From Symbiodinium natans (lineage: Eukaryota; Sar; Dinophyceae; Suessiales; Symbiodiniaceae), in assembly GCA_905221605.1 (NCBI GenBank), contig CAJNDS010002107.1, positions 315,922-379,921 on the forward strand: DNA of 64,000 nt, in the 5' to 3' direction. The first letter of the stretch is position 1; every line of letters starts with the position of its first letter. Both the position numbers and the translations under genes were made by a program. Positions 1-64,000 of the stretch are shown piece after piece. The notes beneath the pieces are model-generated. The model was not told where the DNA came from. It ran no database searches and was given only the letters and a program-made list of their open reading frames with translations.

Positions 1-1340
1 TCCCCAAACTCACACTTGCTTCCCCAAAAAACAAGAGAGCTCCTGGAGTTGGGTGAGCACGCGTTCACCCTGCTCTAGTAGCGAGGAGGCTCCCTGCGCA
101 TGGCTTTCGGGGGGCTTTCAGGGTTTTATGGCTTTCGGGGATATCAGTTCAGATGACTGGCCGGAGCTGTCCCGATTCAAGGTTTGGGGTTTAGGGATTG
201 GAGTTCAGGCTTTAGGGTTCTGTGCAGATCTGTTTGCAAGAAGTCTTGTTTTGCAGCTTTGCCGAAAACCCATCGATTGCAGCGCTAGCACACGCAGAAG
301 GGCTGGGGCCGTATACTTGCCAAGAGAACCCGACACTCCAAAAACAAACCCAGGCTGCATGGACCTGGACCACGACATCGTCGTCGAGACCTCGGCGCAC
401 GGCACGGGGCAATCTTGCTGGAGGTACAACCCCTAAACCCTAAACCCTAAACCCTGAAACAAGCAAGTATCATGTCTCAAGTTCCGAGAAGACTTCTCCA
501 AAACACGGGTTGCCGTGCTGAAAAGCTTAATATAGGGGTCGGAATAATTGCTAATAGTATTCCCTTAGGGTCCGTTTATGAATATACTATGATGACCCTC
601 AAAAACCCTTTTCTACTTATTCAGGCCCTTATTAGTCGACTCGCTGCGCTAGGTGAACAGAGCCTATATCCCTGCGGGGCAGATGCAGTTCTGAACAAGT
701 GACATCACACGTGCTTACCGCACACTAGCTGCCTGCGGAAAGTCGGTTCTGACAGGTTTAGCAGCCAGCTTAGGGCTTGGATTGTCCTTCTACGGATTCG
801 AGCTTGCGAGGACTGTGATGTGGGTTTTGGGCTTCCACTTCACGGAAACAGGTGGAACAATCGCGGTATTCTCACGTAAGCATGCTTCGGCCACAGCGCA
901 TGGCTAGGCCCGGCACAGGCGGGCGGGGGGTCGAGGGGGCAATAACTTGGAGAAACATCGGGGCGTTTGCAGAAGGCACGTCCTCAAGCCTGCTTGTCAT
1001 GGGTTGAAGTCAGCGTCTCAGCTGCTCAGGGTGCAGGGTTGGTTCGTCAAGTCCTTTCCCCTCAGCCGTGGAGCCTTAAGAGCTCAGTGCTTCGGGGTTG
1101 CTTAAGAAGCTCATCAACATCCCATTGGTTAAGGAGTTTACAAAGAGGATCACCTAAACCTTAAGCCCTGTAGGGTACATTCCCAACCCCTAAACCCTAA
1201 ACCAAAAACACCCTTGAGTGTCGATGCCCGAGTGCAATCTTGGGGCTTGAATAATTAGAATAGGGTTTGGGGGTTGTTCTAGCATAATTGTGAAAGGACC
1301 CTGATGGAATAATATTCGTAATTGTTCCGACCCCTATAGT
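1..1340. other. No supported gene; inverted pair of a small element
   Basis: Mostly unique sequence with short TTTAGGG-type (180-225) and CCCTAAA-type (430-456) stretches. It holds two inverted copies of a ~110-bp element (528-640 and 1238-1348). Small open frames here have no coding character. Confidence 0.6.
528..640 (+). mobile_element. Small dispersed element, copy 1
   Basis: Begins near ATAGGGGTCGGAATAATTGC and continues through AGGGTCCGTTTATGA to ACCCTTTTCTACTTATTCAG. The reverse complement of 1238-1348 matches along its whole length with scattered substitutions. No coding capacity. Confidence 0.6.
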
Positions 1341-1348
1341 AGGGAATT
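1238..1348 (-). mobile_element. Small dispersed element, copy 2 (inverted)
   Basis: The minus strand reads ATAGGGGTCGGAACAATTAC to CCCTATTCTAATTATTCAAG, the counterpart of 528-640. The two copies either are independent insertions or mark the ends of an ~820-bp unit. Confidence 0.6.
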
Positions 1349-1450
1349 GGGCCCCTAAAACCTAAACCCTAAACCCTAAACCCTAACCCTAAACCCTAAA
1401 CCCTAAACCCTGAACCCTGAACCCTGAACCCTGAACCCTGAACCCTAAAC
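1341..1450. repeat. CCCTAAA telomere-like array
   Basis: About 15 units, with an ACCCTG sub-run at the 3' end, ending exactly at a candidate donor (minus strand). Confidence 0.9.
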
Positions 1451-1502
1451 CAAGAGTAGGCGAGCGGCTGCTCACCAAAGCCGCCTTCCAGCTGGCCACA
1501 TC
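1451..1502 (-). CDS. Exon: DVASWKAALVSSRSPTL
   Basis: Acceptor CTTGGCAG|GAT, peptide DVASWKAALVSSRSPTL, donor CTTG|GTTTAGGG. Arrays of CCCTAAA (1341-1450) and TTTAGGG (1528-1650) flank it. Confidence 0.5.
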
Positions 1503-1527
1503 CTGCCAAGGCATCGGATCTTTGGGC

Positions 1528-1650
1528 TTGGGGTTTAGGGTTTAGGGTTTAGGGTTTAGGGTTTAGGGTTTAGGGTTTAGGGTTTAGGGTTTAGGGTTTA
1601 GGGTTTAGGGTTTAGGGTTTGGGGCTTAGGGTTTAGGGGTCAAAAATGAA
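1528..1650. repeat. TTTAGGG telomere-like array
   Basis: About 15 nearly perfect units on the other side of the exon-like island, in the opposite orientation. Confidence 0.9.
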
Positions 1651-1982
1651 GAGTTAGGGTTTGGGGCTTGGGGCTTCGGGTATGAGGTTATCTTGGTTTT
1701 CGTCTGGTTGACGCTCCTTGGTCAGAAGAAACTTTCAGCCACACAGTTGCTAAGCGCCAACACATTGGCCAGGGGTATGAACCACGCGAATATGCAGAGA
1801 ACCTTGACTTGAACCTCTCGCATGCTGCACGCCCGGTTCTGAGTGGAGAAGTACACGGTGCTCCAAGCATTTTGAGAATTTCTAAAGGCCTGGCAACATG
1901 CGATTGTCCGAGTTTCAGTACAGTTTGCAACCGATCAAAGAGGCTGCATCCCTAAACCATAAACCCTAAGCCCTAATGGGGC

Positions 1983-2017
1983 TTCTGGCAGTCCTGCGCC
2001 CGTCCAGCTGCTTGGGC
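1983..2017 (-). CDS. Candidate exon AQAAGRAQDCQK
   Basis: Long pyrimidine tract and CGCGAAAG|GCC, peptide AQAAGRAQDCQ, GC donor AA|GCCCCA. The plus strand is open across 1985-2120 (RVKMIYQMWDL to G|GTTTAGGG), so strand is uncertain. Confidence 0.3.
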
Positions 2018-2931
2018 CTTTCGCGGAAAACAATTTGCAAAAACAGGGCACAGGCCGTTGAAAGACGGAGACATATACCATCCCCGAGTGAAGATGATCT
2101 ACCAAATGTGGGATCTGGGGTTTAGGGTCTTGCCATTTGGTGGCTGCGAAATACGGGGATGAGAATAAAGGTTCTCCCCCGTTATCTTGAAGTACCTAAG
2201 AGGCCACCATCAATGCTGTTGGGCATTGAGCATAAGTAGGATGGCCTAGGTCTGAGTGAAGGAGTCTTCAGTGGCAACCCCCTGTGACATTCACCTCCCT
2301 ACGTCCTAAACTCTGAAGCCCTAAACCCCTGAAACCCTAAACTCTAAAACCCTAAGACCATACGCCCCAAACTGTCAAACCCCAAAACCCTTAGACCCTA
2401 CACTCCAAACCATAAAACCCTAAACCGCAATGGGCCCAAGCCGGGCGCCGACTCCCGAAGTCTGCCATCGATGGTTATGTAATTTCTCAATGCTGACATC
2501 TATGGAGGAGTGGGGGTTTCCCAACAATGGGGTTTGGGCTTTGGGGTTTAGGGTTTTCCCAAGGAACCCTAAACCCTAACGTCCTCATATACACCCTAAC
2601 CCCTCAACCCCTCATAGACACACCCTCCCCCAAAGGTCAGCTTTCAAGTGGATGCCTCGAGTAGCTGCCGAACTGCTGCGGGGACCTGCCCCACATGCAG
2701 GAGGGAATGAAGCCTAAACCCTAAGGCATTAGAGGGGGGGGGGGAGTTTTGGGGGGGAGGGGGGGGTCAAGCTTTGGGGCTTTGGACCTTGGAGCTGTTC
2801 TCAGCTTGGATCACTGTTCAGTTTATGCCCCAAGGGGGGTGGATAAGGCTCAACACCTCCTCACCCGACCGCGAAAAAAACCTTTCAAAACTCCAACCAG
2901 CAAAAATGACCCTAAACCCTAAACCCTAAAC

Positions 2932-3001
2932 CCCTTTCCACAGCCTCTAAGTGCAGGTCTTCGAGCAGCGAGAGCAAGCTGCCGGAGCTTTGCCGGAGCA
3001 C
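2932..3001 (-). CDS. Exon: VLRQSSGSLLSLLEDL
   Basis: Acceptor GCCAGCCAG|GTG, peptide VLRQSSGSLLSLLEDLHLEA then VER, donor GG|GTTTAGGG. Confidence 0.5.
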
Positions 3002-3549
3002 CTGGCTGGCGTTGCCGGGAAGTTTCCCTAAACCCTAAGCCCTAAGCCCTAAGCCCTAAGCCCTGAACCCTAAACCCTAAACCCTAAACCCTAAACCCTA
3101 AACCCTAAACCCTAAACCTAGACTGTAAGGGGAGAGGAGACTAGGGCTTGTAGCTGAGGGCGTTGCAGAACCTCTGGTCCACGCACGGGGGTCTTGAGCC
3201 TTGTTTCATCCGATGCGCTGCCTCACGAAACCGGGCAGTCCGGCGTGCTTACTGTGCCATCATCTGGCTGGCTGCCATCAAGGCTTTCAACTTCACATCC
3301 AAATCATAAGTCCAAGTCATCGACAGGCAAGTCGCGCTGTGATCCAACGGATTGTGGATCTGCACGGATGCCAAGCCAACCTGCACCTTCCCTGCAATCT
3401 TGCTGGAAAAGAAGTACTGCGTCCATTTCTTGTGCAACCCCATCGCTAGATAGTACCCCGTGATGTTCATGGGTGTGTCCTGAAGTGGGAGCAACAGAAG
3501 CTTCATGAAGCTTCCCAGCAGGAGCCATCTGCGCTGTAATTTCGCACAT

Positions 3550-4302
3550 CTAGTGCGACCCCTCGATGATGGCAGAGATTGCCTCGGAATGCCCATCGAA
3601 ATCCATGATACAAGAGCCGTAAACCTCCGTGGGCCAGTTCATTGAGTAGCCATAGTGGATCGCGTCACCGTTCAGCGAGCACTTCCTTGCAAGATGGTGG
3701 CTGCGCAGGTCGAAGGCTTTTCTCTGAGGGGTCATCCACACGAATCCCCAAAGAGCCATCCTGGCGAACCTTGTAGCAGGGCTCTTGGATGGCCAGCGTC
3801 CTTCCCTTGTAAAACAAGCGCTCAGTCACTTCCCATCCCGCGCCCGGAATGTTGTACACGGCCACTTCCACCAGATTCCCTTCACCGTCCTCCAACAGAA
3901 ACGCAGAGGATGCAATGAAGAGCGGATCTTCGCAGATAGTGCCTGCCAGGATCCTGCCACGATGCGTGGTTCCCACGGCCAGCTCCTTCACAAAGATGGG
4001 CAAAAGCTGCCCTTTTGCTTTCGATCACCTTGAGGCTTGGTATCAAAGCTGGCGGTTGTCGAGAATGAGTGCATCCCTGTCTTGCTGATGGCATGGTTGA
4101 ACGCCAGGTTCTCCTCCCGCCTCTTTCGGAACTGCTTTCTCCACTCAGCTGGAGATGAGTTGGCAGCCTGGACCTTACTCATCTGCTCCTCCACCGTTTT
4201 CATCGCCGCCTGAGCTTGCGGATCCAGGCCTGCGAGGACCTCCATCACCTTCGCCGGGTCCGGCGGGGTGGTGAATGCCAACCGCGCGGCGCGCGGATCC
4301 AT
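3550..4302 (-). pseudogene. Frameshifted coding relic
   Basis: Starts at a good ATG context (4302) with MDPRAARLAFTTPPDPAKVM, then Gln/Lys-rich helix. The frame shifts by one base in an A-run near 4010, continues as KELAVGTTHRGRILAGTICE and VAVYNIPGAGWEVTERLFYK to GIRVDDPSEK, shifts again in an A-run near 3727, and ends with SMNWPTEVYGSCIMDFDGHS and a stop at 3550. Both shifts sit in homopolymers, so they may be real decay or assembly errors. The open frame at 3249-3596 could be a further piece. I do not recognise the family with confidence. Confidence 0.55.
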
Positions 4303-4641
4303 GGCTGGCGAAGTGCTGATCTAGCTTGGGGTAGCGATTTGGGTCTAGATTGATTGGATTTCTAGCGTGTTCTGATTCGCCCTTGGGACGGGCTCTCTTG
4401 CATTCAGCACATTACATGGTGAAAAAGCCTTGTCAAGCGTGAACGCTCAGATTGCCCACCACGGCAACATGGAGACGAAGGCACGCGTGTAGACAGCCAG
4501 AGCTCCCAGCAAGGCTCGCAGAAGTCGCGGCTGAATGATCTACCCATGTTTGACGCACCACCCTGACACCCTGACACCATGACACCCTAAACCCCCAAAA
4601 CTCCAAAACCCCCAAAACCCCCAACACCCCCAAAAACTCAC

Positions 4642-4705
4642 CAAACTTCCCCGGAGCGCCGGGAGGTCGGCGAAGGAGGAGGAATTCTCGAAGCGATCCA
4701 GCAGC
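4642..4705 (-). CDS. Exon: LLDRFENSSSFADLPA
   Basis: Acceptor GTTTGCAG|G, peptide LLDRFENSSSFADLPALRGS then L, near-perfect donor TTG|GTGAGT. Another phase gives AAGSLREFLLLRRPPGAPGK. Confidence 0.5.
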
Positions 4706-5025
4706 CTGCAAACCCGGGGGGTGAAATTCTCGAGCTTTGGGGTTTAGGGTTTAGGGTTTAGGGTTTCGGGCTTAGGGCTTGGAAGCTTCACAGTTTTCGG
4801 GATTGTGGGGTTTAGGATTCAGGGTAAAGGGTTTGCTTACCGCCAGGCGCCTGTGGGCGTTGCGAATCTCTACGAGGCCAGTTCTGAGAAATCTTGGTCC
4901 TTTTGGGGGGGTACCTGTGATACTCTGGAGTGGGCGCCAAAAGAAGACGATGACTTAGCATGAGCTTGTCTGCCTATTGCAAACTGGCCGAAGCCCCTTT
5001 AAACCCTAAACCCTACACCCTAAAC

Positions 5026-5112
5026 CCACTCTCGGCGTTGTGCCATGTGGCTCTGTTCCAGTGCAGTCCACGCCCGAGACAGAGATGGCTTGCCTTTGCT
5101 GAAGACGCGGCT
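5026..5112 (-). CDS. Exon: SRVFSKGKPSLSRAWT
   Basis: Acceptor TGGTGCAG|AGC, peptide SRVFSKGKPSLSRAWTALEQ then SHMAQRREW, donor TGG|GTTTAGGG. A second acceptor at CTTCAG|C (5098) would fit the phase of the preceding exon better. Confidence 0.45.
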
Positions 5113-5314
5113 CTGCACCACACGGTTTCAGGGTTTAGGGTGTGAGTTTTTTCGAGGGTTCTTATGAGTGATAGTATTCGTGTGCGTGTTAGGGCTATAC
5201 ACGACCTGGACTCAAAGCCACAATCCTCGTCCCTTCTTTGACTCGGCAAGGAATGTTCGAAAGGTATACCGAAACCCTCCGACAAGATCCGAAGAATAGC
5301 CGCTAAAACCAAAC

Positions 5315-6145
5315 CCTAAACCCTCAACCCTAAATACCCTAAATACCCTAAAGACCCTAAAGACCCTAAAGACCCTAAAGACCCTAAAGACCCTAAAGAC
5401 CCTAAATGCCCTAAAGACCCTAAATACCCTAAAGACCCTAAAGACCCTAAATACCCTAAATACCCCAAATTTACCCTAAAGACCCTAAATACCCTAAATA
5501 CCCTCAATACCCTAAATACCCTAAACACCCTAAATACCCCAAATTTACCCTAAATACCCTAAATACCCTAAAGACCCTAAAGACCCTAAAGACCCTAAAT
5601 GCCCTAAAGACCCTAAATACCCTAAATACCCCAAATTTACCCTAAAGACCCTAAATACCCTACATACCCTCAATACCCTAAATACCCTAAACACCCTAAA
5701 TACCCCAAATTTACCCTAAATACCCTGAATACCCTAAAGACCCTAAAGACCCTAAAGACCCTAAAGACCCTAAAGACCCTAAAGACCCTAAAGACCCTAA
5801 AGACCCTAAAGACCCTAAAGACCCTAAATGCCCTAAAGACCCTAAATACCCTAAATACCCCAAATTTACCCTAAAGACCCTAAATACCCTAAATACCCTC
5901 AATACCCTAAATACCCTAAACACCCTAAATACCCCAAATTTACCCTAAATACCCTAAATACCCTAAAGACCCTAAAGACCCTAAAGACCCTAAATGCCCT
6001 AAAGACCCTAAATACCCTAAATACCCCAAATTTACCCTAAAGACCCTAAATACCCTCAATACCCTCAATACCCTCAATACCCTAAATACCCTAAACACCC
6101 TAAATACCCCAAATTTACCCTAAATACCCTAAACACCCTAAACGT
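5315..6145. repeat. Higher-order repeat of CCCTAAAGA/CCCTAAATA nonamers
   Basis: A derivative of CCCTAAA with two extra bases. Blocks of CCCTAAAGA alternate with CCCTAAATA and a marker ACCCCAAATTTACCC that recurs at roughly 5463, 5537, 5629, 5703, 5859, 5933, 6026 and 6107, giving a composite period of about 166 bp. Confidence 0.9.
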
Positions 6146-6155
6146 TCATCGGCGC

Positions 6156-6199
6156 CGCAGCAGCGTGCGCTCCAAGATCTGAAGACCGGCGGCGCTTTC
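6156..6199 (-). CDS. Exon: ESAAGLQILERTLL
   Basis: Acceptor GCTTCGCAG|GAA, peptide ESAAGLQILERTLL, GC donor CG|GCGCCG. A TGA follows in frame, so a donor must be used before it. Confidence 0.45.
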
Positions 6200-6231
6200 C
6201 TGCGAAGCCGGGGGATAAGGTTCGGGGGGGT

Positions 6232-6384
6232 CTCTTGGGGGTTTAGGGCTGAGGGCTTAGGGCTGAGGGTTTAGGGTTTAGGGTTTAGGGTTTTAGGGTT
6301 TAGGGTTTAGGGTTTAGGGTTTAGGGTTTAGGATTTGGGGTTTGGGGTTTGGGGTTTGGGGTTTGGGGTTTGGGGTTTAGGGTC
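6232..6384. repeat. TTTAGGG array grading into TTTGGGG
   Basis: Starts as TTTAGGG and ends as seven units of TTTGGGG before unique sequence. Confidence 0.85.
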
Positions 6385-6712
6385 CAAAGTGTTTACGGCC
6401 AACGGAACCCTAATTTAAGCCGTGAAAAACAAGCCCTCAAAAAAGCGATGACCAATGCCCAGCGTCCCACGCTGCTCCGGACACGAGCTCCCGAAGGTCC
6501 GCCTTCGGAAAGCCGAGCTTTGACTTCTAGGGATTGGGGGTTTAGGGTTTAGGGCTTAGGGTTTAGCCCCTCCAAACTCGCAACCCCAGACCCCCGAATC
6601 CTGGACCTCAAGTCCTTTGAAGCCTGGAGCTCCGAATCCTAGACCCTCCGCTGAAGGCCCTGGAGTAAACCCCCAATCCTAGACCCTATAAACCTTACAG
6701 CCCTAACTCTAA

Positions 6713-6836
6713 ACCCTTCAACCCTTCAACCCTTCAACCCTTCAACCCTTCAACCCTTCAACCCTTCAACCCTTCAACCCTTCAACCCTTCAACCCTTCA
6801 ACCCTTCAACCCTTCAACCCTTCAACCCTTCAACCC
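6713..6836. repeat. CCCTTCAA octamer array
   Basis: About 15 perfect copies of ACCCTTCA, a variant of the telomere-like unit, followed by ordinary CCCTAAA. Confidence 0.9.
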
Positions 6837-6879
6837 CTAAACCCTAAACCCTAAAGGCTAAAGGCCCTAAACCCTAAAC

Positions 6880-6960
6880 CCCGTCCTGCTGCAGCTGCAG
6901 CGAGAGCCCGGACAGGCTCTCCACCAGCAGGGCGCGGTTGGCCCCAAGCTGGGCCAGCAC
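6880..6960 (-). CDS. Exon: VLAQLGANRALLVESL
   Basis: Acceptor TCTGAGAG|GTG, peptide VLAQLGANRALLVESLSGLS then LQLQQDG, donor GGG|GTTTAGGG. Phase 0 at both ends. Confidence 0.55.
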
Positions 6961-6989
6961 CTCTCAGACTCGAAGGCCCCGGGGGGGGG

Positions 6990-7322
6990 GGGGTTTAGGG
7001 TTTAGGGTTTAGGGTTTGGGGTTTGGGGTTTGGAGTTTTGGGTTTGGGGTTTGGGTTTTGGGGTTTGGGGTTGGGTTTGGGTTTCGGGTTTCGGTTTCGG
7101 GTTCGGTTCGGGTTTGGGTTTGGGGTTTGGGGTTGGGTTTAGGGTTTGGGTTTTAGGGTTTGGGGTTTCGGGGTTTAGGGTCTAGGGTTTAGGGTTTAGG
7201 GTTCGGGGTTTAGGGTTTAGGTTTTAGGGTTTAGGGTTTAGGCTTTAGGGTTTAGGGTTGAGGGTTTAGGGTTTAGGGTTTAGGGTTTAGGGTTTAGGGT
7301 TTAGGGTTTAGGGTTTAGGGTG
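6990..7322. repeat. Mixed TTTAGGG/TTTGGGG/TTCGGG array
   Basis: A degenerate array that becomes homogeneous towards 7322. Confidence 0.85.
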
Positions 7323-7518
7323 GGGTCCGCTGAAGGAGGGGTAGCTCTTGCATTCCTAGTCCAGGCATGTGCAGTCGTTGGGCAGCCTGCGAAGCCTTCG
7401 ACGAGTCTGCCCTCAACACATCGAAGCTTTCTCGGATCCCCTAAACCCAAAACCCTAAACCCTAAACCCTAAACCCCAAACCCTAAACTAAACTCTAAAC
7501 CCGAAAGCTACAAGCATC

Positions 7519-7552
7519 CCTGCACCTGCTCCTTGACGGTGGCCACCCAGTC
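7519..7552 (-). CDS. Exon: DWVATVKEQVQ
   Basis: Pyrimidine-rich CTCTTGAAAG|GAC, peptide DWVATVKEQVQ, GA donor CAGG|GATGCT. Confidence 0.4.
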
Positions 7553-8100
7553 CTTTCAAGAGTTAAAAGGCGGACCCGTCCTTACCAAAAGCATTCCCTG
7601 GCTTGACATAATGCTGAAGCATATCTCATCGGGAAATTTCCCTCGGATGTTCTACTAGCACAATGAGAAATTATCCGCGTTTCGCAACCGGGTGCGATGC
7701 TGGTGCTGAGACAATCGAAGACACAATGTCGGAAGCGCATGGAAGCCAGCAACGGGGAATTTCAAGAAGGCCATTGCTTAGGAAATTTTTTCAAAGCAAA
7801 AACACATACATGCTCAAACCAGAAGGAATAGACTCAGGAAGAAAGACAATCTAGGAGCCAACTTAAGCTTGGGCAAGAAAAAGGAGAGGCTTAGGGGGCT
7901 CGGGGGAGGATCTTGAGCAAACCAACCAACCGGAAAATGTTGATGAGCTTTTGACATTGAGTGGACGAGCTTTAGGGTTTAGCTCTGGCCCTGTCTACTC
8001 AGTCACCATCACAGGCACGGGACATCCAAACTGCTAAGTTCCCTCGTCATGGTACGCCGTGAGCCCTAAACCCTAAACCCCCGAACCCCACACGTCCAAC

Positions 8101-8198
8101 CGCCTTCAGCAGATTCCCCCAGCAAAACGCCCTAGCCCGCATCGCCTCCAGGCGATCAGAAGCGCCGGCGATCTTCCTGGGGCCGTTAAGCCGTTGGG
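8101..8198 (-). CDS. Exon: QRLNGPRKIAGASDRL
   Basis: Acceptor AAGTCTCAG|CC, peptide QRLNGPRKIAGASDRLEAMR then ARAFCWGNLLKA, donor GCG|GTTGGA. At 98 nt, one of the longer islands. Confidence 0.5.
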
Positions 8199-8372
8199 CT
8201 GAGACTTGTAAAGAGGTGAGGGGAAGCTCCAAGGGCTTGGAATCCAGGTTGAATCCTTGTAAACTGAGGGCCCTTGCAGGCGAACCCTCTGCGCACGAAA
8301 GCTCCGCCCAGGCCTGACAGTTGGTTGCTGCAAGGTTTCACAGGCTTTGCCCGGTCTTCAGTCTTCATCATG

Positions 8373-8490
8373 GCTAGGATGGCCCTTAAAACCCTCTGAA
8401 GAGTATTCCTGAATATAATATGATCCTCTTAAACCCAATAAAGGAAAATATGAAATGTCCCAAGCGTCCCAAGGTGTCAAGGGTCTACCT
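8373..8490 (+). mobile_element. Dispersed element, family D copy 1
   Basis: CTAGGATGGCCC, AAAACCCTCTGAA, TATTCCTGA and ATGATCCTCTTAAA recur in the same order at 37997-38115. Confidence 0.65.
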
Positions 8491-8814
8491 CATATAGCCA
8501 GATAGGGTGCTAGCATTTGGAGGTCACTTGCTTGGCGACTGGTTGCGAACGACTTGCTGGTGCGTAAGGGGGGAGAGTGGAGTGAATACAGATAGCATTC
8601 CATGGGGCATTTGAACCAAAAACCCTGTATACGGGATATATAGGTATTGCTTTTGGAACCTACTCCTCCATCCCTTTCCCCCTGTAAGCACCAGTAGGAG
8701 ATAGGGTCAGCTTCCTGGTTGCCTACAGGGCCGTGATTATGCTCCAAAGCCTCAAGCCCCAAAGACGAACCCCTAAACCCGAAACCCTAAACCCTAAAAC
8801 CCTAAGCTCTGAAC

Positions 8815-8868
8815 GCGACCGCGCGTCTTCTCCACGGCCCCTATCAGCTCGGAGGCTTTCGTCTTCAC
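8815..8868 (-). CDS. Exon: VKTKASELIGAVEKTRGR
   Basis: Acceptor GTGGTGCAG|GTG, peptide VKTKASELIGAVEKTRGR, donor CGC|GTTCAG. Confidence 0.5.
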
Positions 8869-9209
8869 CTGCACCACGAGCTCCAAGGGGCTTAGGGTTT
8901 AGGGTTTAGGGTTTAGGGTTTAATCCGAGCATCAGTTTAATTTATACCCCCACATTTAAAGAAATTCTTTTTTGCCGGAAGCCCGCCGGAAGACTACTTT
9001 CCATTAGGGTGGATTTCGTATGGGACAAACCCCCCACATTTAAAGGAGTTTTTTTTGGGGGGGTTCAAAAATCTGTCGGCAGGCTTCTTGTTTTGCTTGC
9101 GGAGACGCAAAGCTACAGCACCTCAGGGATCTGCAGCCTATTGTTTTTAATAGAGAATCAATACAGGGCCACGGTCCAACTATTGCGGAACCCTGCATTC
9201 CTTATTGTG

Positions 9210-9365
9210 GGGGGGGGGGGGGGGGGGGGTGGCGGGGGAGGGGGGGGGGGGGAGGGGGGGGGGGAGGGGGGGGGGGAGGGGGGGGGGGGGCGGGGTGAGG
9301 AGGGGGGGGGGGGAGGGGGGGGGGGGAGGGGGGGGGGGGGGGCGGGGGGGGGGGGGGGGGGGGGA
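9210..9365. repeat. Poly-G tract
   Basis: About 155 bases of almost pure G broken by single T, A or C; capable of several G-quadruplexes. Exact length is likely unreliable in the assembly. Confidence 0.9.
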
Positions 9366-9389
9366 GGACCCCACCAATTAAACAGATTG

Positions 9390-9508
9390 CTCGGTTTAGG
9401 GTTTAGGGTTTAGGGTTTAGGGTTTAGGGTTTAGGGTTTAGGGTTTAGGGTTTAGGGTTTAGGGTTTAGGGTTTAGGGTTTAGGGTTTAGGGTTTAGGGT
9501 TTAGGATA
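9390..9508. repeat. TTTAGGG array
   Basis: About 17 perfect units. Confidence 0.9.
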
Positions 9509-9771
9509 GCCGTCCTCCTAACAGCAAAGGTGGGACTTTTTGTAGGAGCGTTTGCCTTTCTCTTCCCAATGCCCGCCTATCCCTACAGGCAGACCCTCTA
9601 GAACTAAAAAATTGCTTGTTTTGTTTATCTATTGAAAAGGGCTGCATTGGCCCTTTGGAGTGTTGAGGTCTAGACTGTATAGCATTGCTATAGAATGCAA
9701 GCACCAGTAAGCTGACTTTTGACTCCCCTGAAGCAAGGACCCCCAAGCCCCAAACCAAACCCTTAAACTAC

Positions 9772-9832
9772 CCTAAACCCTAAACCCTAAACCCTAAACC
9801 CTAAACCCTAAACCCTAAACCCCAAACCCTGA
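9772..9832. repeat. CCCTAAA array
   Basis: About eight units preceding an exon-like island. Confidence 0.9.
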
Positions 9833-9886
9833 ACCCCGAGCTCCCGGGTGACTTCAGAACCGCAACGGAGCAAAATCGGCTCATGC

Positions 9887-9933
9887 CTTCCGGTCGGTGG
9901 CGAGGCGCGTCAGGAAGCCTTCGCACAGGGCGA
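9887..9933 (-). CDS. Exon: ALCEGFLTRLATDRK
   Basis: Acceptor GCCTGCAG|TC, peptide ALCEGFLTRLATDRK, GC donor AAG|GCATGA (otherwise consensus-like). Confidence 0.45.
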
Positions 9934-10134
9934 CTGCAGGCTTGGGGGGGGTCGTTTAGGGTTTAGGGCTTAGGGCTTAGGGTTTAGGGTTTAGGGTGTA
10001 GGGTGTAGGGTTTAGGGTTTAGGGTTTAGGGTTTAGGGTTTAGGGTTTAGGCTTTAGGGTTTAGGGTGGGTCCTCTAGGTTCTGGGTTCATAGGGTTGAG
10101 GGTTGAGGGTTGAGGGTTTAGGGTTTAGGCTTTC

Positions 10135-10512
10135 AGGCAGTTCCTGCAGTAGAATTAATGTGTGAACGACCAATGATCACAATGAACGAGTTTTGGATGT
10201 AATATTCAGTTTATTAATCTCAAGCATTTGGTCACTTGATCACGCATTTAATAAAAGTTCATGCGTAAATTATTGATTTTTCTTTTACGTCATTCAATTG
10301 TAAATGAATTTATTGTTGTCACTTCGTTCGTGAACTTACAGGGGCTTTCTTGGAATTCTTTTCGCCCGCATCATTTGTATTACAATTAGTTTTACCTGTG
10401 AAGATGGGAATACGAATAATGTAGCGAGTGAGCGCATAAAAATCGTACGTTTATCAAGTAGTTTAAACATGAAGAATATGAAGAGAACGTAGTAAATTAC
10501 TGATCAAAATAA
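10135..10512. other. AT-rich unique island inside a putative intron
   Basis: About 380 bp of strikingly AT-rich sequence between TTTAGGG arrays, unlike everything around it. No frame, tRNA or repeat is recognised. The rest of the gap to 11080 also shows no gene. Confidence 0.6.
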
Positions 10513-11152
10513 AGGGTTTAGGATTTCGGGTTTAGGGTTTAGGGTTTACTTTGAAGGGTGTTTAGGGTGTGCAGGGGTTCATAGAGTTTAGGGGGTTAGG
10601 GGCTTATGAGTGTGGTTGCGGGGCCAGTTGTAGGGTCGATAGGGCTTGGAGTATAGGTTTATAGGAATCATAGGGTGTATAAGAATCATGGACTTTTGAG
10701 TCTTGCTTTTTCGGGTTTCGAGTTGGCACAGCCCCTTGCAAGACCCTGGTCATCCTCCCATTTTCGAGGCCGGGCGACGTTGGCTGCGCTGCTGCACTGC
10801 AACGAGCTGCGGCGAGATCGCCGTCTCCTCATATATGCAGGCGCCAGGAGGTGATGATATATCTCCTTAATCCACAGAGCACCTTCGGAACCCCAAAAGG
10901 GTTTAGGGTGTATGTAGGGTTTGCAGGCTATGACTATGAAATCCCTTGGGAAGTTCTTGGGTAACCTACAAAGACTGGGGTGGAGGTTTTGTACGGTATT
11001 CCTTAAAGAAGGTACTCTGGGAAGCCAAGGCAACGGCAATGCAGCGCCAGAAGCGATGGATGTTTCTTGGTAATTCGGGCCCTAAACCCTATAAACCCTA
11101 GACCCTAAACCGTAAACCCTAAACCCTAGCCCTAAACCCTAAACCCGAACCC

Positions 11153-11213
11153 AGAGCTTGAAAGGGGAGGGCTCAGGCCTGGAGGGCATGATGGAGTCTC
11201 ACCCCAGCTCGAT
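11153..11213. other. Exon-like island, strand unresolved
   Basis: Flanked by CCCTAAA and TTTAGGG arrays. The plus strand reads SLKGEGSGLEGMMESHPSSI between CAG| and GCG|GTTTAGGG; the minus strand reads IMPSRPEPSPFKLW to TGG|GTTCGGG. I cannot choose. Confidence 0.3.
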
Positions 11214-11254
11214 TGCGGTTTAGGGCTTAGAGCTTTAAAGCTTAGGGTCTTGGA

Positions 11255-11378
11255 ACGAAAGGCTACCATTGGCCTAAGAACCCCAAAAGAATGTTTAAAA
11301 AAAAATCCCTATACTACCCTTACAAGGAAGAATATTTTTCATGTTTTGGGGTGGTTCTTAAGCAATTACTAGAAGGCT
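11255..11378. mobile_element. Palindromic MITE-like element
   Basis: CCTAAGAACCCCAAAAGAATG (11273-11293) is mirrored by CATGTTTTGGGGTGGTTCTTAAG (11340-11362), with weaker pairing outwards, around a 46-bp AT-rich loop. Confidence 0.6.
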
Positions 11379-11648
11379 ATCGGGCTGACGTTTCCCGCGC
11401 CTTCGGTGGCGGGTTGTTCATTCGACTGGAAGTCAACTAAATCCCCACGTCGCCTCGCCGGGCCGTCTACTCGCCAAGAAGCCGAGGCCCACCCCCAAAA
11501 ACTCCCTCAGAGTATCCCCTGCGGTGCCCCCGGCCCCCTCAGACAATTTTCTTGAGTACCGCCCAAAAAAAGCCCCAGAGGTCTCGACTTCTATGATAAG
11601 GAAACCCTCTGGTTTACTACCTGCCCCTGCTGTGGCAACCCAGCCTAC

Positions 11649-11702
11649 CCTCGGCCGTAAGCCAATGGCCTGCAGCTCGTTCAGCTGCGCCGCCAGCTTC
11701 TT
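11649..11702 (-). CDS. Exon: KKLAAQLNELQAIGLRPR
   Basis: Acceptor AGGGTCAG|AAG, peptide KKLAAQLNELQAIGLRPR, donor AGG|GTAGGC. No telomere-like array touches this exon. Confidence 0.55.
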
Positions 11703-12091
11703 CTGACCCTCTAAGAGAATGCGCCCTGCCTGGGCCCAAGAACGACCCAGTCATAGGGTTCACATTTTGCAGTGGTCATAGGGCTCAAATTTTTGGGGAG
11801 GTTGGGCGGGGGGAGGTGGGGGGAGGACAAAGAAAAAGAATCCTTCAGATTCAGGCCAAAAGGTCCCTTGTGTAGTTGCACCTTAACCTTTGGCAAACCT
11901 ACTCTTTTGTAGGGGCCTAAGAAGTACTTCTAGATTCACAGCCACACAACATCGACATTTGTTCAGAAGCATGCTCTGCAAGGATAAGGGGAGGGGGCAG
12001 GGGGTTGGTCGACAGGGGACATGAATCGCCTACACCCTAAACCCTGAACCCTAAAGCCTAGTGTCCAGAAGTTTGCAGACCTGAGACTTAC

Positions 12092-12144
12092 CAGTAGGAA
12101 CCCAAATCCGGAAAGAAACACGTCCGTACCCCAGAATCAGAACT
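12092..12144 (-). CDS. Exon: VLILGYGRVSFRIWVPT
   Basis: Acceptor TTTCAAG|A, peptide VLILGYGRVSFRIWVPT, consensus donor ACTG|GTAAGT. Confidence 0.45.
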
Positions 12145-12425
12145 CTTGAAAGTACCCTGAACCCTTAGCCGCCTTAGCCCGAAACACCGGAATCCGCAGC
12201 TTTTGCCCTCGAACTCCGGCACTGAGTTCAGGCCAAGCTGGCCCCTCATCCTCACAAAGTCTGTCCTCTTAAACTCAGTAGGAGCTCTAGATATATCCCA
12301 AGGTGCTCCCTTCCACGAGTGCCTAAGCCCTCACCCCTAAACCCTAAACCCTAAGCCCCAGACCCTAAACCCTAAACCCTAAACCCTAAACCCCAAACCC
12401 CAAACCCTAAACCCTGAACCCCTAC

Positions 12426-12477
12426 AGGGCCTTGGATTTCAGCAACTCCTCCTGCATCTCCAAGAGCTCTCCCTGAC
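12426..12477 (-). CDS. Exon: QGELLEMQEELLKSKA
   Basis: Acceptor AGCTCCAG|GT, peptide QGELLEMQEELLKSKA (strong coiled-coil character), donor CCT|GTAGGG. Confidence 0.55.
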
Positions 12478-12646
12478 CTGGAGCTGACTCAGGGGTTTAG
12501 GGTTTAGGGTTTAGGGTTTCGGGTTTACGGTTTAGGGTCTAGGGTTCAGGGTTTAGGGTTTAGGGTTTGGGGTTTAGGGCTCAGGGTTTGGGGTTTCGGG
12601 TTTCGGGTTCAAGATTTAGGGTTGAGGCTTCCTAAACCCTAAGCAC

Positions 12647-12727
12647 TCGTAGAAGTTGCAGAAGTCGACGGCTTGGGTTCCCACAGCGTTGGATCTCCTG
12701 CTCCAGAGCGGAGGCCATGGATTTGAC
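12647..12727 (-). CDS. Exon: VKSMASALEQEIQRCG
   Basis: Acceptor CCCGTGAG|GTC, peptide VKSMASALEQEIQRCGNPSR then RLLQLLR, donor CGA|GTGCTTAGGG. Confidence 0.5.
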
Positions 12728-12899
12728 CTCACGGGAACTGATACTCACAGCAGGGTTTAAGGTTCAGGGGTGTAGGTTTTAGGGTTCAGGGTTCAGGGTT
12801 GAGGGTTGAGGGTTGAGGGTTTAGGGTTGAGGGTTTAGGGTTCAGGGTTTAGGGTTTAGGGTTTAGGCTTTAGGGTTTAGGGTTTAGGGTTAGGCGTTC

Positions 12900-12961
12900 C
12901 AGCTTCGTCCTTGTGCCAGGTGGCCCTCTCGTCCGCAGATGCCGTCTGGGCCACACTGCTC
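12900..12961 (-). CDS. Exon: SSVAQTASADERATWHKD
   Basis: Acceptor CATCTGAG|G, peptide SSVAQTASADERATWHKDEA, GA donor GCTG|GAACGC. Confidence 0.45.
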
Positions 12962-13343
12962 CTCAGATGTCGAAGGAAGGGGGCATCGCGTTGAGCTGGC
13001 CCTACACCGCGAATGTTTAGGCTTTAGGTTTTAGGGTTTAGGGTTTAGGGTTTAGGGTTTGGGGTTTAGGGTTTAGGGTTTCGGGTTTAGGGTTTCGGGT
13101 TTAGGGTTTCTGAGGAACCACTACCAACCCAAACAGCTTGGAACGGAACCCCGGCACTCCGTTCTCAAAAACCAGGGCCCTGAACCCCAAACCTCAAGGA
13201 CCTGAAAAACATCACGTAACAAATTTTGTTTAAGCATTACACAGAAAAACTTCACTCAAACCAGGGCCAAGAGCCCTAAAACCCTACGGACCTGAAAAAA
13301 AAGGAGGCGGGTGGAGGGCTGAAGCTTTCGGAGGCTCACGCAC

Positions 13344-13395
13344 GCCAGGGCATCTTTCAGTCCCTGGTCCAGGTCCGGGTAATCGGCAAGGCTGC
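13344..13395 (-). CDS. Exon: SLADYPDLDQGLKDAL
   Basis: T-rich tract, GCCGGAG|GC, peptide SLADYPDLDQGLKDAL, donor GC|GTGCGTGAG. Confidence 0.5.
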
Positions 13396-14012
13396 CTCCG
13401 GCAAAAAAGGGCTTAGGATTTAGGGCTTAGGACTTAGGGCTTAGGATTTAGATGAGGGCTTAGGATTTAGGGCTTAGGGTTCAGGCCTGTTCGATTAGAA
13501 TAGGGCTCGGAGTCTGGGGTTTGGGGTTTAGGGCTTGGGGTTTGGGTATCTTGGGTAGTGTTGACAATGACAACAGAATATAAGATGGTATAGTAATATT
13601 TATTATATATATATATATCTATACACATATAGAGGAAGAGAGATGAACTGTAAACCCTAAACCCTTCACCCTAAAATCAGGGAAGGACATTGGCATCCAT
13701 TCATGGCTCCCGGGTGGACCCAGAAACCCTAAACCCTAAACTCCAAACCCAAAACCCTAAACCCTGAACCCCAAAACCCTGAACCCATAGAGCTCTGGGC
13801 CTCCAAACTCCAGGGCCGAAACACCCGCAGTCATCAAGAAGCTAAGACTCTCACCCTACTTGAAGGTTCATGTGTAGATATAAGTAGGTTGACAAGTCCC
13901 CCTAAACCCTAAACCCTAAACCCTAAACCCCAAACCCTAAACCCTAAACCCTGAACCCTAAACCCTAAACCCTACAAGCACCTTTTCAAGACTAAGAACC
14001 CCAGAAAGCCAC

Positions 14013-14059
14013 CTTCCCCGCGCATCGCGGCGCGCAGCTTCTCGAGGCTCTCGTGGAGC
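14013..14059 (-). CDS. Exon: LHESLEKLRAAMRGE
   Basis: Acceptor GGGCCAAG|G, peptide LHESLEKLRAAMRGE, donor GAAG|GTGGCT. Confidence 0.5.
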
Positions 14060-14550
14060 CTTGGCCCAAGAGAGGGTTGGGGGGTTTGGGGGGGTTTGGG
14101 GTTTAGGGTTTCGGGTTTCGGGTTTCGGGTTTGGGGTTTGGGGTTTGTGGTTTGGGGTTTGGGGTTTGGGGTTTGGGGTTTGGGGTTTAGGGCTTACAAG
14201 GCTTAACGCAGTTCTGAGTTTTTAAACCCTCCCCTATGTTGCGGGGTTTCGAGCTTAGGGTTCAGGGCATCAGGAGGGTCAAGGGGTTGTTGATATAGTT
14301 GGGTCGGTGAGTGCAGGCGGCCAGAGAGTAGGAGCCATGGCTCTCCTGGAGTGGTTGTGGGTGGTGGTGTCTGCCACAACTTGCGGCTGGAATCGGAAGC
14401 AATAGGAAAACCGAGCCGCGAGAGACAAGGTAAGAAACACTGAGGGTAGGCCAACAGTGCTCAACCCTTAAAGAGAATGGCCGATCGGCTTTGCAAGGGT
14501 AGTGTTTTTTTTCGGTGCGTCTGCCCGAGCTTTCTGAAGCTGGTATCGTC

Positions 14551-14552
<2 letters not shown>

Positions 14553-14590
<38 letters not shown>
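14553..14590. repeat. CT microsatellite
   Basis: About 16 CT units within a gap with no supported gene (14070-14850). Confidence 0.9.
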
Positions 14591-14591
<1 letters not shown>

Positions 14592-14856
14592 TCTGCGAAA
14601 GGCTTTTTATGGCACGCCAGCTGCTCTTCGGACGTTCCCCAAGAGTTCCCCAATGCCCCAGAAGCAACCACAAAGCAAGGGTGTGCGAATGCTTCCAGGA
14701 AGCATCCCTCGACTCAACGACCGCCGAGCCGAAAAGTCAACATCCGCCGATGTCAAGGGTTTAGGGTTCCCTAGAAAATCCCTTAAAGGGTATATATAGG
14801 GCCCTAATTTCCTCATTCCCTAGTAGGAACCAGGGGGTTTAGGGTTTAGAGGCAAC

Positions 14857-15033
14857 CCCGCCCTCGTCCAGTCCCCAGAAATCTGCTGCCGGGAGGCTGG
14901 GGAAGAGCGTCGTTTCCTTCCTCTTCCTGGGGCCAGCGGTGGCCGAAAGAGCTGCCAGGGCTGGAGTCTTCTCAGACTTCTTGCTGAGTCCGTACCAGCG
15001 CGCGGAGTTCGTGATCCGTGCTATCGAACCCAT
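14857..15033 (-). CDS. Candidate exon with start Met (59 codons)
   Basis: From ATG (15033): MGSIARITNSARWYGLSKKS, later KTPALAALSATAGPRKRKET and TLFPSLPAADFWGLDEGG, to donor GGG|GTTGCC. High third-position GC. The frame is open upstream too, so this could be an internal exon. No family recognised. Confidence 0.45.
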
Positions 15034-15572
15034 TGCGGTGGAGTTGGTGCCCTTTACACATGAAGTTTCTCTGGGTTGTATAGATAGAGGGTTTTGTACA
15101 GGGATTGGTGCGCCGTAGCTAGTGAAGCACGTGGGGTTAAGGCTCTCTTCTTCCCCGCCCCGCCCCCCCCCCCACCCGCCCCGCATTTGCAAACATAAGG
15201 CTCGCGTGACGGGTTTGGAAGGATTTGTAGTATTCCTTCCTTGCTTTCTTCCTGGCTTTCTTCTAGCTGATTTCTTTTGATCCTGAACTCGACTGTGGAT
15301 TGCTAATCCGGTGGTTTTGATGCGAAGTTGTTTTTGCTTAACCCCTAAACACCCCTAAACCTAACCCCCCCCCCTCAGCCCCCCTAAACCACTCAAAACC
15401 CCTACCTCAGCCCTAAACCCCAAGCCCTGAAAGCTACCCCCCAAAGTCAGTGGGCGCAGGAGTTCCTACTGCTGCACTCAGCTGTACCCGAAACCTCAAA
15501 AAGCAATCTCTAAACCTCCCAAACCCCCCAAACCCTACGCCCCAAACCCTAAACCCTAAACCCTGAACATGC

Positions 15573-15625
15573 CCACGAAACCGGTCCTCCACGACGGGGG
15601 GTGGTCCGTTCAACCGAACCCACAC
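15573..15625 (-). CDS. Exon: VWVRLNGPPPVVEDRF
   Basis: Acceptor GCAGCAGAG|GTG, peptide VWVRLNGPPPVVEDRFR, GC donor GG|GCATGT (a GT donor lies four bases earlier). Confidence 0.5.
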
Positions 15626-16209
15626 CTCTGCTGCGCTCAGCCGGGGAACTGCGGGTGGGTCTAAGTCTCAGGTTTAGGGCTTCGGGTCTATGCTGGGGTT
15701 TAGGGTTTAGGGTTTAGGGTTTAGGGTTTCGGGTTTAGGGTTTAGGGCTTAGGGTATAGGGTTTAGGGATGAGGGTTTAGGGTTTAGGGTTTTAGGGTCT
15801 AGGGTATAGGGTTTGGGGTTTAGTAGGGTTGAGGGCGAGCCCTACACCCTAAGCCCTACACCCCCAAAAGCACGCAAATCCCTCAAGTCACGGACCAAAA
15901 CAAGCACAACACTCAGGCTAAAGTCTCTTGAGAGTGTAGGATTTGCACTGTGCATATCTGTTCCTATGCTAGCATGCTTGAGACGCTCACAACCCCACAC
16001 CTTTGCTTCATGTTTAGTGGTTTTTCAGACCTAGGACTTCTGCAAAACCTCTTTTGCATGGCCAGGCACGTCGTTGTCCGACCATCTGAGGCTACCGTCC
16101 TGCTCTCGCACAAGGTGTACCATGTGGCAATGATTCTCAATGGGCTTCGGGTTTGAGAGGGCAATTTGAGTGGGTTCCCCCGCCCCCCCCCCCCCCCCCC
16201 CCAGCCCAC

Positions 16210-16266
16210 CGCTTGACGCCGGCAGGGTCCTCTTGCAAGGCCCCGCGAAAAATCTCCCCACCGAGC
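16210..16266 (-). CDS. Exon: LGGEIFRGALQEDPAGVK
   Basis: Acceptor GAACTCTAAG|G, peptide LGGEIFRGALQEDPAGVK, donor CG|GTGGGC beside a run of Cs (plus strand 16183-16202). Confidence 0.45.
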
Positions 16267-16547
16267 CTTAGAGTTCGTGCACATTTTATGTATGTGTGTA
16301 TGTATATGCGCATATATACCGAGCCTTAGGCCTGAAAGGTGTCTGGGGCTGAGTGGCTTAGGGCTGACTGGGAGCGGTGGGGGCCCGAATCTGATCCCCC
16401 TCTGCCATAGAGTATCTAGCGCCGAAGGCAGCAGTCATCAAGCAAGTTCTCCAATGTAGCGCTGAGCTGGCTTCTACAATGCACGCAAACCCTGAACCCT
16501 AAACCCGAAACACGAAACTCCAGTTCTCCCCTTCTTTGCTGCGATAC

Positions 16548-16599
16548 CAGGGCACATCGTGGAGACAGAGTCCGAGCTCCAAATTTCGAGCTCCGACTC
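16548..16599 (-). CDS. Exon: ESELEIWSSDSVSTMCP
   Basis: Acceptor GTGCCTTGCAG|GAG, peptide ESELEIWSSDSVSTMCP, donor CCTG|GTATCG. Downstream, 16416-16487 may hold a final exon (QLSATLENLLDDCCLRR then a stop, or in phase with this exon ASSALHWRTCLMTAAFGARY and onward); the frame is unresolved. Confidence 0.5.
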
Positions 16600-16665
16600 C
16601 TGCAAGGCACCGAGGGGTCATGATCGGCACATTGATTGGCATGTAAAGCCTGTAAACCCCTACAC

Positions 16666-16770
16666 TTGGGATGTTGCCCCCCCCTTATACTAACAGTCCC
16701 TAATGGGGTCTATAATGGGGGGTGCTCTCATCCCTAGTAAGGACTGTTCGAATAAGGGGGAACATCCCAA
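16666..16770 (+). mobile_element. MITE-like element, family C complete copy
   Basis: The left end TTGGGATGTTGCCCCC...CTTATACTAACAGTCC is the inverse of the right end GGACTGTTCGAATAAGGGGG...AACATCCCAA: terminal inverted repeats of about 30 bp around 41 bp. No coding capacity. Confidence 0.75.
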
Positions 16771-16965
16771 CCCTGAACCCCTAAAACCCTTAAACCCTAA
16801 CCTTGAAACACGTGGAGAGAGCCTTGCTCTACTGCAACCAGGTCCTCTCCCCAGTGCCAATTTATCACCGCGTCGTGAATCGAACAGCGCGCCTTCCGTC
16901 ACATGGCACACCCGATTCTAAGCCTTAAAACTCGCAAAAAGCCTCAAGAACCCGGCACCGGATAC

Positions 16966-17028
16966 ACACGCGCGCACACAGACACAGACACAGACACAGA
17001 CACGGACACGGACACGGACACAGACACA

Positions 17029-17075
<47 letters not shown>
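16966..17075. repeat. ACACAG/ACACGG then AC microsatellite
   Basis: Hexamer variants of AC followed by about 23 perfect AC units. Confidence 0.95.
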
Positions 17076-17077
<2 letters not shown>

Positions 17078-17360
17078 ATAATGCAACAAAAAGCATGCCG
17101 ACCTACAAGATTTGAAATACGCCACCAGTGATCGTTCACATGTACAGCTCATAGTTGCCGCAGATCTTCCCGCACAGCGTATCTAGACAGCCATTCTACA
17201 TGCGGCATGTGCACGCATGCATCCATAATTCTGTGATCACCCAAGTGGTTGCTGAGGTGGAACTGTGTGTTTGCGTGCATGCTTCTCGACACGTGTCTGT
17301 TCAAGTGCCCACTTTGCCGAACGTCCACTTGATTGTTCTATTTTTGTTGTGTTCCGGTAG

Positions 17361-17469
17361 GGAGAAAAGAAAGATTGAGCTGAAGCAGAGAATCAGACGG
17401 AGAAAGTACAACGAGATACAAGCTCTTGCTCACACAGGGAGGCAGGGGGCACACTTGACGGAAGTGTGA
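17361..17469 (+). CDS. Candidate plus-strand terminal exon
   Basis: A strong T-rich tract ends in CCGGTAG|G at 17360, followed by EKRKIELKQRIRRRKYNEIQ then ALAHTGRQGAHLTEV and TGA. The very basic, Lys/Arg/Glu-rich composition favours the plus strand. The frame is open upstream to 17155, which may be intron or another exon. No family recognised; it would be a separate gene on the opposite strand. Confidence 0.45.
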
Positions 17470-17965
17470 TCAAAGGTTCTTTTGCTCAACGATAGAACGA
17501 CCTATGTCCGTTGGCACACTCTTCCACAGTTGCTGATCCAATGCCACCATCATTGCCAGCAGCAAAAAGATGTTGCCATGTACTTCGATGTTTAGGGTTT
17601 AGGGTTTAGGGTTGAGGGTTCAGGGTTCAGGGTTCAGGGTTTAGGGTTTAGGGTTTGGGGTTTGGGGTTTAGGGTTTAGGGTTTAGGGTTTGGGGTTTAG
17701 GGTTTAGGGTTTGCACTCTTGTCCGTGCACACAAAGATCGGTGGTGAACTAATGGGGTCAGTAGGCAGCCAATTTCAGTCATGCAGGTGGGTGTGCAGGC
17801 ACCTACTTCTCCTTCCCTCAATTCCCGAATTCCCTACTTGGAAGTTCATGGGTGCGCGAACCTCCCAGTACGACCAGCCAGTTAGTTCAACTTCTTGGGA
17901 ACCCTAAACCCTAAACCCTAAACCCTAAACCCTAAACCCTAAACCCTAAACCCTAAACCCTAAAC

Positions 17966-17989
17966 CGTGGCAGATGATGTCGCTGAGGG
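17966..17989 (-). CDS. Candidate micro-exon LSDIICH
   Basis: A 24-nt island after a pyrimidine tract and CCTAAAG|CC, reading LSDIICH to donor CACG|GTTTAGGG. Confidence 0.35.
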
Positions 17990-18180
17990 CTTTAGGAAAA
18001 GTTTAGAATCTCGATATCTGGAGCTCATCCCGAGCAGACTTCGTAATCCCCTAAACATTGTACCCTAATCCAGGAACACTCTCTCCCCCCCCCAGCCCTA
18101 AACCCTAAACCCTAAACCCTAAACCCTAAACCCTAAACCCTAAACCCTAAACCCTAAACCCTAAACCCTAAACCCTAAAC

Positions 18181-18254
18181 CCCCCGCATCTTCGGCCTGC
18201 CCGTCTTCGCGACCCACCCAGACGTCATCGAATCCCTGCGTGCGGCACACCAGC
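18181..18254 (-). CDS. Exon: LVCRTQGFDDVWVGRE
   Basis: Acceptor CCCATGCAG|G, peptide LVCRTQGFDDVWVGREDGQA then EDAG, donor GG|GTTTAGGG. The plus strand reads IFGLPVFATHPDVIESLRAA, equally coding-like, but lacks an AG acceptor beside the array. Confidence 0.45.
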
Positions 18255-18855
18255 CTGCATGGGTTCTTAAGGGTTGAAGGGTTTCAGGGTCTAAGGGTCT
18301 AAAGGGTTTAAGGGCTTAAGGGTTTAACAGCTTAAGGGTCTAAGGGTCTAAGGGTCTAAGGGTTTCAGGGTCTAAGGGTCTAAGGGCTTCAGGGCTTAAG
18401 GGTTCTATAAGGGTTCTATAAGGGTTCCACAGGAGCTTCATGCTTTCCAGAACCGCGCTTAAGGGTTCTATAAGGGTTCTTAAGGGTTCTTAAGGGTTGA
18501 AAGGTTCTTAAGGGTTCTTAAGGGTTGAAGGGTCTAAGGGTTTAAGGGCTTAAGGGCTCATAAGGGTTGAAGGGTTTAAGGGTTGAAGGGCTTAAGGGCT
18601 TAAGGGCTTAAGGGTTTAACAGCTTAAGGGTCTAAGGGTCTAAGAGTCTAAGGGTTTAAGGGTTTAAGGGTTTAAGGGTCTAAGGGTCTAAGGGTTCTTA
18701 GGGTTCTTAAGGGTTTAAGGGTTTAAGGTTTTTTAGGGTTTAAGGGTCGAAGGGTCTAAGGGTTTAAGGGTTTAAGGGTGTTTAGGGCTTGAGGGTTTAA
18801 GGGTCTAAGGGTCTAAGGGTCTAAGTGTTTAAGGGTCTAGGGGTTAGAGGGTTTA
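18255..18855. repeat. AAGGGTCT/AAGGGTTT octamer array
   Basis: About 600 bp of units such as TAAGGGTC, TTAAGGGT and TTGAAGGG, an octamer relative of TTTAGGG with local homogenised blocks and a unique 35-bp insert near 18430-18460. Confidence 0.9.
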
Positions 18856-19610
18856 CTCTCCAGAGCAATCGCCAGCTATTGCAAACCCTGGTGGGGTCTT
18901 TTGGGTGGGTGTTCGTTCCACTCAGAACGAGCATTCTCTGACCCATCCAGGTACCTCCACCCCTGAATCGGCACCTGGAAAAAAGTTCCGTGACTCGTTT
19001 TCGGGGCAGGATGACTTGCTGATGCGGCTTCCAGGGAATTGGATGCTAGTATCTCCCTATGCCTGCCACCCGGCCGCATTCAGGAAGGCAAACCATACCA
19101 CGCCCAGACCGCGAACCCTACAATCAACCCACGCCAAGTTCTGGAAAAGGTCACTCATTCCTGCCTTGCTCCTAGTTGCTGAGTACCCTGAGCCAAAGAA
19201 GGCTAACCTTTCAATTAGGCTAGAATATGTCCCAAGAGGTTCTCCCTGGCTGGTGGCAAGATGACAGCCACTGTTCGGGCAGAGGACGCGCAGGCCATGC
19301 GTGAAACCTGCATATGAACAAACAATTTCTCCCGTCATCAAGAACCCCGGAGTGCCACAAGTTGTTGTTGCCTCAATGAGCGATGCGACCACGGATCTTG
19401 AGCTGTACAAACACATGCACGGATTTGCGCATGTGGGACTTTGCGAGGAATTGGGGAAAGGCGCGACTTCAATGTCTTGCTTGAGTCGCAATCCAGTCGT
19501 GCTTAGCACGACTGCAAAACTAGAGTTTTCTGGCACAAGACAGACTTCTGTTGGACTCTGTGTGGTGCCTAAGATCCCAGTCGGGTCTACCTTGCAACCA
19601 ACTCCACAAC

Positions 19611-20571
19611 TCAAAAGAAGTAGCGGCAAGCAAGGAAGCCAAGGATCACGGACCCGATGTTCAAGTGCCCCGCTGCTGAAGCTGTTGCGCCTCCTGCAGT
19701 TGTAGACACAGTGCACTCAGGGAAGGTAACGATCCAGGATGACGTGCCGTTCTCGACTGGCGTGCATGGGCCCTGCTCATAGACCTGCGTCGTTGCTTCA
19801 CCGCTGCAGTCGTTGGTGGTGTACACGTGGTAAGCGATCGATCCTTCACTGCACGTGAACTGCTGGGAGGTGGTCGAGCCGGTTGCTGTGCACGGCCCCA
19901 AATCGACGGAGTACGTGGCATCCAGCACGGAGCAAGCGCCGTCCGTGTGGACGCTGATGTTGCCCGAAATGCCTGCAAACGGGGTCGTTGTGGTGGTAGT
20001 GCAAAGTTCGGCAACTTCATCGTCGGAGCCGAGAATGATGGTTCTCCCATACCGACCCCCGCCCATTGCAGAGCACGAGCCCAGATCGTAAGAGCTGGGG
20101 GAGCACATCTGACTGCCGGTACAGTCGCTGTTGCTGTACCAGCAATTCATTTGCTTATCTCCGTAGCACGACGACAAGCGGGTGACGAATCCCGGGACGT
20201 CACTCGAGGCAGTGCAGAGGTAAGCACTCAAGGAAGTCGTCACTGGCGCACCGGAACAGGTGTCATCGCCCACATCATAGATGGTCGTAAGTTGCCCCGG
20301 GGCTGACACCAGCTTCACCTTCTCGTACACGCCTGCAGCGGATTCCACGCACTCCTCCAGCTTCGTGGTGGTGTTCACGTTGGGCGTATCGGAGCACTCG
20401 GCAGTGACGTTGTAGTGGCTGTAGGTCATCAGGTCCGTTCCCTCGACAACGAAGGCTTTCCCTGCAGCGCCATTTGCACCTCCACACCCCAGGCCCTGGG
20501 CCACTGTTCCGATGCGCCCCAGTTGGGTGACATCGGTCCTCGGGCGAGGCACTCTAAGGGAGTTGAAGCCC
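19611..20571 (-). CDS. Secreted Cys-rich surface protein, exon 2
   Basis: Main exon of a predicted 361-residue protein, open from the acceptor CATAG|G (20571) to TGA (19611). It is rich in Cys, Thr and Ser with spaced modules of the type YSNSDCTGSQ and YTTNDCSGEATTQ, several N-glycosylation sequons, and a C-terminal stretch LNIGSVILGFLACRYFF that would suit a GPI-attachment signal or a short anchor. No catalytic motif is visible. The frame joins exon 1 in phase (TG|G). A cell-surface or extracellular role is inferred from composition. I do not recognise the family. Confidence 0.75.
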
Positions 20572-20681
20572 CTATGCTACAAGACGAAGAATCATGATAG
20601 TCGCTGTATCTCACTAGTAGTAGAAGAATATCAGAATACAATGGTACAATATAAGCTCAAACGAGTCTGCCTGATTTTGAC

Positions 20682-20806
20682 CAGAGAGTCAAGTTGGTAG
20701 AGCAGTCGCTGCTGGAAAACTGCTCTTTGACAGCCCATTGGATGGACGAAGCAGAAGCACCCGCCTTCAGCATGGCCGAAGCAAGCACCAATCCTCTTGC
20801 CAGCAT
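20682..20806 (-). CDS. Secreted Cys-rich surface protein, exon 1 with signal peptide
   Basis: Starts at ATG (20806) with MLARGLVLASAMLKAGASA, a typical short signal peptide with a likely cleavage after ASA. It continues into a Cys-containing sequence (FSSSDCSTNLTL) that matches the module style of exon 2. Donor CTCTG|GTCAAA at 20681. The 109-bp intron ends in a pyrimidine-rich tract and CATAG|G, and 125 + 961 nt keeps the frame. Other acceptors nearby cannot be excluded. Confidence 0.65.
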
Positions 20807-21730
20807 TTTGTCTGGCAGGACAGGTCTCAAAGGGCCCCACGGGAAGCACGGTCTCGCGCCAAGAATGTCTGAACCCATGCACACTTCACAAGAGCAGCGA
20901 GTGAAAACCCCGTACTGAAATCCTAGCCTCTCCTAGACCCTGATAAATCCGCACTGAAACCCTAAAGACATCTGCCATTCAATCCTGTTGAAACCCAAAC
21001 TCAACCTGAACGAAACCGAAGCCACAACAAAGCCTCATGAAACCCCTAAGAAACCCTAAGGGAACCCTACAGTAAGTACTACTCTTTTGCAGGAAACCAC
21101 TGCAGCTTACCTACTCAGCTACTAGGTGCTCTTGAAGAATGAACCGGAAGTTGCTGGAGAGAGAGCCACAAGTGCAAGCTTTCGGAGGCGGTGGAACCCC
21201 GGAGGAAGGCTGGATAACCCTTGAGCACCAAGCCTAGGATTGCATTAAAACCAGAATAACAAATCTTGCCAATATTTAGAGTTTAGGGTTAAGGGTTTAG
21301 GGTTCAAGGTTTAGGGTTTGACTTGCACTTCGTATAAGCGAGAATAGAAACGGACTCGTAAGGAGGCTACAGCGTGCCTGTTCAGCTGCGAGACGGACGC
21401 TTCAAGCACACCTTGACACTTCCGATTTAAAGGCGGCGAGCTTAGGTCAACCCACCCCATGTTGGTTAAGGCTTGTGGTTGGGGTTCATGGAACAAGGCT
21501 GCGCGGAATCAGAAATATGTAGAGTTGAAGGCACATCTTGAACCACGTCGGGACCTGCGTAATCAGAATGGGAAGTTGTCAGTGACTTTGGGTTCCTGTA
21601 AAGTAGACCGAAACCCTAAACCCTACAAGACCCCGGCCCCGGAACCCGAAGACCAGGCAGACGGCGTCAATGACCCTGAACCCTGAACCCTAAACCCTAA
21701 ACCCTAAGCCCTAAACCCTAAACCCTAAAC

Positions 21731-21767
21731 CCAAGGCGCTGCGAATCTTTGGCATGGCCTCGTCCGC
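21731..21767 (-). CDS. Exon: ADEAMPKIRSAL
   Basis: Acceptor TGGACCCAG|GCG, peptide ADEAMPKIRSAL, donor TTGG|GTTTAGGG. Flanked by CCCTAAA (21676-21733) and TTTAGGG (21784-21915) arrays, a clean example of the exon-in-inverted-arrays layout. Confidence 0.5.
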
Positions 21768-21779
21768 CTGGGTCCAGTT

Positions 21780-22050
21780 GCGTAGGGTTTAGGGTTTAGG
21801 GTTCAGGGTTCAGGGTTTAGGGTTTAGGGTTTAGGGTTCAGGGTTTAGGGCTTTGGGTTTAGGGTTTAGGGTTTAGGGTCTAGGGTCTAGGGTCTAGGGT
21901 TTAGGGTTTAGGATTTAGGGTTGTGGGTTGTGGGTTGTGAGTTGTGGGTTGTGGGTTGTGGGTTGTGGGTTGTGGGTTGCGGGTTGCGGGCTGCGGGTTG
22001 TTTAGGGTGCGGTTTAGGGTTTGGGGTTCAGGGCTTGGGGTTTAGGGTCC
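21780..22050. repeat. TTTAGGG array with a GGGTTGT sub-array
   Basis: Ordinary TTTAGGG with a patch of about ten GGGTTGT units (21921-22000). Confidence 0.9.
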
Positions 22051-22084
22051 GCCGACCCTGGCGACGTGTTGGATGGTGAAAACC

Positions 22085-22390
22085 CCCAAAAGCGGGGGGG
22101 TGGCCCCCTTGCCCCCCTGCCCCCCCCTGGGCTAAGTGATGCTTGGCTTCAACTGATCCCCGACTACGCACCGCCCAACCCCCTCCCCCTACCCCCTTAT
22201 CCCCTTGCCCCCCACCCCTCACCCCCCAACCCCCCCACCCCCCCCCTACCCCCCCCCCCTACCCCCCCCCCCTACCCCCCCCCTACCCCCCCCCCCCCCC
22301 TACCCTCCCCCCTACCCGGTTTGTTGGGCTTCAAGCTGGTTCAGCTCCTGTTTGGGTCCAAGTGCTACCCCCTACCCCCCCCCCACCCCA
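22085..22390. repeat. C-rich tract with CCCCCTA units
   Basis: Runs of C separated by TA or A. It gives spurious proline-rich frames. Confidence 0.9.
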
Positions 22391-22409
22391 ACGTTTCACA
22401 CATTCTCAC

Positions 22410-22459
22410 CTGAAACCTTTCAACTATGCTCCAGCGCGGTCGGCGGCTTGAGCCGGAGG
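22410..22459 (-). CDS. Exon: SGSSRRPRWSIVERFQ
   Basis: Acceptor TTTAAGAG|CC, peptide SGSSRRPRWSIVERFQ, consensus donor CAG|GTGAGA. Next to the C-rich tract at 22085-22390. Confidence 0.45.
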
Positions 22460-22641
22460 CTCTTAAATTTAGGGTTTCGGGTTTGGGGTTCTGCTGTCTG
22501 CTCGGAGAACTCAGCAAATCCAGTCGTTCGATAGGCCAACCCGAAACCCTAGACCCTAATCCCTAAACCCGAAACCCTCATCCCGAAACCCTAAACCCTA
22601 AACCCTAAACCCTAAACTCCAAAAACAGGGACCCAAGATGC

Positions 22642-22703
22642 CTGAGACTTCAGCTGGTCGGCGACCTCCTTGGCCTCTCGCGCCTCCCAGTCCTCCTCGG
22701 ATT
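22642..22703 (-). CDS. Exon: SEEDWEAREAKEVADQ
   Basis: Acceptor GGGCCTTAG|AA, peptide SEEDWEAREAKEVADQLKSQ (strongly charged, helix-forming), GC donor CAG|GCATCT. Confidence 0.55.
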
Positions 22704-22959
22704 CTAAGGCCCGCTACAGAGGTGGGCTACGGGCCAGAAGCAGAAAAAAGTTGGGTTTGGGGTTTTTAGGGTTTTTAGGGTTGCTTATGGGTTCTGTTTA
22801 GGGTTTTTAGGGTTTTTAGGGTTTTCAGGGTCTTTAGTTTTTAGGCTTTTTAGGGTCTTTAGGGTCTTTAGGGTCTTTCGGGTTTAGGGTTTAGGGCTTA
22901 CAGAGTTGCATAGGTTGCATCCGGAGTTTGTGCCTGAAGAAAGTTGATTTGGCAATTGG

Positions 22960-23800
22960 TGAAGGCACAAAATGGTCAAAAATCGCTAAAAATCTGCCAT
23001 TTGGGGGTTGCCAAGGCCGCAAAACTGGCTTAAATCCCTATGCTTGGCTTTAGATTGGGGCTCACAAAGCCCCCATGGTACGAGATTTTGCCAAACTAGC
23101 GAAAATCCCTATGTCTTGGCCTTAATTGAGGATTTGGGAAGGCCCAACATGATCAAAAACAACGGAATTTACTATTTGGGTGAGTTTTCCAAGGCCGCCA
23201 GACTAGGGAACATCCCCATGCTTGTTTCCCTAGATTGCAGGTTTGAGAAAGCCAAAGATGATAAAAAACAGCCAAAAAAAGCACCAAAAGTTGCTATTTG
23301 AGGGGTTTCCGAGGCTGCGTGAGGAGTCGTGAAGACCCAAGAAATGGCCAAACATCATTACAATGACTACAATTGGGCATTTGGGTGCTTTCCAAGGGGG
23401 AAAATCCCTGTGGTTTGCATTAATAGAGGCTTGTGGAAAAATTGTCACTGGTCATTTGGCAGGGGGGGGGGGGGGGGTCCCAGGGTAAAACTCCCGGTTT
23501 GTGAAAAATGGCGAACACCCAAGGCCACCAAACAAGGGAAAATCCCTATGTGCTGGCCCTAATTGAATGTTTGTGAAGCGAAATGGTCCAAGTCCAAAAT
23601 CACTAAAAATTGGCCATTTGGGGTGCTTTGTGAAGGCCCAAAAAGGTCAGAAATCACCCACATTGGCCATTTCCAAAATCACCAAAACAAAATAGCCATT
23701 TGGAGGGTTTCCAAGGCCGTCAAATGAGCGAAATCTTTTTGTTTCAGCCCTAGGTTGGGGTAGAGGAGCAGTATGGCCAAACATCACTTGTATCGGCTTT
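22960..23800. repeat. Degenerate tandem repeat, unit about 90-135 bp
   Basis: Recurrent blocks: GCCATTTGGG, TTCCAAGGCC, AGGGAAAATCCCTATG and AAATGGTCAAAAATC, each seen four to seven times in similar order with heavy divergence. No coding frame is supported. Confidence 0.65.
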
Positions 23801-24438
23801 TGTTTTTAATGCACCACTGTGTGCTCGGTGAAGCTATACAGTTTCTATTTCGGGTTTCGGGTTTAGGGTTTTGGGTTGAAGGTTTAGGTGTCGTCGATGG
23901 CTCCCGTCCCCCCACGACCCTCTGATCTCTCTGTACCCATCACAGCAGCAAACACTTGTAATCCAACAGTACGCGGATCAAAGAACCGCCAAGAAACGAA
24001 GGAAACAACCAAAACTGACAAGGAGCGTCGAACACGTAAACAACGATTCGCGTACATTTCAGTCACCAGGAGGCCCATCCAGCCCGGGTCTTAGTTGGCC
24101 TTCTGGGCCCCCTGTTGAAATGAAGATTGAAGAATCGGGCGGGATGCTTGTATGTACAACAAGCGGCAAAACACGCAGAGCCCCAAACGGGGCGACAATC
24201 ACATTGGGAGGCTTTGCTTTGGCCATAGACGAGCAGACACGAGGGACCGGCGCGGAGCACTACCCAAACTCCCATGGATTTCATATCAACACCGGTATTC
24301 CCCAAAATTAGGGGGACCCCTAAGATACCCCAAAATAGAATACAATCCCCTTAAAAAGGGACCCCCAACCCCCAGTGTCGGAAACCCCGCACAGAGCAAA
24401 ATTCCTATGTGGGGCCATTGCTGCCGGAGCGCCCAAAC

Positions 24439-24486
24439 CTTGAGTGCCGCATCCATCGCCTCGCCCGTGCGGGTGGCAAGCTGATC
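24439..24486 (-). CDS. Exon: DQLATRTGEAMDAALK
   Basis: Acceptor CATGGCAG|GAT, peptide DQLATRTGEAMDAALK, donor AAG|GTTTGG. The upstream intron starts with a GGGGGTTTA array in plus-strand order. Confidence 0.5.
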
Positions 24487-24498
24487 CTGCCATGCCAA

Positions 24499-24735
24499 GG
24501 GGGTTCAGGGGGTTTAGGGGGTTCAGGGGGTTTAGGGGGTTTAGGGGTTTAGGGGGGGGGGTTTAGGGGTTTAGGGGGTTTAGGGGGGTTAGGGGGTTTA
24601 GGGGGTTTAGGGGGTTTAGGGGGTTTAGGGGGTTTAGGGGGGTTTAGGGGGTTTAGGGGGTTTAGGGGGTTTAGGGGGTTTAGGGGGTTTAGGGGGTTTA
24701 GGGGGTTTAGTGGGTTTAGGGGGTTGAGGGTTTGA
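24499..24735. repeat. GGGGGTTTA nonamer array
   Basis: About 24 units of GGGGGTTTA, a G-enriched form of the telomere-like repeat. Confidence 0.9.
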
Positions 24736-24996
24736 AGGGTTAAGTGGTTAGGGTTTAGGGTTGAGGGACTTATAAATACGTCCCTATAATAGAGTTCCGA
24801 TGCAAACTCCTCCACTCCACCAAGGCAAGATGCAACAGCCCTAAACCCTACGCCCTCAAAACATCAGGGAATGCGAAAGCCCGTCAGACAATGAAGAGAG
24901 CCATGTGCGACGAGCGCAAAGAAGAAGAACACTCTTCAGGAGCTGCGAGATTGGGTTTAAGGTTTAGGGTTTAACATTTAGGGTTTAGGGACTTAC

Positions 24997-25030
24997 CGGT
25001 GCTCAAGGGTGAGTCACGATCAACCGAACC
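24997..25030 (-). CDS. Exon: GSVDRDSPLST
   Basis: Acceptor ATGTTGAG|GGT, peptide GSVDRDSPLST, consensus donor ACCG|GTAAGT. Confidence 0.45.
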
Positions 25031-25304
25031 CTCAACATGGTGGACCCAAAACACCACAAAGCCCTGCCCGAAGCACAGCATTTGACCAACGAAACAAAGC
25101 ATACCAGCGCCGGAGAAGCCGCAAGCCGAAACCAAAAAACGAAGCCCGAAACCCTAAACCCCTAAACCCTAAACCCCCTATATGGAAGGAACCCAAAGAC
25201 TCCCCTTTCGTCATCAAATTCCTGGGGGAATTGGGGGGTGATTTGGGGAAGCAGGAACCCCTCACAGACCCCAAACCCCAAACCCTCATAAAGGGAACAA
25301 GAGT

Positions 25305-25500
25305 TTAGGATTTAGGGTTTAGGGCTGAGGGCTTAGGGTTTAGGGCTTGGGGTTGAGGGTTTAGGGTTTTGGGTTTCGGGTTTAGGGTTTAGGGCTTAGG
25401 GCTTAGGGTTCAGGGTTTAGGGTTTAGGGTTTAGGGTTTAGGGTTTAGGGTTTAGGGTTTGGGGTTTAGGGTTTAGGGTTTAGGGTTTAGGGTTTAGGGC
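25305..25500. repeat. TTTAGGG array
   Basis: Degenerate at the 5' side, about 13 perfect units at the 3' side. Confidence 0.9.
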
Positions 25501-25515
25501 CACCCCAAAGGAAAC

Positions 25516-25599
25516 CATGACTCGGGAACTGGCCAGCTCCTGCCTGAAGCTTCTCCAGGCCCGCCCCACTCAGCGCATCCGCGAGATTCATCAAGGTGC
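25516..25599 (-). CDS. Exon: TLMNLADALSGAGLEK
   Basis: Acceptor GCCTGCGAG|GC, peptide TLMNLADALSGAGLEKLQAG then AGQFPSH, donor CATG|GTTTCC. The complementary strand reads TMTRELASSCLKLLQARP, also plausible; orientation follows the neighbours. Confidence 0.45.
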
Positions 25600-26048
25600 C
25601 TCGCAGGCCGGGCTGGATTTGGGGCTTAGGGTTTACGGTTTGAGGTTTAGGGTTTAGGGTTTCGGGTTTCGGGTTTAGGGTTTAGGGTTTGGGGTTTGGG
25701 GTTTGGGGTTTGGGGTTTAGGGTTTAGGGTCTAGGGGCGCAGGGCCCAGAGGAGATCCCTCCCAAACCCCTGTCTCAAGAGCCCCAAACCTAGAGCCTTA
25801 GGTAACCTGCCAAAGGCTTCTTCTTGTGAGAACCGTGGGGGATGTTGAAAACCCTAAATCCTAAAACCCAACAAGTTTCACCCTAAACCCGAAACCCTAC
25901 ACTTCCTAAACGCCACAAGGCCCTACACCCTAAACCCCAAACCCGTAGGCCCCCAAACTCCTACCTAAACCCCTAAACCCGAAACCCGAACCCCTGAACC
26001 CTAAACCCTAAACCCGGGTGGGGGGCAGGGGGGGAGTGGCGAGAATAC

Positions 26049-26079
26049 CTTCAAGTGGGTCCAGGCTGCCATCGAGAAG
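26049..26079 (-). CDS. Exon: LLDGSLDPLE
   Basis: T-rich tract and TTCTGTAAG|CTT, peptide LLDGSLDPLE, donor GAAG|GTATTC. Confidence 0.45.
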
Positions 26080-26408
26080 CTTACAGAACCCAAAATCTCT
26101 AAGGTTTAGGGTTTAGGGTTTAGGGTTTTGGGTTTTGGGTTTTGGGTTTTGGGTTTTGGGTTTTGGGGGCTTTAGGGGCGCTTTAGGGGCTGTCGGGGTT
26201 TAGGGCTTAGGGGCTTTAGGGGTTTTAGGGGCTTCGCGGCCGGAATCTCGTGATGCAAGGTTCCTACGAAGGGGGCCCTTAATAACATGGAACCCAGCTT
26301 GCTGTCTTGGGGGTAGTTCCTTAATGGCTTCAATGTGGCTTGTGGCATTCCTCTAAACCCTATACCCAAACCCCAAACCCCTAAACCCTAAATTCGCCTG
26401 AATGTAAC

Positions 26409-26459
26409 CGCACGAGGTCCGTGGAAGTCTCCACGAAGCGAGCGACGATGGGCAAGATC
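26409..26459 (-). CDS. Exon: ILPIVARFVETSTDLV
   Basis: Acceptor TAGACCCAG|G, peptide ILPIVARFVETSTDLV, donor CG|GTTACA. Confidence 0.5.
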
Positions 26460-26624
26460 CTGGGTCTAAGGGCACTCTGGCCACACTTTTTAGGGTCCCT
26501 CGCCGTTAACTTTGCAGCCTGAGGACGGTTCACCGCAAACCCTAAACCATAAACCGCGAACCCTAAATCCTACACCCTAGACTCTAAACCCTAAACCCGA
26601 AACCCCATAAAGCCTGAGAGCTAC

Positions 26625-26671
26625 TGGAATTCTAGTTCTGCCGCTGGGTGGAGCGCTCGCAGCTTCAAAGC
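26625..26671 (-). CDS. Exon: ALKLRALHPAAELEF
   Basis: Acceptor TTCGGGAG|GCT, peptide ALKLRALHPAAELEF, donor CCA|GTAGCT. An alternative phase gives FEAASAPPSGRTRIP. Confidence 0.4.
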
Positions 26672-26824
26672 CTCCCGAACATGAGTTGGGGCTTGGGGTT
26701 TGTGATTTAGGGTTTGGGGTTTGGGGTTTAGGGTTTAGGGTTTGGGGTTTAGGGTTTAGGGTTTAGGGTTTGGGTTTTAGGGTTTCGGGTTCAGGGTTCA
26801 AGGCTGGCATCTCAGAAGTCTTAC

Positions 26825-26882
26825 CCATGCTCTCCGAGAGTCGTGGCAGCCGGACAGCGCACATCCTTGGCGGCGAGCTCGC
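26825..26882 (-). CDS. Exon: ELAAKDVRCPAATTLGEH
   Basis: Acceptor TGTAGCCAG|GC, peptide ELAAKDVRCPAATTLGEH, donor GG|GTAAGA close to consensus. Confidence 0.5.
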
Positions 26883-27212
26883 CTGGCTACAGGGTCGCCA
26901 AAGGAGGGAGCCTCTGAGGGGTCAGGGGTTAGGGGTTAGGGGTTAGGGGTTTAGGGTTTAGGGTTTAGGGTTTAGGGTTTAGGGTTTAGGGTTTAGGGTT
27001 TGGGGTTGAGAGTTTGTTTTTGCGTCTTAAGCCAGACCCACAGATGAAGGAAGCCACATTACAAACACAGCTCTTGGTATCTTTCTACCCCAAACCCTAA
27101 ACCCTAAACCCCAAACCCTACACCCCAAACCCCCAACCCCCAACCCTAAACCCTAAACCCTAAACCCTAAACCCTAAACCCTAAACCCTAAACCCTAAAC
27201 CCTAAAGGAGTC

Positions 27213-27300
27213 CTGGGCACTCTGGCAAGCCCGAGCCTCGCCCCCAGGGCCACTGCACCGAAGCGCGCTTGGGCTCTTCCGGGAGGGCGCTGCCGACCGC
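27213..27300 (-). CDS. Exon: AVGSALPEEPKRASVQ
   Basis: Acceptor TGCTCGCAG|GCG, peptide AVGSALPEEPKRASVQWPWG then RGSGLPECP, GA donor CCAG|GACTCC. A CCCTAAA array (27112-27206) follows the donor in plus-strand order. Confidence 0.45.
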
Positions 27301-27735
27301 CTGCGAGCAGTTGGTTGGGGGTTTAGGGTTTAGGGTTTAGGGTTTAGGGTTTAGGGTTTAGGGTTTAGGTTAGGGAGTTGAGGGTTTAGGGTTTAGGGAC
27401 TAGGGTTTTGGGGCAGACTTCTTGAAGCTAAATCCTAAACAGCCTCCCAAACGGGCCTTGCACACGCCGGGGCCCATGGGCGTCTCAACACAGAGGCCAG
27501 GTACGGCGGTGAGCACCTGAGACAGGGCACAGACTCGGAAGCCCATAGGGCCTCAACCAAGCCACTGAACCATGCACCCGGACTTTCACAAAAGTCGAAG
27601 CCCCTAAACCCTAAACCCAAAGCGCTAAACCCTAAACCCCAAACCCTAAACCACAAACCCCAAACCCTGAACCCTAAACCCCAAGCCCTCAACCCGCAAA
27701 CCCTAACCCTAAACCCTAAACCCGAAGCCCCAAGC

Positions 27736-27820
27736 CTCCTTCAGCGCATGGCGACCCAAGTAGGCCCGGTTCCAGCCGCGGCTGGGAGGGCCCCAGAGCT
27801 GCACCTCCCCGCCCCAAGTT
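27736..27820 (-). CDS. Exon: TWGGEVQLWGPPSRGW
   Basis: Acceptor CGTTTTGCAG|A, peptide TWGGEVQLWGPPSRGWNRAY then LGRHALKE, GC donor GAG|GCTTGG. Confidence 0.5.
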
Positions 27821-28344
27821 CTGCAAAACGGGCGTTTCGGATTCAGGGTTTAGGGTTTCGGGTTTAGGGTTTAGGGTTTAGGGCTTCGGGTTTCGGGTTT
27901 CGGGTTTCGGGTTTTTTGTCTCTGGCTGCTGAGCTGGTGGGGCGAGGGGCTTAGGGACTTCCGGATTTCGGACTTAGGGCCTCAGGGACTTCGGGATTCC
28001 AAATATCTCGCAAGGGCTGGTGGGATCTCTCGACGTTTCGGCGCATTGGCAGCATTGGGTTTGCATTTTGCTGTTTCGGGCCTTTGCAGCTGGCACGGGC
28101 GCACTCAAAGCCGGATAGCCCCCCAAAAAGGCCTCTTCTTGCCAGGGGAGGGAAGGCCAAGACAAAAAAAGAACTTGACGTGCCCCAACTTCCTCAATTA
28201 CGCAGAGTGTGGCTACAAGCCGATGGATTGTGTTCTGCAACTTCGCCACGAAGATTCCCAGAAACAAACTTCCGCATCAAAGTCAAGTAGACGGCCCGAT
28301 ACTCAACCCCAAACCCCAAACAATGAACCCTAAGCCCCCTAAAC

Positions 28345-28400
28345 CCTTGGTGCCCGCACCTCATGGATATCATCCTCCGTTCGGTAGCGGAGCAGCACTC
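28345..28400 (-). CDS. Exon: VLLRYRTEDDIHEVRAPR
   Basis: Acceptor CGGCCGCAG|GA, peptide VLLRYRTEDDIHEVRAPR, donor AGG|GTTTAGGG. Confidence 0.5.
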
Positions 28401-28770
28401 CTGCGGCCGAGTTCGGAGGCCCCTCCCTCCCTCTTCCGGAGCCTTAAACCTATGAATTCTCAGAGCTCCCAATTGAGATCCGCAGGTTGCTTTGCTTCGC
28501 AACACTCCTGGGCTTCGCCCTCCACATCGACATGAGCTGGAGCAAGCAAGTTCAGTGGAGGGTTGAGGCTTGAGGGTTGAGGGTTGTTTCACAACAAACA
28601 CAAGGCGCCTGCTGTCTGCGCTTTCAGCAACCAACAGCTCAATCTTTACCAACACAGGCAGTGTGCACAAACGACGGGGTGCTTATACCTTCTGCTCAAG
28701 GTCAAAGAGAGCCCCTGGTGGGTCTGACCACAGGCGGCTGCTCAGACTCTAAGGTCGCGTTGCTCAGATG

Positions 28771-28929
28771 AAGGGGTATCAGGAGGGAGCCCCTAGAAGG
28801 GACCCTTCATCTTATTCCCCCATAGAACCCCTATGTATTCTTATGGTCCCTATATACCTAAGTAGCCCCTAAAAAAACCCGAATATCAAATAACCCCCTT
28901 AGGTCCCTTATAAGGGTCCCTCCTTTTGC
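28771..28929 (+). mobile_element. Dispersed element, family A copy 1
   Basis: Ends AGGAGGGAGCCC and GGGTCCCTCC form short terminal inverted repeats; an inner palindrome CCCTTATAAGGG is present. It touches a candidate exon edge at 28923. Confidence 0.65.
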
Positions 28930-29006
28930 TTTTTGAGAAGAGCTTCAAGGGGCGCATGTGGCCATGGGAGGACGGCGAGCTTCGGGTTGGGGCTTCGTTC
29001 CAAAGC
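28923..29006 (-). CDS. Candidate exon abutting a mobile-element copy
   Basis: Acceptor GTCATGAG|GCT, peptide ALERSPNPKLAVLPWPHAPL then EALLKKQK, ending at AAG|GAGGGA where a dispersed element begins. The plus strand reads FKGRMWPWEDGELRVGASFQ and onward after a T-rich tract, so strand is uncertain. Confidence 0.35.
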
Positions 29007-29219
29007 CTCATGACCCCAACGCGTTTGCGGGAGCGAGGCCCTGAACCCTAAACCCTAGACACGACACTCTACACCCTAAACCCTAAACACTAAACTCTAC
29101 ACCCTAAACCTGAACCCTCACCCCTAAAGCCTAAACCCCCTAAACCCTAAACCCTAAACCCTAAACCCTAAACCCTAAACCCCAAACCCCAACCCAAACC
29201 CCAAACCCTGAAGCCAAGC

Positions 29220-29274
29220 CCTTGTAGCAACGCTCCTGGTCCAAATGACGTCGCGACGCAGCTGCCCAGTGGAC
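29220..29274 (-). CDS. Exon: TSFGPG module 2
   Basis: Acceptor TAAAACAG|GT. Phase from the previous exon selects PLGSCVATSFGPGALLQG rather than VHWAAASRRHLDQERCYK, and the selected peptide resembles module 1 (VLTPYGWG versus VATSFGPG). GC donor GG|GCTTGG. Confidence 0.55.
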
Positions 29275-29430
29275 CTGTTTTAGGGTTTAGAGCTTCGGGT
29301 CCCCTAAATCCTAAACCCTAAACCCTAAACCCCAAACCCTAAACCCTAAACCCTAAACCCTACACCCTAAACCCTGAACCCTAAACTCTAAACCCTAAAC
29401 CCTAGGGAGCCCTAGGGAGCCCTAGGGAGC

Positions 29431-29521
29431 CCGAGTCGCAGAAGGAGCTCCGCCGCACGTCGCTGCGGCGCAGCGCGCAGCGCACGCGCTCGCCGTGGCC
29501 CAGGCGCCAGTCCAAGGCGAC
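29431..29521 (-). CDS. Exon: VALDWRLGHGE
   Basis: Acceptor CCTCGGAG|GTC, peptide VALDWRLGHGERVRCALRRS then DVRRSSFCDS, GC donor TCGG|GCTCCC. The donor lies at a short tandem repeat of AGGGAGCCCT (29402-29432). Confidence 0.6.
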
Positions 29522-29529
29522 CTCCGAGG

Positions 29530-29720
29530 GTTTAGGGTGTAGAGCGTAGGGTTTAGGGTTTAGGGTTTAGGGTTTAGGGTTTAGGGTTTAGGGTTTAGGG
29601 TTTAGGGTTTAGGGTTTAGGGTTTAGGGTTTAGGGTTCAGGGTTTAGGGTTTAGGGTTTAGGGTTTAGGGTTTAGGGTTTAGGGTTTAGGGTTTAGGGTT
29701 TAGGGTTTAGGGTTTAGGGC
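29530..29720. repeat. TTTAGGG array
   Basis: About 26 units with one TTCAGGG variant, immediately beside the exon at 29431-29521. Confidence 0.95.
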
Positions 29721-29922
29721 CCACAGGTTTTAGGGCTTGGGCTTGGGGATTCATACATGCAGTGAAAGTCGGTGAAGCTGGTGCTATAAGATATCAGAAG
29801 AGCAGTTGTAGCAATAGCTACACTGCCACACCCTAAACTCCAAACCCCAAACCCTAAACCCCAAACCCCAAACCCTAACCCCTAAACCCTAAACCCCAAA
29901 CCCCAAACCCCAAACCCTAAAC

Positions 29923-30013
29923 CAGCAGCCCTTCCTGCAGGTGCTCCTCCGTGCCCGGGTCCAGCACGCAGATGCCCCAGCCATAGGGCGTGAGCACATG
30001 GCAGCCCCGGAGG
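29923..30013 (-). CDS. Exon: TPYGWG module 1
   Basis: Acceptor TGCGCAG|C, peptide LRGCHVLTPYGWGICVLDPG then TEEHLQEGLL, donor CTG|GTTTAGGG. Thirty codons with high third-position GC. Joins the next exon in phase to continue into VALDWRLGHGE. Confidence 0.6.
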
Positions 30014-30070
30014 CTGCGCATGAGGGCTTAGGGTTTAGGGCTTAGGGCCTAGGGACCCTAATCCCTAAAC

Positions 30071-30127
30071 CGCTCTTGGGCTTCGCATGCTAAGGATTCG
30101 CGGTGCTCGTTGGGGGGATACGAAGGG
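30071..30127 (-). CDS. Candidate exon
   Basis: Acceptor CCTTCTCAG|CCC, peptide PFVSPQRAPRILSMRSPRA, donor GCG|GTTTAGGG. Confidence 0.4.
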
Positions 30128-30308
30128 CTGAGAAGGTGAGGCCTTAAGGCTCAGAGTTGAGTGTAGGGTTTAGGGTTTAGTGTTTAGGGTTCATTTAGGG
30201 TTTAGGGCTTAGGGCTTAGGGCTTAGGGTTCAGGGTTTAGGGTTTAGGATTTAGGGTTTAGGGTTCAGGGCGTTTGGGGTTTTTAGGGTTGAGGCCCCCA
30301 TGCAAAGG

Positions 30309-30359
30309 CTAGGCTGGGTGCTCAGGCTTCAAGGCTTTCGGAGATGTTCGCTCAAAGCC
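30309..30359 (-). CDS. Candidate terminal exon
   Basis: Acceptor GCTTACAAG|GGC, peptide GFERTSPKALKPEHPA then TAG (30311-30309). Candidate last exon for the gene upstream. Confidence 0.4.
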   Translation of the reverse strand, partial: GFERTSPKALKPEHPA

Positions 30360-30429
30360 CTTGTAAGCACACATGATACTTCGGCTTGAGACTGGATTTC
30401 AGGGTTTCGGGTTTCGGGTTCAGGGTTTA

Positions 30430-30596
30430 GAGTTTTGGGTTTAGGGTTTAGGGTTTAGGGTTTGGGGTTTGGGGTTTGGGGTTTGGGGTTTGGGGTTTGG
30501 GGTTGGGGGTTTGGGGTTTGGGGTTTGGGGTTTGGGGTTTGGGGTTTGGGGTTTGGGGTTTGGGGTTTGGGGTTTGGGGTTTGGGGTTTGGGGGTG
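30430..30596. repeat. TTTGGGG array
   Basis: About 20 units of GGGTTTG after a short TTTAGGG start. Confidence 0.95.
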
Positions 30597-30599
30597 CCT

Positions 30600-31300
30600 T
30601 CTGCTCCATGATGCTCAGTTTGCAGCCAGAAAGGCTAAGGCGTGCCAAAGCACGATTTGCTATAGACACACGACAGCCCCGCCTGTTTTGCGCAGAAACT
30701 TCAATACAAGCCGTGCACAATTCTCAGCATATTCAGATTTTGACGATGTTGCGGGCTTAGGGTTGAGGGTTCGGGAGGAAGAAGATTTAGATGCCCCGGC
30801 GAGTTCTATAGGGTGATACTGGGGATCTCTGAACCTTCAGTGAACACCAGCTTTGTGTTTCAGCACGTTCTGTAGGGTCCTAAACCTTGATCATACCGAC
30901 TTTACATTCTACATGGGGACGCTACCCCCCAAAAGGCAGGTTCTGGAAGGATATGGTAGGTACCGCGCGGCGACGCACCCTGACTATGTGTAATATATAT
31001 ATATATATATGAATAAATAATGCGCATGCATGTTTGTAAACATGCTTGTTTATTCACTTACTGGGCCAGTTGGTTACATTTTTGTGTATAGTGTACACAT
31101 GTATCTATACATTTATGTACATTCAATGCGTGTGCATGTGTATGTTTGATTCTGTAAGTAAGTGCGCTTCGGAAAAGGCCAAGGCCACAGAGTGCATGTA
31201 CGAGACACCAAAGCCGATAACTGTTGGGGGTCTCGTACCAGTGAACCCATTGAGGCTGGGATGGATCGGAAATTGACAGAACAAGAGGAGCCCAGTGAAC
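30600..31300. other. No supported gene
   Basis: Unique sequence with an (AT)n tract at 30992-31010. Small frames on both strands lack coding character. Confidence 0.5.
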
Positions 31301-31314
31301 CCTAAACCCTAAAC

Positions 31315-31423
31315 CGCGAACAGCGTGGGATACGTGGCAGGAAGGCGTCTTTGTAGTACTCCTCCGCATCGTCCACCTGGGGGCCGCAGTAGAACGCTGG
31401 AAAGATGTCGGAGCTCTCAACGT
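31315..31423 (-). CDS. Exon: VESSDIFPAFYCGPQV
   Basis: Acceptor GCGTTAG|AC, 35 codons beginning VESSDIFPAFYCGPQVDDAE, then EYYKDAFLPRIPRCS, donor CG|GTTTAGGG. One of the clearest coding islands by composition. No family recognised. Phase to the exon above is off by one, so an intervening exon is likely. Confidence 0.6.
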
Positions 31424-31490
31424 CTAACGCACACAGAAGCTGGGGAACCCTAAGCCCTAAACCCTAAACCCCAAACCCTAAACCCTAAAC

Positions 31491-31579
31491 CCGTACGTCG
31501 CGCTCCCCAAGAGTGAGCTAGTGTAGAAGGCTAAGGGATCTGAGGACTTCAGGGCTTCGAGCTGAACGTGAACCATCTC
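31491..31579 (-). CDS. Exon: EMVHVQLEALKSSDPL
   Basis: Acceptor GACTTTACAG|GAG, peptide EMVHVQLEALKSSDPLAFYT then SSLLGSATY, donor CGG|GTTTAGGG. The frame is open further upstream, so the exon may begin earlier. Either the C-terminal tail of the epimerase or a neighbouring gene. Confidence 0.55.
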
Positions 31580-31801
31580 CTGTAAAGTCCCTGCGACTTT
31601 TCCAAAAGCAAGACGCACTCCCCCGAGAGTGGTGCATGAAGTTGGGTTCAGGGTTTGGGCTTCACGGCGTTGCTTCTCTGGAACCCAGCTGAAGATGTAG
31701 GGCGTCGATGAGGGTTTAGGGTTCAAGGTTCAGGGTTCAGAGTTTAGGATTTAGGGTTTAGGGTTTAGGGTTCAGGGTTTAGGGTTCAGGGTTCAGGGTT
31801 C

Positions 31802-31857
31802 CAGGGCTGTGCCCAGCGGCTGGGTGGTAGCCCAAGGCCGTCTCAGACTCCTCCCAG
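31802..31857 (-). CDS. Epimerase exon: LGYHP motif
   Basis: Acceptor GAGCCAAG|C, peptide WEESETALGYHPAAGHSP, GA donor CCTG|GAACCC. LGY.P near the C terminus is typical of this family. The junction to the TFDLED exon does not close with a canonical donor (it needs AG|GG), so one edge is misread or an indel is present. Confidence 0.6.
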
Positions 31858-32068
31858 CTTGGCTCCGGGAGAAGGTTCACAGGGAGATCTCCCGTAGGGT
31901 TGAGGGCAGAGGTTTAGGGTTCAGGGATTTTGGTTTTGGGTTTAGGGTTTCGGGTTTAAGATTTAGGGTTTAGGTTTAAGGTGTTTGGCTTTCCCTCCAG
32001 AAACCCTGCTCTCCAAGGACCTTGAAATAGGGTATTGGATAGATGGTCAACTATGCGGCCTCTTGATT

Positions 32069-32117
32069 GGGCGAATTTGTTTGTCGTTTATCCCTGGCCT
32101 GCTCTCCGCGGACGCGC
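32069..32117 (-). CDS. Candidate exon of unclear gene
   Basis: After TTGCAAG| it reads ASAESRPGINDKQIRPIK with a possible GC donor after AAGAG near 32069. Coding-like, but it interrupts the expected TFDLED to LGYHP order, so membership is doubtful. Confidence 0.3.
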
Positions 32118-32665
32118 TTGCAAGTAGTAGATCTTCCCTAGGGTTTAGGGCTTAGGGCTTAGGGTTTAGGGTTGAGGGTTGAGGGTTGAGGGTTTAGGGT
32201 TGAGGGTTTAGGGTTTAAGTTTCGGGTTTAGGGTTTTCCCCTCCAGACTTCAGAGAGAAAGAGAGAGAGATTGGGACCAGCACGGCTATAAATGCAAGCG
32301 GGCTGGAGGACGCTAAAAGACCCTCCGATTGGGGGCCCCCCCTTCGAAACCCTACTAGGAGCCCCTTCTTGGGAGATCCTATGAAGCCCCCGGAAGGCCC
32401 TGAAAAGCCTGGAAGGAAGTATTTGGGAAGCATGCGCTTGAAGCGCGTTCAGGCCTGAAGGTTTGGGTGGTTACGCCGCCAACGGCGCGTTGTGGGAGAA
32501 TAGGAGAAGATGGCCCCCTGCAATCAAGCCTCAACATCAAATCGACAAGCACAAGGCACTCGATCGGGCCTTCACCCCGAACCCTAAACCCTCTGAACCC
32601 TAAACCCTAAACCCTAAACCCTAGAACCCTAGAAAGCCCTAAACCCTAAACCCCAAACCCCAAAC

Positions 32666-32718
32666 CCTGTCCTCCAGGTCGAAGGTGCGCAGCCCGTTGC
32701 GGCTCACCGCGTAGGCAA
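32666..32718 (-). CDS. Epimerase exon: AYAVSRNGLRTFDLED
   Basis: Acceptor CTTTTTAG|TT, peptide AYAVSRNGLRTFDLEDR, donor AGG|GTTTGG. It corresponds to the C-terminal strand and loop before the LGYxP motif. In phase with the exon above. Confidence 0.7.
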
Positions 32719-33254
32719 CTAAAAAGCCTGAGGCTCCGAGCTCTGGTATTCATGTCTGGGGGTTTTAGGGTTTAGGGGTTTGGGGTTTTTTGGGCTTAGG
32801 GTTTAGGGTTTAGGCTTTAGGTTTAGGGTTCAGGGTTGAGGGGGTTTAGGGGTTTAGGCTTTAGGTTTAGGGTTCAGGGTTGAGGGGGTTTAGGGGTTTA
32901 GGCTTTAGGGTTAGGGACTCCTGGCTTAGGGTTCAGGGGTTTAGAATGGTTTCAGGCTCAGGGATGCCGGCCAGCAAAACCTAGAGGAAGGTCCATTTAT
33001 GGTCTTTCCCCTTATCGTTTAAGGTACCACCGAAAACTTAGAACCCGCAACTCGTCACCCTCTGTTTGCGGGGAGGGCCTAAAAGCTGCGCTCTCGATTC
33101 ACTCCGGAACCGCGCAGGAATCTGAAACCAAACCAGCCCCGCAACCGATCGGCTTGAATTCGGAACCCTGAATTCAAAAACCGCAACGCGACACCCCAAA
33201 CCCCAAACCCCAAACCCTAAACCCTAAACCCGCCCACCACCCCTCTCACCTCTG

Positions 33255-33307
33255 TTGGGGTAGGCGGGCGCAGTCGAGCGCTTAGCGAGACCACAACAGG
33301 CTCTGCT
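33255..33307 (-). CDS. Candidate exon of unclear gene
   Basis: Acceptor GCCTAGCAG|AG, peptide PVVVSLSARLRPPTPTE, near-consensus donor GAG|GTGAGA at about 33254. It lies between two epimerase exons that already join in phase, so it may be an alternative exon or a false positive despite the good splice sites. Confidence 0.35.
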
Positions 33308-33324
33308 AGGCTGCAAAGTCTGGC

Positions 33325-33455
33325 TTTGGCCCTGGCCCTGCCTGGGCCTGGCCCTGGCCCTGGCCCTGGCCCTGGCCCTGCCACTGGCCCTTGCCCCTGC
33401 CCTGGCCCTTGCCCTGGCCCTGGCCCTGGCCCTGACCCTGGCCCTGCTGCGGTTT
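33325..33455. repeat. GGCCCT hexamer minisatellite
   Basis: About 20 units of CCTGGC with variants, giving artefactual Pro-Gly frames. Confidence 0.95.
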
Positions 33456-33549
33456 TGGTGTCCCTCACTGCCCTACCCTACTGCTCTGCTGGCTGCCTGG
33501 TCGCTGGCTGGCCTGGCCAGACCACGAATGAAAGCAAACTCAAAAAGCA

Positions 33550-34142
33550 AAGCCCTGCAAATTTTTCTATGAGATGGCCCTTGGGCGCAGACCGTCCCCT
33601 GCGCAAGATCTCGCGACACCCGTTCCCGAATTTATCGATAACTAGACCAGCTCACGCCCTGAAATTTTTTATGATAGGGCCCTTCGGCCCAGACCGTCCC
33701 CTGCGCAAAATCACGATTCCGGTCCTTCACCTGTAAAAAACGTTCTCGGCTCCTTTTGCAAGGGAGTTGCCTTTCAAGCGACCTTGGCACTCCTCAACAA
33801 TCGGAAACCTTTCACGGCCCGGAATTTCATGAGAGGGCCTTTCGGTTCAGACCGTCCCCTACGCAACAGCCTGAGGGGGGGTTCCCGAATTTATCGAAAA
33901 CTAGACCAGCTCACACCCTGAAATTTTCTATGATAGGGCCCTTCGGCCCAGACCGTCCCCTGCGCAAAACCTCACGACCCCGGTCCTTCACCTGTAAAAA
34001 ACGTTCTCGGCTCCTTTTGCAAGGGAGTTGCCTTTCAAGCGACCTTGGCACTCCTCAACAATCGGAAACCTTTCACGGCCCGGAATTTCATGAGAGGGCC
34101 TTTCGGTTCAGACCGTCCCCTACGCAACAGCCTGAGGGGGGG
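33550..34142 (+). repeat. Nested repeat: two ~260-bp copies with five hairpin cores
   Basis: Segments starting at 33623 and 33882 are near-identical over about 260 bp. Inside, a core with AGACCGTCCCCT(G/A)CGCAA occurs five times (about 33582, 33690, 33850, 33950, 34111), each preceded by a short hairpin such as GGGCCCTTCGGCCC or GGGCCTTTCGGTTC. Confidence 0.85.
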
Positions 34143-34349
34143 GGGTATCCTCTGCCGCCATGACTGCGGCATCAGATAAACATGTGTCACGTGTGAATTT
34201 TGAATGGCTTCGGCTTGGTTTGGGCTGGCTCCGGTTTGGTTCGCAGTGAGTAGTGTTTGGGTGGTCTTGGGGTGGGCATGTCTGCACACAACTGCGTCCA
34301 GCTGACCACTGCTACACCCTAAAGGAGGACTTGGAGGGTGCGCCCAGGC

Positions 34350-34383
34350 CTCCATGCTGCGCCAGGTCACAGTTGAGGGCGCC
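34350..34383 (-). CDS. Epimerase exon: ALNCDLAQHG
   Basis: Acceptor TTCCTCCAG|GGC, peptide GALNCDLAQHG, GC donor GGAG|GCCTGG. The leftover G joins TT of the next exon to make Val, giving AQHGVAYAVSRNG. The frame also stays open to 34319, so a longer exon is possible. Confidence 0.6.
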
Positions 34384-34424
34384 CTGGAGGAAGCCTCCAT
34401 GTTTAGGATTTAGGATTTGTTTCA

Positions 34425-34905
34425 GGGGTCTAGGGTTTAGGGTTTAGGGTTTAGGGTTTAGGGTTTAGGGTTTAGGGTTTAGGGTTTCGGGTTTAGGGTT
34501 TGGGTTTAGGGTTTAGGGTTTAGGGTTTAGGGTTTAGGGTTTAGGGTTTAGGGTTTAGGGTTTAGGGTTTAGGGTTTAGGGTTTAGGGTTTAGGGTTTAG
34601 GGTTTAGGGTTTAGGGTTTAGGGTTTAGGGTTTAGGGGGTTTAGGGTTTAGGGTTTAGGGTTTAGGGTTTAGGGTTTAGGGTTTAGGGTTTAGGGTTTAG
34701 GGTTTAGGGTTTAGGGTTTAGGGTTTAGGGTTTAGGGTTTAGGGTTTAGGGTTTAGGGTTTAGGGTTTAGGGTTTAGGGTTAGGTTTAGGGTTTAGGGTT
34801 TAGGGTTTAGGGTTTAGGGTTTAGGGTTTAGGGTTTAGGGTTTAGGGTTTAGGGTTTAGGGTTTAGGGTTTAGGGTTTAGGGTTTAGGGTTTAGGGTTTA
34901 GGGTC
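34425..34905. repeat. Long TTTAGGG array
   Basis: About 67 units with only a handful of variants, the longest and purest array of the canonical heptamer here. It lies inside the epimerase locus, so it is interstitial and not a chromosome end. Confidence 0.95.
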
Positions 34906-35086
34906 GTTTCGGCAGGACTCGGCACGTTGGACGTTGGACGTTGGATGCTGTGGGAATAAGAGCACTGGAAGTTGCTGGATTTTGCAAGATGGTAGTTGGG
35001 TTTAGGGTGGGGTTTACGCCTCATCCGGGTGAGACCATGCCCGTCTCTTCGCTATTCAAATACACTTTTATCTTTCTCAAGGGACT

Positions 35087-35214
35087 AAAGGAGGGACCCT
35101 TATAAGGGACCTTAGGGGTATTGTTTGAACCTTTAGGTATATAGGGACTTTAAGGTACATGGAGGGGTTATATAGGAGAATAAGATTCAGGGTCCCTTCT
35201 AGCGGTCTCTCCTT
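35087..35214 (-). mobile_element. Dispersed element, family A copy 2
   Basis: The minus strand follows copy 1 from the GGTCCCTT blocks through TCCCTATATACCT to CCCTTATAAGGGTCCCTCC. Confidence 0.65.
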
Positions 35215-35407
35215 ATCGACTACAGCCCGCATAGCTATCAAGGACGTCTGCCCTCGACAGCCCGGGGCGGACTAGATGCAAGCAATCCCGCAAACTCTAA
35301 GCCCGAAACGCAAAGCGCAATTTTGCGGGCTCCCCAAGCCCCAAAACCCTAAACACCCCAACCCTGAACCCCAAACCTCCCTAAACACTAAACCCTAAAC
35401 CCTAAAC

Positions 35408-35458
35408 CCTGCGTCCTTGAAAGTCGCGCTTGGAGAGGAACATCGCACGCAAGTACGC
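35408..35458 (-). CDS. Epimerase exon: LSKRDF segment
   Basis: Strong pyrimidine tract and CACTGGCAAG|GCG, peptide AYLRAMFLSKRDFQGRR, donor AGG|GTTTAGGG. L-S-x-R-D is conserved in uronate-dehydrogenase-like proteins. Phase 0 at both ends matches its neighbours. Confidence 0.7.
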
Positions 35459-35987
35459 CTTGCCAGTGCGAAGGCAAAAGAGCCAATGCAAGGACAGCTC
35501 TTAAAGGTTCAGAGTTTTGGATTTAGGGTTTTGGAGGTTTAGGGTTTAGGGCTTAGGGTTTAGGGCTTCGGGTTTAGGGCGTAGGGCCAAGTGATCATCC
35601 TTTTGAGAAGCAGAGGAGTCTGCTTAGAATATGAGATACCGTGCAATAGGGCTGCCTGAGAGGTTCCTATAAGAAGAGCTAGTCTCACCAGGGGTAACCC
35701 CCATTTGAGGAAATGCACGTCACGTTTGAAGCTGCTGTGCCCAGCATGGCAGGAGCGATTCCTGGCCATTTGGCTACCAGGCTTGTCTGTGGGCGGGTCT
35801 GTTGCTTGCGCACAAATGGCGGCGGCCATCGACTTTTTTCACTGCTGCGGATGGCCCTGTACACCCCTAGATCGCCTAGATCGAATTGAATTGGCAGCCT
35901 AAGTAGCGCATTCCGTGCAGAAAAGTATGCCGCGCGGTATCGAGTGTGTGTTTTCTGGGGTCCCCAGCCGAAGCTTCACTGCAGAAC

Positions 35988-37205
35988 TCAAACTAGCTCA
36001 ATCGAGCTGGCATCTGTCTTCTCTTCTGCCTTCCTGATCGCGAAAACGCCGCCGAGAGGAACGTGGTCGCTGATGTGCCAGTCAGCAGGGATCGCCCGAG
36101 CTCTGGCCGCTTCCTCCTGTGCCTCATCAAGGGGAAGCCGCACTGCAGTTGGACGCAGGGAGAGGTGGGAGTAGAAGACGAAGTCCACGCATGCTGCCAA
36201 GGGTGCTCCACCAGCATCATTCGGGCTGCAAAACGTCACAGGCCTCTGCTTCAGCAAGCTGCCACAAACCTCGCCATAGAGGTCTCGGAGTGCCCATTCG
36301 TGGGAGAAGTCTGCCTTAAGGAGCTCCTTGTCAGGGGCCCACGGGTCACGGAAGTCTTTGGAGAGCGCCCCAGACGAGAGGAGGTGGCACACTGCCGAGT
36401 CTTCTTCACAGTTGAAGTCCCCTGCGAAGATCAGCGGACACTCCTTGGGATCGAGATTTCGTCGGAGCTGATCCAAGCGCAAGCGCTCCAGTGCACTCTT
36501 GACTTGGCTAACGCGGGCGGCCGCCTCTGGCTTTGCTCCCTCTAAGTGGCAACTGACAACATAGATCAGCTCATCTGTGGGTACATGCTTCAAAGCAGCT
36601 AAGACCGCTCGAGATCTGTTCTCACTCCACACCAGCTCGAAGCGGCTGGATTTGAAGAAGATCGCACTCTTGGCCATTTCTGGCCGCTTCTTCCCTTTTG
36701 AGTCGTCCCTTGGCTCCACTGCTGCATAGCCCCCCTCTGCGAGAAAAGCAAACTCCTCTGCGAAGGACGCGACCTCTACCTCTTGCATGCAATATATGTC
36801 GGCGTCCATGCCGAACAGCAACTCGCGCAGCTGCGGTTTCCTGTAGCTCCAGGCGCGAAGCTCCGGTCCAATACTGGGATAGTACCACTTTTCGTCGAAG
36901 CCTTTCAGGAGCATGTTGAAACAAACTACGCTGACCTCGCATTCGGGGCGCCGAAGGGGCACCGAGCGACGCATTGACTGGGCCATTGCCTCAGCCTCGG
37001 GTGTCAGGCGCACACCACAAGCAGGGAGGCTGCTGCTGAAGCCCTCCCCGCCGCGGCCGCCGTTGCAGTCATCTGCCACAGTGGCGCCGGTGTCCTTGTC
37101 CTGCTTGGAAGTTGGAGAGGAGGGCTGCACTTCACACTTATCGCTTGGCTCGACGACCGGCAGCCCATGATCTTGAACGTTTGCGATGTCCAATGACTCC
37201 TCCAT
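35988..37205 (-). CDS. EEP-family nuclease/phosphatase (CCR4/nocturnin/angel-like), intronless
   Basis: A single open frame of 405 residues from ATG (37205) to TGA (35988). Family motifs are in order: FNML (Asn97), CMQEVE (Glu142, metal ligand), SCHLEG (His220), FAGDFNCEEDS (Asp263, Asn265), VDFVFYS (Asp341) and ISDHVPLGG (Asp380, His381). This is the full catalytic set of the endonuclease/exonuclease/phosphatase fold; the CCR4 branch removes mRNA poly(A) tails, but a phosphodiesterase acting on another nucleotide or phosphate ester is also possible. The first ~85 residues are polar and low in complexity, with no signal peptide. A pyrimidine-rich stretch ending in AG lies just upstream of the ATG and could accept a trans-spliced leader (inference). 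It sits between two exons of the epimerase gene on the same strand, which suggests a retroposed gene inside an intron. Family assignment is secure, substrate is not. Confidence 0.9.
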   Translation of the reverse strand: MEESLDIANVQDHGLPVVEPSDKCEVQPSSPTSKQDKDTGATVADDCNGGRGGEGFSSSLPACGVRLTPEAEAMAQSMRRSVPLRRPECEVSVVCFNMLLKGFDEKWYYPSIGPELRAWSYRKPQLRELLFGMDADIYCMQEVEVASFAEEFAFLAEGGYAAVEPRDDSKGKKRPEMAKSAIFFKSSRFELVWSENRSRAVLAALKHVPTDELIYVVSCHLEGAKPEAAARVSQVKSALERLRLDQLRRNLDPKECPLIFAGDFNCEEDSAVCHLLSSGALSKDFRDPWAPDKELLKADFSHEWALRDLYGEVCGSLLKQRPVTFCSPNDAGGAPLAACVDFVFYSHLSLRPTAVRLPLDEAQEEAARARAIPADWHISDHVPLGGVFAIRKAEEKTDASSIELV

Positions 37206-37610
37206 GGCTTGGCCAAGAAACGAGGGTCAGATACGAAGTAGGGCTGCGATTGCTAGTACCCCAAAAAGACACAAAATATACCGTACATGCACTCACTGTC
37301 AACAGTATATAGTGTAAACCCTGTTTGACATGACTGAGGATCTGCGATGGTCCAGCGCGGCTCGTGCATCTCGATGCTTAGACATTTCGGGAACCTAAAA
37401 CGCAAGTTCAGACGAAGCTACAACCCAACTATAAGCGCTGCATGGCCCTGCACCCCCAAGCAGTCTTACAGGTAACCCTGACTCTTAAACCCCTACACCC
37501 CAAACCCTACACCCTAAACAGACGTCTAAGCTTCTTAACAGAGGCTTTACACCCCACGAGTAGCAAGCCGCGAACCCTGAATCCCGACAGCCCTAAGCTT
37601 CTTTCCCAGT

Positions 37611-37915
37611 CGCACATAGGGCTTAGGGCTTAGGGCTTAGCTAGGGCTTAGGGCTTAGGGCTTAGGGCTTAGGGCTTAGGGCTTAGGGCTTAGGGCTTAG
37701 GGCTTAGGGCTTAGGGCTTAGGGCTTAGGGCTTAGGGCTTAGGGCTTAGGGCTTAGGGGGCTTAGGGCTTAGGGCTTAGGGCTTAGGTTTAGGGCTTAGG
37801 GCTTAGGGCTTAGGGCTTAGGGCTTAGGGCTTAGGGCTTAGGGCTTAGGGCTTAGGGCTTAGGGCTTAGGGCTTAGGGCTTAGGGCTTAGGGCTTAGGGC
37901 TTAGGGTTTAGGGTT
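37611..37915. repeat. TTAGGGC array
   Basis: About 42 units of AGGGCTT, a single-base variant of the telomere heptamer homogenised across 300 bp. The stretch 37206-37610 before it holds no supported gene. Confidence 0.95.
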
Positions 37916-37996
37916 TGAGCCTCTACCGCGACCATAGCAAACTCCTACTGGCCGCTAGGGTACCAAACGGAGTCCACAATGCGAAGAGACTGTGTT

Positions 37997-38115
37997 TCTA
38001 GGATGGCCCGTATAAAACCCTCTGAAAAATATTCCTGATATGATCCTCTTAAATCCAGGAAGGGAAAATACAAAAGGGCCCAAGGGCCTACCGAGGTTTC
38101 AAGACTTTCGGGAGT
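37997..38115 (+). mobile_element. Dispersed element, family D copy 2
   Basis: Same order of blocks as 8373-8490 with small indels, ending near GTATCCCAAGG. No coding capacity. Confidence 0.65.
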
Positions 38116-38129
38116 ATCCCAAGGTCGGC

Positions 38130-38198
38130 CTCACAGTCGTTTCCCGCAAGGTCGGTGGGACGGTCGTAGAGGCACCAGCCTGATGAGAGGTGCACGAG
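38130..38198 (-). CDS. Epimerase exon: GWCLYDRP segment
   Basis: Acceptor TTCCTCAAG|CTC, peptide LVHLSSGWCLYDRPTDLAGN then DCE, GC donor GAG|GCCGAC. GWC followed by a Pro-containing loop is the usual sequel to the catalytic helix in this branch. The following intron of about 2.7 kb contains the EEP nuclease gene. Confidence 0.7.
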
Positions 38199-38467
38199 CT
38201 TGAGGAATTGTGAGGGAAGCTTAGGGCTTGTTGGGTTGAGGGTTTAGGCTTTAGGGCTTGGGGCTTGGCTTAGGGCTTAGGGTTGGGGCTTAGGGCTTTG
38301 GGCTTGGGGCTTAGGGCTTAGGGCTTGCGAGGAGGTTTCTGGACACTTCGAGCCCAATCGTACACGCGGTCAGCCCTCAAGCTTGGTACTGTGGTTATAA
38401 ATCGTAGATCGGCCCTAAACCCTACACGCTAAGTCGCATTACGGTTCCAGCCAGGTTACAAGCTCAC

Positions 38468-38502
38468 AGCTGCGCATGGCAGGCTCCCTGAACGAGTGTA
38501 TC
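38468..38502 (-). CDS. Epimerase exon: YTRSGSLPCAA
   Basis: Acceptor GAAACAG|GA and donor GCT|GTGAGC. In the phase set by both neighbours it reads YTRSGSLPCAA, with a Gly codon split at the 5' junction. A different phase (DTLVQGACHAQL) would break both joins. Confidence 0.6.
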
Positions 38503-38887
38503 CTGTTTCGGGCTTAGGGTTTAGGGTTCTGGTAGTTTTATACTGAACTTGGAACCCTAGCAAAAATTAACACTTGTAGGAATTTTAGTGCTCAGAAATC
38601 AAGAATAATTCCCAAGTGTCCCGAAGTAGTTCGGGTTTTTACCCACACCAGGATACCACAATTCAGCACACAATTCCGCATTCGTCAAATCTGCAATGCC
38701 AGCAGGACGAACCTCTCCAAACCGCAAACTTATATTCCAGAAGTCAGCGGATCTAAGGTGCTGCAAATTTGGAGCCTGCGGCGAGGGAAGTCAAGCTACT
38801 TTGACACGACCCCTCACCACGGGTTCCTAAAAAGTGCCCCTGAAGCGCGCCTATCCGCAACGCCAGGAACTCGAAGGATTTGTGAAC

Positions 38888-38917
38888 CTTGGCGGTCCGC
38901 GAACTCTCGGAAAGCTT
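38888..38917 (-). CDS. Epimerase exon: AFREFADRQ
   Basis: A 30-nt exon between TTCAAAG|AA and CAAG|GTTCAC, reading AFREFADRQ. It follows the catalytic helix and joins in phase on both sides (EARQAFREFADRQGYTRSG across junctions). Confidence 0.55.
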
Positions 38918-39277
38918 CTTTGAAGGTATCGTAAAAGGTTTGCAAGGGCCACCACGAAACGTACCAGGATTTACCAGGGCTCCTTATAAAGATCCCTAGA
39001 AAGGCCTGAAAGGGAATGACCGGGGATCAAGGCTTAGGCCTGTCAGCACCATCCTTAGACATAAAGCGCCCATGGGTTAAACAGCACAATCTCCTAAGAA
39101 AAAGGAAACCCCAAACCCTAAACCCTAAACCCTAAACCCTAATCCCTAAACCCTAAACCCTAAACCCTAATCCCTAATCCCTAATCCCTCCCCCACCCCT
39201 CCACATCCTAAACTTCCAAGCTCGGCGCCGAACGCGAGCGTAGAGATACCCCATGGCCTTTCCAAGTCCCAGGGCTT

Positions 39278-39365
39278 TGGGTTTATACTCCCCCTTATAC
39301 TAGGGGCCCTTAACGAGATGACAATAAGGGGTACTATAGTCCCTATAAGGCAGAACATTCCCAAG
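39278..39365 (-). mobile_element. Family C element, second copy
   Basis: Carries TCCCCCTTATACTA at one end and TATAAGGCAGAACATTCCCAA at the other, matching the family C termini in inverted order. Confidence 0.6.
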
Positions 39366-39574
39366 GCTTAGGTTTTCGACTTTAACCTAGGGTGCAGGGG
39401 CCTCCTCTCGGCTCCAGAGGCATGGTTGAAGGGGCCAAATCCCCAAAAACAGAGACCCCATGATTCGGAAACCTCCCATAGAGGGTAACCCTAAACCCTA
39501 AACCCTAAACCCTAAACCCTAATACCTAAACCCTAAACCCTAAACCCTAACCCCCCTTAAACGTAGGGCCTTAC

Positions 39575-39649
39575 CTTCAACCCCATAGCCAGCAAGCCGA
39601 TCGCTTAAGCTGTCGGAGACATGGTGACCGCTCCCGCTGTGAAACTGAT
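39575..39649 (-). CDS. Candidate exon within epimerase span, possibly cassette
   Basis: Acceptor AACCGCAG|AT, peptide QFHSGSGHHVSDSLSDRLAG then YGVE, donor GAAG|GTAAGG close to consensus. Its length of 75 nt is a multiple of three and phase fits both with and without it, so it could be an optional exon. Confidence 0.45.
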
Positions 39650-39987
39650 CTGCGGTTCATAGGGCTTATAGGGTTTAGGGTTTACGGCTTAGGGGTTCAC
39701 AGTTCTTTTAGGGTTTGTAGGGCTTACGGGGCTGAAAGAGTGAAAAGGTCTCTGGGGCTTGCACGGCTTAGAAGGTTTGTAGACTCGGGGTTTACAACTC
39801 GCAGAGGATCTTGACATTCTAGCTCTCTTGAGACGGACATCTTGCCTCAGGATTGGGGGGGAGGGGAGGGAGGGAGACCACCCTAAAACCGGAAGCCCTA
39901 AACCCTAAAGCCTGAGTGGGTTTAGGGTATGTCTACCCTAAACCCCGAACCCCAAACCCTGAAGCCCTAAACCCTAAAACGCGCGAC

Positions 39988-40052
39988 GACGCGCCTCGCC
40001 ACAAATCTTGGAGACCGCGTAAAAGGAGTCGGGACCAGCCCTGGCCAGCCTG
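39988..40052 (-). CDS. Epimerase exon: catalytic YxxxK
   Basis: Acceptor CCCGAAAG|C, peptide RLARAGPDSFYAVSKICGEA then R. P-D-S-F-Y-A-V-S-K carries the active-site Tyr and Lys of SDR enzymes, followed by the usual GE. GT donor CGTC|GTCGCG; a second one, GC|GTTTTAGGG, lies a few bases on. The first donor fits the next exons. Confidence 0.75.
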
Positions 40053-40701
40053 CTTTCGGGCTTTAGGCTTTCGGGCTTCAGGCTTCAGGCTTTAGGGTTT
40101 AGGGTTTAGGGTTTAGGGTTTATGGGGTTTAGGGCGATCGTGGGGTTTTGGCGCCTGGGGTTGGGTTTAAAGGTTTAGGGTCTACTAGGGTTTAGGGTCT
40201 ACTAGGGTTTAGGGTCTACTTGGGTTTCGGGTTTAAGTTTTAGGATCTAGGGTTTGGGGTTTAGGGCTTGGAGTTCGGGGTTTAGGGTTTAGGGTTTAGG
40301 GTTTAGGATTTAGGACTTAGGGTTCCCTCTCTTTGCATTGGAGGTGACGTAAACAGTCGACAATTCTTGCGCAGCCTCAGGGAAATCTCAAAGGCGACCT
40401 CGGCCCAAGGGCACAGCCCCCTTTGAACAAGTCGGAAGCCTATACCTAAAAGCCCTCAAGACCCCCATTAAGCAAACAAACAAAGGCCGGACTTCAAACA
40501 CCCTAGACCCGCATATCTCAACCCAGCGATCTGAAACCTGAACTCTGCGCACCGACATGAAGCGCAAGCTCTGTGCTTACAAAGCGACTGGCAGTGGGTG
40601 CAGCGGGGGGGCGGGGGTGGGGGGGGGTGGTTTAGGGTTTGAGGTTGAGGACTGAGGGTGAAGGTTGATTCTTTGGGCTGTGCAGGGTTCCATTGCCCTA
40701 C

Positions 40702-40763
40702 GTAGCTCAGCTTCCACTGAACGACTTCGTGGACGAAAGCTAAGCATAGCGGGCAATGAGGTG
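40702..40763 (-). CDS. Candidate exon within epimerase span
   Basis: Acceptor CAGCTTAG|CA, peptide PHCPLCLAFVHEVVQWKLSY, donor TAC|GTAGGG. No recognised motif. It lies between the NHTQHG and YxxxK exons, where extended SDR proteins are variable. Confidence 0.4.
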
Positions 40764-40836
40764 CTAAGCTGCCAGAAGCCCTAAAACCCTAAAACCCTTA
40801 AACCCTAAACCCTAAGCAACCAAACCGTCCCTTGAC

Positions 40837-40904
40837 CTTCAATCGTCCTACAGCCGTGGTAGGCCGAGCCCCGAGCGGGTCGGAAACCTTCAACGCAGCC
40901 GGGC
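40837..40904 (-). CDS. Candidate exon within epimerase span
   Basis: Acceptor GATGTTGCAG|G, peptide PGCVEGFRPARGSAYHGCRT then IE, donor GAAG|GTCAAG. The plus strand is also open for 128 codons (40832-41218), but that frame runs through a mobile-element copy and lacks a clear acceptor. Confidence 0.4.
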
Positions 40905-40950
40905 CTGCAACATCGTCCCCCGGTCGCGGCTTAGGGTTTGGGATTTCGGG

Positions 40951-41003
40951 TTGGGATGTTCCCCCTTATACTAACAGTCGTTATATAGGGATTGTAGTAC
41001 TTG
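40951..41003 (+). mobile_element. Family C element, truncated copy
   Basis: TTGGGATGTTCCCCCTTATA then CTAACAGTC is identical to the family C terminus; interior GTTATATAGGGATTGTAGTAC resembles the minus strand of the 39-kb copy. No right end found. Confidence 0.65.
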
Positions 41004-41389
41004 CGGACCTCCTCAATCAAAGCTCCATCGTCAAACTGCAAGGTGCAGAGTTGACGGTCGACAGGAGCTTGGAGATTGGGAGCTTTCGTGCCTTTGGGTG
41101 CCTCAAAACCTACTCGCTACACCTTTGCGCGATTTCGGGTGCGGAGGTGTTCAAGCTGTCGGGGCTTCACAGAGGTAGGGGCGTTGACATGTTCGGGGCC
41201 GTGAGGGCGCAGGGCTGAACAAACCCTGAATCCCGAATATCCTCAAACACTACACCCTTAAAACCCTGAAATCCTACAACCTGAACCCCAAACCCTGACA
41301 TCCTAAACCCCTAAACCCTAAACCCTAAACCCTAAGCCCTAAGCCCTAAACCCTAAACCCTAAACCCTAAACCCTAAACCCTAAACAAC

Positions 41390-41450
41390 CATGACTCCGT
41401 GCCTCCGAGGCCCTGGAGGCGGCTCCAGTCCATGCTTCCAGCGTGGCTGC
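41390..41450 (-). CDS. Candidate exon within epimerase span
   Basis: Acceptor TTGGGAG|GCA, peptide AATLEAWTGAASRASEARSH, donor CATG|GTTGTTTAGG. Flanked upstream and downstream by inverted telomere-like arrays. Confidence 0.45.
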
Positions 41451-41881
41451 CTCCCAAGCAGGGTTTTGGGTTTAGGATTTAGGGTTTAGGATTTAGGATT
41501 TAGGGTTCAGGGTTTAGAGTTTAGGTTTTAAAATTTTAGGGTTCAGGGTTAAGGGCCTTTGAGGGGCTGGGGTGAAGGTGTTTAGGGGCTTGGAGGGATA
41601 GGGGTTGCCCAGCGGGCAGCCTAAGACAAGATGTTTTAGGGTTTTGGGCTGAAGCTGGCAAGGCCTTTGACCAGGGCAATAGCTGTGGTGCTCCTAGAGA
41701 GCTGCATTCAGGATTCCGGCCAGCCATTGCGAACATGAGAGAACCTGAATCTGATTCGATGCGAGGCGCATGTCTAGAGTTTAGGGGGTGAGCAGATGCA
41801 GCGTGCCATCTCCGCTGCAAGATCGTGTGTTGGCAGGAAAGCTTCGCGACGGTCCCATGAGCTAAGACACACCTTGCCCCC

Positions 41882-41965
41882 TGCTCAAGAAAGGTCAGGA
41901 CATGTTGGACAGCAAGCCGCTGAGTCATTCCAAGAACGTCGCCTGACGAATTCCATATGATCTAT
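41882..41965 (-). CDS. Candidate exon within epimerase span
   Basis: Preceded by a pyrimidine-rich run and CATAG|, reads IIWNSSGDVLGMTQRLAVQH then VLTFLEQGA, donor AAG|GTGTGT. There is an internal Met, so a start there is possible. No family motif; low confidence that it belongs to the epimerase. Confidence 0.35.
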
Positions 41966-42365
41966 GCTGAAGGGTCTGAAGGAAAAACAGCCCAATGGCT
42001 CACGGCTAACGCACCCCACATGTGAATGTGTGTGTGTGTGCGCGTGCGAAGCAAGGGTGGTGTATACACTGTGCCGTTATATATAGTGGCTAAACATTGT
42101 GGTTTCTCGGCACGTGCCCTTTTCTGAGAGGGAAAGGACACTTCAAGTCCTTGGGTGTGTTAGACTTTGGTTATGTAAAGTTGCTGTCGGTATGCTGCGT
42201 TAGGATTCGGTTTGGGTGTCTTGGAAGTTGTTTGGGAGGGTGTGCCATTTATATCTATATATATATATATGTATATGTATGTATATATATATATGTATAT
42301 GCATGCATGTTTCTAGATTTCCTTTCAATCCTTTGTGGGATGGTGGACTTCCAAGCATCTGCAAC

Positions 42366-42414
42366 CGCAAGTCCACTGCCTAGGCGCATCGTTGCACCAT
42401 GCTGGGTGTGATTC
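42366..42414 (-). CDS. Epimerase exon: NHTQHGATM segment
   Basis: Acceptor CCTAAG|G, peptide NHTQHGATMRLGSGLA, donor GCG|GTTGCAG. The first base completes the Thr codon of the previous exon. The reading frame stays open past the donor, so the 3' edge may lie further on. Confidence 0.6.
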
Positions 42415-42746
42415 CTTAGGCAACGCAAGGGTCTTGTGATGTGGGCTTCGGGACGAAGTGAACCCGAAACCCGAAACCCTAAACCCCAGGTGCCAAGCCC
42501 TGACCCCAAAACCACGACATTCAGTCTGGCTTGAAATGCCCTGTAGCTGGCAAGGGCCTTTGATCTGGGATCAGGGGGGGTTTGGGTGTAAAGATCAAGG
42601 GGCCCATCTAGTCAGAACTGGCATGTGTGTGTAGTTGGTTTAGGGTTTAGGGCTTTCTACCAAACCCTAAATCCTAAACCCTACGAGGAGTTCCAGAGAG
42701 ACAAGGTTGGTACTTGCTGAGGCTCCTGTATTAATTTCCGAGGAGC

Positions 42747-42787
42747 GTGGAGGCGAAGATCACACGCCGCACGCCAGCGCGCTGGGC
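42747..42787 (-). CDS. Epimerase exon: VRRVIFAS strand
   Basis: Acceptor GTGAGAG|GCC and peptide AQRAGVRRVIFAS, ending in AC at a GC donor (AC|GCTCC). Joined to the next exon this gives FASTNHTQHG, matching the SSNH-type active-site strand of uronate-dehydrogenase-like enzymes; phase is exact. Confidence 0.75.
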
Positions 42788-43257
42788 CTCTCACGTCGCT
42801 CTAGGGTTTGGGGTTTGGGGTTTAGGGTTTGAGGTTTAGGGTTTCGGCTTAGGGTTCAGGTTTAACTAGGGCTTTTTGACGCAATATGGAAAGTAAGAAA
42901 GCTGGTATGCGAATTGTCTTCCGATTATGACGCAAGGGAATGCGGTTCCCTATGAAAGTCTCTGTAGCCCCCAAAGAAAAGAAAGAAAGAGACAGAGGGA
43001 GAGAGAGAGAGAGAAAGTGAGAGAGAGAGAGAGAAAGAACCTGCTTCCAAAAAAACCCGACTACGAACTTGTACGCCTGTTGCGCATCCCCTCCCTAGTC
43101 CTAACCATACTTTGGGGTTTGGAGTAATGAGGCAACCCACATGCGGGCGGCGGGGGGGGGGGGGTGTCCGAAATAGGGGTGCCCCCTTTGAGGATTCCTA
43201 TCAAATGATTATACCATTTTGCGAAAGGTGTTTTGGGACATGCCCGACATTGAGGCA

Positions 43258-45228
43258 TGTGGACACCGTCGTACCATGGTCGTTCCATGGTGGCCATGAG
43301 TTCGCAGGCTTTGTCATCAATGAGTCATGAAGCGGCATCGACAATGCGATGCAAACGGATGCAAACACTTGTGCAAACTGGTCATATCTCTTCCAAGCAA
43401 CTGCAACACATCGCAGCCCAGCAGCGTGCCGACGTCAAGCGGTCAAGATCAGATGTTAGGACTCCTGTTCATCCACACGTTGACATTCGGCGGACATAGG
43501 TCAGCATGTTTCGAATGTCATCACAACAGACGCCCTCTGCCTCAACTCGACACATGCCAAGCATTGACCCAACCTTGTCTCAGCAAGGAAAACGTGCTCA
43601 GATTGTGTTAGGACAAAGAGCTTCCACATTGTTGAATTCGGTGGACATGAGTTAGCATGCATTGTCATCACAACGTCGTGAAGCGGCATCGACAACGCAA
43701 TCAAGACTGGTCCCATATGTCATATCTCTTCCAGCAACTGCAACACATCGCAGCCCAGCAGCGTGCAGACATCAAGCGGTCAAGTTCAGATGTTAGGACT
43801 CTTGTTCATCCACACGTTGACATTCGGCGGACATAAGTTAGCATGTTTCGAATGTCATCACAAAAGACGCCCTCTGCCTCAACTCGACACATGCCAAGCA
43901 TTGACCCAACCTTGTCTCAGCAAGGAAAACGTGCTCAGATTGTGTTAGGACAAAGAGCTTCCACATTGTTGAATTCGGTGGACATGAGTTAGCATGCATT
44001 GTCATCACAACGTCGTGAAGCGGCATCGACAACGCAATCAAGACTGGTCCCATATGTCATATCTCTTCCAGCAACTGCAACACATCGCAGCCCAGCAGCG
44101 TGCAGACATCAAGCGGTCAAGATCAGATGTTAGGACTCTTGTTCATCCACACGTTGACATTCGGCGGACATAAGTTAGCATGTTTCGAATGTCATCACAA
44201 CAGACGCCCTCTGCCTCAACTCGACACATGCCAAGCATTGACCCAACCTTGTCTCAGCAAGGAAAACGTGCTCAGATTGTGTTAGGACAAAGAGCTTCCA
44301 CATTGTTGAATTCGGTGGACATGAGTTAGCATGCATTGTCATCACATCGTCATGAAGCGGCATCGACAACGCCCTCAAGACTGGTCCCATATGTCATATC
44401 TCTTCCAGCAACTGCAACACATCGCAGCCCAGCAGCGTGCCGACATCAAGCGGTCAAGATCAGATGTTAGGACTCTTGTTCATCCACACGTTGACATTCG
44501 GCGGACATAGGTTAGCATGTTTCGAATGTCATCACCACAGACGCCCTCTGCCTCAACTCGACACATGCCAAGCATTGACCCAACCTTGTCTCAGCAAGGA
44601 AAATGTGCTCAGATTGTGTTAGGACAAAGAGCTTCCACATTGTTGAATTCGGTGGACATGAGTTAGCATGCATTGTCATCACAGCGTCATGAAGCGGCAT
44701 CGGCAACGCAATCAAAACTGGTCCAACATGTCATATCTCTTCCAGCAACTGCAACACATCGCAGCCCAGCAGCGTGCCGACATCAAGCGGTCAAGATCAG
44801 ATGTTAGGACTCTTGTTCATCCACACGTTGACATTCGGCGGACATAGGTTAGCATGTTTCGAATGTCATCACCACAGACGCCCTCTGCCTCAACTCGACA
44901 CATGCCAAGCATTGACCCAACCTTGTCTCAGCAAGGAAAATGTGCTCAGATTGTGTTAGGACAAAGAGCTTCCACATTGTTGAATTCGGTGGACATGAGT
45001 TAGCATGCATTGTCATCACAGCGTCATGAAGCGGCATCGGCAACGCAATCAAAACTGGTCCAACATGTCATATCTCTTCCAGCAACTGCAACACATCGCA
45101 GCCCAGCAGCGTGCCGACATCAAGCGGTCAAGATCAGATGTTAGGACTCTTGTTCATCCACACGTTGACATTCGGCGGACATAGGTTAGCATGTTTCGAA
45201 TCTCATCACCACAGACGCCCTCTGCCTC
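43258..45228 (+). repeat. 337-bp tandem satellite
   Basis: Just under six copies with exact 337-bp spacing (a GAATTC site at 43634, 43971, 44308, 44645, 44982). The copies from 44437 and 44774 appear identical; the first copy is the most diverged. Small open frames on both strands recur with the unit and are not genes. Confidence 0.95.
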
Positions 45229-45454
45229 GACAGCTCCAGCATGCGCGCTGGGCAAATGAATGGCAAGGCTAGGGTAGACATTAATCATGAGTCAGCGCGG
45301 CTTGCCGACATTTGCAGCTAGCTGTACTCTGCCTTGCCCAGACATCTCCATCCTAAACCCTAAACAAGTTGCCAACGAAAGATGACTTGAATTTGGGCTC
45401 GGCATTTGGGGTTTTGGGCTAGGCCAGGAGACCGTCTCAGGCAACATCTCACTC

Positions 45455-45850
45455 CCCACATCACTTCGTCAGAGGACGTGGATAACAAGGCTATCATCAT
45501 CTCGAAGCACTCCAACATGACACACAGCCGGATGGTCAGATAACCTGTAACATCACATCGTCAGAGGACGTGGATAGAGTAGGGTTGATCATCCCGCCAT
45601 CCTGACCACCAATGGTGCGCAAGCCAAGCTGCTTCGGATCGGTTGTTGCGAAGGAACTTAAACTAAAATGCCAGAACACGAAAACACAGTAAGCACTGGA
45701 ATAACCAGGTTTCCTGGTATGATGGCTTCATGTAAGCTCTCTTAACCAACTCTTGTTCTGGAGAGCACGCTTGGGGTTTCCAGGGCAGTCAGACAACATC
45801 TTGGCAACACCACATCTTCAGAGGACGTGGATAGTAAGGTTGTCATCCTT
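45455..45850 (+). repeat. Three dispersed copies of a ~45-bp motif
   Basis: CACATCxTCAGAGGACGTGGATA followed by GGxTGxTCATC occurs near 45458, 45552 and 45809, each preceded by CAxxCAACATCT-like sequence in two of three cases. The rest of 45230-46090 shows no supported gene. Confidence 0.65.
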
Positions 45851-46437
45851 CTGCTCTGCACTTTAGCCCCGCGCGCGGCTCCTGGGGCGTTCGCTCTTCA
45901 ACCCCGCCTAGTCGTCTACCAGTGTCTGTGCCCTGCTCCCCTAAAGGTGCTTCCAAGCACAGCAAGCTACAGCCCGCTTCGGTCCCCAAAAAAGAAGTAC
46001 CCAGCTTATACCCTTTGAAATTCATGGAACCTGTGCAGGAAGCCTAGACAGGACCAGTACCCCCACCCCACATCTTTCGGAGCCAGGAACCCCGTGCAGC
46101 CCCTTTAGGTTTAGGGTTTAGGTAGGGTTTAGGGCTTGGAGTTGATGACTTCCTGCACTTCCCCAGACAAAGGAAGTCAACCCGCGACCTTTTTGGGGTT
46201 TAGGGGGGTTTTGGGCGTTCAGGCATTTAGGGTTTCAGGGTTTTAGGGTTTTGAGCTTTGGGGTTTTTTGGCGTTTGTGGTTTTTAGGGGTGTATGGCTC
46301 TAGGGTTTTAGGGTTTTTGGGGTTCATAGTCTTAGCGTTTGAGGGTTTCAGGGTTTTACGGTTTTGGGGTCTTGGGGTTTAAGATCTTAAGGGTATTAAG
46401 GTTTAGGATTAGGGCTCAGGGTTTAGGGTCCAACCGC

Positions 46438-46506
46438 GGCACCTCTTCCAGCACACGGTAGGTGCCCTGGCAGCGAGTACATGGGCTCCCCATGGTGAGC
46501 TGATAA
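46438..46506 (-). CDS. Candidate exon with CxxC
   Basis: Minus-strand island reading MGSPCTRCQGTYRVLEEVPR, with CTRC a possible zinc-binding pair, before CCCTAAA repeats. An alternative phase is open after CGGTGCAG|, so the frame is uncertain. Confidence 0.35.
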
Positions 46507-46778
46507 CCCCAAATTCTGCACCGGAAGCATTGGGGCCCTGCCGTTTTCCCCAGATCGCTCAAACAGAATGTGGCCAAAATATGGGGTGGGGGTGCAATTA
46601 AAAGCTAATTGGCGCGTTTTTGTGTTTCTATTATCAGTATATATGAGATTTCAGGGAGGATGACTTCTGATTACACAGGCTCCGGCGTCAAGAAAGCCTA
46701 ACCCATCAAGCTGCTCAGGCAACTTTGCTGTTTTCTCGGGACACGCCAAGGGTCTTGTGAGCATTCGGAGGACGTGAG

Positions 46779-46894
46779 GACATGCCTACTTTGCCGGCAC
46801 CCCGAAAGCCCTAGACTTGCGAGCCGCTGCTCTTGACGGGTACTTTGCCGACCTGAGAGCCCACGTGCCTGAAGCATCTGCCCTTTCAGCCTAA
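46779..46894 (+). CDS. Candidate plus-strand terminal exon
   Basis: After GACGTGAG| it reads HAYFAGTPKALDLRAAALDG then YFADLRAHVPEASALSA and TAA. It looks natural as a protein end, but the minus strand also offers an open frame (TWALRSAKYPSRAAARK). No family recognised. Confidence 0.4.
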
Positions 46895-47313
46895 CTGAGG
46901 AAATGCTGTCGGTCTCTTCAGGTCATGCCCACACCAAATGCACCGGACTCCGCCAAACATTTCATCCTCGTTCCTTGCCTGGATGTTGCTGGGCAAAACG
47001 TCAGACAGAAAGTCTGCGCTAGGCCTGCAGGTTATAGTTATGGCACTTTCCCACTGCTCTATTCGGGGAGGCATCCTACCACAGTATGTCAGCCACTGAG
47101 TTCTTGATCACTCACGTGCATTATGGTGCACACCAGGTACGCCTAATTTCGGAATCTCCCAACATCAGCCTCCTGCAGGGTCTTACCGGAATCACTGTCA
47201 CTCTCTCGCGCTCCCTCTCTCCTTCTCTCTCGCTCTCGGCTTGAAGTTGCCGTAAAGTTGCTTGGGCGCCGGTTTTCCCTCAAGCGTATGCTCACGTTGG
47301 TGCTTCTTGCATC

Positions 47314-47654
47314 TGAGGCGAAAACACAGAACTAATTGCTCAACACAGCGGGCCGAACTGAAGAAAGAGAGATCTCAAACTCGTGGGCTCCACGCCCTGA
47401 ACTGCACAAGTCGCTTTAAGCTTAAGAGCGCCGTGGACGTACGGCGATCAAGGCGCGACAAAGCAGAAGACAAATTGGCAGTACCTCCTCGGAACCTTCC
47501 AGCCACCCCGAAGGACCTCCTAGACTTTCCAAGGACCCAATGCATGAGCCTGCTTGGGGTTAAAGTTTGGCAGGAAAAGGCCCTGGAAAACCATGAAAGG
47601 ACGCGCAAACGATTTTCGAGCAGCCAGAAACTTGGCACGGCATGTGAGGGCTAG
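47314..47654 (+). CDS. Candidate plus-strand terminal exon, basic protein
   Basis: Follows a pyrimidine-rich stretch and GCATCTGAG|G at 47313, reads STQRAELKKERSQTRG, RSRRDKAEDKLAVPPRNLPA, TPKDLLDFPRTQCMSLLGVK, KALENHERTRKRFSSSQK and ends at TAG (47654). Charged, no low complexity, about 112 codons. No recognised domain; a real gene or a chance frame. Confidence 0.35.
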
Positions 47655-48005
47655 GTAGGTCAGGCTGGTCAGATGCTCTGCTCGGTTTTTACATAACGGC
47701 ATATTTCTGTTGGGCGGGCGGTGGGGGGGGGGAGAACCACAATGGGGTCTCCCAAGTAAGACCGTACTGAGCCATGTTGCAGGATGAGGCGTGAACGCAC
47801 CCCATGTTCAAATGCCTACCGGCTGGACCCCGAAGCCCCGAGCTAAACACCCCGAACGCTCTGAACACCGAAATGTTCAGCCCTAGCCCGCTAAACCCCT
47901 GAACCCCTGGACCCCTAAACCCCAAAAACCCCGAAGCCTCTAGGCCCCAAACCCTAAACTAAACCCAAAAACTACACCCCTGATGAACAGCTTCTTAAAT
48001 GGCAC

Positions 48006-48073
48006 CCGGGCCTTCCGTCTGCAGCCAAGTGGATCACGGTGTCGCAACCATCGAAAGCCCCGTGCAGGGCGCC
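48006..48073 (-). CDS. Epimerase exon: VIHLAA strand
   Basis: Acceptor CCCCCAAG|GGC, peptide GALHGAFDGCDTVIHLAADG then RP, donor GG|GTGCCA. The pattern A-F-x-G-C-D-x-V-I-H-L-A-A is diagnostic of the fourth strand of extended SDR epimerases, just after the NAD loop in space. Confidence 0.75.
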
Positions 48074-48559
48074 CTTGGGGGTTTTAGTGCTTTGCTTGGG
48101 GCGGGGAGTTGGGTTTAGGGCCGTTTAGGGTTTTGGGTTTTGGGCCTGGGGTATCTTGGGGGTGTGGGGGTATCTTGGGGGTGTGTGGGGGGGGGGCTTC
48201 TGGGTTTAGGGCTTATGGTGCGGATGGGCCCCCCGTGTTTTTGTGTGCTTCAGCGCGGCCACCTTGCGGCTCTGCCACAGAACCCTCTCCAGTCAAAGGG
48301 CTCGAAATTAAGGATGGAAAAGAAGAACCAAAAAACGAAAAAGGACAGTAGACATGAAATTTGTAGATGTATCTATCTATCTATTTATTTATTTATTTCT
48401 ACCCCTCGCCCTGCACATGCCCTCCATAAGGATTTCAACAGCAGAGGACAGGTGTTGGGGATAGGAAGGGAAAGGGCGGGGAAAGTGAAAGAAGAATGGA
48501 ACTGCCTTCATCCGGCATCACTGGGCTCCGATCCCGACTGAAACCGAATTGCCGCGGCC

Positions 48560-50060
48560 AGTGCCCTTGAAGACTTCCTCAACACGGAGCGCACGCACTT
48601 GGCGACCCAGAAGTGCGTGCCATAGGGATGCGAGGGAGGCTAATGCGCAACAGAGAAATACACGCACAGATCACAGAGTCACTAAATTAAAGGCTCAGTT
48701 CTTGGTAGTAGGACCAGCATCTTCCGGAAAACATAGAACAGAAGGGAAAGCCCAACAAGCCCCAAAAGTGGACTCTGCTACGGGGAGCACAAGTCAGGTC
48801 ATTCATCGGGCAAGAACACGTTGCGTGTGCGGTTTCAGGATATCCACACAAACCATTGCGAGCGTACAAAATAAACGTACAATTTGGCACTGACTCCACA
48901 AGGCCTGACACGCAAAGACTGCGGAAGGGCTGAAACGGAGAGCCTCGCAGAGTCACTGCGCTCGGTGTGTAAAGATCATCATGATACGGAGGCACCAATC
49001 AGCCAGTCACATTTTGGTTAGACCACCTACCGCGCGAGCCTGCAACTGTCAGGGAGCGTCTTGAGTCAGCAACTGGCAGAGCTATGCACAAGCTCCCGCG
49101 GCGTCCTGCACGCTGAGAGACCTGTAGGATTTTTGAAAGGTGCTGGCACCAAGAAGTTTTGAGCCTGGTCCAAATGTAACACCAACGGAATGCGCTGCAG
49201 AACCCTGTATACATTTTTCGCGGCGCGGTGGCATGTACTTACATCTTTCTATGAGGCCTGGGAAATTGATTCGCTTTACGAGTTTCCCATATTCACACAA
49301 GGCCGTTAGTCGCAAGCGCGGAGCCTCAGAGGGAGGGTCGTGGTGCTTCCAGTCTCGAGTGCCGGGAAGCAAAAACCAATTTTGAATTTTGGCTCCAGGG
49401 CCCGGACGGCACCTGATGAGGATGTCCGGAAATGTCCAAGCCTCGACACATACCTCGCACGCTGCATATGTCCAGGGCAGCTTGATGTCCTGCAAAACGC
49501 TCGTCCTTGGTGCCCCGGCAACATGCTGTCACTTGCTGGACGATCACAGACTCTAGTCGTCATAGCAACCGAAGATGTCATGATCCACTACGCGCCGTAG
49601 CTGTGTCACATGACGCAAACGGCACTGGGCAAGATCGCCACGCGACACGATGCGGACGCTAGACGTAACAAGACGATGGACGCAGCACGCTAGATGTAAC
49701 GAGTGAGCACAGAGGGAGGAGCCAGGAGCGAAGAATGTTCCGGGGATCGCGACCCCGACATGCCGATTGCTGCGCACGACTTTGGACACGCCACGGCGTC
49801 GCTGTGGAATCGCGGGATCTTCAGAAGATGAGCCGTCGGGTTACAGACGTCTGCAGTCAGCAAACTGACACGCAGCGAACACGCCCTCACCCCCATCACT
49901 GCCATTGCTCTGATATAGCAGCTCGGATTTCGGGTGTTTGCACAAGGCCTAAGAAAGGCCCGTCAAGCTCCACGGCCGGCTCCAAGACCAGCGTGGTCCT
50001 GTCCCAGACGCGACAGCTCCTGATAAGACTCGGCTGAATATTTGTTGTGAATATTTCGGT
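48560..50060. other. No supported gene
   Basis: About 1.5 kb of unique sequence between two epimerase exons without telomere-like arrays. A minus frame at 49082-49495 (ALCEYGKLVKRINFPGLIER) is possible but has no clear splice sites. Confidence 0.4.
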
Positions 50061-50071
50061 GTACCAAGACT

Positions 50072-50316
50072 TCAGTGGCCTAGGACGTTGATGATGTTGG
50101 GCGGCGCATCTGGGACAGCACCTGCTGCTCCTGCTGGGCCCTATCACTGGTTGCCAGCACCTTGATGGCAACCGACGTGCCGTCCGGCAGCCTGTGGCGG
50201 TAGACACGGCCAAAGCTGCCGGTGCCTTGCAGAAAGCTCTTTGCAAGGCCGTCGGTTGCCTGCAGTAGCTCGGACCACGAGCACGCCGCCGGCACAGCTT
50301 CCTCCTGGCGGAGCCT
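50072..50316 (-). pseudogene. Truncated protein kinase relic (receptor-like kinase type)
   Basis: Reads SELLQATDGLAKSFLQGTGS, FGRVYRHRLPDGTSVAIKVL, then QQEQQVLSQMRRP: the glycine-rich loop GTGSFGRVY and the ATP-anchoring Lys of VAIK. A one-base shift then gives PNIINVLGH, the conserved stretch after helix C, followed at once by TGA. No catalytic loop (HRD) or DFG is seen downstream. In-frame TAA precedes it at 50317. The style matches plant-like receptor kinases. It lies inside an epimerase intron. Confidence 0.7.
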
Positions 50317-50489
50317 TTACACGCCTGTGCCGAGGCCTCTCCCCTCCAGCGATCTTGTGATAGCGCGGGAATATATTGCCAAAGCTTGCGGGCTGCTGCA
50401 AACTTTGGCGCGCTGCGGACACACCTGCGCCGCGTGCCTGGCTCCGGTCGGCCTTATGATGTCCTCTGTGTCACCATCGGCTATATGGG

Positions 50490-50720
50490 GTTGGACAGGG
50501 CTATATAGGGTCATGTAGGGTTATATAGGATTATATAGGGTTATATGGGGCCATATACGGTTATGCCGGTTATGCAGGGTTGTGTAGGGTTATGATGGGT
50601 TATGTAGGGTCATAGGGTGGTATAGACGCGATATCGCGTTATGTAGGTCATATAAGGTACGGAGGGTTTTGAAGGGCTGTGTAGGGCTATATGGGATTGT
50701 GTTGGGTTGTATGGATAGGG
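50490..50720. repeat. TTATATAGGG/TATGTAGGG array
   Basis: About 20 degenerate decamers, an AT-enriched relative of TTTAGGG. Confidence 0.85.
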
Positions 50721-51135
50721 CCCATCGATTTGTAGAATCGATTCCGCTGTACGTCCTGGCCCAAGTCTAAGTTTTAGGGTTTAGGGTTTATAGGGTTTAG
50801 GGTTTAAAGGGTTCAGGGTTCAGGGTTTAGGGTTTAGGGTTTAGGGTTTAGGGTTTAGGGTTTAGGGTTTAGGGTTTAGGGTTTAGGGTTTAGGGTTTGG
50901 GGTTTGGGGTTTAGGGTTGTAAAATTAGGTTTAGGGTATTCAGGGTTGTTATGTCTTAAACTCCCACAGGGCGAAGCCCAGGAGTGTTTGACCAGGGCTG
51001 CCCTCTGTGGGTTTCCGGAAAAAGCTCCCGCTAAGGACGACAACCCTAAGGCCTAAACCTTAAGCCCTAAACCCTGTGCCCTAAGCCCTAAGCCCTAAAC
51101 CCTAAACCCTAAACCCTAAACCCTAAACCCTAAAC

Positions 51136-51228
51136 CCTGGCCGCCCCTGGACTCAACTCCCTGAGTGGCCTCTTGGCTCAAATCCGGTGTGTGGCGGTCG
51201 ACTTTGGCGGAGTTCACGACCGAAGCGC
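51136..51228 (-). CDS. Candidate exon within epimerase span
   Basis: Acceptor CTCTCGCAG|GC, peptide ASVVNSAKVDRHTPDLSQEA then TQGVESRGGQ, donor CAGG|GTTTAGGG. The donor lies inside the first repeat of the downstream telomere-like array. Phase with the preceding candidate does not fit, so an exon may be missing. Confidence 0.45.
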
Positions 51229-51451
51229 CTGCGAGAGCAGAAGGTTTGGGGTGTGGGGTTTAGGGTTCAGGGTTCAGGGTTCAGGGTTCAGGGTTTAGGG
51301 TTTAGGGGTAGGGTAGCATTCCAAACCGACCAGCAACGGGCCGGAACCCAAACCTGGCAACAATGCCCTCAACCCCAGGCTACCCTCAAAGAAATGCTTG
51401 CGCACGGACTCTGAGCGGCACCAGACACTCCAGCGACCAGATGAACCATAC

Positions 51452-51535
51452 TTGCCAATTCCGGTCCATCTTCCCGAATAGGGGTTCGACAATTACAGGG
51501 TATACGCTCGTGATTTTTTTCGATTCGTCCGGTCT
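51452..51535 (-). CDS. Candidate epimerase exon
   Basis: Strong acceptor (pyrimidines then CCTTAG|AG) and donor CAA|GTATGG. In phase with the exon above it reads RPDESKKITSVYPVIVEPLF then GKMDRNWQ. A second open frame (ETGRIEKNHERIPCNC and onward) runs through the same bases to AGG|GTAGCC, so the frame is not settled. Confidence 0.4.
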
Positions 51536-51778
51536 CTAAGGAAGACGACATGCGAATGAAGATAAATGGACCTTGGCTGATACCGTGTCGACCGGCGGCT
51601 CATATATGCTGAGCTACGTCACCGCCACTGCAACGAAACGAGCAGAGCCATGCTCTGGGTCAATTTCATTTGCAGCTTCTCGCACAAGGACAGGCTAACC
51701 CGTCACTACCGTGGGGAAGGGCCGGAAGTATGTTAGCACTTCTGGACACTTCCCTGGAGGCCCGCAGGGCAACCCAGC

Positions 51779-51815
51779 CTGTGATCCTAGGGCCCCCTTG
51801 GCAGCGAGGCTGCGC
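51779..51815 (-). CDS. Candidate epimerase exon
   Basis: Acceptor GACGCTTCAG|G, peptide RSLAAKGALGSQ (first Arg split from the previous exon, phase kept), GC donor CAG|GCTGGG. There is no diagnostic motif; placement rests on phase and position. Confidence 0.4.
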
Positions 51816-52111
51816 CTGAAGCGTCAGAAGCTCCACACAAAGGCAGCTCTCTCTACGATGGTCCCTTTTAGTGCGCCTTACGCGTGCAAGGCTCTGTATT
51901 GGAATACGGACTGGGGTGGATTTGTGTCTCCCAAAAAGGCTTCCACTGGCTTATATAAGATGAGATGACATTTGTATAAGACTATATAAGATTTTATCAG
52001 AGTATACATAAGATTCCATAAGAATATATGAGGATAGGCAGGGGTTAGGGCCCATGGACTTTTGAGCAAATCAATCAACAACCCCCTGAGGCCACAGGCG
52101 CTCCCAAGGAC

Positions 52112-52149
52112 CTGGCCAGGTCCAGGCCGATCACCTCGAACCCCATCTC
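52112..52149 (-). CDS. Epimerase exon: second beta strand with Asp
   Basis: Acceptor AACCAG|GAG and peptide EMGFEVIGLDLA ending at donor AG|GTCCTT. The strand followed by an Asp is where NAD-preferring SDR enzymes hold the adenosine ribose. A long TTTAGGG array (52153-52305) lies immediately upstream of the acceptor. Confidence 0.7.
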
Positions 52150-52152
52150 CTG

Positions 52153-52305
52153 GTTTAGGGTTTAGGGTTTAGGGTTTAGGGTTTAGGGTTTAGGGTTTAG
52201 GGTTTAGTGTTTAGGGTTTAGGGTTTAGGGTTTAGGGTTTAGGGTTTAGGGTTTAGGGTTTAGGGTTTACGGTTTAGGGTGTAGGGTGTAGGGTGTAGGG
52301 TTTAG
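52153..52305. repeat. TTTAGGG array
   Basis: About 21 units ending in GTGTAGG variants, directly beside the epimerase exon at 52112-52149. Confidence 0.95.
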
Positions 52306-52513
52306 GGCATCCCCTCCCCCTCTAATGGGCTTCTCTGGGATGTATTTCAGGCTTAGGCTTAGGGCTTCAGAAGGCTATACAGATTCAGCAAGTTTCTATT
52401 CCTAGGCAACCTACCAAAAAGAAAGTAGGCTTGGGCCTCTTCAGATAAACCCTAAACCCTAAACCCTAAACCCCAATCATAACATGCCCTAGCCCTCGAA
52501 CCATGCCACCGTC

Positions 52514-52557
52514 CTCGCAGCTCTGTCGGGCCAGCTGCCCAAGAAAACCAGCCGCTC
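52514..52557 (-). CDS. Epimerase exon: Gly-rich NAD-binding loop
   Basis: Acceptor ATCACAG|GA, then AAGFLGQLARQSCE. With the Gly codon split across the junction this gives G-A-A-G-F-L-G, the GxxGxxG loop of extended SDR proteins. A GA donor after GAG (52513) keeps phase with the next exon; a GT donor four bases later (52509) would not. Confidence 0.7.
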
Positions 52558-52611
52558 CTGTGATGGCGACGCGTCGGGGGCGGCCTGGTCTGCATTCTGA
52601 AGTGGCCTTCT

Positions 52612-52710
52612 TTTACCCCTATACATACCGCAAAAAGCCTAAGCAGCCCCTGAATAGCCCCTAAAGAACCCCTAAGGTCCCTTATAAAGGGTCCCTCGAA
52701 TAGTCCCTTG
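52612..52710 (+). mobile_element. Dispersed element, family A partial copy
   Basis: Matches the second half of copy 1: CCTAAGCAGCCCCTGAATAG and CCCCTAAGGTCCCTTATAAA then GGGTCCCTC. Confidence 0.6.
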
Positions 52711-52905
52711 AGCTTCGGTGGATGGATGTAGGATTGGCTCAGGTCCCAATGGACCAAAGGAGAGGTGATACGTGTAGTGACTCGTGGTTGTCGAGGGCCG
52801 TTGGGGGAGACTAAACCCTAGATGCCCTAAACCCTGAACCCGAAACCCTGAACCCTAAACCCTAAACCCCAAACCCTAAACCCTGGCTTTGGGGAGCTTA
52901 AAGGC

Positions 52906-52936
52906 CTGGCCCAGGCTCCGAGGATGCAGCGGCCAT
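52906..52936 (-). CDS. Candidate first exon, epimerase gene
   Basis: ATG at 52936 reads MAAASSEPGP and stops at a possible GC donor CCAG|GC. The single base left over would complete a Gly codon with the next listed exon. An exon for the first Rossmann strand should lie between. The opposite strand also offers a GAG|GTGAGC donor here, so the call is weak. Confidence 0.35.
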
Positions 52937-53094
52937 GGCAGAAGAGGTGAGCTACAGGACCGCCCAGGACTTGATGGCTTAGGGTTTAGGGTTTAGGGTT
53001 TAGGGTTTAGGGTTCAGCGTTTAGGGTCTAGGGTTTAGGGTTTAGGGTTTAGGGTTCAGGGTTTAGGGTTTAGGGTTTAGGGTTTAGGGGAAGT

Positions 53095-53218
53095 AAGGAG
53101 TGAAGTACAGAGCTCTGTGATCATGGCACTGTGCGCCCACATGACAAGGTCATCATTGTGCATGAGGGCAGTGAACTCAGCTGTAAAAGCATGGATAGAG
53201 CGTTGGGTGGCAGCCTAC
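53095..53218 (-). CDS. Candidate exon AATQRSIHAFTAEFTALM
   Basis: Acceptor CTTGTAG|GCT and 40 open codons beginning AATQRSIHAFTAEFTALMHN then DDLVMWAHSAMITELC. The bases just upstream (53233-53300) read LQSRMLRARNLRSRRLSTA in another phase; only about 14 bases separate them, so both cannot be exons of one transcript. Confidence 0.35.
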
Positions 53219-53408
53219 AAGTAGAGGCTTGCTGTGCTGAGCCGACGAGATCGCAAATTCCTTGCGCGCAGCATCCTAGACTGCAACCTCATGAAGAACC
53301 AAGCCACCTCGTTCATCCATCAAGAGTTTCGGGGAGAGGGTTTAGGATAAAGGGAGTAGAGTAGTTTAGAGTTTAGGTTTCGATTTTGGGGTTCGGGTTT
53401 AGGGTTCA

Positions 53409-53444
53409 GGAGAGGCTTTCCGACTGGGGCCCACACGTGCGCTG
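53409..53444 (-). CDS. Candidate terminal exon RTCGPQSESLS
   Basis: A long pyrimidine/T-rich tract (minus strand of 53446-53495) ends in GGCCAG|, followed by RTCGPQSESLS and TGA, or a GC donor inside. Confidence 0.35.
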
Positions 53445-53574
53445 GCCACAGCAGGCAGCACAAAACCCACGAACCATCAAAAGAAAAGAATCAACCCCAA
53501 AACCCTGAACTTGCCCACCCTCGACACCTTGAAACCATAATGCCCGTGCTCGAGCTCTTGCCCCCGAAACCGCA

Positions 53575-53615
53575 CCAAAGCGCACAGCTCCTGGTACTCC
53601 TTGGGGCACACTTCT
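53575..53615 (-). CDS. Exon: VCPKEYQELCALV
   Basis: Acceptor ACCTGAAAG|AA near 53615, peptide VCPKEYQELCALV, donor CG|GTTTCGGG. Confidence 0.45.
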
Positions 53616-54007
53616 TTCAGGTTTAGGCTTCAGGGTTCACGGTTCAGGGTTCACGGCTTAGGGTTTAGGGTTCAGGAATTTGGATTGGGCTTACATGTTG
53701 CCTTACATTGTAGCACGCCATGCAGTATATTCTAAACGCATGTTGTCCGGGAGAATAAAGAGATAGTACTGATTCCTATGTATTCTCCTGCATTGCGTTC
53801 GTGCTGCGGCTGCATGCTCAGGGTTGCTGACGCGGAACTTAACCCGAGCTACCGCAGTACGGAACTACATTATTGACAAGGCATCCAAGTCTGGTCACCT
53901 ACTTCAAGTTCCTTAACGGCAACCCCAGTTGTTGCGGGGGATGTGGAGGGGCGCATGCGCTTGCAGAAAGCCCAGATAACCAAAAAAAAAAACAACTAGA
54001 TGCCCTG

Positions 54008-54342
54008 AGCCCTGAAGCCTCAACCCTGAACCCTCATCCTCAAACCCTAAACCCTAAACCCTAAACCCTAAACCCTAAACCCTGAACCCTAAACCCTGAA
54101 CCCTGAACCCTCATCCTCAAACCCTAAACCCTAAACCCTAAACCCTAAACCCTGAACCCTGAACCCTGAACCCTAAACCCTGAACCCTGAACCCTCATCC
54201 TCAAACCCTAACCCTAAACCCTAAACCCTAAACCCTAAACCCTAAACCCTGAACCCTGAACCCTCATCCTCAAACCCTAACCCTAAACCCTAAACCCTGA
54301 ACCCTAAACCCTAAACCCTAAACCCTAAACCCTAAACCCTGA
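54008..54342. repeat. CCCTAAA/CCCTGAA higher-order array
   Basis: Runs of CCCTAAA and CCCTGAA punctuated by a CCCTCATCCTCAAA marker that recurs at about 54030, 54107, 54190 and 54261, implying a composite unit of 70-80 bp. Confidence 0.9.
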
Positions 54343-54351
54343 CCTCACTTC

Positions 54352-54447
54352 AAGGCACTTTGGATCCCGGAAGGTCCTCCGTGGACTGGAAGAGCGGCGC
54401 AGAGATGCACACCAGGAGGCAGCCAAGGACCTGCGGCTTTTGGGCGT
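54352..54447. other. Exon-like island, strand unresolved
   Basis: The plus strand reads SRKVLRGLEERRRDAHQEAA then KDLRLLGVP, very coding-like. The minus strand reads VLGCLLVCISAPLFQSTEDL after AGCCGCAG|GTC. Flanked by CCCTAAA and TTTAGGG arrays. Confidence 0.35.
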
Positions 54448-55056
54448 GCCTTTTAAGGGTTTAGGGTTTAGGGTTTAGGGTTTAGGGTTTAGGGTTTGGG
54501 GTTTGGGGTTTGGGGTTTGGGGTTTGGGGTTTGGGGTTTAGGTTTTAGGGTTAGGGGTTTAGCGTTTAAGGGCGTCAGGGGACTTTGGGTCGAAGAGCTC
54601 AGGCTGTAGGGCTTAGGGTTAAGGGTTTAGGGTTTAGGGTTTGGTTTTGGGTTTAGGGTTTAAGGTTCAGGGTTCAGGGTTTAGGGTTTAGGGTTTAGGG
54701 TTTAGGGTTTAAGGGTTTAAGGGTTTAGGGTTTAAGGGTTTCAGGGGTTTAAGGGTTGAAGGGCTTAGGGGCGTAAGGGTTTCAGGGTGTCAGGGTTTCA
54801 GGGTTTAAGGGTTCAAGGGTTGAAAGGTTTAAGGGGTTTCAGGGTTTGAGGGTTTAAGGGTTTAAGGGTTTAAGGGTTTGAGGGTTCGAGGTAAGGCTTC
54901 AGGGTTTGAGGGTTTTGCTGTTGAACGAGATTGAAGGAAGATGGGCATTCGGACAGAAGGTTCGGGGGTTTAGGGCTCAGGGGTTAGGGGCCCGTTCGCG
55001 ATAGGCTGCTGGCCTTAACAGGAACCCTGAGCCACTTCGAACTGATGCTCCGCCCC

Positions 55057-55115
55057 CATTTCCGCACCTCCGTCCGGGCCTGCACAAACGTCTGCGCGGG
55101 CATGTCAGACAGCTT
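55057..55115 (-). CDS. Candidate exon DKLSDMPAQTFVQART
   Basis: Acceptor GGCCCTGCAG|GAC, peptide DKLSDMPAQTFVQARTE, donor GAG|GTGCGG. Open on the plus strand as well (TLSHFELMLRPHFRTSVRAC). Confidence 0.4.
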
Positions 55116-55929
55116 GTCCTGCAGGGCCATAACCCCTCTAAACCCCTGACACCCCTGACACCCCTGACACCCCTGAACCCCTACACCCCTCATCTAAACC
55201 CCTACACCCCTAAACCCCTAAACCCCTGACACCCCTAAACCCCTCATGCCGCTTGGAGGCCGGCTTGGAACTTGGGTAGCTACACTTAGAGGTTCATGGG
55301 CGCCCCTCGAGCCCATGCAGAGTGTTTAGTTTCGGGCTTTGGGGTTTTGGGGGGTTTGGGGCTTGCCTAGGTATAGCTGCACTCATGACGGAAGAATACG
55401 CAGATCAGGGGACGTAAGGGGCATCTACGTGGGCTCTAACATCTTCTAACTTGCAGTTACGACTGGGTCACAGGTGCCCATGAACCACCAAGCACGCCTT
55501 TGCAAGGCTTTTGTTTTGCTGCTAGGGAAGTTGCGGAGATTTAGGCAAGCCCCGAGACACACGTCCTAAACCCCAAACCCCAAATCCCAAACCCCTAATC
55601 AATGCTAAACCCCCAAACCCGGAACCCCGAACCCCAAAACCCCAAACCCTAAGCCCGAAGGTGTCATCCTGTCCTCAACACCCCCCAAAACCTTCATTCC
55701 ACACACGGTCGCACCCTGCTCAACCACGAAAGACGCTAGGGCCAGGTCCCCCCACAATCCCCTTCGAACCACGACCACAAAACAAGTCCCTGTCTGGCAT
55801 ATTCCTTTGAGTTCTATGTAAACGAATTGGAGAACAGGCAGAATTCCTAAGGAGACTATGCAACTGTTGAGGCAGACCATAAAGCCCTAAACCCTGAAAC
55901 CCTAAACCCTGAACCCTAAACCCTAAACT

Positions 55930-56047
55930 CAAACCTTGAACCCTGAACCCTAAACCCTAAACCCTAAACCCTAAACCCTAAACCCTAAACCCTAAACCCT
56001 AAACCCTAAACCCTAAACCCTAAACCCTAACCCTAAACCCTAAACCC
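55930..56047. repeat. CCCTAAA array
   Basis: About 16 units ending at a near-consensus donor (minus strand). Confidence 0.95.
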
Positions 56048-56054
56048 CCCTCAC

Positions 56055-56142
56055 CCATGCAAAGCGCGCTCCGACACGCCGACGCCACCGGCCCAGAGCA
56101 CCCGCTCGTCGACGCGGTGGGTCGGGATGGTGCCCCCTGGCA
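56055..56142 (-). CDS. Exon: PGGTIPTHRVDERVLW
   Basis: Acceptor GACCCTAG|TG, peptide PGGTIPTHRVDERVLWAGGV then GVSERALH, near-consensus donor GG|GTGAGG. Arrays of CCCTAAA (55930-56047) and TTTAGGG (56150-56249) flank it. Confidence 0.55.
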
Positions 56143-56277
56143 CTAGGGTCTTAGGGTTGCGGGTTTAGGGTTTAGGGTTTAGGGTTTAGGGTGTAGGGTT
56201 TAGGGTGTAGGGTTTAGTGTCTAGGGTTTAGGGTTTAGGGTTTAGGGTTGCTCGAGCTTGGGGCCCGTCGAACCGAC

Positions 56278-56423
56278 CTCTCAACACCACGCCCCATGCC
56301 AGAAATGATGCACAAAGCCCCATGCCGGCGCCCAGGAACACCAGACTGCTTGCGATCGCGCCCAAAGCGCGACGGCGGGGCGGTGTTTGCCGGTCATCTT
56401 CGTCCGAGGGCTGATGGTGAAAC
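56278..56423 (-). CDS. Exon with predicted membrane helix
   Basis: From CTGCAG|G: FHHQPSDEDDRQTPPRRRAL then GAIASSLVFLGAGMGLCASF and LAWGVVLR, donor AGAG|GTCGGT. An acidic stretch, a basic PPRRR, then about 24 hydrophobic residues: a single transmembrane helix with a cytosolic basic flank. A competing reading uses the same CAG|GT as donor of an upstream exon (SVSHLFALVLMTALNLQ). Confidence 0.5.
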
Positions 56424-56619
56424 CTGCAGGTTGAGGGCAGTCATCAACACAAGCGCGAACAAGTGGCTGACCGACCTGAGATGAACATCCCACCAGAGGA
56501 CAGAGAACTGAAGATTCTGTGGCCACAAGGGTCCGATGAGAAAGGCAGAGACATCCTGATGTGGGCTCCAACAGCTATAGTCAGGCACTGAAGCTCCTCG
56601 CACTGAAGTCGCCTGGCAG

Positions 56620-56676
56620 GAAGAGAAACCGGCCGAGATAGTGCAGAAGCTCCTGCCTGCAGAGTTCAAGTTCTGA
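56620..56676. other. Exon-like island, strand unresolved
   Basis: The plus strand reads EEKPAEIVQKLLPAEFKF then TGA after TGGCAG|; the minus strand reads QELLHYLGRFLFLP after TCTGCAG|G. Both have acceptors. Nearby, minus 56870-56911 reads LLVGENQASEMSHH to a GTAGGC donor. Confidence 0.35.
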
Positions 56677-57615
56677 GGCACAGGATCCAACAAGGCCCTC
56701 GAAACGGGGATCTTGTCTCGGGCCATCGGGTTGCTCTACCGGGTCATGTTTTGGGGTTGAGATCTTGTGGCTGGACTCCTGGGGGTGGAGGTCTGTGTGC
56801 AGGAGTGCTAGCAAAGTCGAACTGACTTTGGAACGAGCTGAGGACAACAGATGATGCCTACATGGTGGGACATCTCGGAAGCTTGGTTTTCTCCCACCAA
56901 AAGCCTGCACATGTACACTGCAGAGCCTGTCCAAATACACGCCGACAGCGCATACCCGAAACCCTAAAGCCTCAACCCTTTAGACCTGGAACTCTCAGGG
57001 CCTTCGGAAGCGAAAAACGAACCTCAAGCCAATGAGCCCCCTCCTGGTTCATAGGATACACATATTTGGGATAACAGAACAGTTGTACTCAGGGTTTGGG
57101 CTTTAGGGTTGGAGTTTAGGGATTGGGGTTCAGGGGCCCATGCACATCCAAAAAAAAAACTGAAAACCCTGAACTTCATACTTGGGTCATAAGCAGCCAT
57201 GAACCCCCAGGTGCACGGAAACTAAGGACCCGACCCACAGCTGGGTGGCTCCTTGTAGGCTCGAAGCTTCGGGAAGGTTAAAGGGGATGATATGGGAACC
57301 TCCCCTAGAACAAAAGCCAGAACCAATGTGTTTAGCATTCCCGTGGGTTTCGATACAGCCAAGTGGAACCTAGCCCCTTTTAGGAGACAATAGAATGCGG
57401 TTGGCACATAGTGTATGGCAGGGCTGAAGGGTAACGGCCTCGCTCTAATGGTGTGCAGCGGACAAAGTCGAGAGTTGCAACCTCCTTAGCATCCGGCGAG
57501 CTAAATCATGCAATCCGCAACTTGGGGTAGAAACCTAAACCCTAAACCCTAAACCCTAACCCTAAACCCTAAACCCTAACCCTAAACCCCAAACCCTAAA
57601 CCCTGAACCCTAAAC

Positions 57616-57669
57616 CCGGCCGTAGAAGCAACGACTCGGAAGCTGAATCCCAGAATCGGGGGACCGCAC
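57616..57669 (-). CDS. Exon: VRSPDSGIQLPSRCFYGR
   Basis: Acceptor CTTCGCGAG|GTG, peptide VRSPDSGIQLPSRCFYGR, donor CGG|GTTTAGGG. Confidence 0.5.
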
Positions 57670-57843
57670 CTCGCGAAGCCGAAAGCGGCCCGAAGCCCCG
57701 GGATTGCTTCCAGCTTGGGGGCCCTAAACCCTAAACCCCTAAACCCTAGCTAGGCGTAACCTGGGCACCCTCCCTAATTAGGGATAATATGTAAACCCTA
57801 AACCCTAAACCCTAAACCCAAATTGGGGAGAATTTGCGTAAAC

Positions 57844-57931
57844 CCGACACCCATGGGGCCTTCTCACGGCACCCATCCGCAGGCTGCGGCCTGAGTGCAG
57901 CCGGAGACCCCTCGAAATCGCCGAAGAGGCC
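57844..57931 (-). CDS. Exon: GLFGDFEGSPAALRPQ
   Basis: Acceptor CGGTTGAG|GGC, peptide GLFGDFEGSPAALRPQPADG then CREKAPWVS, donor GG|GTTTACG. Confidence 0.5.
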
Positions 57932-58358
57932 CTCAACCGTTAACGTTAAGGTAAAGCAGTTGCGTGTAGGGTTAGGGTTCAGGGTTTGGAGCTTAGGGTT
58001 TCGAGTTTAGGGTTTAGGGCTTAGGGGTTTAGGGTTTAGGATTTAAGGTTTAGGGTGTAGGGGCCTAAGCTCGGAAACCCTACACCCCAAGCTCAGGGTT
58101 CGGGAAGTCGGGTTGAGAGCTCGTCACACAGGTTCTATGCGCCTGTGGGTCCGATCCCTGAGACCCTGAACTCCAGTCTGCGACCGTAGATTCCTGGAAG
58201 AGACGTCAAAACCCTTAACATTCCAAAAGCCCAGAATGCTTTTTTGACGACAACACTAGGACTAAGACTCTTAAACCCCTAAAACCCGAAAACGCCTCAT
58301 ATACAACAAAGCCACAAAGCCAAAGCCCCCAAGCCCTTTCTGAAGCACCTCCTCCAAC

Positions 58359-58420
58359 CCGCCCCCCCATCTGAGCGACCCACTCGGCTTCGGCCGCCTT
58401 TGCAGACAAGCGGCTCAGGG
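58359..58420 (-). CDS. Exon: LSRLSAKAAEAEWVAQ
   Basis: Acceptor AGCTTGAAG|CC, peptide LSRLSAKAAEAEWVAQMGGR, donor CGG|GTTGGA. Confidence 0.5.
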
Positions 58421-58494
58421 CTTCAAGCTTGGGGCTTGGGACCAATATGGCTTAGGGTTTCAGGAAGCAAAAGCAACGGTGCGAATGCGAACCG

Positions 58495-59025
58495 CAATTG
58501 TAATTCATGGGAATGGTAATGGTAAGATACCTAGTAATGGATGGTAAAAGTTACAATCGCAATAGCGATAGTGCAAGTAGCAGTCGTGGCAGTAGTAGCA
58601 GTAGAGTAGTCGTCGTCGTAGTAGGAAGTAGCAAGTAAGAAGTAGTAAGTAGTAAGTAGCAAGTAGCAAGTAGCAAGCAGCAAGTAGCAAGTAGCAAGTA
58701 GCAAGTAGCAAGTAGTAAGTAGTAAGTAGTCAGCAATAAGCAGTAAGCAGTAAGCAGTAAGTAGTAAGTAGTAAGTAGTCAGAAGAAGGTAGAAAGTAGA
58801 AAGTAGAAAGTAGTAAGTAATAAGTAGTAAGTAGAAAGTAGGAAGTAGGAAGTAGGAAGTAGTAAGTAGTAAGTAGAAAGTAGTAAGCAGTAAGAAGTAA
58901 GTAGTAAGTAGTAAGTAGTAAGTAGTCAGTAGTAAGTAGTAAATAGTAAGTACTGTAGTAAGTAGTAAGTACTAAGTAGTCAGTAGTCAGTAGTAAGTAG
59001 TAAATAAGAAGTAGTCATTGGTTGT
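58495..59025. repeat. AAGTAGT/AAGTAGC microsatellite
   Basis: About 60 degenerate units with local homogenised blocks of AAGTAGC, AAGCAGT and GGAAGTA. Confidence 0.9.
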
Positions 59026-59284
59026 CACGATAGTACAGACAATGGAAAAACCAAAATGAGGTTATGAAGAGTCAGAGCATGAAAGTAATGGAAGTAGTAT
59101 CTTCATGAATAAGAACAACAATCTAAACAATACCAAGCAGGAGCAATCGTAATCGCAAAACGCAAGAATAGGAGCAAGATCAAGAACAAGAAAAAAATAG
59201 TAGGAAAGTCATAGCAATACCAACTATGATGGCAATAGTAATAAGAACTGTAATGATGGCACTAGCGGGCATACCTGGTTTTCA

Positions 59285-59585
59285 TTGTTTATCATGGCAA
59301 AAAATGTTCTCATGGCAATCATGGAAATAATGGTCATCGTGGTCACCATGGCAATCATGCTGATCATGGTAACAATGGCAATCATGGTAATCATGGTAGT
59401 AATGGGAATGATCGTAGTAATGGTAATGATGGCAATACTGGTACTGGTGATGATGGCAATAGTGGCATTAATGGTAATCATTGTTATCATGGTAAGAATG
59501 GCAATAACGACTATCGCGGTAAAAATGATGTTACTGACTATCAAGCTAAGAATGGTACTCATGCTCATGGTAACAATGGGGTAGG
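59285..59585. repeat. Degenerate ATGGTAATC-type minisatellite
   Basis: Nonamer-like units of AT(C/G)ATGGTAA. The long hydrophobic Met-rich frame through it is an artefact. Between 59025 and 59285 I see nothing. Confidence 0.8.
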
Positions 59586-59671
59586 AATGATCGTGGGAGT
59601 AGTAGCAAGAAGAAAGAAGCCAGGCAATGAAATGCGGCGACCCACGAAATCAAATCAAGAATAATCGCAAC

Positions 59672-59813
59672 ATTGTAGCCAGTTGGCCTAGTTTGGGCCG
59701 GACATAGCGTTCGCCCTTCACTTCGTTAACGGTCTCCCATCTCGTTGTTTCTGCAAGCTGCACATGTTTCACAACCACCGGTACGTGCGTACCATGGAAC
59801 AGTTCACGACTTA
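59672..59813 (-). CDS. Exon: SRELFHGTHVPVVVKH
   Basis: Acceptor TTCTCGCAG|TA, 46 codons: SRELFHGTHVPVVVKHVQLA, then ETTRWETVNEVKGERYVRPK and LGQLAT, donor AT|GTTGCG. Composition is clearly protein-like although third positions are less GC-rich than elsewhere. No family recognised. Confidence 0.5.
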
Positions 59814-59955
59814 CTGCGAGAACTTTCCAAAAGAGAGAATCTGCCGCGGGCCTCCAGCACGACAAACCGCTGCCCTAAACTCTAAACACCCCTAAACCCT
59901 AAACCCTAAACCCTAAACCTTAAACCCTAAACCCTAAACCCTAAACCCTAACCCT

Positions 59956-60040
59956 ATGGGAGAACAAGACAAAGCAGCTGAGGACCCGAAAACAAAGCAA
60001 AAGACTCCTGTGCGTCGAGGGCTACTGCAGCATGGCCGCT
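59956..60040. other. Exon-like island, strand unresolved
   Basis: The plus strand has an ATG and reads MGEQDKAAEDPKTKQKTPVR then RGLLQHG to a GC donor, a plausible first exon. The minus strand reads ALDAQESFALFSGPQ after GCTGCAG|. Confidence 0.35.
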
Positions 60041-60919
60041 GACACGGTTGAGTGTTCAGGTTTTAGGGTTTAGGGTTTAGAGTTTAGGGTTCTTAGGGTT
60101 TAAGGTTTAGGGTTTAGGGTTTAGGGTTCAGGGTTGAGGGCTTAGGGTTTTAGGGTGGCTCCGTGGTCTAACTACGGCTTTATCTTGCAGGTTCAGTGCA
60201 AATAACCACAACTCATGCAATGTTTCCATCATAGCATTGGAAACGGGAATATCGAATGCTAAGGGGGTAGTCGGGTGGGGGGGGGAGGTGAATACATCCC
60301 TATCCCTAATTTGGTTTCAAAGGAAGGGCCTTAGAGCTTAGGGTTTAAGGCCATTCTGCTGCGCACATTGCCATGCATCTTCCCTCCGCGAGAGGCACTG
60401 CAAGAGACAGAAAAACCTGGCCGCAAGACCGTCTGTCTTCCGGTCACACTCGGAATTTCTCAACCACTCCCTAAACCCCAAACCCTAAACCCTAAATCCT
60501 TAACCCCAAACCCTAAACTCTAAACCCGAAACCCTAAACAGCACTTCAAGCCGCGACTTCGGGCGTGGAGCAAGGTTCCCACATGGATGTAGGCTTTAGG
60601 GTCTAGGGTAGAGGGCTTAGGGTTTAGGGCTTTGGGGCTTCTGTTGGAGCACTCTTCATTCGCTGGCCCGCATGACAATACCCTGAACCCGAAACGCGCG
60701 GGTCTTGGTTCCGAGCAAACAGTCTCGCAAGCCGTTCCTGGAAAACCAAGGAGGCTTCTGCAGCTTGAGTCATGCCCGGGAAATGTGACATAAAGAACGC
60801 AGCCCTGCAATCCTGTCCCTGACCGAAGCATGACCTTCTTCGTACAAAGGCGCTCCAAGCATCCAGAAACCCTAAACCCTAAACCCTAAACCCTAAACCC
60901 CAAACCCCAAACCCTAAAC

Positions 60920-60992
60920 CATCCCCCGATCGAGAAGGAGAAGTGACCCGACAGGGGCATGGCTCGCCAGGACGCATTAAGAAGCGAACCAT
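60920..60992 (-). CDS. Exon: GSLLNASWRAMPLSGH
   Basis: Acceptor GACTCTCCAG|AT, peptide GSLLNASWRAMPLSGHFSFS then IGG, donor TG|GTTTAGGG. Another phase begins MVRFLMRPGEPCPCRVTS. Confidence 0.45.
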
Positions 60993-61389
60993 CTGGAGAG
61001 TCTAGGGGTTAGGGTTTGAAGGCACTTCTAGGGTCTAGGGCGTAGGGCTTCCGGGTTTAGGATTTGGGGTAGAGGGTTTAGGGTTTTGGGGTTTTGGGTA
61101 ATTGTGGGAGCTAAAGGGGTTTCGGGTTCGATTTATGATGGAGGGTGGGCGCTTGCGGTGTGCAGGGGGGACCTTAGCTGCGTTTGGAACCCTTGTAGCG
61201 TTTAGGGAAGGTTTGAGGTTTAGGGTGAGGGGGTACTTGAAGGCCCCCCGAAAAGAAGAATCAACCCGACCACTTCGTTACCCTAGCCGGGAGAAAATTC
61301 TTGGGGCCCATGTTTTGGGGTCTGGGGCAGCTAATAACCAACTGAGATGTAAAACCATCTAGAACAACCTAAAAACCCCAGGCGGCCAG

Positions 61390-61724
61390 CGACGGTGCCT
61401 CATCACGTCTCTCTCCCTCTCTTTTCTCTCTGTCTTCCTCTCTCTCTCTCTCTATCTTTCTTTCTTCCTCTCCATATCCAACAAGACTTACAGCAGCGCA
61501 GGAGCCTCGTTGTCCAGCACGTCCTGATCACGTTTCCCTCTCTTCTCTCTATTTTGTTTTATGAGTCTGTCTCTCTCTTCCTTCCTTCCTTCCACAGCAC
61601 ATAACCCCCGAGGGGGTCGTCCCAAGGGACGTGCTCTAGCGATCCAGTCGGAGGTGAGACTGACATCACAGGTTTGGAGTTGCTTCATATTAGAATGTCC
61701 TCCACTGTGCCCCTGTGTTGCTAC

Positions 61725-61762
<38 letters not shown>

Positions 61763-62000
61763 CAATAAAAACGACCTCCGCGGCCCGTGCCGGTGCCTGA
61801 TCACGTCTCTCTCCCTGTCTCTTTCTCAGTTGTTTCTTGTTTTCTCTCTCTCTCTCTCTCTGTCTCTCTCGCTTTTCTGAATTGGCAGGACCTCGGCTCC
61901 AGCAGCATTCGCCTGCACAGCGTTGCTTTGTTCTATTAATCTCTCTATGTCATTTCTTTTATCTCTCTCACTCTCTCTCTCTCGCACTCTGTCTTCCCCC
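61390..62000 (+). repeat. CT-rich modules with a recurrent CCTGATCACGT core
   Basis: Long (CT)n stretches separated by short GC-rich cores; GTGCCTCATCACGTCTCTCT (61396), GTCCTGATCACGTTTCCCTC (61521) and GTGCCTGATCACGTCTCTCT (61792) recur, and cores often begin with GACCT after an AACAG or GGCAG. Confidence 0.7.
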
Positions 62001-62234
62001 CCTTAAACAGGACCTTGCGGTGCCGTGCAGCCATATAGTCAGCCTCCCACACACGCAGGCGAAGATAAAACACCCACGCACAGAAACCCCCCCCCCCCAA
62101 AAAAAAACACAAGCCTGCAGCTTTGTCAGGGCTTTGTGTACCCTGACCATTTCACATCATGTGAAAAAACAACCTACAAATAGATAAACAAATATCAAAA
62201 ACAATTGCACATATTATAAGTCAAAAAAGCAGGC

Positions 62235-62292
62235 CTTGCTTCGTAGTCGGCCTCGAAGCGGTACACGGCCGCCACCGGGTTGTGCAAAAAGT
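62235..62292 (-). CDS. Exon: FLHNPVAAVYRFEADYEA
   Basis: Pyrimidine tract and GTTTGGAG|AC, peptide FLHNPVAAVYRFEADYEA, GC donor AG|GCCTGC. No family recognised. Confidence 0.5.
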
Positions 62293-62461
62293 CTCCAAAC
62301 AGACAACGACAAGTGAAGCAAAGCAAAGAAACCAAACAAAAAGAAAAATGAGCCGTCGCCGTCACGACCACGTCCGCCCTTTCCTCCCAAAAAGAAAACA
62401 CAAAAACTACACGCCTACAGAAAACAAAAAGCAAAAAATGGAAAACAGCCGCCTGCTGTAC

Positions 62462-62518
62462 CAGGACTGGGGCGGCCCTGTTCAACCCGAACGCTTTCCA
62501 CACTGCCCTCACACCACG
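62462..62518 (-). CDS. Exon: RGVRAVWKAFGLNRAAPV
   Basis: Thirteen Ts then GTGAG|CGT, peptide RGVRAVWKAFGLNRAAPVL, donor CTG|GTACAG. Confidence 0.5.
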
Positions 62519-62549
62519 CTCACAAAAAAAAAAAAAACGCATGAACCAA

Positions 62550-62609
62550 CTAGGAACAGAGCGGGTCCGGGTCCGACTCCTCGGCCCAAAAGGGCTGCTG
62601 CCTTTTCGG
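62550..62609 (-). CDS. Exon: AEKAAALLGRGVGPGPAL
   Basis: TTTTTTGG tract and TTGCAAAG|GCC, peptide AEKAAALLGRGVGPGPALFL, donor CTA|GTTGGT. Confidence 0.5.
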   Translation of the reverse strand, partial: PKRQQPFWAEESDPDPLCS

Positions 62610-62648
62610 CCTTTGCAAAACCAAAAAATGTTTGTTTTTCTCTCCTTC

Positions 62649-62701
62649 CTGTCCTCCCTGGGCCTCTTCTTTGTCCAGCTTTCTAGTGGCCCGTTTTGCG
62701 C
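62649..62701 (-). CDS. Exon: AKRATRKLDKEEAQGGQ
   Basis: T-rich tract and GGTTTCAG|GC, peptide AKRATRKLDKEEAQGGQ, possible GA donor CAG|GAAGGA; the frame remains open beyond. First of four exons with short T-rich introns and no telomere-like repeats. Confidence 0.45.
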
Positions 62702-62992
62702 CTGAAACCAAAAAGGCCATGCACACAAAGGCAAAACAAATTCTAAAGCTAAGGCTCCCACACAACTCGGAGCTCTTAACCAGCTCATATTCACCAACTA
62801 CCCTAGAACACTAAGCCCTAAACCCTAAACCCTAGAACCCTTTAACCCTAAGATTTCTAAGAAGATGAACTTGCAAGAACGTAGGGAACCCCCCCCAAAA
62901 CGGGCTCAAGCTGCCAAATAAAAATAGCTCTGTACGAAGGCTGCCCGCCTTGCTCTGCGCAGCTGCCGCGAGGTTTAGGGCTTAGGGTTTTA

Positions 62993-63065
62993 GGGTTTAG
63001 GGTTTAGGGTTTAGGGTTTAGGGTTTAGGGTTTAGGGTTTAGGGTTTAGGGTTTAGGGTTTAGGG
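62993..63065. repeat. TTTAGGG array
   Basis: About ten units. Confidence 0.95.
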
Positions 63066-63275
63066 GAAGTGCAGCGGGAGCTTGCGGTGTAGGATTTGGG
63101 GTGGCTCAGGGTACTAGAAATTGCAGGGTTTCGAGTTTAGGGTGCAGAAGTTTAGGGTTTTTTGTGGTACTAGTAATTATAGGGGTTTAGGGTTGAGGGT
63201 TGAGGGTGCAAGCGCGCAATCGGCAAAATCATACAACTCCAAGTAGAGAGGCCTCTGGCAGTGACCCATCAACAC

Positions 63276-63331
63276 TTGTCCAGCCCAGTGCCTAAACATT
63301 CTTCCCGAAGACAGACCCAGGTCATGTGCAA
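63276..63331 (-). CDS. Exon: AHDLGLSSGRMFRHWAGQ
   Basis: Acceptor CCAACGTAG|TT, peptide AHDLGLSSGRMFRHWAGQ, donor CAA|GTGTTG. Confidence 0.45.
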
Positions 63332-64000
63332 CTACGTTGGGTTTAGGATTTAGGGTTTAGGGTTTCGAAACTTGTAAAACCCCATTTGGGGAGGGGAGTT
63401 AGGATTTCAGGTTTAGGATTTTGTAGGATTGTAGGAACCTCTATGTAGAACAAGCGGAGTGATTCATGACATCACCTGGGACACCCCGCGTCCGGAGAGC
63501 GGAGCTCAAAACCTCGAAAGCCCTAAACCCTCATGCTCAACGTGTGGAGGGCGTCGTGTTCGCGGCGCAAAACCTCTGTTACGTTCACAGCATAGCGTTG
63601 GGTTTCGGGGTGTAGTTCAGGGTTTTGGATTTAGGGTTTAGGGTGTAGGGTGTTGGGCTATGGGCTTCGAGCAGCATGCGCTGACAAGAGGGCGCCGAAA
63701 TTCACTGGTGGGTGTATCCCCCTACCCTCTCGTGCGCTGGGATGGCGGGATGTGGGGCAATCTTCTGGCGTTCAGGCTTGAAGCCATCACGTCTGGGGCA
63801 AGAGGGTCTCAAAATCCGATCGCGGTTCCGCGTAGATCAGGCGCCTGACACTTTGCAGCGACGTCCAGAGTACGTGATCTTGGTGGAGGCAGAGAAACCC
63901 TAAACCCTAAACCTTAAACGCATGGAAACGGACGTCAAAATTTGGGTCACCTGATCTTGGCCGGCTTACAATGGCAAGCCTGTACCTTGCTTGTCGTTGC

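What the first reader, a model, noticed from the sequence alone, without database searches (positions are those of the whole stretch)
1341..61000. Introns bounded by inverted telomere-like arrays, with donors inside the first TTTAGGG unit
Seen: unique GC-rich islands are repeatedly flanked by CCCTAAA on the left and TTTAGGG on the right (for example 1451-1502, 6880-6960, 21731-21767, 56055-56142). On the minus strand most have an AG acceptor and many have a donor of the form G|GTTTAGGG at the first repeat unit (1450, 2931, 5025, 6879, 18180, 21730, 28344, 29922, 30070, 31314, 31490, 35407, 51135, 57615, 60919). Each intron thus begins and ends with inverted repeats able to pair in RNA or DNA. 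Known: introners with terminal inverted repeats create introns in several protists. Inference: telomere-type repeats here act as intron termini, either by insertion of introner-like units or by repeat growth inside introns. I know of no description of telomeric repeats in this role.
Basis: partly seen in the sequence, partly recalled or inferred. Interest (0 to 1): 0.92.

Follow-up and report, generated by a model that had tools for sequence, protein, structure and literature searches.

The report
Telomere-type repeats bracket dinoflagellate exons
In this dinoflagellate DNA, tiny exons often sit between runs of the chromosome-end repeat that face them from both sides; the runs lie inside the introns, are not the donor splice sites where this could be tested, and are probably sorted, perhaps even used, by splicing.

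Summary
The window is dinoflagellate nuclear DNA; about 17% is TTTAGGG/CCCTAAA or five close variants. The orientation pattern is real: blocks facing as CCCTAAA...TTTAGGG around 70-160 bp occur 50 times against 25.9 expected.

One gene could be solved by homology: a NAD-epimerase gene, 20 exons of about 44 nt, 19 introns over 21 kb, minus strand; its spliced product is 86% identical to a homologue. There the arrays do lie in introns. Within 120 nt, the array nearest the donor reads TTTAGGG in 11 of 14 introns that have one, the array nearest the acceptor CCCTAAA in 12 of 14.

But 0 of 19 donors is GTTTAGGG. Donors are mostly GC, and the nearest arrays start 7-66 nt inside. Three listed donors lie inside introns of this gene; twelve remain untested. 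Array presence at the two ends of an intron is unlinked, ends pair no better than mismatched ones, and no shared intron sequence was found, so introners and paired termini are not supported. Best reading: a flooding telomere-type repeat, filtered by splicing near splice sites and possibly co-opted as splicing signal.

The parts
31347..52576 (-). NAD-dependent epimerase (extended SDR) gene, exons 1-20 as far as homology is clear; true ends of the gene not determined
   Evidence: tblastn of P0036-P0038, exact junctions, Pfam PF01370 E = 2.5e-18, 86% identity to P0036 over 283 columns
52514..52576 (-). exon 1 (start of homology; true start not determined)
52117..52149 (-). exon 2
51779..51815 (-). 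exon 3 (no array within 120 nt of its acceptor or donor)
51170..51228 (-). exon 4; true donor 34 nt upstream of the listed donor 51135
48012..48073 (-). exon 5
46979..47024 (-). exon 6
46443..46466 (-). exon 7
42747..42787 (-). exon 8
42380..42414 (-). exon 9
41403..41450 (-). exon 10
40871..40904 (-). exon 11 (3' end ambiguous)
39995..40040 (-). exon 12
39234..39257 (-). exon 13
38851..38887 (-). exon 14
38130..38179 (-). exon 15
35416..35458 (-). exon 16; true donor 8 nt upstream of the listed donor 35407
34350..34394 (-). exon 17
32672..32727 (-). exon 18
31821..31850 (-). exon 19 (30 nt; found by a peptide scan, best match 24 against 20 for the next)
31347..31376 (-). exon 20, part with clear homology; its 3' end is not determined and may reach 31315
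52150..52513 (-). intron I1 (GA donor): TTTAGGG-sense array 41 nt after the donor, CCCTAAA-sense array filling about 155 nt before the acceptor
34395..35415 (-). intron I16: TTTAGGG-sense array starting 7 nt after a GA donor, 470-nt CCCTAAA-sense array ending 39 nt before the acceptor
31851..32671 (-). intron I18 (GA donor): same polarity, arrays 19 nt and 60 nt from the splice sites
31377..31820 (-). intron I19: reversed polarity (CCCTAAA-sense 36 nt after the donor, TTTAGGG-sense 70 nt before the acceptor), a counter-example; contains listed donor 31490

Best explanation
A telomere-type seven-base repeat has spread through the non-coding DNA of this dinoflagellate, and close to splice sites splicing decides which orientation survives. 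SHOWN in one 19-intron gene: arrays are enriched within 120 nt of splice sites; within 60 nt of acceptors only the CCCTAAA-reading orientation is found, within 60 nt of donors mostly the TTTAGGG-reading one; further away, counting all array blocks, the rule fades; donors are GC, GA or GT sites upstream of the arrays. INFERRED, acceptor side: every TTTAGGG unit read in sense carries TTTAG|GG, a copy of the AG|G acceptor that all 19 introns here use, so such arrays just upstream of an acceptor would capture splicing and are removed by selection; CCCTAAA carries no AG and resembles a branch site plus pyrimidine tract. INFERRED, donor side: G-triplets of TTTAGGG help to mark very short exons with weak GC/GA donors, or at least do no harm. 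Side-specific filtering alone gives exons that look bracketed by inverted arrays, without any pairing of the two intron ends.
For: Gene model from homology. Nearest array per intron end within 60 nt: donor side 10 TTTAGGG: 2 CCCTAAA, acceptor side 0: 11, Fisher p = 7e-5; within 120 nt 11:3 and 2:12, p = 0.0018. The two acceptor-side exceptions (I8, I19) are 61 and 70 nt away. Repeat-covered bases within 120 nt of splice sites 1240 against 758 under rotation within introns, p = 0.0014; in the 14 introns under 1 kb 849 against 539, 0 of 5000; in the 5 longer ones p = 0.077. Ends act separately: within introns 7/4/5/3, p = 1.0, and rho 0.05 by coverage; across the same exon 9/3/1/5, p = 0.043 at 90-150 nt. 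In I1 about 155 nt before the acceptor are CCCTAAA-type repeat to within 4 nt of it, and the last AG before the acceptor is 166 nt upstream, so branch site and pyrimidine tract very probably lie in the array. All 19 acceptors read AG|G.
Against: One gene only. The across-exon association is weak: p = 0.34 at 60 nt, any-orientation presence p = 0.10 at 90-150 nt, coverage rho 0.34 with p = 0.17, and it could be plain local clustering, since arrays across a tiny exon lie close together. Filtering alone does not explain the enrichment near splice sites. Masked intron ends still show G excess on the donor side (skew +0.21, positions 6-60) and C excess on the acceptor side (-0.18, 60-6), so either worn units remain or the asymmetry is general; of six ends per side that I picked as array-poor, five donor ends and six acceptor ends show no such skew, one (I6) has 40 G to 22 C. 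Arrays are not required: 5 of 19 donor ends and 5 of 19 acceptor ends have none within 120 nt. AG is not clearly depleted in the last 60 nt (5.0 against 6.6 per 100 nt), and an AG occurs 4-41 nt before 16 of 19 acceptors, which weakens the decoy argument. I7 and I19 keep CCCTAAA arrays within 60 nt of donors. No transcript of the organism itself was seen.
Confidence: 0.5

Rival explanations
1. Introner-type origin: introns arose by insertion of elements whose terminal inverted repeats were telomere-type arrays, with target-site duplications; later growth in the middle left the arrays near both ends.
For: Inverted polarity and enrichment near both ends. Junction direct repeats mean 4.0 nt against 3.4 for mismatched intron ends, permutation p = 0.007 with 19 introns, 3.9 against 3.5 and p = 0.03 with 18. 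Dinoflagellate introns with inverted repeats at both ends are reported for Amoebophrya, Prorocentrum and Suessiales (passages read).
Against: No two of the 19 array-masked introns matched each other by blastn at E 1e-3. Arrays start 7-66 nt inside the donor end. Array presence at the two ends is unlinked. Ends are no more complementary within introns than between introns (p = 0.40). Much of the direct repeat is the AG|G proto-splice motif: mismatched ends already share 3.4 nt.
Confidence: 0.2
2. Double-strand-break repair: telomerase added repeats to both ends of a break in coding DNA, giving exon-TTTAGGG...CCCTAAA-exon after joining; the insert became an intron. The polarity follows from chemistry, whatever the direction of transcription.
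For: Polarity and unit are as expected. In mammals interstitial telomeric repeats enter at breaks, some staggered with flanking duplication (passages of PMC7215372). Weak junction duplications here.
Against: Donor-side arrays do not abut the junctions but start 7-66 nt inside. End independence does not favour a joint event. Further in, both orientations occur on both sides.
Confidence: 0.13
3. The inverted arrays pair in the pre-mRNA, loop out the intron and bring weak splice sites together, as proposed for Amoebophrya introners.
For: Over all combinations, donor-side and acceptor-side 150-nt ends are more alike inverted than direct (15.7 against 10.3). 8 of 10 introns with arrays at both ends have opposite orientations, including the reversed I19.
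Against: 8 of 10 is close to the 7 expected from side polarity alone (0.70 per intron, my arithmetic from the 11:3 and 2:12). Matched and mismatched ends pair equally well as RNA (p = 0.36) and by Watson-Crick score (p = 0.40). Neither test is strong: the repeats are all alike, and in the RNA test donor ends pair with other donor ends almost as well (-64 against -66 kcal/mol), presumably through G-U pairs. 9 of 19 introns lack an array within 120 nt of one or both ends.
Confidence: 0.12
4. One reading: GTTTAGGG at the first repeat unit is the donor.
For: 15 of 15 strings exist, many beside coding-like islands: 38 of 57 islands score higher as exons on the minus than on the plus strand. 31314 is not excluded.
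Against: 0 of 19 donors in the gene fixed by homology; 3 listed donors fall inside its introns.
Confidence: 0.05

Closest known systems
Introner elements of dinoflagellates (Amoebophrya, PMC7789003; Prorocentrum cordatum, PMC10666404; Suessiales, PMC10522408)
   Same: Introns with inverted repeats near both ends; in Amoebophrya and in the Prorocentrum search rule also short direct repeats at the junctions; non-canonical donors in Amoebophrya (passages read).
   Different: Here the repeats are telomere-type tandem arrays of one to about 130 unit matches, mostly set back from the junctions, not shared as families within this gene, and the two ends are unlinked.
Interstitial telomeric sequences (mammals, PMC7215372)
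   Same: Telomere-type repeats at internal sites, partly in introns; some with flanking duplications (passages read).
   Different: There described as compatible with random insertion; here dense and side-specific about exons. The passage notes that an effect on splicing would be interesting to test.
Simple-repeat-flooded dinoflagellate genomes ((TTG)n in Polarella glacialis, PMC7245778)
   Same: One simple repeat makes up a large part of the DNA (19.1% and 18.5% of two assemblies; passage read).
   Different: Unit here is the telomere repeat, and its orientation depends on the side of the splice site.
Dinoflagellate spliceosomal introns with relaxed donors (MWG|gy, sag|GY; PMC4201569)
   Same: The 19 junctions fit this style: mostly GC, also GA and GT donors, AG|G acceptors (passages read; for GC/GA shares).
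   Different: Telomere-type arrays are not part of that description (the term telomer does not occur in its text).

Membership tests
Introner (transposon-like intron) | Many introns share one sequence | tested here: not met
   blastn of 19 array-masked introns against each other, no hit at E 1e-3 between different introns; one gene only, not the genome
Introner (transposon-like intron) | Inverted repeats at or within 30 nt of both intron ends | tested here: inconclusive
   Telomere-type units in opposite orientation within 30 nt of both ends in 1 of 19 introns with strict units (I10), 2 of 19 with variant units (I10, I16). The first and last 30 nt were printed and looked at; other inverted repeats were not scored
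Introner (transposon-like intron) | Target-site duplication | tested here: inconclusive
   Junction repeats 1-6 nt, mean 4.0 against 3.4 mismatched, p = 0.007 (19 introns); 3.9 against 3.5, p = 0.03 (18 introns)
Introner (transposon-like intron) | Presence/absence between close relatives | not testable with these tools
   No related genomic locus was obtained; the genome search did not complete (11 tries)
Interstitial telomeric sequence | Telomere-type tandem repeat at an internal site | tested here: met
   contig 673 kb. TTTAGGG as dinoflagellate telomere unit from a PMC11453091 passage; this organism's own telomere and the window's place in the contig were not seen
Interstitial telomeric sequence | Inserted in one step at a break, with an empty site in relatives | not testable with these tools
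   No relative's genomic locus available
Dinoflagellate spliceosomal intron | GT/GC/GA donor and AG|G acceptor | tested here: met
   18 of 19 donors unambiguous (13 GC, 3 GA, 2 GT), I11 ambiguous; 19 of 19 acceptors AG followed by G

The most novel reading that the evidence does not exclude
The telomere repeat has been taken over as a splicing element in this lineage: CCCTAAA arrays supply branch site and pyrimidine tract and TTTAGGG arrays supply donor-side G-run enhancers, together bracketing exons of about 44 nt whose own splice sites are weak. I1, whose whole acceptor region is telomere-type repeat, would be the clearest case.
Probability: 0.3. Interest if true: 0.82.

Novelty: new variant of a known kind. 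Interest (0 to 1): 0.62.

Why it matters
It offers a natural experiment on how a spreading tandem repeat is shaped by splicing, and on how spliceosomes find exons of about 44 nt with mostly GC/GA donors among introns of up to 3.7 kb. If the arrays are functional, the chromosome-end repeat would have a second role in gene expression, testable with minigenes and genome-wide counts. In the listings of the eight literature searches and the passages I read, I saw no description of telomere-type arrays bracketing exons; most subscription papers are not in that library, and Roy et al. 2023 on dinoflagellate introners was not held.

Tried and rejected
Donors inside the first TTTAGGG unit: rejected for the solved gene. 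My own early exon picks from array edges were partly wrong: the island 31492-31712 looked like an exon but lies inside I19. A composite protein built from such picks found no homologue (none of 145 candidates at E <= 10), while the epimerase composite did (8 proteins at E <= 1 among 133 candidates, three of them at 1e-23 or better). For 29922, which looked in frame, an alternative GA donor 12 nt upstream is also in frame; this was read by eye and rests on no separate test, so the site is left open.

End pairing: RNA duplex and Watson-Crick scoring gave no excess of matched over mismatched ends. Intron family: none. General G-rich/C-rich intron ends as the cause: not settled; masked ends keep part of the skew, most array-poor ends show none. 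Spliced-leader relics: no TTGGCTCAAG; the 8-mer GGCTCAAG occurs 3 times. Rfam (gathering threshold) and tRNA scans empty. Viral contigs: no match to the bracket pattern.

Choices behind the counts: I11 was dropped from the second direct-repeat test only; exon 20 was cut at 31347 for and at 31314; the six array-poor ends per side were picked by hand; I2's donor-side array is a single CCCTAA unit 66 nt in; and differ by one acceptor-side block because one takes 60 nt in and the other leaves it out.
Full report
WHAT THE WINDOW IS. The 405-residue protein of the ORF at 35988-37226 (minus) has dinoflagellate relatives among its named hits (Durusdinium 49%, Effrenium 48%; the best hit, 60%, is on an unnamed contig of 1.2 kb), and the window's contig is 673 kb long. 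So this is dinoflagellate nuclear DNA; the species is not known.

THE OBSERVATION. There are 946 exact TTTAGGG/CCCTAAA units; with five one-base variants they cover 17% of the window. Tandem Repeats Finder lists many seven-base telomere-type arrays among other simple repeats (150 of 159 rows shown). Blocks facing as CCCTAAA...TTTAGGG with 70-160 bp between them occur 50 times against 25.9 expected from shuffled orientations (0 of 5000 reach it); the opposite arrangement occurs 21 times in that size range. The gaps of the first kind are tight (quartiles 97-139 bp), those of the second broad (93-348 bp).

A GENE THAT TESTS IT. An epimerase-like composite of window translations found three strong homologues. 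tblastn placed short collinear matches from 52576 to 31314 on the minus strand; one 30-nt exon was found by a peptide scan. Fixing each junction so that the joined product matches the homologues gave 20 exons of 24-63 nt and 19 introns of 301-3655 nt, median 737 (first and last exon cut where homology begins and where I stopped). The spliced protein is 86% identical to P0036 over 283 columns with one gap, at the ambiguous junction of I11, and is a PF01370 epimerase. P0036 comes from contigs of at most 1039 bp, so it is presumably transcript-derived; that was not shown.

WHAT THE INTRONS SAY. Donors are GC in 13, GA in 3 (I1, I16, I18), GT in 2 (I7, I13); I11 is ambiguous (GG as modelled; GC if shifted, with one extra residue instead of one missing). 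None of 19 is GTTTAGGG. All 19 acceptors end in AG and the next exon begins with G. The nearest donor-side array within 120 nt reads TTTAGGG in 11 introns and CCCTAAA in 3, with none in 5; the nearest acceptor-side array reads CCCTAAA in 12 and TTTAGGG in 2, with none in 5 (Fisher p = 0.0018). Within 60 nt the counts are 10:2 and 0:11 (p = 7e-5). Counting every array block, TTTAGGG:CCCTAAA on the donor and acceptor side, gives 2:3 and 2:2 at 60-120 nt, 0:5 and 2:3 at 120-250 nt, 4:5 and 1:2 beyond, so the rule is clear only close to the splice sites. Exons hold almost no repeat (7 of 876 bases).

Repeat coverage is highest 30-120 nt from either splice site and lower in the first 30 nt; 1240 covered bases lie within 120 nt against 758 when coverage is rotated within introns (p = 0.0014; 14 introns under 1 kb, 0 of 5000; 5 longer ones p = 0.077). 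In I1 the repeat runs to within 4 nt of the acceptor over about 155 nt and the previous AG is 166 nt away; branch site and pyrimidine tract therefore very probably lie in telomere-type repeat. That is the strongest single hint of use rather than mere tolerance.

TESTS OF PAIRED ENDS AND INTRONERS. A TTTAGGG array at the donor end and a CCCTAAA array at the acceptor end of the same intron are unlinked (7/4/5/3, p = 1.0), whereas CCCTAAA before and TTTAGGG after the same exon tend to go together (9/3/1/5, p = 0.043 at 90-150 nt; not at 60 nt, p = 0.34; presence of any array p = 0.10; not by coverage, p = 0.17). Ends pair equally well with ends of other introns, though these tests have little power for repeats that are all alike. 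No two introns matched after masking. Junction direct repeats are a little longer in true than in mismatched pairs (4.0 against 3.4 nt, p = 0.007; 3.9 against 3.5, p = 0.03 without I11). I therefore do not file these introns as introners, while an insertion origin is not excluded.

COUNTER-EXAMPLES AND CONTROLS. I19 has reversed polarity, I7 has CCCTAAA near both ends, I8 has TTTAGGG 61 nt before its acceptor, I2 and I6 have no multi-unit array near either end. Five of 14 CCCTAAA...TTTAGGG islands in the gene hold no exon known from homologues; whether they are unrecognised exons is open. An AG occurs 4-41 nt before 16 of 19 acceptors, so a simple decoy-AG argument cannot be the whole story. 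After masking of repeat units, G excess on the donor side (+0.21) and C excess on the acceptor side (-0.18) remain in part, which may be worn repeat or a general trait of these introns.

MECHANISM. I commit to this: the repeat spread by its own means, and splicing sorted it. Orientation close to splice sites is shown; selection against TTTAG|GG decoys and help from G-triplets and from CCCTAAA as branch/pyrimidine region are inference; the role of G-triplets as intronic enhancers near weak donors is recalled general knowledge (the one search for it returned no paper). Telomerase repair and introner insertion remain possible origins.

COMPARED WITH WHAT IS KNOWN. Dinoflagellate introns with inverted repeats at both ends are in print (passages of PMC7789003, PMC10666404, PMC10522408), as are relaxed donors (PMC4201569 passages; PMC11453091 passages), internal telomeric repeats (PMC7215372 passages) and simple-repeat flooding (PMC7245778 passages). 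In PMC9860276 (passages) introners of Symbiodinium microadriaticum have 4-bp duplications and terminal inverted repeats; the term telomer does not occur there. I saw no description of telomere-type arrays set about exons in this polarity (listings), but the paper on dinoflagellate introners by Roy et al. was not held.

Noticed in passing
35988-37226 (-): An intact intronless endonuclease/exonuclease/phosphatase (PF03372, Ccr4-like) ORF sits inside intron I15 of the epimerase gene, same strand: a nested gene, perhaps a retrocopy. No telomere-type unit in it.
   Followed up: partly
50083-50316 (-): Protein-kinase fragment (PF00069, E 1.7e-5 with a piece joined by hand from two frames) inside intron I4; the frame breaks after it. 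Looks like a decayed copy.
   Followed up: no
43381-45228: 337-bp satellite, 5.5 copies, 98% matches, inside intron I7.
   Followed up: no
33622-34142: 261-bp tandem duplication, 97% matches, inside intron I17.
   Followed up: no
5327-6142, 6712-6845, 18267-18855, 24498-24730: Arrays of 8-9 bp units that look like altered telomere units (ACCCTAAAT, AACCCTTC, TTAAGGGT, AGGGGGTTT); they may show how the repeat drifts.
   Followed up: no
30402-30593: About 27 copies of TTTGGGG; PMC7789003 gives TTTAGGG/TTTGGGG as telomere motifs of Amoebophrya A120 (passage).
   Followed up: no
30016-30070 (-): A stretch of about 55 nt between two coding-like islands that is mostly TTTAGGG-type followed by CCCTAAA-type units (by eye): a candidate tiny hairpin intron, not tested by homology.
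   Followed up: no
31492-31712, 38422-38513, 39552-39671, 42486-42636, 45946-46107: Five islands bracketed like exons inside epimerase introns but without an exon known from homologues; possible unrecognised or lost exons.
   Followed up: partly
3253-4320 (-): Protein-like ORF pieces in different frames with little repeat, perhaps a decayed intron-poor gene.
   Followed up: no
19611-20576 (-): A 321-residue cysteine- and threonine-rich ORF without a Pfam match at E <= 1.
   Followed up: no
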